Assembly (NCBI GenBank): GCA_963931865.1
Contig: OZ007513.1
Span: 434,001 to 498,000 of the forward strand
Length of the DNA stretch: 64,000 nt
Source of the DNA: Axinella damicornis
Taxonomy: Eukaryota; Porifera; Demospongiae; Axinellida; Axinellidae
Direction of reading: 5' to 3'
Position numbers and translations under genes: made by a program. The notes beneath the pieces were generated by a model that was not told the origin of the DNA, searched no databases, and saw only the letters and a program-made list of their open reading frames with translations. Below, one piece after another: positions 1-64,000 of this stretch (the first letter of the stretch is position 1; every line of letters begins with the position of its first letter).

Positions 1-411
1 CCTTGGTGGTGGAGATATGAGCGCTTTTGTCTCGCCGTGGCTGCCATGCTCGAACGCTGCACATGAAGATTCTGACCACACGGCCGTAATCGCTGTCGTT
101 CACTGACGCTTGCATGCCAAACTCACCGTGCTGGCTAAGTTGTGAGTGCTGTAATAATGTCTTGTCTTCCTTTTGGTCGCCATTGCCATGATTGCTCGCG
201 ATCGACTGAGCGTAGTTGCCACGTGGCGTGTGCGTTAATTGGAACGAATTGCAGCTTGCGCTACGCGAATCGCGGAGTTGTGACTGCTTTTGTGCTGCTA
301 GCGCTCTATTCAGCTTTCATCGCCACAACAGTACCAGCAAGTTCAGTACCAGCAAGTTGCAACCGGTTGCATCGGCGCCTACCAGGAGTGCGGTTGCCCC
401 TCGTACATGAA
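1..411. repeat. Direct repeat, copy 1
   Basis: This stretch is a diverged copy of 568-741 plus 1467-1645. Shared landmarks, in order, are GGTGGTGGAGATA, GAAGATTCTGACCACA, ATCGCTGTCGTTCACTGA, ACTCACCGTGCTGG, AGTGCTGTAATAA, GTGCGTTAATTGGAACGA and GTGCGGTTGCCCCTCGT. I see no convincing coding sequence; short frames here are not conserved between the copies. A GAGCGCTTTTGTCT-type motif near the left edge recurs upstream of genes D, E, G and H (about 30260, 36350, 55300, 60805), so this is probably family 5' flank. Confidence 0.6.
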
Positions 412-741
412 CATTAATTAATTACACTCCTGGTAGGGGGAAAATTGTGCTGCGTAATGTAAATAATCTAAATAACCTTTGACTACCTTAGGAATGGCCT
501 ACAAAGATTCTGACTACACCGTCGTGATCACCATCATGCAGTGACCCAAGCGTACAATTTTGGTTCTGAAACTCCTCTTGGTGGTGGAGATACAAGCACT
601 TTTGTCTCGCCGTGTCTCGCCGTGGCCGCCATTTGTCTCCGACTTCCGGTGGCAGTTAGTACCGAAGATTCTGACCACATGGCCGTGATCGCTGTCGTTC
701 ACTGATGCTTACATGCCAAAACTCACCGTGCTGGCAAAGTT

Positions 742-1457
742 TCGTTCCCAGGCCGTCTGCCAGTCGCGCGCGCATCGCATACGTGACCTTTGAACCCTTG
801 TCAGATGGTACCACTCCTACGTCATTTACAAGCAAAGTGCTAGTGGACACGGTTATGAAGCTACTCGACTACAAGTATGCTTTCGAGTTTATATTGATAC
901 CACGAAGACAGCAACGTGATGCCAATTCAGTGCTAACGGCAATACAGCATGCACTAACGTTTGACTACTCAGGCGTAAGTCTTACCAAGCGCTTGGTAAT
1001 TATAAGCTACTGTAGAGGTAAGCTAATTTGTAGTTACCTAGGCTACTACAACCGTCCAACAAGGAGTTCCATACCTGACGCCTCCAGTGGTCCACCACGG
1101 TAGCGTAAAAGCCAACAATAACTCGCTAGGAAACCTGCCGTTAGCCCCGTGAACTTCTGGCACGGAGCCATCATACCGTGTCCACCTACGTCATAACCTC
1201 GTACCCAGTCCCACGCCCAGCTTTTCGTCGCTTGCAGTACGCTTTACCGTACTGCAAGCGACGAAAAGCTGGGCGTGGGGCTGGGAACGAGGCTAAACCG
1301 TGTCCATATTGCAGTCCGCGGGTAGGGATCCCGTAACCTTAAGCGCTTGTAAATGACGTAGGAGTGGTACCAGGCCTTCCGCCAGCTATCTGATAAGGGT
1401 TCAAAGGTCACGTATGCGATGCGCGCGCGACTGGCAGACGGCCTGGGAACGAGGCTA
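742..1457. mobile_element. Foldback DNA transposon with 9-bp target duplication
   Basis: This 716-bp insertion is flanked by the perfect 9-bp direct repeat GGCAAAGTT (733-741 and 1458-1466). Its ends are inverted: the left begins TCGTTCCCAGGCCG, the right ends CGGCCTGGGAACGAGGCTA. The arms (about 742-865 and 1300-1457) stay complementary for more than 100 bases, apart from an insertion of about 15 bases in the right arm. The related copy of the surrounding repeat (1-411) provides an empty site. A 9-bp duplication is typical of Mutator-like elements. No transposase is visible, so it is non-autonomous. A nested palindrome lies at 1194-1295. Confidence 0.8.
1194..1295. repeat. Near-perfect palindrome nested in the foldback element
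   Basis: Arms 1197-1240 and 1249-1292 are 44 bases each and complementary with two mismatches, separated by an 8-base loop. The sequence closely matches the palindrome at 44476-44570, including the core AAAAGCTGGGC and the terminus GGGAACGAGGCTA. It is therefore a second member of the same minimal foldback family. No clean target duplication was found for this copy. Confidence 0.8.
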
Positions 1458-1783
1458 GGCAAAGTTGTAAGTGCTGTAATAACTTCGTGTCTTCCCTTTG
1501 GCCGCCATTGCTAGCGCACGTGGCATGTGCGTTAATTGGAACGAATTGCAATACTTTGCTTGCGCTACGGCGAGTCGCAACCGGGGTTGCAACGCAGCTA
1601 CCAGGAGACTGGAGTGCGGTTGCCCCTCGTTACTAGGAAATGGAAATGTACTTGCTTTTGCAGCAATATAATTATATAACTTTGTAGCTAGTGATATATG
1701 TCATTCATTCAGTCAGTCATGATCAATAGTCAAACAACTGGCTTTTCATTTTTAACTCAATTCCGTACACCCTGCAGCTGCAC

Positions 1784-1903
1784 ATGAGGTATGGCTGGGT
1801 CACCACAGCTAAAATGCACTGTCAGTGCAACTCTGCTGCCTCTCCTGGTCATTATGACCACCTGCTCTGGTCACACCATACGATACATCAAGCCCACTCC
1901 TGA
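1784..1903 (+). promoter_or_regulatory. Overlapping upstream ORF of gene A (conserved in family)
   Basis: An ATG seven bases before the gene A start opens a 39-codon out-of-frame ORF overlapping the signal-peptide region and ending at TGA 1901-1903. The same ATG-AGG-[TC]-ATG arrangement precedes genes B, D, E, F and G (14834, 30683, 36639, 47235, 55526). If the transcript begins upstream, ribosomes meet this ATG first, so it could lower translation of the receptor. Conservation may simply reflect recent duplication. Confidence 0.45.
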
Positions 1904-4900
1904 CACACCATGTCCTGCTGACCCCTGCCTCACTCTCTCCGAGTACGCACAACAACCTCACCACTACCTCACCTCCAACACCACACTGCTGCTCCTGCCT
2001 GGGGAACATGACCTCAGTGTGAACTTTACAGTGGAGAATGTGAGTGATTTTGAGATTAGAGCAGCATCATCCTCACCTCATGCTGTGAACATTGTCTGCC
2101 GACAATTGGTTGGCTTTACATTTAGAAACATGTCACACATGACACTGCACAGCTTGACCTTTACCTCTTGTGGCAAGGGTGCAACTGCCTATGGTTACCC
2201 AACTGCAGTCCAGACTGCATATGGAGTGTCAGTTCATTCGGGACAAGACACTGAGATTGCCGACTGCTCATTTCAGGACAGTATTGGTACTGCTCTGGGA
2301 GTGTTCAACAGTAGCTTGGTCCTGAGAGGAAGCAACAGTTTCACCAACAACTTTGTGAAATGCTCTAATACCTGCATGGGAGGTGGAATTTATGCTAATG
2401 CAAGCACCTTGGTCTTCACAGGGAACAGCACTTTCAGAAACCATTCAGTTTATATAGGTGGAGGTTTCTTTGCATGGTCCAGTACTGTTCACTTTACCGG
2501 TAGTAGCACTTTCATGAACAACTCAGCTACAAACAATGGTGGAGGATTCTTGGCAGTGAGCAGTACTCTTAACTTCACCGGTAGTAGCACTTTCATGAAC
2601 AACTCAGCTGCAAATGCTGGTGGAGGATTCTTGGCATGGTACAGTACTCTTAACTTTACTGGTAGTAGCACTTTCATGAACAACTCAGCTACAAATGCTG
2701 GTGGAGGATTCTTGGCATGGTACAGTACTCTTAACTTTACCGGTAGTAGCACTTTCATGAACAACTCAGCTGGACTCTATGGTGGAGGGTTCCGTACATA
2801 TGAAAGTGTTCTGTATTTTCGAAACAGTGCAACTCAGAACACTGAGCTGTATAGTGAAGGTTGTGATTCAGACAATTTAGTCTTCATGAATAATTCGGCA
2901 TTGATTCATGGTGGAGCAGTGTTCACAGTTGACAGTATTTTATGCTTTGAAGGATGTAACATCTTTAGTGGCAACTCAGCACACTATTACGGAGGAGGCG
3001 TTTACTCCGAGAACAGCACTCTGAAGTTCAACGGAAACACAGATTTCAGATCAAACTCAGGACATTTGCAAGGTGGAGGGATCTATGGACTGGGAGCAAG
3101 TCTCTATTTCAGTGGAAACAGCAGCTTCACAGCAAACACTGCTGCAAGGGGTGGGGGAGAGTACCTGACACATTCACCCAATTTCTTTTCTCCCTATGCA
3201 AATATCGTTTTTGATAAGAACAATGCAACAGAGTATGGGGGAGCAGTGTATGTGGAGGATTCTGACCCTATCTCTTACTGCTTTCCCAATGACATTGAGA
3301 GGAAATGTTCATTTCAAGTCAATGGGTTCTTTAGTACTTATCGACAATTTCTTGATATTCACCTACGTTTCTACAACAACCATGCACAGATAGCAGGTGG
3401 TTCAGTGTATGGTGGCACAATATACAACTGTGCAGTTCATGTTCGGAGTTTGAACACCATAGTCCGTGAGTCAATCTTTCAAGCATTTGAGTTTGAAATG
3501 GAGCCTAAAAATTCCATTTCTTCTGATCCATTCAAAGTGTTACTGTGTAAAGATGGGACCCCAAATGGCAACACTTCAAATTCAGAGCTGGTCAGACGAG
3601 TGTATCCAGGTGAACTACTCCATTTTCCTTTGGTCGCATCCGGTCAGAGGGAAGAAACTATTCCTGCTGTGATCAGAGCATTCTTCAACGGCACATATGG
3701 AAATACGTCACTGGCTCAATTCCAAGATACCCAGAGAGTGAAGAAAACTTGTACTGAACTTTATTACCAAGTGCTTTCATCAGCTGCTAACCACAACAAG
3801 ACATTAGTGCTGTATGCGGACGGTCCATGTTCAACTGATGGACACCTTCTAAATATCTCTTTACAGTTCCTTCCCTGCCCACCTGGGTTTAGCTTGAATT
3901 CATCTGAGAGGATCTGTGGGTGTGAACCGAGGCTCCAGAAGTACACTACCAGGTGTAATGTCACAAAAAGAGAAATAAAACGTGAAAAAGAATACTGGGT
4001 GGGATATGACAATAGCTCTCAAGCACTGATTCTCCATCCACACTGCCCATTTGACTACTGCAAGCCAGTCACAGACCAAACTAGTTTCCCTCTCAACAAT
4101 ACGGACTTGCAGTGTGCAAACAGCAGGTCAGGTCTCTTATGTGGACGGTGCAAACCAGGTCTTAGCCTTGCTCTTGGTAGCTCCAAATGCATACAGTGCT
4201 CTGACCTGTACATATGGCTGGTTATTCCATTTGCCCTGGCTGGGATTGCTTTAGTCCTTCTACTGCTTGCTTTAAAGCTCACAGTTGCAGCAGGAACCAT
4301 CAATGGGCTGCTTTTCTATGCCAACATAGTCACAGTCAATCGTGCAATCTTCTTACCACCCAACCAAACCAACATTCTGACAGTGTTCATAGCGTGGCTT
4401 AACCTGGACTTAGGCATTGAGACTTGCCTCTTCGATGGATTGGATGCATATGTTAAAACATGGTTGCAGTATATCTTTCCTTTGTATATTTGGAGCTTAG
4501 TGGGGCTAATAATTATTTTTAGTGACTACTCGTCGACAATTGCAAAATTGTTCGGCTCCAATCCAGTTGCAGTTCTGGCAACCCTCTTCCTCCTTTCCTA
4601 TGCGAAGCTCCTTCGTACCATCATCGCTGCATTGTTCTTCACTTTCCTGGACTATCCCAATGAGGTGCAGGTTGCTGTGTGGCTGCATGATGGGAACATT
4701 AAGTACCTTCACGGCAAACACATTGTCCTCTTTCTCGTTGCTTCACTAACACTTCTGCTCTTGTTTCTTCCCTACACCCTCCTTCTCACTGTGGGACAGG
4801 TGCTGCAGGCAAAGTCCAATCGTAGGCTCTTCTATTGGATCAACAAGCCCAGAATAAAACCATTCCTCGATGCCTACCAAGCACCATACAATGACCGACA

Positions 4901-5495
4901 TCGGTACTGGACTGGACTGATGCTTTGTCTTCGTTGTGCTCTCTTTCTTGTGTTTGCCTTCAACACTCAAGCTGATCCCAGTCTCAACCTTCTGGCTATC
5001 TCTTCAGTAGCGTTTGGACTTACTGTAGTGAAACAATACACTGGTGCAGTGTACAAGAAGTTGTACGTTGATGTTCTTGAAGTCTCTTTCATCCTCAACC
5101 TGGGAATTCTTGCCATAGCCACATACTATGTGAAACTTGCTGTAGTACCAGTCAGCCAGGCTGCTGTTACCTACACCTCAGTGAGTGTAGCACTCGCCAC
5201 CTTTGTCGGGGTCCTTCTCTACCACACTCACCAGCAAGTGTGGCCCAAACTGCAGCAGAAACTTCAGCAGCTGCAACATCAGGAAGAAAGCGAGAGTTTC
5301 AAGGACAGCATTTCTGAGGAGGAAACCCGACCTTTGCTTGCTCCCACCACAACTATAATTGAGTTTCCAGATGAACAGCAACCCATCACGATTGATACAG
5401 CTGATGACCGTCCAGTGAAAGCTCCACATCTCAAGACTGTTGCCTTCACTGAACTCAGGGAGCCACTTGATTTGATTGACACAAACGATCCATAA
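1791..5495 (+). CDS. Gene A: secreted beta-helix (Pmp-type) repeat, multi-pass membrane protein
   Basis: The reading frame encodes 1234 residues without an intron. A signal peptide ends near the TTCSG-H junction (residue ~27), followed by a conserved block with PCPADPC. Residues ~185-480 hold GGGF / FTGSSTFMNNSA repeats, about five near-identical and four divergent, typical of Chlamydia_PMP-like right-handed beta-helices. Then come a conserved ectodomain with RRVYPGELLHFPL, a Cys-rich stalk (CPPGFSL, LCGRCKPGLSLALGSSKC), about nine hydrophobic segments (~806-1146) and an ~88-residue acidic tail ending LIDTNDP. Many N-x-S/T sites suggest glycosylation. The start matches the paralogues; a 3' splice-like CCCTGCAG ends at 1777 and an out-of-frame ATG lies at 1784. 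Closest to gene F. The surface receptor or adhesion role is inferred. Confidence 0.9.
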   Translation: MAGSPQLKCTVSATLLPLLVIMTTCSGHTIRYIKPTPDTPCPADPCLTLSEYAQQPHHYLTSNTTLLLLPGEHDLSVNFTVENVSDFEIRAASSSPHAVNIVCRQLVGFTFRNMSHMTLHSLTFTSCGKGATAYGYPTAVQTAYGVSVHSGQDTEIADCSFQDSIGTALGVFNSSLVLRGSNSFTNNFVKCSNTCMGGGIYANASTLVFTGNSTFRNHSVYIGGGFFAWSSTVHFTGSSTFMNNSATNNGGGFLAVSSTLNFTGSSTFMNNSAANAGGGFLAWYSTLNFTGSSTFMNNSATNAGGGFLAWYSTLNFTGSSTFMNNSAGLYGGGFRTYESVLYFRNSATQNTELYSEGCDSDNLVFMNNSALIHGGAVFTVDSILCFEGCNIFSGNSAHYYGGGVYSENSTLKFNGNTDFRSNSGHLQGGGIYGLGASLYFSGNSSFTANTAARGGGEYLTHSPNFFSPYANIVFDKNNATEYGGAVYVEDSDPISYCFPNDIERKCSFQVNGFFSTYRQFLDIHLRFYNNHAQIAGGSVYGGTIYNCAVHVRSLNTIVRESIFQAFEFEMEPKNSISSDPFKVLLCKDGTPNGNTSNSELVRRVYPGELLHFPLVASGQREETIPAVIRAFFNGTYGNTSLAQFQDTQRVKKTCTELYYQVLSSAANHNKTLVLYADGPCSTDGHLLNISLQFLPCPPGFSLNSSERICGCEPRLQKYTTRCNVTKREIKREKEYWVGYDNSSQALILHPHCPFDYCKPVTDQTSFPLNNTDLQCANSRSGLLCGRCKPGLSLALGSSKCIQCSDLYIWLVIPFALAGIALVLLLLALKLTVAAGTINGLLFYANIVTVNRAIFLPPNQTNILTVFIAWLNLDLGIETCLFDGLDAYVKTWLQYIFPLYIWSLVGLIIIFSDYSSTIAKLFGSNPVAVLATLFLLSYAKLLRTIIAALFFTFLDYPNEVQVAVWLHDGNIKYLHGKHIVLFLVASLTLLLLFLPYTLLLTVGQVLQAKSNRRLFYWINKPRIKPFLDAYQAPYNDRHRYWTGLMLCLRCALFLVFAFNTQADPSLNLLAISSVAFGLTVVKQYTGAVYKKLYVDVLEVSFILNLGILAIATYYVKLAVVPVSQAAVTYTSVSVALATFVGVLLYHTHQQVWPKLQQKLQQLQHQEESESFKDSISEEETRPLLAPTTTIIEFPDEQQPITIDTADDRPVKAPHLKTVAFTELREPLDLIDTNDP

Positions 5496-5830
5496 TGCAC
5501 GTCTGGATAGTGAACATGATCACAATATGATGTTAGTACATGCCAACCTTGCACTAACTTGGGCCTTGTGTACATAGCTACCTCCACAAGACTACATATT
5601 TGAATTGTCACACTGCGTAAAGCTCCATATTATACATTATGTAGCTACATCTTACTGTTGTATGATAACTTTATGCTGTTCATTCTCAAGCTCGCAGTTG
5701 CAACTGGAAGCTTTGGGTTGCTCTTCTGTGCCAAGATGAAGATGTTTGTTTCACCTCTGTGTTCATTGCGTAGAGCTTATCTCACTTTTCTGCATATGGT
5801 GTGGGGAGTCCCCTTCTGTGATCAACACTG
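5496..5830. other. 3' flank of gene A, duplicated after genes E and F
   Basis: The sequence after the stop codon is nearly the same as after gene F (51281-51607) and, with small deletions, after gene E (40174-40485). This shows that the duplication units extend past the coding region. It probably includes the 3' UTR. I see no clear AATAAA signal and no coding potential beyond short frames. Confidence 0.6.
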
Positions 5831-6795
5831 CCAATGTGGTCTAATGACCCATATTACAGGATCCCTGAAGCCAATGTGGTCTAATGCAAGGCCATCGGAA
5901 GCGGTGTGGCCGGTGCGGCTATGGCCGCACCACTTTGTTGAGACGTTGTTTTTAATAAATAGAATGCGTGCGCAAGCACGTGCAATTATAATGATTCTGA
6001 AAATGACATGTCACTGTCAAAGCGAAGCTACCAACTCCTTTACTTTCGGAAAAACCTCATCAGCCCTTGTCCTTCAAGTTTCCAAAGCGTGAATTCGGGG
6101 AAAAAAGCGTTGTGAAGAGATCGTTCCAACCTCAGTGGTTTGCTCGTTGGAAGTGGCTACACTATACTACGACGAAGAACACGAGTTGGCCTTCTGTTCA
6201 CGTGCGTGAAAGCCTACAAAGTAAACAAGCTCCATTCGTCTACCAACCTTGAGACGACCTATATTTCAACAGGGTATAGTAACTGGAAAGATGCCTCGGT
6301 AAGAATTGCAGCTCATGAAGCCAGCGCGTGTCACAAAGATGCCGTACTGAGGACAATTACACTTCCGGCTACAACGCGCGATATAGGCGAAAGCCTCTCA
6401 GCACAGCAAAATAAATGTTATCGGTGTGTGTGCAACAGATGGTAATTTTGTCTCAGCTAAGATGTGTGCTTTTATCACAGAAGGCTCTAAAAGTAGCCTC
6501 AGAGAGCATGAATATCAAAATATTTCCTGGGGGGGCATGCCCCCAGACCCCCTTAGCTAGCGTGCGTTATACGCGCGCTACTGCTGCACATTGGCCTTAC
6601 CACTTCCTCTGTGCTTCCGACGGCCCTGTAATGACCCTTATTACATCATCATGGTTAGGATAAGTGAGGATCCCTGAAGCCAATGTGGTCTAATGACCCT
6701 TATTACATCATCATGCTGAGGATCCCTGAAGCCAATGTGGTCTAATGACACTTATTACATCATCATGGTTAGGATAAGTGAGAATCCCTGAAGTC
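5831..6795. repeat. 52-bp tandem repeat, gene A flank (interrupted)
   Basis: Copies of a ~52-base unit beginning GGATCCCTGAAGCCAATG and containing CCCTTATTACATCATC occur at 5831-5886 and 6629-6795, with some copies extended by GGATAAGTGA. A 742-bp transposon splits the array. The same array has about six copies after gene E and about ten after gene F. Confidence 0.8.
5887..6628. mobile_element. Non-autonomous DNA transposon with 16-bp inverted ends
   Basis: The insertion starts CAAGGCCATCGGAAGC and ends GCTTCCGACGGCCCTG; the 16-base ends pair with two mismatches. It is flanked by the direct repeat TAATG (5882-5886, 6629-6633), consistent with a 5-bp target duplication inside the 52-bp repeat. 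The arrays after genes E and F lack it, so the empty site is visible. It contains GGGGGGGCATGCCCCCAG and short frames only, with no recognisable transposase. The superfamily is not certain. Confidence 0.75.
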
Positions 6796-7299
6796 AATGT
6801 AAAAGAAATGGAGGAACGTGAGGTGCATGCACTCATTTGATTGGATGGTATACAAACTTGCACATTACTATTATATTTGCTCTCACTGAATGTGCTGAAA
6901 TGTCTGATAGTTTAGCCACTGATGGTAATCACACCTGGTCCAATTCCAGTCATATCCAAAACACCTGCGGGTCCTATTATGCTGTGGTAGCTGACTGGCT
7001 AATATCTGACTGCGCACAATAAGTTGTACTGTGTGATCTTGTTGCTAAGGGTGCAATGACTGCCACAAGGAGACTGGCAAGGGTTGCCATAGAAATGTCT
7101 TTTTGCATGGGGATAATTAGCTAGCTACCTTCAATAGAATTCGAAACAGTACAACTTCTGAATCACTATAGGTACAGCTACACCGTAAGAGGGTTTTTTC
7201 AACCTGGCTCTGGTCACAGTTGCCTCCCTCAGTGATTTCCACTGTAGGATGCAGCTTGATTTGATCTGCATCACAGATCTCACAGGTAGCTGGCTAGTT
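6796..7299. other. Duplicated non-coding flank
   Basis: This stretch matches 52161-52663 almost base for base and 40796-41290 with more changes. I see no supported gene; short frames differ between the copies. Confidence 0.5.
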
Positions 7300-7610
7300 G
7301 TAGCACTCACCACCTTTGTTGGGGTCCTTCTCTACCACACTTACCGGCCCAAACTGCAGCAGAAATGTCAGCAACTGCATTGTCACGAGGAGATGGAGAC
7401 AGCTAATGACAGCAGTTCAGAGGAGGAGGTGACAACAGTGATGAAGCTCAACCATTTCTTACTCCCACCACATCCATTGTTGAGTTCCCAAATCCACAGA
7501 TAGCTATATAGCTACACAATGCAGCCGACAATAGTCCTCGACCTCTGAAGGTCGCTACCTTCACTGAACTTAGGGAGCCACTTGATTTGATTGACACAAA
7601 CAATTTGTGA
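7300..7610 (+). pseudogene. Detached C-terminal tail fragment, frameshifted
   Basis: From GTAGCACTCACC to a terminal TGA this matches the last transmembrane segment and cytoplasmic tail of the family (VALTTFVGVLLYHTY, PKLQQK, EEEV, FTELREPLDLIDTN). It lacks the three residues QQV. Compared with the intact copy at 52664-52963 it has a one-base loss near 7435 and further changes near 7500, so the frame is broken. It begins exactly at the palindrome GTGAGTGTAGCACTCAC present in the full genes. It is a duplication remnant unless used as an alternative 3' exon. Confidence 0.8.
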
Positions 7611-8157
7611 AACTGCTCGAGCAATGCACACCTGCCAACTGTATGACAGCTACTGTAGTATGCTGTACATTGGGCCTTGAGAGCTAATTAGTTTACCCAT
7701 CTTATTGTTAACTGTGATAGCTACTTATTCTAGATAGCTACTAAATCTTGTGCCTATACAGCTACCAATAATTTTATTTGTTATTCCTTTGTTCCATGAG
7801 TGTATGCTCAAGACCTACCAAATGGTAAACTAATCATTGGGGATAGGAAGGAGGCACTAGTACAGAGAAGATAATAACTAGCTATCATCCTTCTACAAAT
7901 TATGTACCCAGCCTGCATGACTTGGATCACACCAGTTGTGTCTTCACCATGAGTGATAGTTCCATGTGCACAGTACACCAATCAGGTATACTGTACCCAT
8001 GGTGACAAGATGCCCCTGAGGTAAGGTACAATGACACAATGGTACAATAACATAATAACTAGCTACATAACAATCTAGCTACTACCTAACTCTATACAAT
8101 GTCATAAGCTAAAAGTTCAAAAATATTATTGTGTACGTGACTGCAGAAGGCAACTGA
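7611..8157. other. Duplicated intergenic sequence
   Basis: Nearly identical to 52964-53496, between a tail fragment and the - strand glycohydrolase terminus. No gene is supported. It probably holds the 3' end of the - strand transcript. Confidence 0.5.
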
Positions 8158-11100
8158 TCACTGGACGACGGTCTCAATGTAGCCCAAGATCTCTTCTGCT
8201 TGGTTCACCTTCATCACCCAATCCTCTGGGATGGAATCAAGACCGAACCTGGCATGGGAACGAGAACAGGTGAGGTTGCTGCACACTCAGCTTGGGAACT
8301 TGACCCCGGAAAAACGGTACCTTGCGGCCACACAGGCTCCTATAAACCCTCCACGTGAGCAGTTGTCCCCCGCAGCCAAGATGCCTGCCCGGACGGCACT
8401 CTGGAAGTCCTTGGCGATTGCAATACCCTGCACCATCCCGTGGAAAGAGGCAGGGAGACCTGCAGGAGAGTTGAGCAAAGGAGGGAGAGAGGGAGGTTAT
8501 TGTCATTCACCAACAACATGTAGCCGCTGTGGAGAGAATGTTCTCCTTGTTGCAAAACTCTCTCAAACACCAACAAGCTTCACTGGAAGATTATATTACT
8601 CTTTCTGTAATGCTATAATACAGAGTAAAGGTGCACTGAACTGTAATTGTACAAGTCATAATCAGGACTAATAAATAATAGGTCAACTGACAAGCTTAAT
8701 CCGTCAAGACCTAGAGCGGGGGGGCTTTTAAATGCAGTTACTGACCAAACTCATATGAATGAGTTGAACTCCTTACCACATGCCAAGCCAAATTCTTTCA
8801 CTGCCGCCAAGTGAGATTTTTTGCTCACTGCCTTTGCTTTCTCTATTGCAGCTGCGACTGTCTCATCTGTCTCAAACTTGTGCTGGCGGGTGGGGTCCCG
8901 GAGCTGCTGCACGGCGGTGTCCAGGCCATCCTCGCCGGTCTCAATGACGTGGTTCAGGATCCGGGCCCCGCCCAGAGCAAAACCAACGGCAATGGGGTTG
9001 GACTGTACCATGTGTGGGGAGGGAGGGGTTCATGTGTATGAGTAGAGGGGGAGGAGGGTGGGAGGACCAGGGGGAGGGGAGGGGGGAGGGGGGAGGGGAG
9101 AGGGGAGGGGGGAGGGGAGAGGGGAGTGGGATGAGGAGGGAGAGGGGAGTGGGGTGAGGAGGGAGGGGGGAGGGGAGAGGGGGGAGGGGAGAGGGGAGAG
9201 GGGGGAGGGCAGAGGGGGGGGGGGGGGGGGGAGAGGAGGGAGGGGGGGAGGGAGGGGAGAGGAGGGAGGGGGATGGGAGAGGGGAATGGGGAATGGGAGA
9301 GAAAACTCCACACAATACTGCCTGAGGTTTCATGAGGGTTGCCATGCACCTGTAATAGTTGTACATGGTGCTAACTCTCCCCTCCCCTCCCTCCTCAGTG
9401 GCTCTGCGCACATGGCCTCAGCACCATGCAGTTCTTGATCGTTTACAGCATGCTGTACGCGATCAAAAACTGGTGGTGTAGAAGGCCTGGGAACGAGGCT
9501 ACGCATAGCAGACTAATATGCTAAGTATCTTGGGCTAGGAAGGAGATATGAAGCTGGGATTTGCACCATTGTGATCAGCATGAATGGAGCTTTCCAATGA
9601 TGTCCTTTTTGTTGTTGGTTGAATTTTGACCCAAAATCATGAAAAACCATGGATTATAGCCTTTGGTCGAGTGCGATTTTTGACAAAAATGTGATGGACA
9701 ATAAAAACCGATTTTAGGACATCAATTAAAGCTGTTTTTATGCTGATCTGAATGGCACAATCCCCAGCTTCATATCTCATTCAAATGCACAGATACAACA
9801 GGTGGAGCATTTGAATGAGATAGGAAGCTGGGATTTTCACCATTGTGATCAGAATGAATGGAGCATTTGAATGAGATACGAAGCTGGGGATTTTGCCACT
9901 GTGATCAGCATGAAAACAGCTCAGACAGACAGAAACAATTGCTTTATCCTCTTTCCACATGCACATGTGGAGTACCACTCTTGCCCGTACAATGTCATAC
10001 AGAGTACCTTCAGGAGATGCAATACTTAGAGTCCATTGAATCATACATGTGGAGTATCACTCTTACCAGCGCGAGGTGAGGGTAAAGTAAGGGGCAGGAG
10101 GTGTCATTATCCTATCAGCTGCTCTACCAGGAGTGCAACTGATCTACCAGGAGTGCAGATGCTCTACAATGAGTGCAGCTGCTCTACCTGGAGTGCAGCT
10201 GCTCTACCAGGAGTGCAACTGATCTACCAGGAGGCAGCTGCTCTACCAGGAGTGCAGCTGCTCTACCAGGAGTGCAGCTGCTCTACCAGGAGTGCAATTG
10301 ATCTACCAGGAGGACAGCTGCTCTACCAGGAGTGCAGCTGCTCTACCAGGAGTGCAGCTGCTCTACCAGGAGTGCAGCTGCTCTACCAGCAGTGCAGCTG
10401 CTCTACCAGGAGTGCAGCTGCTCCACCCTTGTCCCACATACCTGTGTCACTTTGACACACCTCTCCACGGATGCCAGCATCTCTGACTTGCCACTGAGCA
10501 TGGCAATGACGCCAATGGATTTGACCAGGCCATCAGGATCGGCACTGCCTGGGTCCGACTCGGGAGTCTCCCCATTCTCACGCTTTGCAATGAATATCTG
10601 CAAAGAGTATAACAATGAACTCACATTTGAGGCCCTTTCCCTTCCCGTCTAGGGGTGAATATGGCAATCTGATTGGCTTATTACTCCAAGTCAGTGGCCA
10701 TCAGATGGATAAAAGTGAGCCTGTTACCTATGACAGCAGATGAGCCCAATAACTACATCTGATAGCCTCAAGGCTAAGGTGACCCACTCATCAACTGACA
10801 GTGAGCTGTACAGTGGGCTTGCAGCATAAGTTTCCAGATTCTAACCAATCAGGCTGTACACTCAGTCGGTCAGTGTGTGGTTATTCACCACAGGATGGCT
10901 TCTTGGTCCTCAATGAAACTACAGTGATCTCCAGTAAGTTTTCAAGTGATCTCCACTAATTTCTATATAGCAATCTAGTATTCTCTAGTAATCTCTAGTA
11001 ATCTCTAGTAGTCTCTAGTAGTCTCTAGTAAATCTCTAGTAATCTCTAGTAATCCCTAGTAATCTCTAGTAATCTAATAGTTAATCACCTCATTACACAA

Positions 11101-11305
11101 CACATTCACAGAACAGCCTCACTCATGTGACCCCCACTCAGCATCGTGAAGAATTACAGCAGAAACTCTCAAGTACATACTTTTAGGTTGTGGTTGGTCC
11201 AAGGTCCCTTGAGAGGATAGCCAGACTGTGTCCTGGCTCTCTCATACTCAGTGCCTGGGCCAAAGTGCTTGAACAGTTTATCAGCCATGTCCTCTGTGTC
11301 GACAG
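8158..11305 (-). CDS. ADP-ribosylglycohydrolase / J1-crystallin-like gene, five 3' exons
   Basis: Five exons on the - strand join in phase: 11305-11181, 10597-10442, 9002-8777, 8459-8321 and 8248-8158 (stop TGA). All introns have GT-AG ends (donors GTATGT, GTATGT, GTAAGG, GTACCG). The join gives 244 residues with NHNLKIFIAKRENGE, CVKVTQSNPIAVGFALGGA, AGILAAGDNCSRGGFIGA and FGLDSIPEDWVMKVNQAEE, which I recognise as the C-terminal half of ADP_ribosyl_GH-fold proteins, including cnidarian J1 crystallins. This family removes ADP-ribose from proteins or serves as a lens protein; catalysis here cannot be judged. The N-terminal exons, which should hold the VGATVADA-type region, were not found upstream, where gene relics and repeats lie. 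The gene may be truncated or have a long intron. The 9003-10441 intron is full of repeats. Confidence 0.82.
9043..9302. repeat. Polypurine G-rich tract in the glycohydrolase intron
   Basis: About 260 bases of almost pure purine on the + strand, built from GGGGAGAGGGGAG-like units and including an uninterrupted run of roughly 15 G near 9217-9231. The proline/serine-rich frames on the other strand are artefacts of this composition. It could form G-quadruplex or triplex structures and is prone to assembly error. Confidence 0.9.
9430..9501. repeat. Small hairpin with the foldback-family terminus
   Basis: Arms 9430-9448 and 9453-9471 (AGTTCTTGATCG / CGATCAAAAACT core) pair imperfectly. They are followed by GGCCTGGGAACGAGGCTA, the same right terminus as the foldback elements at 742-1457 and 44476-44570. 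Probably a degraded member of that family. A clean target duplication was not found. Confidence 0.5.
9543..9778. mobile_element. MITE-like element with inverted ends
   Basis: The left end GAGATATGAAGCTGGGAT and right end ATCCCCAGCTTCATATCTC are inverted repeats. Related partial copies with GAGATA.GAAGCTGGG follow at 9815-9925, giving a cluster. No coding capacity. It lies inside the 9003-10441 intron of the - strand glycohydrolase gene. Confidence 0.55.
10116..10426. repeat. 20-bp minisatellite, ~15 copies
   Basis: Unit CTGCTCTACCAGGAGTGCAG with variants (GATCTACC, CAACTG, GAGGCAG). It contains many CAGCTG palindromes, which are generic E-box-like hexamers. It lies at the 3' splice-distal end of the 9003-10441 intron, immediately next to the exon ending at 10442. 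Confidence 0.9.
10970..11076. repeat. ~10-bp tandem repeat (CTCTAGTAAT)n
   Basis: About ten degenerate copies of ATCTCTAGTA in the intron between glycohydrolase exons 10597-10442 and 11305-11181. No function is evident. Confidence 0.85.
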
Positions 11306-11319
11306 CTATCACATTGTAT

Positions 11320-11545
11320 AGCTGATTGCTGTGAGTGTACTGTTACTTCTGTGCAAGATAGATCAACACATCGGAACCTTCAAAGCTGCTACTGTATGAG
11401 AACTACTGTATAGCCGATTGCTGTGAGTGTACTGTTACTTCTGTGCAAGATAGATCAACACATCGGAACCTTCAAAGCTGCTACTGTATGAGAACTACTG
11501 TATAGCCGATTGCTGTGAGAGTACTGTTACTTCTGTGCAAGAGCC
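11320..11545. repeat. Tandem partial copies of the putative family leader exon
   Basis: Two copies of a ~90-base unit and a third partial one, each with GATTGCTGTGAG and ACTTCTGTGCAAGA followed by CATCGGAACCTTCAAAG. GATTGCTGTGAG..GTGCAAGAGCC is the core of the leader segment upstream of genes B, E, F, G and H. No GTGAGT donor follows here. The repeats abut the last visible glycohydrolase exon, so the duplication may have removed the rest of that gene. Confidence 0.65.
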
Positions 11546-11551
11546 AAAAGT

Positions 11552-11650
11552 GAAGACCAAATTCAGAGGGCGGCCATGACCCACCCGGGTGCACCTGGGA
11601 AAGTGGGGATAAGTATAAATTGTTGACGTTTTGGGCAGTTACAGCGAGGA
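11552..11650. repeat. Inverted copy of gene B/F upstream sequence
   Basis: Read on the - strand, this matches 13435-13530 and 46375-46450 (GTGGGGATAAGTATAAAT, CATGACCCACC, ACAGCGA). The copy is inverted relative to those flanks, so a small inversion accompanied a duplication. Its coding value is doubtful. Confidence 0.6.
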
Positions 11651-11691
11651 ATTGTCAGAGTAACAAAAATAACTATTTTAAACTATTATTC

Positions 11692-12254
11692 CACAGTAGC
11701 CTGGTCCTGAGAGGAAGCAACAGCTTTGGCAACAAATACTCCGACAATTTGTTTGCAGGTGGAATGCCAACCTTCACAAGCACCTCGGACACCAACCAGG
11801 ATTACAGCACTCTTAACTTTACCGGTAGTAGCACTTTCATGAACAACTCAGCTAGATTCCATGGTGGAGGATTCTATACACTAGGAAGTATTCTGAACTT
11901 TGCTGGAAATAGTGCAACTCAGAACACTGAGCTGTTACAGTATAATATAGTGACTATAGTGGAGGTTGCGATTCAGACAATTTAATTTAGTCTTCATGGA
12001 TGGATAATTTGGCATTAATTCATGGTGGAGAGGTGTACACAGAAGACAGTATTTTATGCTTTGAAGGATGTAGCTAACATCTTTAGTGGCAACTCAGCAC
12101 ACTACTATGGAGGAGCTAGGCATTTACACCAGTAACAGCACGTACTCTGAACTTCCAGTGGAAACACAAAGGTGGAGGGATCTATAGACTGGGAGCAAGT
12201 CTCTATTTCAGTGGGAACAGTAGCTTCACAGCAAACACAGCTGCAAGGGGTGGG
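11692..12254 (+). pseudogene. Relic of a beta-helix receptor gene
   Basis: Fragments of the family ectodomain follow in order: SSLVLRGSNSF, then STLNFTGSSTFMNNSA..GGGFYT, ATQNTEL, a segment matching ILCFEGC with frame breaks, and finally the AAFT..TAARGG region. Several indels and in-frame stops (near 11983 and 12073) disrupt it. It has no signal peptide, membrane region or tail. It lies between the glycohydrolase gene and gene B. Confidence 0.8.
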
Positions 12255-12730
12255 CAACTGTGTCACTGCATGAGTTCAAATGACCCTGTAGTGCAATTTA
12301 CAGGAAACTCTGCTCTGTGGTCAAAGTATGTATCTAGATCATGAATTTTCAATGTTAAACTATCTTCGTAATTGTTGGTACTGCAGTTTTCATGAACCTT
12401 GCAAAGTGGAGACCGTCAGGTACATGCATACAGGGTCAGATCAGTAGTACTCTTGTTACGCACTCTACTAACAGCTAGCTACGGAGTTTGGAGTTTGAAT
12501 AGTTTTATGCACTTGGTGCACAAATTTGCTGATTGAATTATTGTGTAACCGTTTTGCGTTTACTGTCTCCACTTTGCAACGTTCATGAAAACTGCAGTAT
12601 GCTGAGTTTAACCACAGACTTCAGTCTACTATGGAATTGGTCAATGACATCACACATTGTGGGCATTGACTTAAAATAGTACTTACATTCAAACTACTCT
12701 TCAGAATAAGCTACCTAATAGATCAGCCGA
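12255..12730. other. Intergenic, partly duplicated
   Basis: The last ~120 bases (GAGTTTAACCACAGACTTCAG onward) match 45810-45990 upstream of gene F. The two segments TTTCATGAACCTTGCAAAGTGGAGAC (near 12389) and GTCTCCACTTTGCAACGTTCATGAA (near 12566) are inverted repeats about 190 bases apart, suggesting another small foldback element. No gene is supported. Confidence 0.45.
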
Positions 12731-12810
12731 TTGCTGTGAGTGAAAGTGCTGCTGTACTGTTTCTGCTGTGCAAGAGCCAAAGAGAAGGAACTGACTGCAG
12801 TTGTGTGTAG
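12731..12810 (+). promoter_or_regulatory. Putative 5' non-coding exon of gene B
   Basis: It contains the conserved core GATTGCTGTGAGTGAAAG, GTGCAAGAGCCAAAGAGAAGG and ACTGCAGTTG, and ends TGTAG followed by GTGAGT. The likely acceptor is CCCTGCAG ending at 14827, which would give an intron of about 2.0 kb containing the TGACGTCA minisatellite. The same arrangement precedes genes D, E, F, G and H. The exon start and transcription are not known. Confidence 0.5.
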
Positions 12811-13065
12811 GTGAGTGACATGTACCTAACTGTATCTCCTGGTAATTACTAGATGCATCTCTAGGATATTGCTCGAACGTTTACCTATTATTCTTTTCTT
12901 TTTTCTCCTGTTATTAACCTATTTTTCTTTTTCATTCACCTATTTTTCTCAATTATGCTGGCATTGATTCTGAAATTTGCACATCATAATTATACATTCA
13001 ATACACACTTGTAAACACTTGAAAACTGATTGTGAGTGACAATAATTATGTCACTGTGAGTCAGA

Positions 13066-13160
13066 AAGTGTACCTATTTTTCCCAGAATAATTCACTATC
13101 CTCAGAAGCACCTATTTTTCCCAGAATAATTCACTATCCTCAGAAGCACCTATTTTTCCC
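13066..13160. repeat. 38-bp tandem repeat, ~2.5 copies
   Basis: Unit with CACCTATTTTTCCCAGAATAA and TTCACTATCCTCAGAAG, preceded by related ACCTATTTTTCT segments from 12880. It lies within the putative leader intron of gene B and is absent from the corresponding intron of gene F. Confidence 0.8.
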
Positions 13161-13837
13161 AAAATTACCACCAAGGCCTATGCATCTCAGACTGTAGTGG
13201 TGAATTGTGTTCTACTGGTAGGATTGTTCTATAATGTCTCAGCACCCAGGAGGAAAGGTGTAGCTACAACATTCTACACTGTGGTGCACTTACACAAGCG
13301 TATTACATAATTGTGCTGAAACAACTGTGATACATTTGTCTTCCCGATGGCTGCTCAGCACTTGGGGTCATTGGAAGTGTAAAACTCACTTTGGTGGTGA
13401 ATTTTTAAGTGCTCCTTAACTTACTTTCGTTACTTTCGCTGTGATTGTCCAAAACATCAACAAATTTATACTTATCCCCACTTTGCCCATGCATGTCCTG
13501 GTGGGTCATGGCTGCCCTCCAAATTTCATTTTGTAATGGAGTCCACGATCTAGAAGTCCTGAGATGTTGGTTTAAATTCTTTGTGCAAGCAATAGAATCA
13601 GCCAAAATTACTTTTAGTTTGCAAAAGATAGAAGTAAACTATGACATTTAATCTGTTCGTACGTATTCCTCTGTTTGTTCTAATCTTTTGACTCTACAGG
13701 GAGTGCAGTTGGTAAAGCGTGTCACTCAAATAAAGTCATTGCCAAAAAATGGCATAAATAATAATAAATAGTGAAATGATGCTTTTGATGTATCAAGTAA
13801 CAAATTGGCCAATTTGCAAATGAGGTCACATACACTG

Positions 13838-14097
13838 ATGTCACACAATGACGTCACATACAATGACGTCACATACGATGACGTCACATACAATGATGTC
13901 ACATACAATGATGTCACACACAATGACGTCACATACATTGATGTCACATACAATGATGTCACATACAATGATGTCACACACAATGACGTCACATACATTG
14001 ATGTCACATACAATGATGTCACATACAATGATGTCACATACAATGGTGTCACATACAATGATGTCACATACAATGTCACATACAATGATGTCACATA
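13838..14097. repeat. 15-bp minisatellite rich in TGACGTCA
   Basis: About 17 copies of ATGATGTCACATACA-type units. Five copies carry the perfect palindrome TGACGTCA (CRE, the CREB/ATF consensus); the rest read TGATGTCA. Periodicity of 15 keeps all frames open, so the apparent proteins are artefacts. It lies within the putative leader intron of gene B, about 0.75-1 kb before its start codon. Confidence 0.9.
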
Positions 14098-14833
14098 GCC
14101 TTAACTCCTACATATGGCGTGACATAGTAAATCTAAGACATACCAAGAACATTACTAGGTAATGTAAATGTACTTCAAAAGTATCACTTCACTGTGCAAT
14201 CTAGGTATGCATGATACTTGAGGAAATATCTCCTGCTATACTGCAACATGTCTATTTTTGCATCACTGAACTAACTTATCTCTATATATCAACTAACTTG
14301 GTTGTTTAATCACAGGTGGTTACCATGGTTGCAGACAAGCTAAAGACAGTGGTTATTAGAGGTTTACTTAGTTAGGGCTACTAGAGTAATTGCATAACAC
14401 AACCAGCAAAGGCAACTGGCCCAGATCATCTCACTGACAATCTTGGGAACATCTGAAAGGCCACTACAACTGGTTGTCATGGACATTCCCATGCCCTTGA
14501 TGGCAGCAGGTCCCTCACAGATGTTTAGTGGTTAAGATCACACAATTATGGTTGTAAATAATCTGCACCAGCTTCCTCTCAAGTTGCCTTATGCAATTAG
14601 TCTCTGATTCCCTTCTAACCACCGGCTCCAGCTTGTCTGTAGCTTGTCTGCAACCAGGGTAACCACTCTGTGGTTAAAACAACTGATTTGCTTTTGCAGT
14701 GATCGATTGATATCGATATCACGAGTATACTTTTGTAGTGATAATATTTCAGTCAGTCAATAGTCAAACAACTGGCTTTTCATTTTTAACAGGCGATAAA
14801 TTATACTCACTTCTGTACTCCCTGCAGCTGCGC
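14098..14833. other. Gene B 5' flank or intron, duplicated upstream of gene F
   Basis: From about 14395 onward this matches 46790-47234 (GGCAACTGGCCCAGATCATC, TGGTTGTCATGGACATT, CACCGGCTCCAGCTTGTCTG). It ends in the conserved TTCTGTACTCCCTGCAG acceptor-like stretch. No gene is seen. Confidence 0.55.
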
Positions 14834-14840
14834 ATGAGGC

Positions 14841-17800
14841 ATGGCTGGGTCACCACAGCTTATAAGGTGTACTGTCAGTGCAACTCTGCTACCTCTCCTG
14901 GTCATTATGACCACCTGCTCTGGTCAGACCATACGATACGTCAAGCCCACTCCTGACACACCATGTCCTGCTGACCCCTGCCTCACTCTCTCCGAGTATG
15001 CACAACAACCTCACCACTACCTCACCTCCAACACCACGCTGCTACTCCTGCCTGGGGAACATGACCTCAGTGTGAACTTTACGGTGGAGAATGTGAGTGA
15101 TTTTGAGATTAGCGCATCATCATCCTCACCTCATGCTGTGAACATTGTCTGCCAACAATTGGTTGGCTTTACATTTAGAAACATGTCACACATGACACTG
15201 CACGGCTTGACCTTTACCTCCTGTGGCAAGGGTGCAACTTATTCTGCCTTAGGTTACCCAATCCCGACTGCATATGGAGTGTCAGTTCATTCGGGACAAG
15301 ACACTGAGATTGTCAACTGCTCATTTCAGGACAGTATTGGTACTGCTCTGGGAGTGTTCAACAGTAGCCTGGTCCTGAGAGGAAGCAACAATTTCACCAA
15401 CAACTGTGCGGGAAAATGCTCTGGCAGTTTATGTTTCTGTGTGGGAGGTGGAATTTTCGCAGACACAAGCACCTTGGTCTTCACAGGAAACAGCACTTTT
15501 GGAGACAATTCAGCTGACTTTGGTGGAGGATTCTATGCACGGTACAGTATTGTTCACTTTACCGGTAGTAGCACTTTCATGAACAACTTAGCTGACAGGG
15601 GTGGAGGATTCTATGCAGAGAACAGTACTCTTAACTTCACCGGTAGTCTGAGCTCTTTCATGAACAACTTAGCTAGATTCTATGGTGGAGGATTCTATAC
15701 ACAGAACAGTACTCTTAACTTTATTGGTAGTAGCAATTTCATGAACAACTCAGCTGACAGTGGTGGAGGATTCTATGCAGGGAACTGTACTCTTAACTTT
15801 ATCGGTAGTAGCACTTTCATGAACAACTCAGCTACAACCATTGGTGGAGGATTCTCTGCATGGTTCAGTACTCTTAACTTTGCTGGTATTAGCACTTTCT
15901 CAGCTAACAGTGGTGGAGGATTCATTGCAGGGTACAGTACTCTTAACTTTATCGGTAGTAGCACTTTCATGAACAACTCAGCTACAACCAATGGTGGAGG
16001 ATTCAATGCAGTGTACAGTACTCTTAACTTTACTGGTAGAAGCACTTTCATGAACAACTCAGCTAACAGTGGTGGAGGATTCTATGCACAGTACAGTACT
16101 CTTAACTTTACCGGTAGTAGCACTTTTATGAACAACTCAGCTCGTGGTGGTGGAGGATTCTGTGCAGTATACAGTATTCTTAACTTTACTGGTAGTAGCA
16201 CTTTCGTGAACAACTCAGCTGACAGTGGTGGAGGATTCTATGCAGTGTACAGTACTCTTAACTTTACCGGTAGTAGCACTTTCATGAACAACTCAGCTCG
16301 TGGTGGTGGAGGATTCTATGCATGGAACAGTATTCTTAACTTTACTGGTAGTAGCACTTTCATGAACAACTCAGCTAGACACCATGGTGGAGGATTCTAT
16401 GCAGTGTACAGTACTCTTAACTTTACAGGTAGTAGCACTTTCATGAACAACTCAGCTAAAACCATTGGTGGAGGATTCTGTGCAGTGTACAGTACTCTTA
16501 ACTTTACTGGTAGAAGCACTTTCATGAACAACTCAGCTAACAGTGGTGGAGGATTCACTGCAGGGTACAGTACTCTTAACTTTATCGGTAGTAGCACTTT
16601 CATGAACAACTCAGCTACAACCAATGGTGGAGGATTCTTTGCATGGTTCAATACTCTTAACTGTACTGGTAGAAGCACTTTCATGAACAACTCAGCTTAC
16701 AGTGGTGGAGGATTCATTGCACAGAACAGTACTCTTAACTTCACCGGTAGTAGCAATTTCACGAACAACTCAGCTTACAGTGGTGGAGGATTCTATGCAG
16801 GGAACAGTACTCTTAACTTTACTGGTAGAAGCACTTTCATGAACAACTCAGCTGACAATGGTGGAGGATTCATTATAATATGGAAAAGTACTCTTAACTT
16901 CACCGGTAGTCTGAGCTCTTTCATGAACAACTCAGCTACAACTATTGGTGGAGGATTCTCTGCATGGTTCAGTACTCTTAACTTTATCGGTAGTAGCACT
17001 TTCATGAACAACTCAGCTACAAACAGTGGTGGAGGATTCTTTGCATTGAGCAGTACTCTTAACTTTATTGGTAGTAGCACTTTCATGAACAACTCAGCTG
17101 ACAGTGGTGGAGGATTCTATGCATGGAACAGTACTCTTAACTGTACTGGTAGAAGCACTTTCACGAACAACTCAGCTAGACTCCGTGGTGGAGGATTCTA
17201 TGCACTAGAAAGCATTCTGAACCTTGCTGGAAATCGTACAACTCAGAACACTGGGCTGCTTTATGGAGGTTGCAATTCAGACAAACTAGTCTTCATGAAT
17301 AATTTGGCATTGCTCCATGGTGGAGCAGTGTACGGAAGAGACAGCAACTTAAATTTTGAAGGATGTAACATCTTCAGTGGCAACTCAGCGCACTTCTACG
17401 GAGGAGGAGTTTACTCCCAGAACAGCACTCTGAAGTTCAACGGAAACACAAGTTTCAAGTCAAACTCAGGACGATTGCAAGGTGGAGGGATATATGGTCT
17501 GGGAACAAATGTCCATTTCAGTGGAAACTGCAGCTTCACTGCAAACACTGCTGCAAGGGGTGGGGGAGAGTACCTGACACAGTCATTCAATTTATTTTCT
17601 CATTATGCAAAAGTCGTTTTTGATAAGAACAATGCAAAAGAGTATGGGGGAGCAGTGTATGTGGAGGATTCTGACCCGACATCTTATTGCTTTCCTGATA
17701 TTCAGGATCTCAGACGGTGTTTCTTTCAACCTGCTGGAGTGTATCAATTATCACCATTTCAATCACCTACTCTGTCAGTTGTTGAATTTCACCTACATTT

Positions 17801-19937
17801 CTACAACAACCATGCACAGATAGCAGGCAGCTCAGTGTATGGTGGTGTGGTATACAACTGTGTCTTTGACTTTTGCAGTCTAATTGGATGTTGGCCAACC
17901 ACTATCAATGGTGCACTACAGTTGGAACTGGAGCCAAACAACAGCATTTCTATTTCTTCTGATCCATTCCAAGTGTTACTGTGTGAAGATGGCAACCCAA
18001 ATGACAACACTTCAAATTCAGAGCTGGTCAGACGAGTGTATCCAGGAGAACTGCTCCATTTTCCTTTGGTCGCATCCGGTCAGGGGGAGGATACTATTCC
18101 AGCTGTGATCAGAGCATTCTTCAATGACACGTTTGGAAATACGTCACTGGCTCAATTCCAAGATACCCAGAAGGTGAAGAAAACCTGCACTGAACTTTAT
18201 TACCAGGTGCTTTCATCAGCTGCTAACCACAACGAGACGTTAGTGCTGTATGCAGACGGTCCATGTTCAACTGATGGACAGGTTCTAAATATCTCTTTAC
18301 AGTTCCTTCCCTGCCCACCTGGGTTTAGCTTGAATTCATCTGAGAGGATCTGTGGGTGTGAACCAAGGCTCCAGAAGTACACTACCAGGTGTAATATCAC
18401 AGAAAGAGCAATAACACGTGATCGGGAGGGGGAGTACTGGGTGGGATATGACAATAGCTCTCAAGCACTGATCCTCCATCCACACTGCCCATTTGACTAC
18501 TGCAAGCCAGCCACTGACCTCACTAGTTTCCCTCTCAACAATACGGACTTGCAGTGTGCAAACAGCAGGTCAGGTCTCTTATGTGGACGGTGCAAACCAG
18601 GTCTTAGCCTTGCTCTTGGTAGCTCCAAATGCATGCAGTGTTCCAACCTGCGCATACTGCTGGTTATTCCATTTGCCCTGGCTGGGATTGCTTTAGTCCT
18701 TCTGCTGCTTGTTTTAAAGCTCACAGTTGCTGCTGGAACCATCAATGGTCTCATATTCTATGCCAACATCGTCACAGTCAATCGTGCAATCTTCTTCCCA
18801 CCCAACCAAACCAACGTTCTGACAGTGTTCATAGCATGGCTTAACCTGGACTTGGGCATTGAGACTTGCTTCTTTGACGGAATGGATTCTTATGCTAAAA
18901 CATGGTTGCAGTATATCTTTCCTTTATACATATGGAGCTTAGTGGGGCTAATAATTATTGTTAGTGACTACTCATCAAGGATTACAAGATTGTTCGGCTC
19001 CAATCCAGTTGCAGTTCTGGCAACCCTCTTCCTCCTTTCCTATGCAAAGCTCCTTCGTACCATCATCGCTGCATTGTTCTTCACTTTCCTGGACTATCCC
19101 AATGAGGTGCAGGTTGCTGTGTGGCTGCATGATGGGAACGTTAAGTACCTTCATGGCAAACACATTGTCCTCTTTCTTGTTGCTTCACTGACACTTCTGC
19201 TCTTGTTTCTTCCCTACACCCTCCTCCTCACTGTGGGACAGTGGCTGCAGGCAAAGTCCAATCGTAGGCTCTTCTATTGGATCAACAAGCCCAGAATAAA
19301 ACCATTCCTGGATGCCTACCAAGCACCATACAAAGATCAACATCGGTACTGGACTGGACTGATGCTTTGTCTTCGCTCTGCTCTCTTTCTTGTGTTTGCC
19401 TTCAACACTCAAGCTGATCCCAGTCTCAACCTTCTGGCCATCGGAGCTGTAGTGATTGGACTTCTTACACTAACCCACTTCACCGGATTGATATACAAGA
19501 AGATGTACCTTGACATCCTGGAAATCTCTTTCATCCTCAACCTGGGAATTCTCTCCATAGCCACCTACTATGTGAAACTTGCTGTAGTACCAGTTAGCCA
19601 GGCTGCTGTTACCTACACCTCAGTTAGTGTAGCACTCACCACCTTTGTTGGAGTCCTTCTCTACCACACTTACCAGCAAGTGTGGCCCAAACTGCAGCAG
19701 AAACTTCAGCAATTACGTCATCGTGAGGGGAGGGAGAGGGCCAGTGACAGCAGTCCAGAGGAGGATGTGACGGAGAGTCATGATGCTCGACCCTTGCTCG
19801 CTCCCACTATGACCGTCATTGAGCTACCCGACAGAGACAGCAACACCAGTCCACTGAAAGATCAGCCTCCCATCAAGACAATTGCCTTCACTGAACTTAG
19901 GGAGCCGCTTGATTTGATTGACACAAATGATCCATGA
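14841..19937 (+). CDS. Gene B: longest beta-helix repeat receptor, 22 near-identical repeats
   Basis: Encodes 1698 residues in one exon with the family signal peptide (residues ~1-28). Residues ~210-810 carry 22 consecutive ~26-residue units of the form LNFTGSSTFMNNSA-x-GGGFYA-x-x-ST, then four divergent units (GGAVY, GGGVYSQ, GGGIYG, GGGEYL). The shared ectodomain, Cys-rich stalk, multi-pass region (~1270-1605) and acidic tail ending LIDTNDP follow. Pairs of units repeat in the same order (ATTN-GGGF, RSTFMNNSANS), indicating recent internal duplication. The sixth unit is shortened. The transmembrane block near LAIGAVVIGLLTLTHFTG is of the B/C/E type, distinct from A/F. The start ATG has an upstream out-of-frame ATG at 14834. 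Recognition or adhesion function is inferred. Confidence 0.9.
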   Translation: MAGSPQLIRCTVSATLLPLLVIMTTCSGQTIRYVKPTPDTPCPADPCLTLSEYAQQPHHYLTSNTTLLLLPGEHDLSVNFTVENVSDFEISASSSSPHAVNIVCQQLVGFTFRNMSHMTLHGLTFTSCGKGATYSALGYPIPTAYGVSVHSGQDTEIVNCSFQDSIGTALGVFNSSLVLRGSNNFTNNCAGKCSGSLCFCVGGGIFADTSTLVFTGNSTFGDNSADFGGGFYARYSIVHFTGSSTFMNNLADRGGGFYAENSTLNFTGSLSSFMNNLARFYGGGFYTQNSTLNFIGSSNFMNNSADSGGGFYAGNCTLNFIGSSTFMNNSATTIGGGFSAWFSTLNFAGISTFSANSGGGFIAGYSTLNFIGSSTFMNNSATTNGGGFNAVYSTLNFTGRSTFMNNSANSGGGFYAQYSTLNFTGSSTFMNNSARGGGGFCAVYSILNFTGSSTFVNNSADSGGGFYAVYSTLNFTGSSTFMNNSARGGGGFYAWNSILNFTGSSTFMNNSARHHGGGFYAVYSTLNFTGSSTFMNNSAKTIGGGFCAVYSTLNFTGRSTFMNNSANSGGGFTAGYSTLNFIGSSTFMNNSATTNGGGFFAWFNTLNCTGRSTFMNNSAYSGGGFIAQNSTLNFTGSSNFTNNSAYSGGGFYAGNSTLNFTGRSTFMNNSADNGGGFIIIWKSTLNFTGSLSSFMNNSATTIGGGFSAWFSTLNFIGSSTFMNNSATNSGGGFFALSSTLNFIGSSTFMNNSADSGGGFYAWNSTLNCTGRSTFTNNSARLRGGGFYALESILNLAGNRTTQNTGLLYGGCNSDKLVFMNNLALLHGGAVYGRDSNLNFEGCNIFSGNSAHFYGGGVYSQNSTLKFNGNTSFKSNSGRLQGGGIYGLGTNVHFSGNCSFTANTAARGGGEYLTQSFNLFSHYAKVVFDKNNAKEYGGAVYVEDSDPTSYCFPDIQDLRRCFFQPAGVYQLSPFQSPTLSVVEFHLHFYNNHAQIAGSSVYGGVVYNCVFDFCSLIGCWPTTINGALQLELEPNNSISISSDPFQVLLCEDGNPNDNTSNSELVRRVYPGELLHFPLVASGQGEDTIPAVIRAFFNDTFGNTSLAQFQDTQKVKKTCTELYYQVLSSAANHNETLVLYADGPCSTDGQVLNISLQFLPCPPGFSLNSSERICGCEPRLQKYTTRCNITERAITRDREGEYWVGYDNSSQALILHPHCPFDYCKPATDLTSFPLNNTDLQCANSRSGLLCGRCKPGLSLALGSSKCMQCSNLRILLVIPFALAGIALVLLLLVLKLTVAAGTINGLIFYANIVTVNRAIFFPPNQTNVLTVFIAWLNLDLGIETCFFDGMDSYAKTWLQYIFPLYIWSLVGLIIIVSDYSSRITRLFGSNPVAVLATLFLLSYAKLLRTIIAALFFTFLDYPNEVQVAVWLHDGNVKYLHGKHIVLFLVASLTLLLLFLPYTLLLTVGQWLQAKSNRRLFYWINKPRIKPFLDAYQAPYKDQHRYWTGLMLCLRSALFLVFAFNTQADPSLNLLAIGAVVIGLLTLTHFTGLIYKKMYLDILEISFILNLGILSIATYYVKLAVVPVSQAAVTYTSVSVALTTFVGVLLYHTYQQVWPKLQQKLQQLRHREGRERASDSSPEEDVTESHDARPLLAPTMTVIELPDRDSNTSPLKDQPPIKTIAFTELREPLDLIDTNDP

Positions 19938-20511
19938 AACTGAACAGTTCACAACTGTAGCTACATTCAACACGATAGCTGTTGGAGTATATAGAGTGTT
20001 ACATGCAATACTAGCTTAGGCTTTGTACATGTGCATAACTACACTGCAGACATAATTGTTTATTATTTGACACAGCTTTGTTGCTGGAGTGTATACTTAC
20101 TCTGTGCTCCTATTTGACACATACGTTAATGATTTCATAATTCTCATTATACCCTGTTGATGTGGCAATTGTTTGCTTTCATTGTTGTACTGTTAGCATT
20201 GACAAGCTTTGTTGTAGTGGTCACTGTTTTTCTCAGCATTATTTTCTCTTTAGTAATTGACACTGATTCCATCATAATCATAATATCCCCCTGGGACACA
20301 ACTGGTGCTGTTTTGTGTGAAAACCATCGTGAGGGAGTCACACAATTGAGAACTAGCCCGTCTGAAGAAAGAGAAGAAACCAATTTTTTGGGCGACTTTC
20401 TGGTTCGGTACTTTCACCATAGACATTGTTCTTTCTATTGATGCTTTCACGATACGTTTTTGCAACGCTGGGAGGAGTCTTTGCATGGTACACATGACGT
20501 ACACAGTAGTC
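19938..20511. other. 3' flank of gene B up to the 39-bp satellite
   Basis: No gene is supported. The segment TGCTTTCACGATACGTTTTT (20441-20460), just before the satellite, recurs as TGCTTTCACGGGACGTTTTT at 23703, so the satellite appears to sit within a duplicated leader-like sequence. Confidence 0.45.
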
Positions 20512-23345
20512 ATCCGATATACTGCAGTGTAGCTGGTGCTATATATTACTATCCGATATACTACAGTGTAGCTGGTGCTACATATTACTATCCGATATAC
20601 TGTAGTGTAGCTGGTACTACATATTACTATCCGATATACTGCAGTGTAGCTGGTGCTACATATTACTATCCGATATACTGCAGTGTAGCTGGTGCTACAT
20701 ATTACTATCCGATATACTGTAGTGTAGCTGGTGCTACATAATACTATCCGATATACATAGTGTAGCTGGTGCTACATAATACTATCCGATATACTGTAGT
20801 GTAGCTGGTGCTACATATTACTATCCGATATACATAGTGTAGCTGGTGTTACATATTACTATCCGATATACTGCAGTGTAGCTGGTGCTACATATTACTA
20901 TCCGATATACTGTAGTGTAGCTGGTGCTACATAATACTATCCGATATACATAGTGTAGCTGGTGTTACATATTACTATCCGATATACTGCAGTGTAGCTG
21001 GTGCTACATATTACTATCCGATATACTGTAGTGTAGCTGGTGCTACATATTACTATCCGATATACTGCAGTGTAGCTGGGGCTACATATTACTATCCGAT
21101 ATACTGCAGTGTAGCTGGTGCTACATATTACTATCCGATATACTGCAGTGTAGCTGGTGCTACATATTACTATCCGATATACTGCAGTGTAGCTGGTGCT
21201 ACATATTACTATCCGATATACTGCAGTGTAGCTGGTGCTACATAATACTATCCGATATACATAGTGTAGCTGGTGTTACATATTACTATCCGATATACTG
21301 CAGTGTAGCTGGTGCTACATATTACTATCCGATATACTGCAGTGTAGCTGGGGCTACATATTACTATCCGATATACTGCAGTGTAGCTGGTGCTACATAT
21401 TACTATCTGATATACTGTAGTGTAGCTGGTGCTACATATTACTATCTGATATACTGTAGTGTAGCTGGTGCTACATATTACTATCCGATATACTGTAGAG
21501 TAGCTGGTGCTACATATTACTATCCGATATACTGTAGTGTAGCTGGTGCTACATAATACTATCCGATATACATAGTGTAGCTGGTGTTACATATTACTAT
21601 CCGATATACTGCAGTGTAGCTGGTGCTACATATTACTATCCGATATACTGCAGTGTAGCTGGTGCTACATATTACTATCCGATATACTGCAGTGTAGCTG
21701 GTGCTACATATTACTATCCGATATACTGCAGTGTAGCTGGTGCTACATAATACTATCCGATATACATAGTGTAGCTGGTGCTACATATTACTATCCGATA
21801 TACTGTAGTGTAGCTGGTGCTACATAATACTATCCGATATACATAGTGTAGCTGGTGTTACATATTACTATCCGATATACTGTAGTGTAGCTGGTGCTAC
21901 ATATTACTATCCGATATACTACAGTGTAGCTGGTGCTACATATTACTATCCGATATACTGCAGTGTAGCTGGTGCTACATATTACTATCCGATATACTAC
22001 AGTGTAGCTGGTGCTACATATTACTATCCGATATACTGCAGTGTAGCTGGTGCTACATATTACTATCTGATATACTACAGTGTAGCTGGTGCTACATATT
22101 ACTATCCGATATACTGTAGTGTAGCTGGTGCTACATATTACTATCTGATATACTACAGTGTAGCTGGTGCTACATATTACTATCCGATATACTGCAGTGT
22201 AGCTGGTGCTACATATTACTATCCGATATACTACAGTGTAGCTGGTGCTACATATTACTATCCGATATACTGCAGTGTAGCTGGTGCTACATATTACTAT
22301 CTGATATACTACAGTGTAGCTGGTGCTACATATTACTATCCGATATACTGTAGTGTAGCTGGTGCTACATAATACTATCCGATATACATAGTGTAGCTGG
22401 TGTTACATATTACTATCCGATATACTGTAGTGTAGCTGGTGCTACATATTACTATCCGATATACTGTAGTGTAGCTGGTGCTACATATTACTATCCGATA
22501 TACTACAGTGTAGCTGGTGCTACATATTACTATCCGATATACTGCAGTGTAGCTGGTGCTACATATTACTATCTGATATACTACAGTGTAGCTGGTGCTA
22601 CATATTACTATCCGATATACTGTAGTGTAGCTGGTGCTACATAATACTATCCGATATACATAGTGTAGCTGGTGTTACATATTACTATCCGATATACTGT
22701 AGTGTAGCTGGTGCTACATATTACTATCCGATATACTGTAGAGTAGCTGGTGCTACATATTACTATCCGATATACTGTAGTGTAGCTGGTGCTACATATT
22801 ACTATCCGATATACTGCAGTGTAGCTGGTGCTACATATTACTATCCGATATACTGCAGTGTAGCTGGTGCTACATATTACTATCCGATATACTGCAGTGT
22901 AGCTGGTGCTACATATAACTATCCGATATACTGCAGTGTAGCTGGTGCTACATAATACTATCCGATATACATAGTGTAGCTGGTGTTACATATTACTATC
23001 CGATATACTGCAGTGTAGCTGGTGCTACATATTACTATCCGATATACTGCAGTGTAGCTGGGGCTACATATTACTATCCGATATACTGTAGTGTAGCTGG
23101 TGCTACATATTACTATCCGATATACTGTAGAGTAGCTGGTGCTACATATTACTATCCGATATACTGTAGTGTAGCTGGTGCTACATATTACTATCCGATA
23201 TACTGTAGTGTAGCTGGTGCTACATATTACTATCTGATATACTGTAGTGTAGCTGGTGCTACATATTACTATCCGATATACTGCAGTGTAGCTGGTGCTA
23301 CATATTACTATCCGATAAACTGTAGTGTAGCTGGTTCTACATATG
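20512..23345. repeat. 39-bp satellite, about 70 copies
   Basis: A 2.8-kb tandem array of ACTATCCGATATACTGCAG plus TGTAGCTGGTGCTACATATT, with 38-base variants containing ATACATAGTG and GGTGTTAC. Each unit carries the small inverted repeat GTAGC-TGGT-GCTAC. Variants recur in blocks, which suggests higher-order expansion. A period of 39 leaves frames open, producing spurious STSYTTVYRIVIC-type peptides. It separates genes B and C. Confidence 0.95.
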
Positions 23346-23697
23346 ACTAACTGTGTTGGGCAGACTATTCCCTGCATCAAATTGTCAAAAGAAGGTGAGT
23401 GTTACTGTCTATGAAAAAGCAGGCAATTACATCAAGGTCTGTACAGGCAATTACAATAACTATTCCAGGCAGTTGTCATGGTAACTACTGCACCACATAT
23501 AAAGACCCCCTTTATTGAAGCTTCTGCAGAATTGGGTTTCGATAGTTAAATTCATCTTCACACCAAATCAATCAGTGCATACTGAAAGTGTGTACAGCAC
23601 TACTGAATCAACAAAGGGACTACTACAATATGGTACACCCTCTGCACCAGCTGATGTTGCTATCTACTGAATCAACGAAGGGACTACCAGATATTCA
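23346..23697. other. Region with TATA-like and donor-like motifs before gene C
   Basis: TATAAAG at 23498-23504 precedes a possible leader exon by about 200 bases. Another donor-like AAAGAAG-GTGAGT occurs at 23386-23398. These are suggestive only. No coding sequence. Confidence 0.3.
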
Positions 23698-23763
23698 GTG
23701 CTATGCTTTCACGGGACGTTTTTGCAACTAAGTTTGAAGCCGGAGTTTAACTGTCAACAGAAG
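23698..23763 (+). promoter_or_regulatory. Putative 5' non-coding exon of gene C
   Basis: TGCTTTCACGGGACGTTTTT, then AAGTTTGAAGCCGGAG, ends CAACAGAAG followed by the donor GTGAGT. It differs in sequence from the leaders of the other genes, as does the start region of gene C. A good acceptor, CCTTCTGCTCAG, ends at 24440, giving an intron of about 0.68 kb. The exon start is unknown. Confidence 0.4.
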
Positions 23764-24452
23764 GTGAGTATGACTCGGTGAGTGTAACTCAGAATGTAGA
23801 CAATCACAATTGGCAAACAATATGTGATGGTGACTAGCCATTAATGTGGTAGGCAAAACCTATGGAAATACATGTGTGTTATAACTTGGTCATAATTATA
23901 CACAGAGAAATGATTATCTCAAAAGAAAGGATGGACCTATAATTATACAAAGTAATAGTGCTCCCTCCTGTAGTCACCATGCACATAGCTATAGAGAGAC
24001 AGGATAAACTGTGCGTATATACAGCATAAATATTATGATAATAAATGAAAGGATAATTGTGGTCACAAGATCCTGGTCAGTCCTTGTGAATAGGTTGCAT
24101 GGAAGATCTTAAGTTTGAAGCCGGATTTTAACTTTCATTTCGTAATGCTTTAATATATTTCACGAAAATTCTAGCAACCAAGGTTGGTTTAATTTGTATT
24201 GCCATAATATAAAGAATGTAACCATTGATGCATCACCTCTACTGGCATAATTTGCAATAGAGCTAGCCAGCATAAAGAGTGCAGCTTGCAGAGTGCGATT
24301 ATGAGTGTCCAATTGGATGCTCATAATTATTATTGAATTTTGAACTCTTACTCACTTCGATCCCTGTTGGAATTCCAAGAATGTGAAGATGTGCAGTTAT
24401 CAACGCATGGGTCAGAATGTATGTCATTCCTTCTGCTCAGCTAACTTCCTGC

Positions 24453-27400
24453 ATGGAATACCATTATGGCAGGGTCAGTAAGGTTGGAGGCTTTACCGTG
24501 GCAACTCTGCAGCTCCTCCTAGTCCTTCCCACCTTCTCTGGCCACACCACCCGCTATGTCAAGCCCACTCCTGACACACCATGTCCTGCTGACCCCTGCC
24601 TCGCTCTCTCCGAGTACGCACAACAACCTCACCACTACCTCACCTCCAACACCACGCTGCTACTCCTGCCTGGGGACCATGTCCTCAGTGTGAACTTTAC
24701 AGTGGAGAATGTCAATGATTTTGAGATCAGTGCCGCACAGTTTTCCTCACAAGCTGAGAATCAGCCAGTGAAGATTGTGTGCCAAGGATTGGTCGGTTTT
24801 ACATTTAGAAACATATCACACATGACATTGCATAACTTGACCTTTACCTCTTGTGGTAAGAGTGTCATTGAATATGTCCAATTTACTGATAACCAGACCA
24901 TATATGGAGTGTCAATTCATTTGGGACAAGACACTGAGATTGTCGACTGCTCATTTCAGGACAGTATTGGTACTGCTCTGGGAGTGTTCAACAGTAGCCT
25001 GGTCCTGAGAGGAAGCAACAGTTTCACCAACAACTGTAGGAGATGCTCTGATAAGAATCATACATGCACTTGTTTGGGAGGAGGAATTCACATAAATAGT
25101 AGCAAGTTGGCCATCTCTGGAGACAACATTTTCAAAAACAACTCGGCAGGTTTTGGTGGAGGACTATTTGCATACTATAGCACTCTGACATTCAGTGGTA
25201 CCATCACTCTCAGATACAATTCAGCTCAATCAAAAGGAGGAGGAATCTTTTTATGGCACAGTGTTGTGAATGCTACTTGGAACAGTACTTTCAGAAACAA
25301 CTCAGCTGAAGAATTTGGAGGAGGACTTGCTGGAGAGTACTGCAATCTATCCTTCACTGGAAACAATTTCTTCAAAGGTAACTCTGCTACAAAGGGAGGA
25401 GCAGTTGGAGTAAACGACAGCATTCTGCATATCACTGGAAATGTTTTATTCAAAAGAAACATTGCATTCAAAAAAAATTCATCTACACCACATTGTCGCT
25501 GTGGTGGAGGAATCTATGTGGATAAAAGTGTTCTGAGTTTCACTGGAAACATTACTTTCAAAAGCAACGTAGTCACTGGTGGACACGCCCACGGTGGGGG
25601 GATTTTTGCAGTGCAAGGCACTCTAAACTTCACAGGAAATGCTACTTTCAGTCTGAACAATTCAACGCAAGGTACCGGTGGAGGAATCATCCTATGGTAC
25701 AGCACTCTGACTTTCAATGGTACCAACCGTTTGAGAGACAACTCTGCCGGGATTGGTGGAGGAATTTATGCACTTAGTAGCACAATACAATTTGCTAGAA
25801 ATTGTAGAGAAACCCTCAGTGAGAATTTCTGCAATACATTCACCTCAATTTTCATGGATAACCGTGCACTGATGCATGGTGGTGGCCTGTACACAGAAAA
25901 CAGCACCCTACTGTTTGAAGGATGCACCATCTTTAATGGCAACTCAGCATTGTATTACGGTGGGGGGATGTGTTCTCGGAACAGCACTGTGATGTTCAGT
26001 GGACACACTAGTTTCACTTCAAACTCAGCACAAGACAATCAGTCACTAGGTGGAGGGCTCTACGCACTGGGAACAAGTCTCTACTTTAGTGGAAACAACA
26101 GCTTCACAGCAAACACTGCTGCAAGGGGTGGGGGAGAGTATTTGGAAAATTCATTGAATTACCTAGCAAAGAACACAAGTGTCACCATGGTAATGGATGG
26201 TAATAATGCATCGAAGTATGGAGGAGCCGTGTACGTGGAGGACTTTGAACCCTTCTCCTATTGCTATCCCAGTGCCAATCTCTTCTCTTCTCCTGCTGCT
26301 GACTACGGGTTTCAGAAGTGCTTCATTCAAATTTTCGGCATATTTGATATTCCATCATTAAATTCAACCTATGAATATTGTACATACTTCAACATCCACA
26401 TAAACATGTACGACAATGATGCACAGATAGCGGGCAGTGCCGTGTACGGTGGTTTGGCAGACAGCTGTGTCATTAGTATGGTGTTCAAATCCACTGCAGT
26501 ACAGCTAGGTACTCTTTCCTTGAAATGGCACGCACTGAACTTGGACCTGGAGCCAAACACCGTTTCTTCTGATCCATTTCAAGTGTGCATGTGTGAATAT
26601 GGAATCCCAAACTGCAACACTTCAGAAGTGGTCAGACAAGTGTATCCGGGTGAACTGCTCCATTTTCCTGTAGTTGCAGCTGGACAGGGAAATGGAATTG
26701 TTCCAGCGGTAGTTAAAGCATCTTTCAGCAATGGAAGTGCATCGTTACCTCAATTCCAAGGGACTCAGAGTGTGAAGGGAACGTGTACAGAACTCGACTA
26801 CCAATTGCATACACTAGATATCAACCACACGGATACACTAGTGCTGTATGCAGATGGTCCTTGCTCAACTGCAGGCAAGTCTGTGAATATCTCTTTACAG
26901 TTCCTTCCCTGCCCACCTGGGTTTAGCTTGAGTTCATCTGAGAGGATCTGTGGGTGTGAACCGAGGCTTCAGAAGTACACTACCAGGTGTAATATCACAG
27001 AAAGAGCAATAACACGTGAGGGAGAGTACTGGGTGGGATATGACAATAGCTCTCAAGCACTGATTCTCCATCCACATTGCCCATTTGACTACTGCAAGCC
27101 AGTCACAGACCAAACTAGTTTCCCTCTCAACAATACGGACTTGCAGTGTGCAAACAGCAGGTCAGGTCTCTTATGTGGACGGTGCAAACCAGGTCTTAGC
27201 CTTGCTCTTGGTAGCTCCAAATGCACACACTGTTCCAACCTGCGCATACTGCTGGTTATTGCATTTGCCCTGGCTGGGATTGCTTTAGTCCTTCTACTGC
27301 TAATTTTCAAACTCACAGTTGCAGTTGGAAGCATTAATGGGCTCCTCCTCTATGCCAACATTGTCACAGTCAACCGTGCAATCTTCTTCCCACCCAACCA

Positions 27401-28547
27401 AACCAACATTCTGACAGTGTTCATAGCGTGGCTTAACCTGGACTTAGGCATTGAGACTTGCCTCTTCGATGGATTGGATGCATATGTTAAAACATGGTTG
27501 CAGTATATCTTTCCTTTGTACATTTGGAGCTTAGTGGGGCTAATAATTATTGTTAGTGACTACTCATCGAAGGTTGCAAGATTGTTCGGCTCCAATCCAG
27601 TTGCAGTTCTGGCAACCCTCTTCCTCCTTTCCTATGCAAAGCTCCTTCGTACCATCATCGCTGCATTGTTCTTCACTTTCCTGGACTATCCCAATGAGGT
27701 GCAGGTTGCTGTGTGGCTGCATGATGGGAACATTAAGTACCTTCACGGCAAACACATTGTCCTCTTTCTTGCTGCTTCGCTGACACTTCTGCTCTTGTTT
27801 CTTCCCTACACCCTCCTCCTCACTGTGGGACAGTGGCTGCAGGCAAAGTCCAATCGTAGGCTCTTCTATTGGATCAACAAGCCCAGAATAAAACCATTCC
27901 TGGATGCCTACCAAGCACCATACAAAGATCAACATCGGTACTGGACTGGACTGATGCTTTGTCTTCGTTGCGTTCTCTTTCTTGTGTTTGCCTTCAACAC
28001 TCAAGCTGATCCCAGTATTAATCTTCTGGCCATCGGAGCTGTAGTGATTGGGGTTCTTACACTAACCCACTTCACCGGTTTGATATACAAGAAGATGTAC
28101 CTTGACATCCTGGAAATCTCTTTCATCCTCAACCTGGGAATTCTCTCCATAGCTACCTACTATGTGAAACTTGCTGTAGTACCAGTTAGCCAGGCAGCTG
28201 TTACATATACCTCAGTGAGTGTAGCACTCACCACCTTTGTTGGGGTCCTTCTCTACCACACTTACCAGCAAGTGTGGCCCAAATTGCAGAAGAAACTTCA
28301 GCAGTTGCGTCGTCGTGAGGAGAGAGAGAAGTCTAATGACAGCAGTTCCGAGGAGGAAGAAACACTGGATCATGAAGCTCGACCTTTGCTTGCTCCCACC
28401 ACGACTTTGATTGAGTTTCGAAATCCAAGGCTACCTAACGTGGCTGATGCAGCCAATGACAGTTCAATGAAAGCTCAAATTCCAAAGGTCGTGACCTTCT
28501 CTGAACTTAGACAGCCACTTGATTTGATTGACACGAATGACTCCTGA
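24453..28547 (+). CDS. Gene C: beta-helix repeat receptor, divergent repeat type
   Basis: I chose the ATG at 24453, 13 bases after a strong acceptor (TCTGCTCAG ends 24440), giving 1364 residues; an in-frame ATG at 24417 would add 12. The signal peptide reads VATLQLLLVLPTFSG. The N-terminal block is of the C/E/H type (ISAAQFSSQAENQPVK). The repeats are diverse rather than cloned: GGGIHI, GGGLFAY, GGGIFLWH, GGGLAGEY, GGAVGV, GGGIYVDK, GGGIFAVQ, GGGIILWY and GGGIYAL, then conserved C-terminal units. The stalk, multi-pass region (~929-1270) and tail (SNDSSSEEEE, LRQPLDLIDTNDS) follow. The canonical start ATGGCAGGGTCA is present at 24466 but out of frame. Confidence 0.88.
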   Translation: MEYHYGRVSKVGGFTVATLQLLLVLPTFSGHTTRYVKPTPDTPCPADPCLALSEYAQQPHHYLTSNTTLLLLPGDHVLSVNFTVENVNDFEISAAQFSSQAENQPVKIVCQGLVGFTFRNISHMTLHNLTFTSCGKSVIEYVQFTDNQTIYGVSIHLGQDTEIVDCSFQDSIGTALGVFNSSLVLRGSNSFTNNCRRCSDKNHTCTCLGGGIHINSSKLAISGDNIFKNNSAGFGGGLFAYYSTLTFSGTITLRYNSAQSKGGGIFLWHSVVNATWNSTFRNNSAEEFGGGLAGEYCNLSFTGNNFFKGNSATKGGAVGVNDSILHITGNVLFKRNIAFKKNSSTPHCRCGGGIYVDKSVLSFTGNITFKSNVVTGGHAHGGGIFAVQGTLNFTGNATFSLNNSTQGTGGGIILWYSTLTFNGTNRLRDNSAGIGGGIYALSSTIQFARNCRETLSENFCNTFTSIFMDNRALMHGGGLYTENSTLLFEGCTIFNGNSALYYGGGMCSRNSTVMFSGHTSFTSNSAQDNQSLGGGLYALGTSLYFSGNNSFTANTAARGGGEYLENSLNYLAKNTSVTMVMDGNNASKYGGAVYVEDFEPFSYCYPSANLFSSPAADYGFQKCFIQIFGIFDIPSLNSTYEYCTYFNIHINMYDNDAQIAGSAVYGGLADSCVISMVFKSTAVQLGTLSLKWHALNLDLEPNTVSSDPFQVCMCEYGIPNCNTSEVVRQVYPGELLHFPVVAAGQGNGIVPAVVKASFSNGSASLPQFQGTQSVKGTCTELDYQLHTLDINHTDTLVLYADGPCSTAGKSVNISLQFLPCPPGFSLSSSERICGCEPRLQKYTTRCNITERAITREGEYWVGYDNSSQALILHPHCPFDYCKPVTDQTSFPLNNTDLQCANSRSGLLCGRCKPGLSLALGSSKCTHCSNLRILLVIAFALAGIALVLLLLIFKLTVAVGSINGLLLYANIVTVNRAIFFPPNQTNILTVFIAWLNLDLGIETCLFDGLDAYVKTWLQYIFPLYIWSLVGLIIIVSDYSSKVARLFGSNPVAVLATLFLLSYAKLLRTIIAALFFTFLDYPNEVQVAVWLHDGNIKYLHGKHIVLFLAASLTLLLLFLPYTLLLTVGQWLQAKSNRRLFYWINKPRIKPFLDAYQAPYKDQHRYWTGLMLCLRCVLFLVFAFNTQADPSINLLAIGAVVIGVLTLTHFTGLIYKKMYLDILEISFILNLGILSIATYYVKLAVVPVSQAAVTYTSVSVALTTFVGVLLYHTYQQVWPKLQKKLQQLRRREEREKSNDSSSEEEETLDHEARPLLAPTTTLIEFRNPRLPNVADAANDSSMKAQIPKVVTFSELRQPLDLIDTNDS

Positions 28548-29984
28548 AACTGAACGACGCCTGCTGCCAATAACACGATAGCTACTAATACTGTATAGAG
28601 CATTCACGAATTAATTTTTACAGTCGTACCATAATTATTTCTTTCAACTTTATGCTCTTTGATGTTATGTCATAGTCTTTGCTGTCATCATCCTGCAGTT
28701 GCTAACCATGACAGAAAAAGAAAAGTAGCTAAATCTTTTAGAGGCAAATGTTGCTGATGGACATGAGATTTGCAACAATGGGTTCATAACAAACACAGCT
28801 GCTACAATTGTTAGCTGTCGATGTGAGACCAATGCCTATTACTCTCTGTGCTGTAAAGTTCTCCGATACTGTTGAGTGTCTCATGATTATCCTCCTAACT
28901 GTGCTGTCACAATCTGTCACGGCCTATACCAGACACTCCTGGTACTCCAACTGGAAGCCTGCTACCCACAATAACAGCTGTTTCAATGGGCATTTCAAGT
29001 AAAAGTACACTGCACAGGGTGAATCTCAATAGTGCCTGGGGCTCAGTCCCTTTGTCTGCACCCTTGCAATTAGAAACAAGATCGCCCATAGGCAGAAGAT
29101 ACTTAGCTATTCGCTCAGTCACTGTGCTGAAGCTGCTCCCTAGCCCATCGAGGCATCTTTACTCACAATTGTTTCTACTAAAATTTCAGAGTCCCTACAG
29201 AATCTGGGACAACAGCTTGGGTGGTTTCTAATACTGTAGCCACCATCAATCATGTGTGCAGTGTAGGTATAGGCAGACAAGGTGAAAGTCAGTATAATGT
29301 TGGCTTTTACTGATAGCACTGGCTTTGTCGCCATCCCACATGGCTGCTCCTTCAAGAGGCTGTAGCTACAACTTCCTCCAAGAATAGTCTCAACTGAGAT
29401 CAACACAAAGGAGGTAGCGAGATATCGTACAGCTACTACGTCACAGTCAGTCCTATTAATAGCTGCTCTATGAATAGTCTCTCATATGCCATACATGATA
29501 TTCTATTGTTACTTCAACAATGTAGCTAGTTCCACAGTGCATGGGCATAGATGTACGTACTTCAGGTGCAGTTCATATATAGTCATGAGATCCATCTAGT
29601 TATCATGCCTGACCTGTTTGTAGCTACCACGAGTCACAACCACCACATACAATCACATGTACTGTTTCTGCAGTGCATTGTACTGTCAAAACCTTGCGTC
29701 ACATGACCTGCAGCTGTGAGTTGTGATGAGCTGTCACAGACACACAAGTACTGTTACAGTGTTACTTTAACTATTGTAGTACAGTAGTACTGCAACCAAA
29801 CTTGGTTAAAACAAATTTACCGATGTCGTACACAGTGATGCTCAATGACATCACACTTGTGGACAATATTGTAGACTTGACATTCAAACTGACTGTTCAC
29901 AATTAATACCTATAGCTAGCTGGTAACTCATCCAAGCCTTCAATGCTGCCGATACTATTATGTGCCTGTGAATTCCTGACTGCT
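28548..29984. other. 3' flank of gene C with shared short segments
   Basis: No supported gene. TTCTCCGATACTGTTGAGTG (28859) and the following AATCTGTCACGGCCTA recur at 31060-31110 and 56146-56225. The segment near 29185-29235 is an inverted copy of TAGAAACCACCCAAG-type sequence found at 31128 and 56285. Modest open frames exist on both strands (for example 29140-29406 on -) but are not recognisable. Confidence 0.4.
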
Positions 29985-30071
29985 GTGAGCCAATGTGCTG
30001 CTTCACTGTTGAGCTGCTACTGTGCAAGTGAAGAGAAGGGCAAAGAGAAGGACAAAGAGAAGACCTCATAG
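29985..30071 (+). promoter_or_regulatory. Putative leader exon of stub D (diverged)
   Basis: CTGCTGTGAGCCAATGTGCT, then GAGCTGCTACTGTGCAAGTG, AAGAGAAGG and CATAG followed by GTGAGT. This is a diverged version of the leader found before the other genes. The acceptor-like CCCTACAG ends at 30676, 14 bases before the stub's ATG. Confidence 0.4.
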
Positions 30072-30689
30072 GTGAGTTGCATCAAGCTAACTGTATCTCC
30101 AAGCCAAGCTGTACCATTTGGTGGTTTCGCTACTTCCAAGAAGCAGGGCTATGGAAGCTAAGGCCAGGGCCATTGCTGAATGTGCCAAGGAAGGCGTATG
30201 AAGATTCTATAATTACAAACGTACCATAATTGCGCTGAAACTCACCTTGGTAGTGTGGAGTTATGAGTGCTTTTGTCTTCCCATTGCCACCATAATTAGC
30301 TCAGCAGAGCTCACTTTGGCTGTCATTGGAAGTGCTAAAACTCACGTTGGTGATGTGACGTTGTATGTAGCTATTTGTTATTAAATTTTGAGTGGGAAGA
30401 CAATTTCCAAAATGGGAGCCCTAGTAGCTATAGGACCTCCTTTAGTGCAACCCTTTCATTGGTGTGACATAATAAATTGAGATTCAGATTCAGATTTGTC
30501 GCTATGACTTATCCCTTCTTGTGCATGCATGAAGTTTTGCTAGTCCCATGGCTACCTCAGATTGGTAGCTGTGTGCACATAGAGAGCTAGCTACTTTGAT
30601 TGCTCACAGCCAGCTAATAGTGAACTAACTGTTTTCCATGTTTCACATGAGGTGCTGCTTTCTGTACACCCTACAGCTGCGCATGAGGT

Positions 30690-30932
30690 ATGGCTGGGTC
30701 AACACAGCTAAAGTGCACTGTCAGTGCAACTCTGCTGCCTCTCCTGGTCATTATGACCACCTGCTCTGGTCACACCGTACGATACGTCAAGCCCACTCCT
30801 GACACACCATGTCCTGCTGACCCCTGCCTCACTCTCTCCGAGTATGCACAACAACCTCACCACTACCTCACCTCCAACACCACGCTGCTACTCCTGCCTG
30901 GGGACCACACCCTCAGTCACTGCCAGTGTTGA
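30690..30932 (+). pseudogene. Stub D: signal peptide and N-terminal block only
   Basis: 80 codons, close to the family start: signal peptide, YVKPTPDTPCPADPC and LLLLPGDHTLS, then a short unrelated end (HCQC) and a stop. The break lies after CTCAGT in the coding sequence, the same point as stub G. Either a truncated pseudogene or a small secreted peptide gene; transcript data would decide. No remaining receptor sequence follows directly. Confidence 0.75.
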
Positions 30933-33203
30933 ATAACTAATTATGCAATGATTACAGGTTTTCAGATATAGTAATTGTAGTTTTCACCTGTAGCAGTGAC
31001 TTCTACGATAAACTGTAATTCTACGATAAACACCTTTTATAAACTGCACTGTTCCAGTAATGTTCTCCGATACTGTTGAGTGTCTCATGATTATCCTGCT
31101 GTCGCAATCTGTCAGGGCCTATCTAGAAACCACCCAAGTTGTAGTCCCAGTTGCTGTGGGGACCCTCGTGTGCTAGCAATACTTGTGTGCAACTGGAATG
31201 TCATACATATCTCCCTTCACCAAATAGTAGGTTTCTTGTCTAGTCCCATTATATGCATTGTAAATTTGGTGAACAATGTGTTTGCACACAAGGATTTGAG
31301 TTATGTCATCACTGCAGCTGAGCTAATGATTCTTCAGTGGCATTCCCATTGTTGCATACAAGTGACATACACTAATGTAGCTAGCTCACACTAGGATTCT
31401 CAGCGTCACTGACTTGAAAATATTTTCAATTCAATCCGCCATTGGCGCCGGCCGCATGCTAAATGAAGAGTGACCAATGGGTCTTCTGATTATTCAACAT
31501 GGGCTCTGAACAACCTTCTGTGAGAGCAAAGGGTAAGTATGGTGCAGCCACCACCCTCCTCTGAGACCGTAGTTTACAGAAAGATGAGATAACTGTGTTG
31601 ATGTGCAATGAACAATTTAGGAGGACAAACTATCCTACAATCACCCCCTTCCTAGCCTGGAATACACCATGGTCACTTTGTTAAAGTTCCTCTCTAGCCT
31701 ATTGAAGTGCCTTTCCTCGGGTTCCTGAAGGTCAAAGTACATGCATTCTGTTATGTATAGTTGACACATGAGACACTATACAGTGTCTGTACAAGGTGGG
31801 GTATAGAAGGGGATTGGGGGAGAGAGAGAGAGATGGGCATGGGAGGATAGAGGAGGATATCAGGAAGTAGGTTTTTTTGGTATGTGTCAAAATCTAGCTA
31901 GCTACAGGCATTTCACATGGCAATAACTGAATAACCTCAATCTGCACCATATTCAAAGATGATCTGACTCTGGCTGTTTGGTATTCTTGACTGGCTTCGT
32001 GTGCGCTGTTATTGCTACGTGTGATCAAGTGAACGTCTGGACAGACGATTGCTGTAATGATCGAGTTTGTGCATTCCAAAAAGATCATTTTAACCGTCCA
32101 TGTAGTAAACATGTGTCAGGTATTCTTGACTGACTACGTGATTGCAGTTTTTTATGCATGTGACTGAATGAATGTCTGGACAGATAATTGCTGTAATGAG
32201 TTTTGCATTACAAAAGATCAACTAACTGGCCGTGTAGTAATATGCTCACTCGCCTGTAACTCGTAACAAATGGCTAGTCAAAACGACAATTACTTGACAA
32301 CTCGATCAAATGACCTTTTCCCTCCTGCACCTGATTTGTATAGCTACTTAGATGGTCTGATAGTTATACTGAGATCAACCTCCACTAGTGAGTAATGTTG
32401 CCATGGAGACTAACCATATAGCCGATAAAAATTTTAGGCACACTCAAGAATTTGAAATAACTTGGATATTGTGGTAGCACTATACACTGATCATGAGTCT
32501 TCATGACCATTAGTACTGTGTGCAATGCATGTATTATTACATTCATGTCGGTGGTTTTGTACAATTTCCTGTTTCCTTATAAGGTCAGACTTTCCACTGT
32601 GTGCTCAGTTGTAAGTCACTGCGTTGCTTTGGGGGCAGTACTACGGATATGACTGCAGGAATGTAATTGGCTCATGCCTATAAGACTATAATTATTGAAG
32701 CATTGCTATAGTGATGCACTGCTGACATCATACATCATCGCCATTGAATTTGTAAATAACTATTGTTGTCTTCCAAAAGCAACATGTCTCCAATTGAATT
32801 CTAAGTAGGATCTACTGATAGTATGCAGGTCATGGAGAGGGGAACTGCCCCAGTGCAGCCCTAACTTTGATATACAGTCATGAGAAGAAAGCAGGAAAAC
32901 TCGGATGTTGGGAGAATTGAAAGGGAATTGAATAATAGGGAGAAAAACCTATTATACTCCTCGCCAATCACGGGTACAACTAGCCCCTTAACCAGCCCCC
33001 GGCCTGGGTACGAGGCTAGGGTACAATCACTGTATAAACTTTCTCTTTCAATGCTCCTGAAAGGAATTGGTAATGGATATTGCCTGGCCGATCACTTCCT
33101 CTCGAGGTAGAGCAAACCACAGTGAATTGCTAGCAATGGGAACTATAAACTTTCTCTTTCTGAAGGAAATTTGTGAAGAGTATGTCGTTGTCAGTTGGGA
33201 CAT
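30933..33203. other. Spacer between stub D and gene E, part 1
   Basis: This matches the spacer after stub G (about 56107-58610) in order and largely in sequence, for example GGCGCCGGCCGCATGC (31447, 56625) and GTCTGGACAGA motifs. GGCCTGGGTACGAGGCTAGG at 33001-33020 recalls the foldback terminus. No coding sequence is conserved convincingly between the two copies. Confidence 0.5.
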
Positions 33204-33476
33204 CCAGCAACCTCACTGTCTACGGGTCAGCATGCATAACTCCAGCAACCTCACTGTCTACGGGTCAGCATGCATAACTCCAGCAACCTCACTGTCTACG
33301 GGTCAGCATGCATAACTCCAGTAACCTCACTGTCTACGGGTCAGCATGCATAACTCCAGTAACCTCACTGTCTACGGGTCAGCATGCATAACTCCAGCAA
33401 CCTCACTGTCTACGGGTCAGCATGCATAACTCCAGCAACCTCACTGTCTACGGGTCAGCATGCATAACTCCAGTAA
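33204..33476. repeat. 38-bp minisatellite, 7 copies
   Basis: Unit CCAGCAACCTCACTGTCTAC plus GGGTCAGCATGCATAACT. The matching place in the G-H spacer (58611-58660) has a single copy, so the array expanded after, or contracted since, the duplication. Confidence 0.9.
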
Positions 33477-33957
33477 CCGTACAATGTGCTTAATGTACCA
33501 CAGATAGTTAGTGCATGGATAAGATCTGCAGGACTGCATGTGGTTGTAAACCTTGTAAGATATCAGGTCAGTAGGTTGCCTTATTCGATTATTCTCTAAC
33601 ACCAAAGCATAAACACTAGCTGTCGCTTCGGCTTGCCTGTAGGGATGCAACCAGAGCATACAGTTTCCAAGGACATTGCGGAAGTGACATGATAAGTTGA
33701 AAGTTGCATGACACACACGATAAATTTGTTCACTGCAACTGAAGGTCCATGAAAATAAGGAAACACTAGGGTTCAAAGTTCGCCATATCTCAGCCAGTGC
33801 ACTTCTTGAGTGCCCTTTGTAGTCTAAACGCAAAGTGTTACCTTTGCACTTTGGTTGTTCCACTTGATGATGCTTACAGAATTGAATGTGACATAACAAC
33901 CTTGTGTAGCGAACATTGCAGTACAGTCAACTGTGCATGCAACAATGCACGATGCAA

Positions 33958-34508
33958 TGCTGGTTGTCTGCGCAATGACAGTGGATGGGGGAACATGACA
34001 TGAAGCGTTGCAATGCTGGTTGTCTGCGCAATGACAGTGGATGGGGGAACAGGACATGAAGCGTTGCAATGCTGGTTGTCTGCGCAATGACAGTGGATGG
34101 GGGAACAGGACATGAAGCGTTGCAATGCTGGTTGTCTGCGCAATGACAGTGGATGGGGGAACATGACATGAAGCGTTGCAATGCTGATTGTCTGCGCAAT
34201 GACAGTGGATGGGAGAACATGACATGAAGCGTTGCAATGCTGGTAGTGTGTGCAATGACAGTGGATGGGGGAACATGACATGAAGCGTTGCAATGCTGGT
34301 TGTCTGCGCAATGACAGTGGATGGGGGAACATGACATGAAGCGTTGCAATGCTGGTAGTGTGCGCAATGACAGTGGATGGGGGAACATGACATGAAGCGT
34401 TGCAATGCTGGTTGTCTGCGCAATGACAGTGGATGGGAGAACATGACATGAAGCGTTGCAATGCTGGTAGTGTGCGCAATGACAGTGGATGGGGGAACAT
34501 GACATGAA
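33958..34508. repeat. 56-bp minisatellite, ~10 copies
   Basis: Unit containing GCGTTGCAATGCTGGTTGTC, TGCGCAATGACAGTGGATGG and GGGAACATGACATGAA. The duplicate spacer has one copy (59105-59157). All three - strand frames are open through the array, giving spurious 190-230-residue His/Cys-rich products. Confidence 0.9.
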
Positions 34509-34656
34509 TTGTTAGTGTCACATTCAGCCCACCAATCATAGTGAGAACACTGATCACTGTATGCTCGTAGTTACAGAGTATGTGTTACTTGTTATTTTTA
34601 GCAAAGTATTTGTTAAGACAGTTGCGTGATTACCTATACCGTTGCTGATTTAAAGT

Positions 34657-35117
34657 TAGTGGGTAGTTAACTCAAATGTGACTCCTACTGAATTATTTTC
34701 AAGAGCATGAAGGTTGACATCACTATAGCTACTGAAGTATCACTCAAATATCAGCTCCCACTAGCTATGAGGTTGTAACCAGTTTGTTTAGTAGTACACT
34801 CATCTGTGCTCTAAACAAACTTCCCAGCCCTTGTCAGTCGTTTCTGTGCTCCAGTCACCAGAATCGTCATCACCCTTCAAATTGTTGTTTATGGGCTATA
34901 ATGGTATGTACCCCATGACATGTAGCCACCTATTAATTGGCACTGGAGTGCAAAAGCGAGTGACAAGGGCTGGGAACTTTGCCTGAGAAACCTTCAGTAG
35001 CAACCCACAGCATTCTTTGAGCTAGCATGCAGGAAGGATAGTAATGCCCTTGAAAAGAATTCAGTGGGAGCTGATACTTGCATCATGCTTGAATAAACTT
35101 GAGGAGCTACCCACTAG
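34657..35117. mobile_element. Foldback MITE-like element, ~460 bp
   Basis: The ends AGTGGGTAG and CTACCCACT are inverted. Internal arms such as CCCAGCCCTTGTCAGTCG (34826) and GTGACAAGGGCTGGGAA (34961), and GTATCACTCAAATATCAGCTCCCAC versus the AGTGGGAGCTGATAC region, also pair. No coding capacity. The element is also present in the duplicate spacer at 59211-59656, so it inserted before the duplication. Confidence 0.6.
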
Positions 35118-35890
35118 TAATCACTGCATACTTTGAATTAGCAATGGCAGGTTGGTCACGTAACTGTCCTAACAAATACTTCGCTAACCGAACAATTTTG
35201 TTTTCGTAGTGATACACCTCCTGTGTCAAACACATGTGACTGTGCAGTGCATTGCAGATCTTATAATTGTGAGGGAATCACCAACTGCCGTGGGGGCAGG
35301 AAGTGCTTACCACAACTTTGAAACAATATCTTGCAATTTACTGGCTGCTTTATACAATTAGTCTCTGTAGCTAACACCAAACTGAACCTCTCGTAACCAA
35401 CCACTCTCTTTGTGGTCAAGCTGTTTTTGTAACACTGAGACAATTATATTATAGGCAATTGAAAATTAAGCCAATGTGATGAGATGCAAGCACAGGTATA
35501 CCATCCACTGTAATGGCTATTGCCTTTGCTATCAGTGAGTTGCAAGCAACAGTTTGGGATGGCACTATATATGTCCACTGTGACTGGAGTAATGCCACAA
35601 TTGAAGTCACTATAGCAACAAGGGACGGGGGAGTTACTATATCACTGGAAGATTAGCAAACAATATTAATTATTACTGTGTGGTATCATTGCTGTATCAC
35701 GAGAGAAAATGCAAATTAACTGGGTTAAAATCACAGTTTTTAATTAGTATTACAATGACGAACAATGATTATGGTAGTCACGGGAGAGACCTGCATACCA
35801 CACCAGGCTTGTGGTTCGTCATTTCCTTCTTCCTGTCCCCACTTAAAAACAACACCACTCCTGGTTCAAATCAATAGTATGTGAATTCCT
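35118..35890. other. Spacer between stub D and gene E, part 2
   Basis: Matches 59657-60355. It contains a short frame beginning ATGGCTATTGCCTTTGC (35513), which stops at 35658 but is longer in the duplicate (59993-60349). No recognised gene. Confidence 0.4.
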
Positions 35891-35978
35891 GTCAAGCTGA
35901 TTGCTGTGAGTCAAAGTGCTGCTGTACTCTTACGTCTGTGCAAGAGCCAAAGAGAAGGAAAACTGCAGTTGACTGTAG
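35891..35978 (+). promoter_or_regulatory. Putative 5' non-coding exon of gene E
   Basis: Conserved leader: GCTGATTGCTGTGAGTCAAA, GTGCTGCTGTACT, GTGCAAGAGCCAAAGAGAAG and ACTGCAGTTGACTGTAG, then the donor GTGAGT. The acceptor CCCTGCAG ends at 36632, 13 bases before the start codon, giving a ~654-base intron. The exon is duplicated before gene H (60360-60446). Confidence 0.5.
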
Positions 35979-36645
35979 GTGAGTGACGTGTAACTGTATC
36001 TCCTGGTCGCTAGCTGCATCTCTAGTGGTACCAATTATTGGAAAAAAAGCCAAATCAATAAGTGCCCTGTTCTATATTATATTCCTGGTAAACATTTTCC
36101 ACAGTCAAATGTTTTAGGTGGAAAGGTGAAAGGCATGCAATGATTCTGACCACACCCCCCGTCATGCAATGAAACAAGCATAATATTATGACATTGCACC
36201 TCTACTATGAGACACAATACCATTTCAATTACCAACAAGCTATCAAAAGGATGTGACACTTGTGGTAAAGTACGACAACACGTTTGATAATACTCACATC
36301 TACAATATAGCTAATAATTGTGTTAAAACTCACCTCGATGGTGGAGCTATGAGCGCTTTTGTCTTCCCATTGTGGCCACCATCGTTCAGCAAAGTTGAGC
36401 ACTCCATTTGCCAGTCTGGCATTGCAGGTCCCTTGCACTCGTCCATTGACTAGCCCGTCAATTTTAGCGCAACACTGTCGAGATTGCCATCTAGTGGATT
36501 CTGACTATTCTGTGCTGAAGTTCAAATTTGGTGGTGACATCGCACATAACTGAAGAGTTGCACAGCTAAGCTATGCACAAATAGTGGTTTTTCATGCTTA
36601 CAATGAGTATACTGCTTCTGTACACCCTGCAGCTGTGCATGAGGT

Positions 36646-39600
36646 ATGGCTGGGTCAACACAGCTAAAGTGCACTGTCAGCGCAACACTGCTACCTCTCC
36701 TGGTCATTTTGACCATCTGCTCTGGTCACACCATACGATACGTCAAGCCCACTCCTAACACACCATGTCCTGCTGACCCCTGCCTCACTCTCTCCGAGTA
36801 TGCACAACAACCTCGCCACTACCTCACCTCTAACACCATGCTGCTACTCCTGCCTGGCGACCACACCCTCAGTGTGAACTTTACGGTGGAGAATGTCAGT
36901 GAGTTTGAGATTAGTGCTGCACAGTTGTCCTCACAAGCAGAGAATCAGCCAGTGAAGATTGTGTGCCAAGGATTGGTCGGTTTTACATTCAGAAACATAT
37001 CACACATGACATTGCACGACTTGACCTTTACCTCTTGTAGCAAGGGTGCAACTAATGCAGTGTCAATACATTCAGGACAAGACACTAAGATTGTCAACTG
37101 CTCATTCCAGGACAGTATCTGTACTGCTCTGGGAGTGTTCAACAGTAGCCTGGTCCTGAGAAGAAGCAGCAGTTTCATCAACAACTGCGCAAAATATTCT
37201 GGCAGTTCTTGTTTCTGTTTGGGAGGTGGAATTTATGCCGAAACAAGCACCTTGGTCTTCACAGGGAACAGCACTTTCAGAGACAATTCAGCTTACCAGG
37301 GTGGAGGACTGTTCACAGGGTCCTGTACTATTAACTTTACCGGTAGTAGCACTTTCATGGGCAACTCAGCTAATTTCGGTGGAGGATTTAATGCAGGAAA
37401 CACTACTTTTAACTTTAAAGGCAGGAGCACTTTCATGAACAACTCAGCTCGATCTTCTGGAGGAGGATTTTATATACAGGCAAGCACTGTGAGGGTTAGT
37501 ACAACACGGATCACTGGGACCTACGGAGGAAGTTGTAATTCGGACAAATTAGTTTTTATGAATAATTTGGCATCGTTTCATGGTGGAGCAATATACACAC
37601 AAGACAGCAACTTATATTTTGAAGGATGTAACATCTTTAGTGGCAACTCAGCGCACTACTACGGAGGAGGCGTTTACTCCAGTAACAGCACTCTGAAGTT
37701 CAACGGAAACACAAGTTTCAAATCAAACTCAGGACGTTTGCAAGGTGGAGGGATTTATGGACTGGGAACAAGTGTCCATTTCAGTGGAAACAGCAGCTTC
37801 ACTGCAAACACAGCTGCAAGGGGTGGGGGAGAGTACCTGACACATTCACCAAATTTCTTTTCTCGTCATGCAAATATTATTTTTGAAAAGAACAACGCAA
37901 CACGGTATGGAGGAGCAGTGTACGTGGAGGATTCTGACCCAATCTCGTATTGCTTTCCTGATTATGACAATAACCCGGTAAACTGCTTCTTTCAAATCGA
38001 TGACTTCAGTGGAATGATCTCGTTTTTCAGAGCATTTCTTGATATTCATGTACGTTTCTACCAGAACTATGCGCGGACAGCAGGCAGTTCATTGCATGGC
38101 GGTGCAATATTCAACTGCACCACTTACGCTTACCACTCAGGGACAAAGTATGGATCGTCTACTAGCATACCTCCACTCTATTTGGAACTGGAGCCAACTA
38201 ACAGTATTTCTTCTGATCCATTCCAAGTTTTCCTTTGTGAAGATGGGACACCAACTGACTCAGAGCTGGTCAGACGAGTGTATCCAGGTGAACTGCTCCA
38301 TTTTCCTTTAGTCGCATCCGGTCAGGGGAAGAAAACTATTCCTGCTGTGATAAAAGCATTCTTCAATGACACATATGGAAATACATCACTGGCTCGATTC
38401 CAAGATACTCAGAAAGTGACGAAAACTTGCACAGAACTTTATTACCAAGTGCATTCATCAACTGCTAACCACAACGAGACATTAGTGCTGTATGCAGACG
38501 GTCTATGTTCAACTGATGGACGGCTTCTAAATATCTCTTTACAGTTCCTTCCTTGCCCACCTGGGTTTAGCTTGAATTCATCTGAGAGGATCTGTGGGTG
38601 TGAACCGAGGCTTCAGAAGTACACTACCAGGTGTAATGTCACAAAAAGAGAAATAAAACGTGAAAAAGAATACTGGGTGGGATATGACAATAGCTCTCAA
38701 GCACTGATTCTCCATCCACACTGCCCATTTGACTACTGCAAGCCAGTCACAGACCAAACTAGTTTCCCTCTCAACAATACGGACTTGCAGTGTGCAAACA
38801 GCAGGTCAGGTCTCTTATGTGGACGGTGCAAACCAGGTCTTAGCCTTGCTCTTGGTAGCTCCAAATGCATACAGTGCTCCGACCTTTACATATGGCTGGT
38901 TATTCCATTTGCCCTGGCTGGGATTGCTTTAGTCCTTCTACTGCTTGCTTTAAAGCTCACGGTTGCAGCAGGAACCACCAATGGGCTGCTTTTCTATGCC
39001 AACATAGTCACAGTCAATCGTTCAATCTTCTTCCCACCCAACCAAACCAACATTCTGACAGTGTTCATAGCGTGGCTTAACCTGGACTTAGGCATTGAGA
39101 CTTGCCTCTTCGATGGATTGGATGCATATGTTAAAACATGGTTGCAGTATATCTTTCCTTTGTATATTTGGAGCTTAGTGGGGCTAATAATTATTGTTAG
39201 TGACTACTCGTCGACAATTGCAAAATTGTTCGGCTCCAATCCAGTTGCAGTTCTGGCAACCCTCTTCCTCCTTTCCTATGCAAAGCTCCTTCGTACCATC
39301 ATCGCTGCATTGTTCTTCACTCTCCTGGACTATCCCAATGAGGTGCAGGTTGCTGTGTGGCTGCATGATGGGAACATTAGGTACCTTCATGGCAAACACA
39401 TTGTCCTCTTTCTTGTTGCTTCACTGACACTTCTGCTCTTGTTTCTTCCCTACACCCTCCTCCTCACCGTGGGGCAGTGGCTGCAGGCACTGTCCAATCA
39501 TAGGCTCTTCTATTGGATCAACAAGCCCAGAATAAAACCATTCCTGGATGCCTACCAAGCACCATACAAGGATCAACATCGGTACTGGACTGGACTGATG

Positions 39601-40173
39601 CTTTGTCTTCGCTCTACTCTCTTTTTTGTGTTTGCCTTCAACACTCAAGCTGATCCCAGTCTCAACCTTCTGGCCATCGGAGCTGTAGTGATTGGACTTC
39701 TCACACTAACCCACTTCACCGGCTTGATGTACAAGAAGATGTACCTTGACATCCTGGAAATCTCTTTCATCCTCAACCTGGGAATTCTTGCCATAGCTAC
39801 CTACTATGTGAAACTTGCTGTAGTACAAGTTAGCCAGGCTGCCGTTACCTACACCTCAGTGAGTGTAGCACTCACCACCTTTGTTGGGGTCCTTCTCTAC
39901 CACACTTACCAGCAAGTGTGGCCCAAACTGCAGCAGAGACTTCAGCAGTTGCGTCATCAGGAAGAAAGCGAGAGTTTCAAGGACAGCATTTCTGAGGAGG
40001 AAACCCGACCTTTGCTTGCTCCCACCACAACTATAATTGAGTTTCCAGATGAACAGAAACCCATCACGATTGATACAGCCGACGACTGTCCAGTAAAAGC
40101 TCCACCTCTCAAGACCGTTGCCTTCACTGAACTCAGGGAGCCACTTGATTTGATTGATACAAACGATCCGTAA
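36646..40173 (+). CDS. Gene E: short-array beta-helix repeat receptor, mosaic
   Basis: Encodes 1175 residues in one exon. The signal peptide and PCPADPC block are followed by a C/H-type segment (ISAAQLSSQAENQPVK). Only three standard repeats occur (GGGLFTG, GGGFNAG, GGGFYIQ), then four conserved units. The membrane region (~746-1085) starts as A/F type (CSDLYIWL, STIAKLFG), switches to B/C type (APYKDQH, GAVVIGLLTLTHFTG) and returns to A/F type in the tail (ESESFKDSISEEE). The ectodomain has its own variant (CTTYAYHSGTKYG) shared with H. The start matches the family; an upstream ATG is at 36639. Function inferred as for gene A. Confidence 0.9.
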   Translation: MAGSTQLKCTVSATLLPLLVILTICSGHTIRYVKPTPNTPCPADPCLTLSEYAQQPRHYLTSNTMLLLLPGDHTLSVNFTVENVSEFEISAAQLSSQAENQPVKIVCQGLVGFTFRNISHMTLHDLTFTSCSKGATNAVSIHSGQDTKIVNCSFQDSICTALGVFNSSLVLRRSSSFINNCAKYSGSSCFCLGGGIYAETSTLVFTGNSTFRDNSAYQGGGLFTGSCTINFTGSSTFMGNSANFGGGFNAGNTTFNFKGRSTFMNNSARSSGGGFYIQASTVRVSTTRITGTYGGSCNSDKLVFMNNLASFHGGAIYTQDSNLYFEGCNIFSGNSAHYYGGGVYSSNSTLKFNGNTSFKSNSGRLQGGGIYGLGTSVHFSGNSSFTANTAARGGGEYLTHSPNFFSRHANIIFEKNNATRYGGAVYVEDSDPISYCFPDYDNNPVNCFFQIDDFSGMISFFRAFLDIHVRFYQNYARTAGSSLHGGAIFNCTTYAYHSGTKYGSSTSIPPLYLELEPTNSISSDPFQVFLCEDGTPTDSELVRRVYPGELLHFPLVASGQGKKTIPAVIKAFFNDTYGNTSLARFQDTQKVTKTCTELYYQVHSSTANHNETLVLYADGLCSTDGRLLNISLQFLPCPPGFSLNSSERICGCEPRLQKYTTRCNVTKREIKREKEYWVGYDNSSQALILHPHCPFDYCKPVTDQTSFPLNNTDLQCANSRSGLLCGRCKPGLSLALGSSKCIQCSDLYIWLVIPFALAGIALVLLLLALKLTVAAGTTNGLLFYANIVTVNRSIFFPPNQTNILTVFIAWLNLDLGIETCLFDGLDAYVKTWLQYIFPLYIWSLVGLIIIVSDYSSTIAKLFGSNPVAVLATLFLLSYAKLLRTIIAALFFTLLDYPNEVQVAVWLHDGNIRYLHGKHIVLFLVASLTLLLLFLPYTLLLTVGQWLQALSNHRLFYWINKPRIKPFLDAYQAPYKDQHRYWTGLMLCLRSTLFFVFAFNTQADPSLNLLAIGAVVIGLLTLTHFTGLMYKKMYLDILEISFILNLGILAIATYYVKLAVVQVSQAAVTYTSVSVALTTFVGVLLYHTYQQVWPKLQQRLQQLRHQEESESFKDSISEEETRPLLAPTTTIIEFPDEQKPITIDTADDCPVKAPPLKTVAFTELREPLDLIDTNDP

Positions 40174-40485
40174 TGCACTTCTGGATAGTGAACATGATCA
40201 CAATATGATGTTGGTACATGCCAACCTTGCACTAACTTGGGCCTTGTGTGCATAGCTAGCTACCTCCACAAGACAATATTGTCACATGTAAAGACTGTCC
40301 ATATTATACATTATGTACATCTTACTGTTGTATGATAACTTTATGCTGTTCATTCTCAAGCTCGCAGTTGCAACTGGAAGCTTTGGGTTGCTCTTCTGTG
40401 CCAAGATGTCACCTCTGTGTTCATTGCATAGAGCTTATCTCACTTTTCTGCATATGGTGTGGGGAGTCCCCTTCTGTGATCAACG
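40174..40485. other. 3' flank of gene E
   Basis: Shortened version of the flank of genes A and F, with small deletions. No gene. Confidence 0.5.
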
Positions 40486-40795
40486 GTCTAATGACCCTTA
40501 TTACATCATCATGGTGAGGATCCCTGAAGCCAATGTGGTCTAATCACCCTTGTTACATCATCCCTGAAGCCAATGTGGTCTGATGACCCTATTACATCAT
40601 CATGGTGAGGATCCCTGAAGCCAATATGGTCTAATGACCCTTATTACATCATCATTGTGAGAATCCCTGAAGCCAATATGGTCTTATTACATCATCATGG
40701 TTAGAGATCCCTGAAGCCAATGTGGTCTAGTGACCCTAATTTAATTACATCATCATGGTTAGGATAAGTGAGAATCCCTGAAGCCAATGTAAAAG
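40486..40795. repeat. 52-bp tandem repeat, gene E flank, ~6 copies
   Basis: Degenerate copies of the GATCCCTGAAGCCAATGTGG / TTATTACATCATCAT unit described after gene A. Copies are more diverged and truncated than those after gene F. Confidence 0.8.
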
Positions 40796-41398
40796 AAATG
40801 GAGGAACATGAGGTGCATGCACTCATTTGATTGGATGGTATACAAACTTGCACATTACTATATATGGTAATCACTATATATTTGCTCTCACTGAATGTGC
40901 TGAAATGTCTGAGAGTTTAGCCACTGATGGTAATCGCACCTGGTCCAATTCCAGTCATATCCAAACACCTGCGGGTCCTATTATGTTGTGGTAGCTGATT
41001 GGCTAATATCTGACTGCGCACAATAAGTTGTACTGTGTGCTAAGGGTGCAATGATTGCCACTACGAGACTGGCAAGGGTTGCCATAGAAATGTCTTTTTG
41101 GGGATAATTAGCTACATTCAATAGAATTCGAAACTGTACAACTTCTGAATCACTATAGGTACAGCTACACCGTAAGAGGAGGAGGGTTTTTTCAACCTGG
41201 CTCTGGTCACAGTTGCCTCCCTCGGTGATTTCTGCTGTAGGATGCAGCTTGATTTGATCTGCATCATAGATCTCACAGGTAGCTAGCTAGTTGTAGGAAT
41301 TCTAGACGTCCATGTACATACACTTCTATATAGCATATTCCTACCCCTGCATTTCATTCACTTGGTTGGATTTTCCTTGGAGATGTTTAACTTGCATG
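40796..41398. other. Duplicated flank ending at the lost tail fragment
   Basis: Matches the sequence between the 52-bp array and the tail fragments of blocks A and F up to CTCACAGGTAGCTAGCTAGTTGTAG (41273-41297), then diverges. Block E therefore lacks the detached C-terminal tail. No gene. Confidence 0.55.
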
Positions 41399-41582
41399 TA
41401 ACCTTCCCAGTCTGCTTCCTGGTTTCCTACAATGTAACCTTCCCAGTCTGCTTCCTGGGTTCCTACAATGCAAACTTCCCAGTCTGCTTCCTGGGTTCCT
41501 ACAATGTAACCTTCCCAGTCTGCCTCCTGGGTTCCTACAATGTAACCTTCCCAGTCTGCTTCCTGGGTTCCTACAATGTAAC
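41399..41582. repeat. 36-bp minisatellite, 5 copies
   Basis: Unit TAACCTTCCCAGTCTGCTTC plus CTGGGTTCCTACAATG. The period is a multiple of three, so both strands show open frames that are not genes. Confidence 0.9.
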
Positions 41583-41994
41583 TGCTGAAAAAAATGACTG
41601 ACAGTTGCAACAGAAATGTCACTAACTGGGTTAAAACTGATTTTGCATTGGCATATTCACTATAATCTGCACACTTACAGAAACTGTACCTTGCAGTGAC
41701 TAGTATACCAGGGGTATCTATGGCAACCACTGCAACTGAGGGAGTGTTTTCAATTAAGAACTGACGAATCAGTTGAATCTCTACAAAGCACATTCCTATA
41801 CAATCTTTCCAGTTGGTGTACCCGTGTACCAGCCACATCCACTTACATACTCACTGAAACGTTAACTGTGGCATCCAACAATTAGCCTTATTCTTCTTAC
41901 CGCTCTTTATTTGGTAAGAGGGAATTTATTCTACAGTTAACACCTTTTAGTTTATATTAGCTAGTATCCACCGGCCCACCTTCATTCAACTATT
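41583..41994. other. Unassigned intergenic sequence
   Basis: No gene, repeat array or recognisable element was found between the 36-bp minisatellite and the gene C-like relic. Confidence 0.3.
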
Positions 41995-42885
41995 GGACTA
42001 TTTGCATACTATAGCACTCTGACATTCAGTGGTACCATTACTCTCAGATACAACTCGGCTCAATCAAAAGGAGGAGAAATCCTTTTATGGCACAGTGCTG
42101 TGAATGCTACTTGGAACGGTACTTTCAAAAACAACTCAGCTGAATAATTTGGAGGAGGACTTGCTGGACAGTACTGCAATCTTAGACTATCCTTCACTGG
42201 AAACAATTTCTTCAAAGATAACTCTGCTACAAAGGGAGGAGCAGTTGGAGTAAACGACAGTATTCTGCATTTCACTGGAAACATTTTATTCGAAAGAAAC
42301 ATTGCATTCAAAACCAACTCATCTATGCCACACTGTTGCTATGGTGTAGGAATCTATGTGGATAAAAGTATTCTGGAAACATTACGTTCAAAAACAACGT
42401 AGTCACTGGTGAACACACCGACGGTGGGGGGAATTTGCTGGACTAAGTGCAAGGCGTTCTAACAACCGTTTGAGAGGCAACTCTGCTGGGAGTGGTGGAA
42501 GAGTTTATGCACTTAGTAGCACAATACAATTTGCTAGAAACTGTAGAGTGAGAATACATTCACCTCAATTTTCATGGATAACCGTGCACTGATGCATGGT
42601 GGTGGCCTGTACACAGAAAACAGCACCCTACTGTTTGAAGGATGCACCATCTTTAATGGCAACTCAGCATTGTATTATGGTGGGGGAATATGTTCTCGGA
42701 ACAGCACTGTGATGTTCAGTGGACACACTAGTTTCACTTCAAACTCAGCACAAGACAATCAGTCATTAGGTGGAGGGCTCTATGGACTGGGAACAAGTCT
42801 CTACTTCAGTGGAAACAACAGCTTCACAGCAAACACTGCTGCAAGGGGTGGGGGAGAGTACTTGGAGAATTCATTGAATTAGCTA
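41995..42885 (+). pseudogene. Relic of a gene C-type receptor ectodomain
   Basis: Colinear with gene C from its LFAYYSTLTFSGTITLRYNSA unit (split here for length) to the GGGEYLENSLN unit. It contains multiple frameshifts, an in-frame stop after AATAATTTGGAGG (42146) and internal deletions. The last part (42574-42882) still reads cleanly: GGGLYTENST, GGGICSRNST, GGGLYGLGTS, ending ENSLN-stop. It runs directly into the 24-bp minisatellite. No signal peptide or membrane domain. Confidence 0.85.
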
Positions 42886-42921
42886 CCTAGCAAAGAACAC
42901 AAATGTCACCATGGCAATTGG

Positions 42922-43317
42922 CACCAGGCAATGGGCATCAACTGTTACCAGGCAATGGGCATCAACTGTCACCAGGCAATGGGCATCAACTGTCACCAGG
43001 CAATGGGCATCAACTGTCACCAGGCAATGGTCATCAACTGTCACCAGGCAATGGTCATCAACTGTCACCAGGCAATGGTCATCAACTGTCACCAGGCAAT
43101 GGGCATCAACTGTCACCAGGCAATGGTCATCAACTGTCACCAGGCAATGGGCATCAACTGTCACCAGGCAATGGTCATCAACTGCCACCAGGCAATGGTC
43201 ATCAACTGTCACCAGGCAATGGGCATCAACTGTCACCAGGCAATGGGCGTCAACTGCCACCAGGCAATGGTCATCAGCTGTCACCAGGCAATGGGCATCA
43301 ACTGCCACCAGGCAACA
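42922..43317. repeat. 24-bp minisatellite, ~16 copies
   Basis: Unit GGCAATGGGCATCAACTGTC plus ACCA, with GGTC variants. It begins where the gene C homology ends (GTCACCATGG at 42905), so it appears to have grown from, or been inserted at, the relic's break. The period of 24 opens all frames; the apparent ~150-residue proteins are artefacts. Confidence 0.92.
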
Positions 43318-43938
43318 AGAAACTTTGTTTGAACATAATTATAAGAAGCTAAGGGTTTCATCATAAATATCTCATATAGAGCCTTGAGCATCAACTGCGC
43401 GACAATTGGCGTCAATAATTGGTATTAATAATACGTATTGGTGCGTGACAAAAGGTGCTGGTGCGCAACAATGGGGGAAAAATAACCCACTCCACTGGAT
43501 TGGTTTCTCAGAAAATAGTTGTGGCAGTTTATGCCCATTCTTGGAATAGACAGTAATTTTAGAAGAACCTGTAAATTTGTTTCCTGGAATCTAGTACTGT
43601 AGGCACTGTTCACTTATAGGCACCATTTCCTGGAATAGTACAACCACAGCCCATGTTTACCTGAGAGATAAAACTACATCCAGGGCGGAGGTACATATCC
43701 TCTGAGGGGGTATATATGGTCTATCCGACGTAGGCCAAATCTGATTGACCAACTGCATTTACTAGGTAGACTCTCTGTGCAAGTTGGCGCCAGTGGTATA
43801 GCTCAATATGCCATCACACTTCAGTAGTTACATTAATACGGAGGCATTGAAGCCATTTCAATTTGTCATTCCAATTTTTACAATCATGGGAGGAGTCTTG
43901 TCAGATTGTATGCTCTCCTTTCCACGTCCTCCTACCAG
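43318..43938. other. Intergenic sequence before a possible exon
   Basis: No supported gene. The 3' end (CTTTCCACGTCCTCCTACCAG) resembles a pyrimidine tract with a splice acceptor. Confidence 0.3.
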
Positions 43939-44055
43939 CTCCAGGAGAGAGAGAGACAGTTGAGGTTGTCTGCCTCAGACCATTGTGATGGCGAGAAGCT
44001 GCCTCTTCTCAGGAGGAAGAGGAGAATTAAACTCAAGACGGTTGCCAAGTATCTG
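43939..44055 (+). other. Possible orphan internal exon
   Basis: A 117-base open phase-0 segment lies between a pyrimidine-rich acceptor (CGTCCTCCTACCAG) and the donor-like CTG-GTATGA. It would encode 39 residues: LQERERQLRLSASDHC followed by DGEKLPLLRRKRRIKLKTVA and KYL. I do not recognise it and see no partner exons. It may be chance. Confidence 0.2.
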
Positions 44056-44204
44056 GTATGATCCAATTATACAGAAACTTCATCACAATATATAGGTTTG
44101 GCTTTAATAGCAACGTTCATTTTATGACAATCCTTTCTCAATTTCTTGATTGACTTTGTATAACTATTGATTACCTTGTACCTTTGTAGTGGGTGTCGTT
44201 GTCT

Positions 44205-44345
44205 TACATTCTTGAATGATGTCATTGTCTCACATTCTTGAATATGTCATTGTCTCACATTCTTGAATGATGTCATTGTCTCACATGATGTCATTGTCTC
44301 ACATTCTTGAATGATCTCACATTCTTGAGTGATGTCATTTGTGTC
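44205..44345. repeat. ~26-bp tandem repeat, ~5 copies
   Basis: Degenerate copies of ATGATGTCATTGTCTCACAT plus TCTTGA. No function is evident. Confidence 0.8.
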
Positions 44346-44475
44346 TCACAAATTCATTAATTATGTAACCAGGAATATTCATGAATTCACTCATGGCCTG
44401 CATGCCAGATGGAAGGATTTCATTGATGCATGCACACATATGGTCATGTTCATATTCCGCACCTATACATGCCAT

Positions 44476-44570
44476 TAGCCTCGTTCTCAGTCCCATGCCC
44501 AGCTTTTTGTCGCTTGCAGTACCGTACTGCAAGCGACGAAAAGCTGGGCATGGGACTGGGAATGAGGCTA
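44476..44570. mobile_element. 95-bp palindromic element with 9-bp target duplication
   Basis: Arms 44476-44522 and 44524-44570 are 47 bases each, almost perfectly complementary, around a single central base. The ends read TAGCCTCGTTCTCAG and CTGGGAATGAGGCTA. Both sides carry the 9-bp direct repeat ACATGCCAT (44467-44475, 44571-44579). It belongs to the same family as 742-1457 and 1194-1295. At this size it is a minimal element consisting only of inverted ends. Confidence 0.85.
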
Positions 44571-44779
44571 ACATGCCATCTCACACAGGATGCATGCTAC
44601 ATAGTCTCGTGCCCTGACCACACCCCCGAGGGGCGTGGTCTGGGCGCGCGACTACATGCTACATGCCCAAGGAAGAGAGTACGTTGTGCATATCTATAGT
44701 CCCCCAGCATTCATGTCCAATCTAGGCCTGCCAGGCATGACATAGTTCATATTCCACAACTATATGACTAGTACTCAGA

Positions 44780-45165
44780 AGGTCTTGGGTTCGAATCCCA
44801 GCTGATCCCAGAATGTTTTCTGTGGATTCAATATTCTCTCTCTCCAAAGCTTGCAACTACATGCCATCTCACAGGAAGCATGCTACAATATATGTTCCAG
44901 GAAGAGAGTATGTTGTGCTATGCTGCATAATATTATTACATGAGGCAGTTCATTTAGGGTACTCAACTACATCAGAAACATCCTGAGGGGTTTCCACTGT
45001 AGGGTCGTGTGCATGCTTGACATGTAGCTAATTATTAAATCCCTATGCAGTTACATTACACGTCTATAGCTATAACACCACAGGATGTGTACTGAGATGT
45101 CGAGGCCTCAATGCTCAACTGAGATGTTTGAACATGCAACTGTATATACCAATCCTGGATGTATG
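44780..45165. repeat. Dispersed repeat with tRNA-like B box
   Basis: GGGTTCGAATCCCAGC (44788-44803) fits an RNA polymerase III B box with a T-stem pairing TTGGG/CCCAG. From AATCCCAGCT on (CCAAAGCTTGCAACTACATG, CATGAGGCAGTTCATTTAGG, GAGATGTTTGAACATGC) it matches 63186-63524. No matching acceptor stem is present, so it is not an intact tRNA; a tRNA-derived SINE or LINE-associated repeat is likelier. Confidence 0.55.
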
Positions 45166-45994
45166 TTCAGTTAATTGCTTCCTGCTTCAAAACAAATTTA
45201 TACCAAATTCACTTGCTGCATGTCCCCCTCTCACAATTCCATCGATTAAGCTTCATGGACTTATCTATTGCTATAGCATTTCAGAATTAAAGAGCTCGGA
45301 ACCAACTATATAGAGTGGTATATTGAATTTGCCTCCCCAAACTTGCTTAAAATGTGTTTCAGGAGCTGCTGATAATTCAAAATTTGGGGCGTATGACCAT
45401 AGGGTGTGCATGTTATTCATTGTTGCATTATTGTGCAATTCATGCAGTTTCCAGTATTTGATTTTGGGTTATAGAATGCTCTGTTTCTGAGGCCTTCAAT
45501 TGAATTATGACTGCAGATGAATGTTCTGTCCAGCTTGATGGAATCCACCACCCTCCATCAACCTTGACACAGCATCCCTTGCTAGGTTCTGAACCAGATA
45601 TAATAGCTAGCAGATGGATGGCATTGCTTTCAAGCCTGAAGGAATTGCGAGGGGCCCGAAGGTGGATGATGGTTGGTAATTATGTTTGGAATTCTCTTCA
45701 TAGTACGTTAATTAAATTAACAGCAGCGTGTAATGACGTAAAAGCGTCATTATTATTATGCTCTCCCCTGCCCATAGACTGAGTTAATATATATTTGTAA
45801 TTGATATGCTGTGTTTAACCACGACTTCAGTCTACTATGGAATTGGTCAATGATATCACACATTGTGGACATTGACTTAGCTACCGGTAATAGAATTTAC
45901 ATTCAAACTACTCTTCAGAATAAGCTACCTAGTAGATCAGCTTTAACCTTCAATACTGCTAACACAATTATATTATGTGAACTACTGTCTTGAT
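45166..45994. other. Intergenic, 3' part duplicated upstream of gene B
   Basis: From about 45815 the sequence matches 12605-12725. Elsewhere no gene or repeat was recognised. Confidence 0.4.
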
Positions 45995-46090
45995 TGCTGA
46001 TTGCTGTGAATCAAAGTGCTGCTATAGTGTTGCTGTTGTGCTTCAACTTGAGCAAGAGCCAAAGTGTAGGAAAACTGCAGTTGACTGTAG
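45995..46090 (+). promoter_or_regulatory. Putative 5' non-coding exon of gene F
   Basis: GCTGATTGCTGTGAATCAAA, GTGCTGCTATAG, GAGCAAGAGCCAAAGTG and AACTGCAGTTGACTGTAG, followed by GTGAGT. The acceptor CCCTGCAG ends at 47228, giving an intron of about 1.14 kb that contains the MITE at 46459-46747. Confidence 0.5.
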
Positions 46091-46458
46091 GTGAGTGACA
46101 TGTGCCTAACTGTATCTCCTAGTTATACTTGCTGCTGTAGTGGTGAATCGTGTTCTACTGGTAGGATTGTTCTATAATGTCTCAGCACCCAGGAGGAAAG
46201 GTGTAGCTACAACATTCTACACTGTGGTGCACTTACACAAGCGTATTACATAATTGTGCTGAAACAACTGTGATACATTTTTTGTTTTCCCGCGATGGCT
46301 GCTCAGCACTCGGGGTCATTGGAAGTGCTAAAACTCACTTTGGTGGTGAATTTGTAAGCGCTCCTTAACTTACTTTCATTACTCTCGCTGTAATTGTCCA
46401 AACCATCAACAAATTTATACTTATCCCCACTTTGCCCCTGCATGTCCTGGTGGGTCAC

Positions 46459-46747
46459 GCCCGCGGCAATGTTGTTTTAGTTATCTAAAACTGAAATAGT
46501 TTAGTTTTTGGTTTTAATTAGGTAGAAGTCGCATTGTTTAGTTTAGTTTTAGTTTCAATTACTAAATCTCAAAAGGGTTAGTAAAGGCTCTTTTAGTTTT
46601 AGTAACCACCATTTTTGGGTGATTTTCATTCTAGTTTAGTTGTAGTTTTAATTAACAGGCTGAGACAGCTCATTTTAGTTTTAGTTTTAATTACTAAAGT
46701 GAAATATGCCATACTAAAGTTTTAGTTTTAGTTAACTAAAACAACAT
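46459..46747. mobile_element. MITE, ~289 bp, 8-bp target duplication
   Basis: AT-rich insertion full of TTTTAGTTTTAGTT, with inverted ends CAATGTTGTTTTAGTTA (46467) and TAACTAAAACAACATTG (ending 46749). It is flanked by TGGGTCAC at 46451-46458 and 46748-46755. The paralogous flank of gene B has the uninterrupted site (TGGGTCATGGCTGCC near 13501). An 8-bp duplication suggests the hAT superfamily. The extra GCCCGCGG at the left end is unexplained. Confidence 0.7.
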
Positions 46748-47234
46748 TGGGTCACGGCTGCCCTCCAAATATCATTTTGTAATGGACATAATACAATCTG
46801 CAAAGGCAACTGGCCCAGATCATCTCACTGATGATCTTGGGAACATATGCAAGGTCACTACAACTGGTTGTCATGGACATTTCTATGCCCTTGACCACAG
46901 CAGGTCCCTCACAGATGTTTAGTGGTTATGATCACACAACTGTGGTTGTAGATAATCTGGACCAGCTTCCTCTCAAGTTGCCTTATGCAATTAGTCTCTG
47001 AATCCCTTCTTCTAACCACCGGCTCCAGCTTGTCTGCAACCAGGGTAGCTTGGTAGCTTGTCTGCAACCAGGGTAACCACTCTGTGGTTAAAACAACTGA
47101 TTTGCTTTTGTAGTGGCGCGAATACTTTTGTAGTGATAATATTTCAGGCAGTCAATAGTCAAACAATTAACTGGCTTTTCATTTTTAACATGCGATAAAT
47201 TATATACTCACTTCTGTACACCCTGCAGCTGCAC
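46748..47234. other. Gene F 5' flank or intron
   Basis: Matches 14398-14833 upstream of gene B, with an internal short duplication of GTAGCTTGTCTGCAACCAGG. It ends in the conserved acceptor CTTCTGTACACCCTGCAG. No gene. Confidence 0.5.
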
Positions 47235-47241
47235 ATGAGGT

Positions 47242-50200
47242 ATGGCTGGGTCACCACAGCTAAAGTGCACTGTCAGTGCAACTCTGCTACCTCTCCTGGT
47301 CATTATGACCACCTGCTCTGGTCACACCATACGATACGTCAAGCCCACTACTCCTGATACACCATGTCCTGCTGATCCCTGCCTCACTCTCTCCGAGTAT
47401 GCACAACAACCTCACCACTACCTCACCTCCAACACCACGCTGCTACTCCTGGCTGGGGAACATGTCCTCAGTGTGAACTTTACGGTGGAGAATGTGAGTG
47501 ATTTTGAGATTAGCGCATCATTATCCTCACCTCATGCTGTGAAGATTGTCTGCCAACAATTGGTTGGCTTTACATTTAGAAACATGTCACACATGACACT
47601 GCACAGCTTGACCTTTACCTCTTGTGGCAAGGGTGCAATTTATTCTGCCTATGGTTTCCCAATCCCGACTGCATATGGAGTGTCAGTTCATTCAGGACAA
47701 GACACTGAGATTGTCAACTGCTCATTTCAGGACAGTATTGGTACTGCTCTGGGAGTGTTCAACAACAGTAGCCTGGTCCTGAGAGGAAGCAGCAGTTTCA
47801 TCAACAACTGTGGGAAATGCTCTGGCAGTTTATGTTTCTGTGTGGGAGGTGGAATTTACGCAGACACAAGCACCTTGGTCTTCACAGGAAACAGCACTTT
47901 TGGAGACAACTCAGCTGACTTTGGTGGAGGATTCTATGCACAGAACAGTACTCTTAACTTTACTGGTAGTAGCACTTTCACGAACAACTCAGCTGGACTC
48001 CATGGTGGAGGATTCTTTGCAGTGTACAGTAGTACTCTTAACTTCACCGGTAGCAGCACTTTCATGAACAACTCAGCTGGATTCTATGGTGGAGGATTCT
48101 TTGCATGGTTCAGTACTCTTAACTTTACTGGTAGTAGCACTTTCATGCATGAACAACTCAGCTGTGTATACTGGTGGAGGATTCTATGCACGGTTCATTA
48201 CTCTTAACTTTACTGGTAGTAGCACTTTCATGAACAACTCAGCTGACAATGGTGGAGGATTCTATGCACAGAACAGTACTCTTAACCTTATCGGTAGTAA
48301 TACTTTCATGAACAACTCAGCTGTGTATACTGGTGGAGGATTCTATGCACAGTGTACTCTTAACTTTACCGGTAGTAGCACTTTCATGAACAACTCAGCT
48401 GGACTCCATGGTGGAGGTTTCTATACAGGGTACAGTACTCTTAACTTTACCGGTAGTAGCACTTTCATGAACAACTCAGCTAGACTCCATGGTGGAGGAT
48501 TCTATGCATGGAACAGTACTCTTAACTTTACCGGTAGTAGCACTTTCATGAACAACTCAGCTAGACTCTATGGTGGAGGGTTCCGTACATACGAAAGTAT
48601 TCTGTATTTTGGAAATAGTGCAACTCAGAGCACTGAGCTGTATGGTGGAGGTTGTGATTCAGACAATTTAGTCTTCATGAATAATTTGGCATCGATTCAT
48701 GGTGGAGCAGTGTACACAGAAGACAGTATTTTATGCTTTGAAGGATGTAACATCTTTAGTGGCAACTCTGCACGCTACTATGGAGGAGGCGTTTACTCTG
48801 AGAACAGCACTCTGAAGTTCAATGGAAACACAAAGTTCAGATCAAACTCAGGACATTTGCAAGGTGGAGGGATCTATGGACTGGGAACAAGTTTTTATTT
48901 TAGTGGAAACAGCAGCTTCACAGCAAACACTGCTGCAAGGGGCGGGGGAGAGTACCTGACAAGTTCATTCAATTTCTTTTCTCGCTATGCAAATATCGTT
49001 TTTGATAAGAACAATGCAACAGAGTATGGGGGAGCAGTATATGTGGAGGATTCTGACCCTATCTCTTACTGCTTTCCCAATCACATTGAGAGGAAATGTT
49101 CATTTCAAGTCAATGGGTTCTTTAATCGACCATCTCTTGATATTCACCTGCATTTCTACAACAACCATGCACAGATAGCAGGCAGTTCAGTGTATGGCGG
49201 CGCAATATACAACTGTATAGTTCAAGTTCAGACTTTTGTCGCTATATTCTATGAGTTAATCTTTGAAGCATTTGATTTTGAAATGGAGCCTAATAATTCC
49301 GCTTCTTCTGATCCATTCAAAGTGTTACTGTGTAAAGATGGGACCCCAAATCGCAACACTTCAAATTCAGAGCTGGTCAGACGAGTGTATCCAGGAGAAC
49401 TGCTCCATTTTCCTTTGGCCGCATCCGGTCAGGGGGAGGAAACTATTCCAGCTGTGATAAGAGCATTCTTCAATGACACATTTGGAAATACCTCACTGGC
49501 TCGATTCCAAGATACTCAGAAAGTAACGAAAACCTGCACAGAACTTTATTACCAAGTGCATTCATCAGCTGCTAACCACAACGAGACATTAGTGCTGTAT
49601 GCAGACGGTCCATGTTCAACTGATGGACGGCTTCTAAATATCTCTTTACAGTTCCTTCCCTGCCCACCTGGGTTTAGCTTGAATTCATCTGAGAGGATCT
49701 GTGGGTGTGAACCGAGGCTTCAGAAGTACACTACCAGGTGTAATGTCACAAAAAGAGAAATAAAACGTGAAAAAGAATACTGGGTGGGATATGACAATAG
49801 CTCTCAAGCACTGATTCTCCATCCACGCTGCCCATTTGACTACTGCAAGCCAGTCACAGACCAAACTAGTTTCCCTCTCAACAATACGGACTTGCAGTGT
49901 GCAAACAGCAGGTCTGGTCTCTTATGTGGACGGTGCAAACCAGGTCTTAGCCTTGCTCTTGGTAGCTCCAAATGCATACAGTGCTCTGACCTTTACATAT
50001 GGCTGGTTATTCCATTTGCCCTGGCTGGGATTGCTTTAGTCCTTCTACTGCTTGCTTTAAAGCTCACAGTTGCAGCAGGAACCATCAATGGGCTGCTTTT
50101 CTATGCCAACATAGTCACAGTCAATCGTGCAATCTTCTTCCCACCCAACCAAACCAACATTCTGACAGTGTTCATAGCGTGGCTTAACCTGGACTTAGGC

Positions 50201-51280
50201 ATTGAGACTTGCCTCTTCGATGGATTGGATGCATATGTTAAAACATGGTTGCAGTATATCTTTCCTTTGTACATTTGGAGCTTAGTGGGGCTAATAATTA
50301 TTGTTAGTGACTACTCGTCGACAATTGCAAAATTGTTCGGCTCCAATCCAGTTGCAGTTCTGGCAACCCTCTTCCTCCTTTCCTATGCGAAGCTTCTTCG
50401 TACCATCATCGCTGCATTGTTCTTCACTTTCCTGGACTATCCCAATGAGGTGCAGGTTGCTGTGTGGCTGCATGATGGGAACATTAAGTACCTTCACGGC
50501 AAACACATTGTCCTCTTTCTCGTTGCTTCACTAACACTTCTGCTCTTGTTTCTTCCCTACACCCTCCTCCTCACTGTGGGACAGTGGCTGCAGGCAAAGT
50601 CCAATCATAGGCTCTTCTATTGGATCAACAAGCCCAGAATAAAACCATTCCTGGATGCCTACCAAGCACCATACAATGACCGACATCGGTACTGGACTGG
50701 ACTGATGCTTTGTCTTCGCTCTGCTCTCTTTCTTGTGTTTGCCTTCAACACTCAAGCTGATCCCAGTCTCAACCTTCTGGCTATCTCTTCAGTAGCTCTT
50801 GGACTTACTGTAGTGAAACAATACACTGGTGCAGTGTACAAGAAGTTGTATGTTGATGTTCTTGAGGTCTCTTTCACCGTCAATCTGGGAATTCTGTCCA
50901 TAGCCACCTACTGTGTGAAACTTGCTGTAGTACCAGTTAGCCAGGCAGCTGTTACCTACACCTCAGTGAGTGTAGCACTCACCACCTTTGTTGGGGTCCT
51001 TCTCTACCACACTTACCAGCAAGTGTGGCCCAAACTGCAGCAGAAACTTCAGCAGCTGCAACATCAGGAAGAAAGCGAGAGTTTCAAGGACAGCATTTCT
51101 GAGGAGGAAACCCGACCTTTGCTTGCTCCCACCACAACTATAATTGAGTTTCCAGATGAACAGCAACCCATCACGATTGATACAGCTGATGACCGTCCAG
51201 TGAAAGCTCCACATCTCAAGACTGTTGCCTTCACTGAACTCAGGGAGCCACTTGATTTGATTGACACAAACGATCCGTAA
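47242..51280 (+). pseudogene. Gene F: beta-helix repeat receptor with one 4-bp frameshift
   Basis: The family start, signal peptide and N-terminal block are intact. After three complete repeats the reading frame breaks at 48144-48151, where CATG is duplicated (TTCATGCATGAAC instead of TTCATGAAC), leading to a stop at 48207. The next frame (from about 48152) continues to 51280 with six more standard repeats, conserved units, ectodomain, stalk, multi-pass region and a tail ending LIDTNDP, with no other defect. The sequence is closest to gene A, including the ISSVALGLTVVKQYTG membrane variant. It may be a recent pseudogene, a polymorphic allele or an assembly error; everything else looks functional. 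Confidence 0.85.
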
Positions 51281-51607
51281 TGCACGTCTGGATAGTGAAC
51301 ATGATCACAATATGATGTTAGTACATGCCAACCTTGCACTAACTTGGGCCTTGTGTGCATAGCTACCTCCACAAGACTACATATTTGAATTGTCACACTC
51401 CCGTAAAGCTCCATATTATACATTATGTACATCTTACTGTTGTATGATAACTTTATGCTGTTCATTCTCAAGCTCGCAGTTGCAACTGGAAGCTTTGGGT
51501 TGCTCTTCTGTGCCAAGATGAAGGTGTTTGTTTCACCTCTGTGTTCATTGCGTAGAGCTTATCTCACTTTTCTGCATATGGTGTGGGGAGTCCCCTTCTG
51601 TGATCAA
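51281..51607. other. 3' flank of gene F
   Basis: Nearly identical to 5496-5830 after gene A. Probably includes the 3' UTR. No other gene. Confidence 0.55.
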
Positions 51608-52160
51608 CACTGTCAATGTGGTCTAATGACCCTTATTACATCATCATGGTTAGGATCCCTGAAGCCAATGTGGTCTAATGACCCTTATTACATCATCATG
51701 GTTAGGATCCCTGAAGCCAATGTGGTCTAATGACCCTTATTACATCATCATGGTTAGGATAAGTGAGGATCCCTGAAGCCAATGTGGTCTAATGACCCTT
51801 ATTACATCATCATGGTTAGGATCCCTTAAGCCAATGTGGTCTAATGACCCTTATTACATCATCATGGTTAGGATCCCTGAAGCCAATGTGGTCTAATGAC
51901 CCTTATTATATCATCATGGTTAGGATCCCTGAAGCCAATGTGGTCTAATGACCCTTATTACATCATCATGGTTAGGATAAGTGAGGATCCCTGAAGCCAA
52001 TGTGGTCTAATGACCCTTATTACATCATCATTGTTAGGATCCCTTAAGCCAATGTGGTCTAATGACCCTTATTACATCATCATGGTGAGGATCCCTGAAG
52101 CCAATGTGGTCTAATGACCCTTATTACATCATCATGGTTAGGATAAGTGAGAATCCCTGA
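51608..52160. repeat. 52-bp tandem repeat, gene F flank, ~10 copies
   Basis: Ten fairly uniform copies of GGATCCCTGAAGCCAATGTG / GTCTAATGACCCTTATTACA / TCATCATGGTTA, some extended by GGATAAGTGA. Uniformity suggests recent homogenisation compared with the array after gene E. Confidence 0.92.
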
Positions 52161-52663
52161 AGTCAATGTAAAAGAAATGGAGGAACGTGAGGTGCACGCA
52201 CTCATTTGATTGGATGGTATACAAACTTGCACATTACTATTATTTTTGCTATCACTGAATGTGCTGAAATGTCTGATAGTTTAGCCACGGATGGTAATCA
52301 CACCTGGTCCAATTCCAGTCATATCCAAAACACCTGCGGGTCCTATTATGCTGTGGTAGCTGATTGGTTAATATCTGACTGCGCACAATAAGTTGTACTG
52401 AGTGATCTTGTTGCTAAGGTGCAATGACTGCCACTAGGAGACTGGCAAGGGTTGCCATAGAAATGTCTTTTTGCATGGGGATAATTAGCTACCTTCAATA
52501 GAATTCGAAACAGTACAACTTCTGAATCACTATAGGTACAGCTACACTGTAAGAGGGTTTTTTCAACCTGGCTCTGGTCACAGTTGCCTCCCTCAGTGAT
52601 TTCCGCTGTAGGATGCAGCTTGATTTGATCTGCATCACAGATCTCACAGGTAGCTGGCTAGTT
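52161..52663. other. Duplicated flank before the tail fragment
   Basis: Matches 6796-7299. No gene is supported. Confidence 0.5.
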
Positions 52664-52963
52664 GTAGCACTCACCACCTTTGTTGGGGTCCTTCTCTACC
52701 ACACTTACTGGCCCAAACTGCAGCAGAAACGTCAGCAACTGCATCGTCGCGAGGAGAGGGAGACAGCTAATGACAGCAGTTCAGAGGAGGAGGTGACAAC
52801 GAGTGATGAAGCTCAACCATTGCTTACTCCCACCACGTCCATTGTTGAGTTCCCAAATCCACAGTTTCACAATGAAATCAACAATAATCCTCGACCTCTG
52901 AAGGTCGCTACCTTCACTGAACTTAGGGAGCCACTTGATTTGATTGACACAAACGATTTGTGA
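52664..52963 (+). pseudogene. Detached C-terminal tail fragment, open frame
   Basis: It encodes VALTTFVGVLLYHTY, then WPKLQQKRQQLHRREERE, NDSSSEEE, PLLTPTTSIVEFPNP and FTELREPLDLIDTNDL, that is the last membrane segment plus the full cytoplasmic tail. The frame is open from 52613 to the stop. QQV is missing relative to full genes. The intact frame contrasts with the broken copy at 7300-7610, so use as an alternative last exon cannot be excluded. Homology starts at the GTAGCACTCAC half of a gene-internal palindrome. Confidence 0.7.
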
Positions 52964-53496
52964 AACTGCTCGAGCAATGCACACCTGCCAACTGTATGAC
53001 AGCTACTGTAGTATGGTGTACATTGGGCCTTGAGAGCTAATTAGTTTACTCATCTTATTGTTAACTGTGATAGCTACTTATTCTAGATACTAAGTCTTGT
53101 GCCTATACAGCTACCAATAATTTTATTTGTTATTCCTTTGTTCCGTGAGTGTATGCTCAAGACCTACCAAATGGTAAACTAATCGTTGGGGATAGGAAGG
53201 AGGCACTAGTACAGAGAAGATAATAATTAGCTATCATCCTTCTACAAATTATGTACCCAGCCTGCATGACTTGGATCACACCAGTTGTGTCTTCACCATG
53301 AGTGATAGTTCCATGTGCACAGTACACCAATCAGGTATACTGTACCCATGGTGACAAGATGCCCCTGAGGTAAGGTGTAATAACACAATGGTACAATAAC
53401 ATAATAACTACATAACAATCTAGCTACTACCTAACTCTATACAAAAGCTAAAAGTTCAAAAATATTATTGTGTACATGACTGCAGAAGGCAACTGA
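52964..53496. other. Duplicated intergenic sequence
   Basis: Nearly identical to 7611-8157. No gene is supported. Confidence 0.5.
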
Positions 53497-53587
53497 TCAC
53501 TGGACGACGTTCTCAATGTAGCCCAAGATCTCTTCTGCTTGGTTCACCTTCATCACCCAATCCTCTGGGATGGAATCAAGACCGAAC
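53497..53587 (-). pseudogene. Duplicated last exon of the ADP-ribosylglycohydrolase gene
   Basis: 91 bases matching the 8158-8248 exon: RFGLDSIPEDWVMKVNQA, EEILGY and so on, with the same acceptor and the stop. Homology continues about 60 bases into the upstream intron (to ~53651) and then ends, so the other four exons are absent. This is the right edge of the A/F duplication. Confidence 0.85.
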
Positions 53588-53704
53588 CTGGCATGGGAAC
53601 GAGAACAGGTGAGGTTGCTGCACACTTAGCTTGGGAGCTTGACCCCGGAAATAACTACAGATTACACTGCATGCCATCCTGGCTCCAGGGGGTGGCTTCT
53701 GTCA

Positions 53705-53991
53705 CAGTGCCCTGTTGAATATAGTTGCCACAGTGCCCCTGTTGAATATAGTTGCCACGGTGCCCCTGTTGAGTATAGTTGCCACGGTGCCCCTGTTGAG
53801 TATAGTTGCCACGGTGCCCCTGTTGAGTATAGTTGCCACAGTGCCCTGTTGAGTATAGTTGCCACGGTGCCCCTGTTGAGTATAGTTGCCACAGTGCCCT
53901 GTTGAATATAGTTGCCACGGTGCCCCTGTTGAGTATAGTTGCCACAGTGCCCCTGTTGAGTATAGTTGCCACAGTGCCCCTGTTGAGTATA
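53705..53991. repeat. 27-bp minisatellite, ~11 copies
   Basis: Unit GTTGCCACAGTGCCCCTGTT plus GAGTATA, with one-base-shorter variants. The last unit runs into GAGTATAAAAAGACC, which resembles a TATA box but could be chance. The array lies just beyond the duplication breakpoint. Confidence 0.9.
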
Positions 53992-54424
53992 AAAAGACCT
54001 TGCAGTTGCCACTTTCCACCAGAGCGGTGCCTGCTGATGATGACCCACCACTATACAAATGAGGGTCGAAACCGGTCCAGGCTGTTTGCAGGGAGAGAGT
54101 GGAGCTCTTAACTGAGCTTTGGAGGTGATTTGCAAAAACCATTCAGCATATTGCGCCCCTCCTACCTGGCACGTTTTTTGCAAACAGTTTCCATGTTATC
54201 TCAGTTGTAGATATAAGGTCATTACTACTGTGTGGTATCATTACTGTATTATAATGAAACTGAGAAGGCAAGTAACTGTGTCAGTTTAGTAGTACAATGA
54301 CGAACATATAATTATGGTAGTACAGGAGACACCTGCAAACTAGCTACATCAGACTCGTGGTTCGGCATTGTTCCAAGTGAAAACAACATGCACTCCTGGT
54401 TCAAATCGCTATGTGAACTCGATC
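53992..54424. other. Intergenic sequence upstream of stub G
   Basis: Partly similar to 35670-35880 upstream of gene E (TGTGGTATCAT, ATGACGAACA, GGTTCAAATC). No gene is supported. Confidence 0.4.
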
Positions 54425-54749
54425 CTGTCAAGCTGATTGCTGTGAGTCAAAGTGCTGCTGCATGTATGCAAAAAGTTGTTTTGATTGCTTGTTTGAACAT
54501 GCAGGAACCAAGTTGCCTGCATTTCAGTAGCATCCTACACAAACCTGGTTATGTAGGTACTACTGGAATGCTCAGTTTATGTATAGGGTGCTATTGTCCT
54601 CCACGTTCTAATAGTATTGCCTCCTGCATGTCCAAACACGGTGCAGATACAGTAACCACCAAGCAGTCAAAGAAACTACTTCGTACGTACATAGCTACTG
54701 TTGCTGCTGTGCAAGAGCCAAAGTGAAGGAAAACTGCAGTTGACTGTAG
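54425..54749 (+). promoter_or_regulatory. Putative leader exon of stub G, split by an insertion
   Basis: The first half (GCTGATTGCTGTGAGTCAAA, GTGCTGCTG, ending near 54460) and second half (CTGCTGTGCAAGAGCCAAAG, ACTGCAGTTGACTGTAG, from ~54700) of the conserved leader are separated by about 235 foreign bases. The donor GTGAGT follows at 54750. The acceptor CCCTGCAG ends at 55519. Confidence 0.4.
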
Positions 54750-55532
54750 GTGAGTGATGTGTAACTGTAGCACTGGGTCACTAGCTGCATCTCTAGCAGT
54801 ACTGATTGAAAAAATCCAAATCAATAAGTGCAATGTTCTATATGTATATTCCTGGTAAAATGTTCCACATAATCAAATGTTTTAGGTGGAACGGTGAAAG
54901 CCATACAAAGATTCTGACCACACCCCCCGTCATGCAATGAAACAAGCATGCCTCTATTATGAGACGCAAAACTATAATTCAATTAACCAACAAGCTATCA
55001 ACAGGATGTGATGTGATTGTACTACAGATTTAACAAGCGCATGATTCGGTGGTAGGCAATTTGCAGCATTGCCCTTCTTTAGCTACAGCAGTTCAGCTGC
55101 ATTTTTAGGTCAGCGAGGCTTTTGTAGGTACGTGTTATCATATGAGACACCTGCATGAGTTTGGAACACCCAACTATCATAGAAGATCTGCTAGAACCAT
55201 TTCCATGCAAACTTACTAGCTGGTATATATTAGTAGTGCACTTTTATTTGATAGTACTCACATGTACGTACCCTGTTGAAACTCTCCTTGATGGTGGAGC
55301 TATGAGAACTTTAATCTTCCCGTTGGCCACCATTGCTCAGCAAAGTCAAGTACTCCCTTTGCCAGTCTCGCGATGCACATCCCGTTCACTCATCTGGTGG
55401 CTGCCACCATTTTAGCATTAGCTATTGTGATACGGGACATTTGCACATAAAGAATTGCATAGCTACTTTGGATATATTTCATGTTTGCAATACTAGTACT
55501 GCTTCTGTACACCCTGCAGCTGCGCATGAGGT
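54750..55532. other. Stub G 5' flank or intron
   Basis: Similar in part to the gene E and H flanks, including GATGGTGGAGCTATGAG (about 55290). No gene; it ends with the conserved acceptor CTGTACACCCTGCAG. Confidence 0.45.
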
Positions 55533-55784
55533 ATGGCTGGGTCACCACAGCTAAAGTGCACTGTCAGTGCAACTCTGCTACCTCTCCTGGTCATTATGAC
55601 CACCTGCTCTGGTCACACCATACGATACGTCAAGCCCACTCCTGACACACCATGTCCTGCTGACCCCTGCCTCACTCTCTCCGAGTATGCACAACAACCT
55701 CACCATTACCTCACATCCAACACCACGCTGCTACTCCTGCCTGGCGACCACGCCCTCAGTCACTGCCAGTGTTGTAGTAATTGA
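55533..55784 (+). pseudogene. Stub G: signal peptide and N-terminal block only
   Basis: 83 codons with the family signal peptide, YVKPTPDTPCPADPC and LLLLPGDHALS, ending SHCQCCSN and a stop. It breaks after CTCAGT, exactly as in stub D, of which it is the duplicate. An upstream ATG is at 55526. Truncated pseudogene or small secreted protein. Confidence 0.75.
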
Positions 55785-55971
55785 ATAACCATAATAATTA
55801 ATTATGCAATGATTACAGGTTTTCAGATACAGTAATTGTAATGGTAGTTTTGGAGACTTTAATCTGCAATTCTATGATAAACACCATGTAATTGTGAACT
55901 GTAGTTTACAGCATCACTTCTTTGCATTCTAGTGGAGAAGGACAGAGTCAGCAAGGCTGGAGGTCCTTGTC

Positions 55972-56106
55972 ATGGCAACCCTGCTGGTCCTTTCCTCCAC
56001 CTGCTCTGGCCTCACTGTACTATACGTCAAGCCCACTCCTGACACACCATGTCCTGCTGACCACTGCCTCACTCTCTCCGAGTACGCACAACAACCTCAC
56101 CGCTAG
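55972..56106 (+). pseudogene. Second N-terminal stub, gene C-like
   Basis: A 44-codon ORF: MATLLVLSSTCSG, then YVKPTPDTPCPADHC and LSEYAQQPHR followed by TAG. The preceding GTCAGCAAGGCTGGAGG matches the gene C start region (GTCAGTAAGGTTGGAGG). The proline of PCPADPC is lost (PADHC). A stop interrupts where the full genes continue HYLTSNTT. It is absent after stub D, so it was gained in block G or lost in block D. Confidence 0.7.
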
Positions 56107-59100
56107 AAGCTGACTGAACATTTATACACTGCATTGTTCCAGCAATGTTCTCCGATACTGTTGAGTGTTGAGTGTCTCCTGATTATCCTCCAAATTATGC
56201 TGTCACAATCTGTCAGGGCCTATCTAGAAACCATCCAAGCTGTCAGTAGTCCCAGTTGCTGTGGGGAACCTCAAGTTTTAGTTGTGCACTAGAAACCACC
56301 CAAACTGTAGTCCTGCAGTTGCTGTGGGACTCTCAAAAGTTGTGTGCTAGCAATACTTGTGTGCAACTGGAATGTCATACATATCTCCCTTCACCAAATA
56401 GTAGGTTTCTTGTCTAGTCCCATTATATGCATTGTAAAATTGATGAACAATGTGTTTGCACACAAGGATTTGAGTTATAATGTATGTCATCACTGCAGCT
56501 GAGCTAACGATTCTTCAGTGGCATTCCCATTGTTGCATAAAAGTGACATACACTAATGTAGCTAGCTCACACTAGGATTCTCAGCGTCACTGACTTGAAA
56601 ATATTTTCAATTCAATCTGCCATTGGCGCCGGCCGCATGCTTCTGTATAAATGAAGAGTGACCAATGGGTCTTCTGATTATTCAACATATGGGCTCTGAA
56701 CAACCTTCTGTGAGAGCAAAGGATATATATGATGTAGTCACCACCCTCCTCTGAGACCGTAGTATACAGAAAGATGAGTGCAATGAACAATTTAGGAGGA
56801 CAAAATGTATACCCTACAATTACCCCCCTCCTAACCTGGAATACACCCTATATATACACATATCCAGATTCAACTATACATCTACTATTTCTCACCAAGC
56901 GGTAACACTAGCCCTTTCTGTGGCTACATTATAAAGCAGCAGGCACTAAGGCATATCATGATTGTCCACTTGAACATGGGATTGGAAGTGGGACTGGACT
57001 GGGCTTACTAAACTGCTATGAAGTGCCTTGTTCACTATAGGATGGAAGATAAACAATCTTGCAAATGGTCACTTTGTTAAAGTTCCTCTCTAGCCTGTTG
57101 AAGTGCCTTTCCTCGGGTTGAAGTGCCTTTCCTCGGGTTCCTGAAGGTCAAAGTACATGCATTCTGTTATGTATAGTTGACCCATGAGACACTATACAGT
57201 GCCTGTACAAGGTGGGGTATAGAGGGCATTGGGGGATAGAGAGAGAGAGAGTGTGTGGAGAGGGGCGTGGGAGGATAGAGGAGGATATCAGGAAGTGTAG
57301 GGTTTTTTGGTATGTGTCAAAATCTAGCTAGCTAGCTAGCTAGCTACAGGCATTTCACATGGCAATAACTGAATAACCTCAATCTGCACCATATTCGAAG
57401 ATGATCGATCTGACCCGCTCTGGCTGTTAATGCTATTCTTGACTGGCTTCGTGTCACTGTTATTGCTACGTGTGATCAAGTGAACGTCTGGACAGATGAT
57501 TGCTGTAATGAGTTTGTGCATTCCAAAAAGATCATTTTAACCGTCCATGTAGTAAACATGCGTCAGGTATTCTTGGTTGACTATGTGTTTGCAGCTTGTC
57601 AATGTCTGGACAGATAATTGCTCTAATGAGTTTTGCATTACAAAAGATCAACTAACTGTCCGTGTAGTAATATGCTCACTTGCCTGTAACTCGTAACAAA
57701 TGGCTAGTCAAAACGACAATTACTTGACAACTCGATCAAATGACCTTTTTCCCTCCTGCACCTGATTTGTATACTTAGATGGTCTGATAGTTATACTGAG
57801 ATCAACCTCCACTAGTGAGTAATGTTGCCATGGAGACTAACCATACAAATTTTTAGGCACACTCAAGAATTTAAAATAACTTGGATATTGTAGATATTGT
57901 GGTGGCGCTATACACTGACCATTAGTACTGTGTGCAATGCATGTATTATTACATTCATGTCGGTGGTTTTGTACAATTTCCTGTTTCCTTATAAGGTCAG
58001 ACTTTCCACTGTGCGCTCAGTTGTAAGTCACTGCGTTGCTTTGGGGGCAGTACTACGGATATGACTGCAGGAATGTAATTGGCTCATGCCTGCCTATAAG
58101 ACTATAATTATTGAAGCATCGCTATAGTGATGCACTGCTAACATCATAATTTGTAAATAACTATTGTTGTCTTCTAAAAGCAAAATGTCTCCAATTGAAT
58201 TTCTAGGTAGGATCTACTGATAGTTTGCAGGTTATGGAGAGGGGAGCTGCCCCAGTGCAGCCCTAACTTTGATATACAGTCATGAGAAGAAAGCAGGAAA
58301 ACTCGGATGTTGGGAGAATTGAAAGGGAATTGAATGATAGGGAGAAAAACCTATTATACTCCTCGCCAATCACGGGTACAACTAGCCTCTTAACCAGCTC
58401 CCGGCCTGGGTACGAGGCTAGGGTACAATCACTGTATAAACTTTCTCTTTCATTGCTCCTGAAAGGAATTGGTAACGGATATTGTCTGGCCGATCACTTC
58501 CTCTCAGAGGTAGAGCAAACCACAGAGAATTGCTAGCAATGGGAACTATAAACTTTCTCTTTCTGAAGGAAATTTGTGAAGAGTATGTCTTGGTCATGCA
58601 GTTGGGACACCCAGCAACCTCACTGTCTACGGGTCAGCATGTATAACTCCAGTAACCGTACAATGTCCTTAATGTACCACAGATGGTTAGTGCATGGATA
58701 AGATCTGCAGGACTGCGTGTGGTTGTAAACCTTGTAAGATATCAGGTCAGCAGGTTGCCTTATTCGATTATTCTCTAACACCAAAGCATAAACACTAGCT
58801 GTCGCTTCGGCTTGCCTGTATGGATGCAACCAGAGCATACAGTTTCGAAGGACATTGCATGACACACACGATAAATTTGTTCACTGCAACTAAAGGTGCA
58901 TGAAAATAAGGAAACACTAGGTTCAAAGTTCACCATATCGCAGCCAGTGTTCTCCCAAGGGAAGTGCACTTCTTGAGTGCCCTTTGTAGTCTAAAAGCAA
59001 AGTGTTACCTTTGCACTTTGGTTATTCCACTTGATGATGCTTACAGAATTGAATGTGACATAACAACCTTGTGTAGCTAGCAAACAGTGAACTACAATGC

Positions 59101-59210
59101 ACGTTGCATTGCTGGTAGTGTGCGCAATGATAGTGGATGGGGGAACATAACATGAATTGTTAGTGTCACATTCAGCCCACCAATCCTGTATCCTACCATT
59201 GCTGAAGCTA
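56107..59210. other. Spacer between stub G and gene H
   Basis: Duplicate of about 31030-34650 without the two expanded minisatellites. A (TAGC)n microsatellite sits near 57330. TAGAAACCA.CCAA segments are tandemly repeated near 56225 and 56285. GGCCTGGGTACGAGGCTAGG at 58403 recalls the foldback terminus. No protein-coding gene is supported. Confidence 0.5.
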
Positions 59211-59656
59211 GTGGGTAGTTAACTCAAGTATGACTCCTATACTCAAAAGCACGAAGGTTGACATCACTATAGCTACTGAAGTATCACTCAAATATCAGCT
59301 CCCACTAACTATGAGGTTCAAGTGTAACCAGTTTGTTTTGTAGTACACTCATCTGTGGTCTAAGTGAGCTTCCCAGCCCTTGTCAGTCCTTTCTGTGCTC
59401 CAGTCACCAGAATCGTCACCTTCACACTGGGTTATAATGGTATGTCCCCCATGACATGCAGCCACCTATTAAATGGCACTGAAGTGCAGAAACGAGTGAC
59501 AAAGGCTGGGAAGTTTGCCTGAGAAAACGTCAGTAGCAACCCACAGCATTCTTTGAGTTAGCATGCAGGAAGGACAGTAAATCCCTTGAAAAGAATTCAG
59601 TGGGAGCTGATACTTGCATCATACTTGAATAAACTTGAGTAGCTGCCCACTAGAAA
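59211..59656. mobile_element. Foldback MITE-like element, duplicate copy
   Basis: Counterpart of 34657-35117: starts CTAGTGGGTAG, ends CTGCCCACTAG, with the same internal inverted arms (CCCAGCCCTTGTCAGTCC and GTGACAAAGGCTGGGAAG). Shared position shows insertion before the duplication. Confidence 0.6.
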
Positions 59657-59992
59657 CCATTGTATACTTGAGTAAACTCCAGTGATGTATACACCTCCTG
59701 TGTCAAACACATGTGACTGTGCAGTGCATTGCAGATCTTATAATTGTGAGGGAATCACCAACTGCCGTGGGGGCAGGAAGTGCTTACCACAACTTTGAAA
59801 CAATATGCTTGCAATTTACTGGCTGCTTTATACAATTAGTCTCTGTAGCTAACACCAAACTGAACCTCTCGTAACCAACCACTCTCTTTGTGGTCAAGCT
59901 GTTTTTGTAGCACTGAGACGATTATATTTTAGGCAATTGAAAATTAAGCCTATGTGATCTGAGATGCAAGCACAGGTATACCATCCACTGTA

Positions 59993-60349
59993 ATGGCTAT
60001 TGCCTTTGCTATCAGTGAGTTGCAAGCAACAGTTTGGGATGGCACTATATATGTCCACTGTGACTGGAGTAATGCCACAATTGAAGTCACTATAGCAACA
60101 AGGGACGGGGGAGTTACTATATCACTGGAAGAAATAAATTTAGCAATTATTACTGTGTGGTATCATTGCTATATCACGAGAGAATGCAAATTAACTGGGT
60201 TAAAATCACAGTTTAGTATTCCAATGATGAACAATGATTATGGTAGTCACGGGAGAGACCTGCATACCACACCAGGCTTGTGGTTCGTCATTTCCTTCTT
60301 CCTGTCCCCACGTAAAAACAACACCACTCCTGGTTCAAATCAACAGTAG
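59993..60349 (+). other. Weak candidate ORF in the G-H spacer
   Basis: 118 codons starting MAIAFAISELQATVWDGTI, unlike any family I recognise. The duplicate copy (35513-35658) keeps the first 47 codons and then stops, so conservation of the full ORF is not supported. Probably not a gene. Confidence 0.15.
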
Positions 60350-60359
60350 CTACGTGAAT

Positions 60360-60446
60360 TCCTGTCAAGCTGATTGCTGTGAGTCAAAGTGCTGCAGTGC
60401 TGTACTGTTACGTCTGTGCAAGAAGGAAAACTGCAGTTGACTGTAG
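60360..60446 (+). promoter_or_regulatory. Putative 5' non-coding exon of pseudogene H
   Basis: Leader core GCTGATTGCTGTGAGTCAAA and ACTGCAGTTGACTGTAG, then GTGAGT; the AGAGCCAAAG segment is deleted. The acceptor CCCTGCAG ends at 61086. Confidence 0.45.
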
Positions 60447-61099
60447 GTGAGTGACGTGTAACTGTATCTCCTGGTCGCTAGCTATAGCTGCATCTCTAGT
60501 GGTACCAACTATTGGAAAAAAGCCAAATCAATAAGTGCCCTGTTCTATATTATATTCCTGGTAAAAATTTTCCACAGTCAAATGTTTTAGGTGGAAAGGT
60601 GAAAGGCACGGAATGATTCTGACCACACACCCCATCATGCAATGAAACAAGCATATAACATTGCACCTCTAGTATGAGACACGATACCATTTCAATACCA
60701 ACAAGCTATCAAGAGGATGTGACACTTGTGGTAAAGTACGACAACACGTTTGATAATACTCACATCTACAATATAGCTGTTAAAACTCACCTCGACGGTG
60801 GAGCTATGAGCGCTTTTGTCTTCCCATTGTGGCCACCATCGTTCAGCAAAGTTGAGCACTCCATTTGCCAGTCTGGCATTGCAGGTCCCTTGCACTCGTC
60901 CATTGACTAGCCTGTCAATTTTAGCGTTACACTGTCGAGATTGCCATCTAGTGGATTCTGACTATTCTGTGCTGAAGTTCAAATTTGGTGGTGACATCGC
61001 ACATAACTGAAGAGTTGCACGGCTAAGCTATGCACAAATAGTGGTTTTTCATGCTTATGAGTATACTGCTTCTGTACACCCTGCAGCTGCACATAAGGT

Positions 61100-63185
61100 A
61101 TAGCTGGGTCAACACAGCTAAAGTGCACTGTCGTGCTACCTCTCCTGGTCATTTTGAGCACCTGCTCTGGTCACACCATACGATACGTCAAGCCCACTCC
61201 TGACACACCATGTCCTGCTGACCCCTGCCTCACTCTCTCCGAGTATGCACAACAACCTCACCACTACCTCACCTCTAACACCACGCTGCTACTCCTGCCT
61301 GGGGACCATGTCCTCAGTGTGAACTTTACGGTGGAGAATGTCAGTGAGTTTGAGATTAGTGCTGCACAGTTGTCCCCACAAGCAGAGAATCAGCCAGTAA
61401 AGATTGTGTGCCACGGATTGGTCGGTTTTACATTTAGAAACATATCACACATGACACTGCACGACTTGACCTTTACCTCTTGTAGCAAGGGTGCAACTAA
61501 TGGAGTGTCAATACATTCAGGACAAGACACTGAGATTGCCAACTGCTCATTTCAGGACAGTATCTGTACTGCTCTGAAAGTGTTCAACAGTAGCCTGGTC
61601 CTGAGAGGAAGCAACAGTTTCATCAACAGCTGCGCAAAATATCCTGGCAGTTCTTGTTTCTGTTTGGGAGGTGCAATTTCTGCAGGAGCAAGCACCTTGG
61701 TCTTCACAGGAAACAGCACTTTCAGAGACAATTCAGCTTACCAGGGTGGAGGATTGTTCACAGGGTCCTGTACTATTAACTTTACCGGTAGTAGCACTTT
61801 CATGGGCAACTCAGCTAATTTCAGTGGAGGATTTAATGCAGGAAACACTACTTTTAACTTTAAAGGCAGGAGTACTTTCATGAACAACTCAGCTCGATCT
61901 TCTGGAGGAGGATTTTATATACAGGCAAGCACTGTGAGGGTTAGTACAACACGGATCACTGGGACCTACGGTGGAATTTGTAATTCAGACAAATTAGTTT
62001 TTATGAATAATTTTGCATCGTTTCATGGTGGAGCAATATACACACAAGACAGCAACTTATATTTTGAAGGATGTAACATCTTTAGTGGCAACTCAGCGCA
62101 CTACTACGGAGGAGGCGTTTACTCCAGTAACAGCACTCTGAAGTTCAACGGAAACACAAATTTCAAATCAAACTCAGGACATTTGCAAGGTGGAGGGATC
62201 TATGGACTGGGAACAAGTGTCCATTTCAGTGGAAACAGCAGCTTCACTGCAAACACTGCTGCAAGGGGTGGGGGAGAGTACCTGACACATTCACCAAATT
62301 TCTTTTCTCGTCATGCAAATCTTATTTTTGATAAGAACAACGCAACACAGTATGGAGGAGCAGTGTATGTGGAGGATTCTGACCCAATCTCGTATTGCTT
62401 TCCTGATTTTGACAACCCGGTAAAGTGCTTCTTTCAAATCGATGACTTCAGTGCAACTATCTCGTCTGTCAGAGCATTTCTTGATATTCATGTACGTTTC
62501 TACCAGAACTATGCGCGGACAGCAGGCAGTTCATTGTATGGCGGTGCAATGTTCAACTGCACCACTTACGCTTACCACTCAGGGAAAAAATTTGAATCAT
62601 CTACCAGCATACCTCCACTCTACTTGGAACTGGAGCCAACTAGCAGTATTTCTTCTGATCCATTCCAAGTTTTCCTTTGCGAAGATGGGACACCAACTGA
62701 CTCAGACGAGTGTATCCAGGTGAACTGCTCCATTTTCCTGTAGTCGCATCCGGTCAGGGGAAGGAAACTACTCCTGCTGTGATAAGAGCATTCTTCAATG
62801 ACACATATGGAAATACATCACTGGCTCGATTCCAAGATACTCAGAAAGTGACACCAAGTACATTCATCAGCTGCTAACCACAACGAGACATTAGTGCTGT
62901 ATGCAGACGGTCCATGTTCAACTGATGGACAGCTTTTAAATATCTCTTTACAGTTCCTTCCCTGCCCCCCTGGGTTTAGCTTGAGTTCATCTGAGACGAT
63001 CTGTGGGTGTGAACCGAGGCTTCAGAAGTACACCACCAGGTGTAATATCACAGAAAGAACCATAACACATGAGGGGGAGTACTGGGTGGGATATGACAAT
63101 AGCTCTCAAGCACTGATTCTCCATCCATACTGCCCATTTGACTACTGCAAGCCAGCCACAAACTACACTAGTTTCCCTCTCAACA
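61100..63185 (+). pseudogene. Pseudogene H: gene E-like receptor, broken at both ends
   Basis: Colinear with gene E. The start ATG reads ATA (61100) and the upstream ATG is also ATA. A 9-base in-frame loss shortens the signal peptide. The frame then stays open to ~62703, covering the N-terminal block, three standard repeats and the ectodomain. A 10-base deletion (~62704) shifts the frame to a stop at 62743; a 23-base deletion (~62852) restores it, and the stalk (CPPGFSLSSSE, CEPRLQKYTTRCN) continues. At 63185 the sequence leaves the family (FPLNN lost) for a dispersed repeat, so the multi-pass region and tail are missing from the window. The rest could lie beyond the inserted element. Confidence 0.88.
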
Positions 63186-63524
63186 AATCCCAGCTGGTCC
63201 CAGAATTTTTTCTGTGGATTATTCTCTCTCTCCAAAGCTTGCAACTACATGCCATCTCACAGGAAGTATGCTATATATGTTGTGCTATGCTGCATAATAT
63301 TATTACATGAGGCAGTTCATTTAGGGTACTCAACTACATCAGAAACATCCTGAGGGGTTTCCACTGTAGGGTGGTGTGCATGCTTGACATGTAGCTAGTT
63401 ATTAAATCCCTATGCAGTTACATTACACGTCTATAGCTATAACACCACAGGATGTGTAGCTACTGAGATATCAAGGCCTCAATGCTCAACTGAGATGTTT
63501 GAACATGCCAATCCTGGCTGTATG
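63186..63524. repeat. Dispersed repeat interrupting pseudogene H
   Basis: Matches 44797-45165 from ATCCCAGCTGGTCCCAGAAT onward, including CCAAAGCTTGCAACTACATG and CATGAGGCAGTTCATTTAGG. The junction with H is abrupt. It lacks the TTCGA part of the B box, as if 5'-truncated. It runs into the LINE ORF and may be part of that element. Confidence 0.6.
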
Positions 63525-64000
63525 TCTGGGACTCTCAGTCACACTGCAACACTGTCACATGGCTCCACAAAATGCTGTACGCCGCAAGGTATGGAGTTCC
63601 AAGCACGCTGACTTTGAGAGGGCTAACGACATGATTTGTGATCTGGACCTTGATGAAATTTTAGTCCGTGATGATATCCAGGCAACTTGGTCAAACCTAA
63701 AGAATGCATTTCTCAACACAATGGAGTCCTGTATCCCGAAAGCAGTCTTACCTATGAGGCACAACCTACCATGGTTAAACAAGGAAATTGTGCAGCTAAT
63801 TAGAAAGAGAAACCTCCTTTTCAGAAGGGCGCACAGCAGTGATAATAGGGACGATCAGGAGAAGTTCAAACAACTCAGAAATAGAATTGTCTCCAAATTG
63901 AGATCTGCAAAGAAGGAATTCTTCACTAAACTCCATCCCCGTAACCCAAAAGAGTTCTGGAAACTTGTTAAGGCAGTGAAATCTAAGAGTACTACTCTCC
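63525..64000 (+). mobile_element. Non-LTR retrotransposon (LINE) ORF, partial
   Basis: An open frame (stop-free from 63460) runs out of the right edge. From 63559 it reads MAPQNAVRRKVWS, later PWLNKEIVQLIRKRNLLFR, FKQLRNRIVSKLRSAKKEFF and NPKEFWKLVK. This pattern is characteristic of the linker between the endonuclease and reverse transcriptase domains of LINE ORF2 proteins. The endonuclease is absent upstream, so the copy is 5'-truncated or the domain is missing; the reverse transcriptase would lie beyond 64000. The clade cannot be assigned. Confidence 0.8.

Follow-up and report, generated by a model that had tools for sequence, protein, structure and literature searches.

What kind of gene family fills a 64,000-nucleotide stretch of the genome of the sponge Axinella damicornis (contig OZ007513.1, positions 434,001 to 498,000, hereafter the window), and what do its proteins do? 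The best reading, which falls a little short of an even chance, is that they form a germline-encoded, diversified glycan- or microbe-recognition or adhesion repertoire with a putative function at the cell surface. The positions given below are those of the window.

Gene content and extent of the cluster

An earlier note, made from the letters of the window, had listed five near-complete genes, one broken gene, three stubs, two relics and two detached tails of one family. This inventory is borne out, with genes 3 and 5 being imperfect. The following features and duplicated blocks have been identified:

gene 1, 1791 to 5495, plus strand: single exon, intact open frame of 1234 aa, in the order leader, beta-helix, stalk, multi-pass region and tail (Chlam_PMP, E=1.4e-11)
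detached tail fragment, 7201 to 7443, plus strand: DNA homology spans 7299-7615
ectodomain relic, 11683 to 12254, plus strand: spread over several frames
gene 2, 14841 to 19937, plus strand: intact, 1698 aa, coil array longer than in any other gene of the window
gene 2 coding tandem array, 15505 to 17204, plus strand: some 21 units of 78-81 bp, each encoding a single beta-helix coil
gene 3, 24453 to 28547, plus strand: open frame of 1364 aa from the ATG at 24453, N-terminus frame-shifted relative to the other genes
N-terminal stub 1, 30690 to 30917, plus strand: 76 codons, 93% identity to the gene 1 protein, inside the block duplicated at 55496-63186
gene 4, 36646 to 40173, plus strand: intact, 1175 aa, the protein used for structure prediction
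ectodomain relic, 41995 to 42879, plus strand: nearest to gene 3 (88-91% DNA identity)
gene 5 part 1, 47242 to 48207, plus strand: ends at a frame change within the coil array (Beta_helix, E=4.5e-6)
gene 5 part 2, 48149 to 51280, plus strand: other frame, with the later coils, stalk, membrane region and tail
detached tail fragment, 52565 to 52957, plus strand: TELREPLDLIDTNDL motif at its end
N-terminal stub 2, 55533 to 55760, plus strand: 96% identity to the gene 1 protein, the match stopping at the end codon of stub 1
N-terminal stub 3, 55948 to 56100, plus strand: more diverged, 69% identity over 54 aa
gene 6 ectodomain part, 61100 to 62743, plus strand: broken, conserved start without ATG
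gene 6 stalk part, 62852 to 63196, plus strand: other frame, membrane region absent
duplicated block, 1713 to 8312, plus strand: gene 1 and tail, recurring piecewise at 47152-53651 as gene 5 and tail (87-95% identity)
duplicated block, 30631 to 38777, plus strand: stub and gene 4, recurring piecewise at 55496-63186 as stub and gene 6 (86-93% identity)

Genes 1-4 correspond to stop-to-stop frames of 1235, 1699, 1386 and 1176 codons, respectively, in the open-frame list, and the ATG codons at 1791, 14841, 24453 and 36646 each lie upstream of a stretch that was judged by eye to be a hydrophobic leader. The true start of gene 3, which has ATG codons at both 24417 and 24453, is uncertain because the stretch matching the MAGS start of the other genes sits in a different frame. 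Two overlapping frames share the coding sequence of gene 5 (47242-51280). Gene 6 (61100-63196) shifts frame, and its DNA homology with gene 4 ends at 63186, short of the membrane part. Chance resemblance is excluded, since stretches of more than 3 kb align between genes at 85-94%. The genes duplicate as blocks and some copies die.

The window coordinates are right, but the cluster extends past the window. The region from 438086 to 556386 of contig C9 holds 10 of the 91 scored family matches, five of which lie beyond the right end of the window. At least 91 matches are distributed over at least 12 contigs of the genome, a lower bound drawn from 755 first-look candidates of which 91 were scored; 86 of the 91 contain no internal stop. 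The window is a small part of a very large animal cell-surface gene family. No description of this family in animals was found by title or opening of the abstract in the open-licence literature, which need not mean that none has been published.

Architecture of the proteins

Computation shows an ectodomain built as a beta-helix whose coil number varies; the other parts are a beta-rich domain, a Cys-rich stalk, eight to ten hydrophobic segments and a tail whose end motif is conserved. The Pfam model Chlam_PMP (PF02415) was found above the cut-off (20.6 bits) in six of the seven window pieces and Beta_helix in the remaining one, and all 28 homologues scanned matched PF02415 at E up to 1 (best 4.8e-46). 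The strict core GGA[ILV]-x(14,18)-FxxN occurs once per gene in nine genes; the relaxed core GG[AG]-x(14,20) occurs 6-28 times per gene, against 0-2 times in reversed sequence. The ectodomains of genes 1-4 contain 22-60 glycosylation sequons.

The right-handed beta-helix coils, FxxN motifs and repeat-rich outer part are those of the passenger of chlamydial Pmp autotransporters (PF02415), as outlined in PMC11166332. Window coils, however, mostly carry GGGF rather than GGA[ILV], and the C-terminus is predicted to be helical and multi-pass instead of a beta-barrel, with no autotransporter beta-barrel match at E up to 1 in the seven window pieces and scanned homologues. The label "chlamydial Pmp type", given in the earlier note, thus holds for the repeat fold and not beyond it. 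The Pmp-like family of Trichomonas vaginalis (48 genes) is likewise an expanded eukaryotic family, whose members join a Pmp-type repeat ectodomain to a membrane anchor and an acidic tail in the cytoplasm (PMC6701047). In the description given there, the trichomonad proteins carry a transmembrane domain at the C-terminus together with NPx[YWF] motifs (PMC6701047), whereas the sponge proteins have 8-10 segments and a Cys-rich stalk, and NPx[YFW] is present in the last 130 residues of none of 120 homologues.

Averaged hydropathy of 69 homologues reveals eight strong and two weak segments after the leader. The C-terminus of gene 4 is predicted to be helical, with one three-strand loop between helices. 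In 97 of the 120 homologues, a tail-end motif of the type [LF]RE[PLS][LCFM] lies within the final 60 residues. The membrane region matched no transporter or other known family in Pfam and further searches.

Variation along the ectodomain

Neutral divergence is 0.05-0.11 over the stalk and membrane region and reaches 0.34 in some parts of the ectodomain, although other ectodomain stretches (0.076 at 121-180 and 0.094 at 361-420) are no more diverged than the membrane part. The module trees conflict with one another. The stalk and membrane parts remain similar from gene to gene, which exchange among paralogues would explain most simply, and the ectodomain modules are shuffled. Every region has a mean dN/dS of 0.30-0.46, and the membrane module is the best-conserved part. 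Alignments, repeat arrays, module divergence and trees confirm the copy turnover, repeat-number variation and mosaicism proposed previously.

Within each coil, the outward positions 5, 7 and 8, which were picked after inspection of the first 31 units, are the most variable. In young repeats, pN at these positions is 3.5-5.5 times pS, largely due to gene 2. Single-gene ratios were computed for three genes: 26 for gene 2, where pS is just 0.015 and the other positions reach 2.5, 1.83 (1.22-2.73) for L059 and 1.28 (0-1.79) for L060. Without selection of young pairs, pN(5,7,8)/pS is 0.84-1.53 across eight groups, and when distinct codon changes are counted the excess has p values of 0.14, 0.045, 0.066, 0.093 and 0.075 in five sets that overlap in part. 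Homologues also show fair diversity at positions 10 and 12. The unselected ratios, the weak event counts, the low pS of gene 2, the diversity of positions 10 and 12, the mean dN/dS and the little-diverged ectodomain stretches all count against a diversified recognition repertoire.

These same data bear on neutral birth and death, in which slippage expands the repeats and exposed coil positions are unconstrained, with no diversifying role. An overall dN/dS below 1, ratios near 1 in unselected unit sets, weak event-count tests and multiple dead copies fit this account, but unconstraint alone does not yield the pN excess of the young units, nor does the account sit well with the scarcity of internal stops. 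We consider it unlikely.

Recognition and its alternatives

Allorecognition receptors, with a role comparable to that of hyperpolymorphic histocompatibility loci, are also improbable. Tandem clusters, mosaicism and coil-number variation are consistent with such a role, and grafting of sponges indicates a polymorphic genetic system (PMC5450542). In the near-identical pair P0005/L011, 6 of 15 ectodomain differences fall at positions 5, 7 and 8 (p=1.3e-5), but none of the 15 ectodomain differences in the other three pairs examined does so. Seven of 11 comparisons between public records, which may come from the same animal, show 0-4 residue differences; this counts against the repertoire reading as well. 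Together with the spread over at least 12 contigs, unlike the single locus reported for Botryllus (PMC12065747), it argues against a hyperpolymorphic self/non-self locus.

Adhesion or matrix proteins have about the same small chance; they would be repeat-built adhesins, homophilic or binding a substrate, with variation driven by mechanics or stickiness. The many glycosylation sequons are compatible with adhesins, and expressed trichomonad Pmp proteins can increase adhesion, but those proteins are mostly found at internal compartments (PMC6701047). A plain adhesin needs neither the strongly conserved membrane module of 8-10 segments nor variable outward positions.

A channel or sensor (a mechanosensor or TRP-like channel tethered by the beta-helix) is very unlikely. 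In its favour, the membrane module is the most conserved part and has the predicted three-strand loop, and it may resemble the TRP-like proteins of fungi and protists, which carry Cys-rich stalks. Among the matches listed in the profile scans, none is to these proteins. A bacterial or viral origin was rejected: no relative turned up when viral and bacterial/archaeal genome collections were scanned with profiles, and the 48 and 44 hits obtained by pattern did not hold up in tblastn.

For the diversified repertoire, we infer a recognition role and favour recognition of microbes or the environment over self recognition. In beta-helix enzymes and tailspikes, the bound polysaccharide lies along the PB1/T1 face. 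Positions 5, 7 and 8 would make a ladder on this face, and because of this ladder the receptors may read glycan-rich surfaces, each that of a microbe, a symbiont or a neighbouring sponge cell. Coils would be gained or lost through repeat slippage, and binding would be relayed to a common membrane module and tail. The full proposal is more tentative than the general reading, possible rather than probable: a putative glycan-reading repertoire comprising many tens of genes at the least, diversified in coil number and in three outward residues per coil on a sugar-binding face, and joined to an as yet unclassified multi-pass module for signalling, which gene conversion would keep uniform from one chromosome to another.

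In the clustered protocadherins of vertebrates, the membrane-side parts are homogenised and the outer parts diverge among clustered paralogues. The sponge family has the same pattern, but its genes are single-exon and lie on many contigs, and the window pieces and scanned homologues gave no hit to cadherin at E up to 1. The sponge aggregation factor carries Calx-beta domains, which are likewise unmatched at E up to 1 in the same set. Sponge NLR and SRCR expansions are also large, lineage-specific, immune-type families (PMC12909245, PMC10855680); no NACHT, LRR or SRCR match was obtained in the window pieces and scanned homologues.

Sponges host dense microbial communities and distinguish self from non-self, and the candidate receptor families met in the literature are the NLR and SRCR proteins and the aggregation factor. 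If the proposal is true, the present family would be a further kind of early-animal surface repertoire, in which a solenoid ectodomain varies on its presumed sugar-binding face. It would let one ask directly which coil residues bind which sugar or bacterium, and would be a clear example of shuffled outer modules attached to a membrane module that stays uniform across chromosomes.

Two further observations concern other loci. The mitochondrial contig (C120, 41,168 bp) reads TGA as Trp and contains cox1 introns, which occur in sponges (PMC4676843), and atp9. Together these features suggest a sponge host, although single ones can be shared by other animals and relatives. The cathepsin-type loci L036 and L037 retain the usual QCGSCWAF motif.

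Gene content, layout and family size

The genome assembly of Axinella damicornis contains 226 Mb in 120 contigs, and the window covers 434001-498000 of contig C9, which is 13.25 Mb long. The genes and remnants of the family were identified by tblastn with gene 1 as query and by DNA self-comparison of the window. The remnants comprise three N-terminal stubs, two ectodomain relics and two tail fragments.

Family genes, duplicated blocks (DNA self-comparison) and young stubs in the window
1791..5495, plus strand, gene 1, intact
14841..19937, plus strand, gene 2, intact
24453..28547, plus strand, gene 3, frame open, N-terminus frame-shifted
36646..40173, plus strand, gene 4, intact
47242..51280, plus strand, gene 5, reading frame split by a frame change
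61100..63196, plus strand, gene 6, broken, lacking the membrane part
30631-38777, duplicated block, second copy 55496-63186
1713-8312, duplicated block, second copy 47152-53651
30690-30917 and 55533-55760, young N-terminal stubs, both ending their match at codon 76 and both inside duplicated blocks

Much of the window's layout can be traced to the two block duplications. The two young stubs, which share their end codon and lie in duplicated blocks, look like one truncation that was copied once. In the DNA self-comparison, the upstream homology among genes 1, 2 and 4 is short, starting 30-92 bp before the start codon; genes 2 and 5 have about 455 bp in common, and genes 4 and 6 more than 1.4 kb; 200 bp of upstream sequence were also aligned. 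Outside the duplicated blocks, upstream homology between family genes is short.

The family is large. At least 91 matches to a stalk-plus-membrane query are spread over contigs C1, C3-C10 and C12-C14; the number is a lower bound since scoring covered 91 of the 755 first-look candidates, and five of the 91 contain internal stops. Among the 91 matches listed there are groups of 14 within 115 kb on C14, of 19 within 178 kb on C1 and of 10 within 118 kb on C9. The tandem cluster claimed in the earlier note is real and extends further than was seen there, with at least 10 matches in 118 kb as against the 64-kb window. In the public protein set, 5276 of the 7997 proteins scored are homologues at E up to 0.001; 120 of these were listed, and contigs of 2-8 Mb carry at least six of the 120. 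Scans of viral and bacterial/archaeal genomes gave no relatives of the family, and no description of the family was found in the literature searched.

No Pfam family scored above its cut-off in six further long frames from the window, nor did any Rfam family reach its gathering score there. A 162-codon frame at 5604-6092, which has no Pfam match, contains LKLAVATGSFGLLFCAK, which by eye is similar to the family's first membrane segments (LKLTVAAGTINGLLFYAN); the frame may be a further relic. A 39-bp minisatellite of about 73 copies (20512-23349) lies about 0.6 kb behind gene 2, and further arrays have units of 56 bp (33953-34508), 24 bp (42915-43315) and 27 bp (53703-53991).

Module-wise divergence and shuffling

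Divergence in the family is module-wise. Mean four-fold-site divergence per residue stretch (nine genes, 36 pairs) was 0.067 at residues 1-60, 0.053-0.112 over 601-1020 and 0.16-0.18 at 1021-1140. It peaked in the ectodomain (0.335 at 421-480, 0.263 at 481-540), which is not uniformly diverged (0.076 at 121-180, 0.094 at 361-420). Mean dS was 0.14 in the stalk, 0.15 in the membrane region and 0.22 in the N-terminus (28 pairs), compared with 0.55 in ectodomain 431-590, 0.48-0.53 in the tail and 0.43 in the repeats; the repeat value could be inflated by misalignment, the divergence at 421-540 hardly so. The dN/dS ratio was 0.30-0.46 in every region. Synonymous divergence that tracks protein domains is unexpected for synonymous sites, and exchange between paralogues is its simplest cause.

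Ectodomain, membrane and tail modules are shuffled among paralogues, and their trees disagree. In the ectodomain tree, locus L010 (contig C6) pairs with L043 (C9) at 98.1% identity (support 0.882, within a clade of support 1.000); in the tail tree it groups with gene 3 and locus L040 (96.7 and 96.5%, three-member support 1.000). The ectodomain of L040 is nearest to gene 5 (95.2%), and its membrane region and tail are nearest to L010 (94.4 and 96.5%).

Variation at coil positions 5, 7 and 8

The ectodomain is predicted to adopt a beta-helix fold. Thirty-one young coils of equal length from genes 1, 2 and 5, L040 and another locus, L042, were compared (one of 32 was left out for length). The amino acid is constant at positions 1-4 and changes once at position 6; at least eight residue types occur at position 5, seven at 7 and five at 8. 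Among the 96 of 120 listed homologues with at least eight coils, residue entropy at 5, 7 and 8 exceeded that at 4, 6, 10 and 12 in 90; position 12 by itself is almost as diverse as 5, 7 and 8. Overall, variability specific to these three sites is strong.

The evidence for positive selection is suggestive and falls short of proof. Saturation was avoided by picking coil pairs on second-half identity and measuring the first half (147 units, three cut-offs). Within genes, the ratio pN(5,7,8)/pS came to 5.2 (190 pairs), 5.5 (61 pairs) and 4.2 (22 pairs); with all pairs included it was 3.5 (617 pairs), 4.0 (215 pairs) and 4.5 (54 pairs). The other ten positions gave 0.4-0.7. Gene 2 is the main source of within-gene pairs (75, against 21 for locus L059 and 9 for L060, genes counted singly at a fourth cut-off); alone it gives a ratio of 26 at a pS of just 0.015, and its other positions likewise give 2.5. 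Without second-half selection the ratio fell to 0.84-1.53; when distinct codon changes were counted conservatively, the direction was the same but p was 0.045-0.14 only.

Differences between 11 public proteins and genome loci were counted over the aligned part. Seven comparisons showed 0-4 residue differences, two of them just in first-codon reading; because the public records are possibly from the same animal, this low variation is weak evidence. P0011 and P0005 showed 19 and 26 differences, and P0008 and P0015, which are probably other paralogues than the loci compared, 86 and 156. Between P0005 and locus L011, either alleles or recent paralogues, six of 15 ectodomain differences fall at positions 5, 7 and 8 (p=1.3e-5). 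Adding three more pairs brings the count to six of 30 (p=1.4e-4), with none of the six contributed by the added pairs.

In pectate-lyase-like enzymes, the PB1/T1 face carries the substrate cleft. In Pmp coils, according to PMC11166332, positions 4, 6, 10 and 12 point inward and T1 comprises 6-9, which would place 5, 7 and 8 on PB1/T1.

Possible role and other loci

We infer a recognition role for the family; the ectodomain may contact glycans and the membrane module may signal. Spread as it is over many contigs, the repertoire is more compatible with microbial or environmental recognition than with a single allorecognition locus, and both readings stand. A loose tail-end pattern occurs in 101 of the 120 listed homologues, at least one of which seems spurious, and a stricter pattern in 97. 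Of the 101, 46 have F and 18 have Y three residues ahead of the loose pattern, so that some members possess a motif of YxxL type (sorting or ITIM-like).

Sponge mtDNA carries atp9, and an ATP-synt_C match on the mitochondrial contig (C120, 41,168 bp) is taken as this gene. The cox1 gene of this contig, with in-frame TGA read as Trp, is split by two introns (C120:24800-31500) and adjoined by long repeat-like frames; the intron frames continue into proteins named by eye as reverse-transcriptase-like (long) and LAGLIDADG-like. PMC4676843 reports cox1 introns of both groups from the sponge orders Agelasida and Axinellida. Taken by themselves, these mitochondrial features make a sponge the most likely source organism. 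On contig C4 (14811759-14813060 and flanks) of this 226-Mb eukaryote assembly, an intronless, bacterial-looking gene for a haem-copper oxidase (482 aa, TTG start) lies in an operon layout with a 199-aa cytochrome-c-like frame and a 106-aa frame, all named by eye; horizontal transfer, symbiont DNA and a misjoin are the candidate origins.
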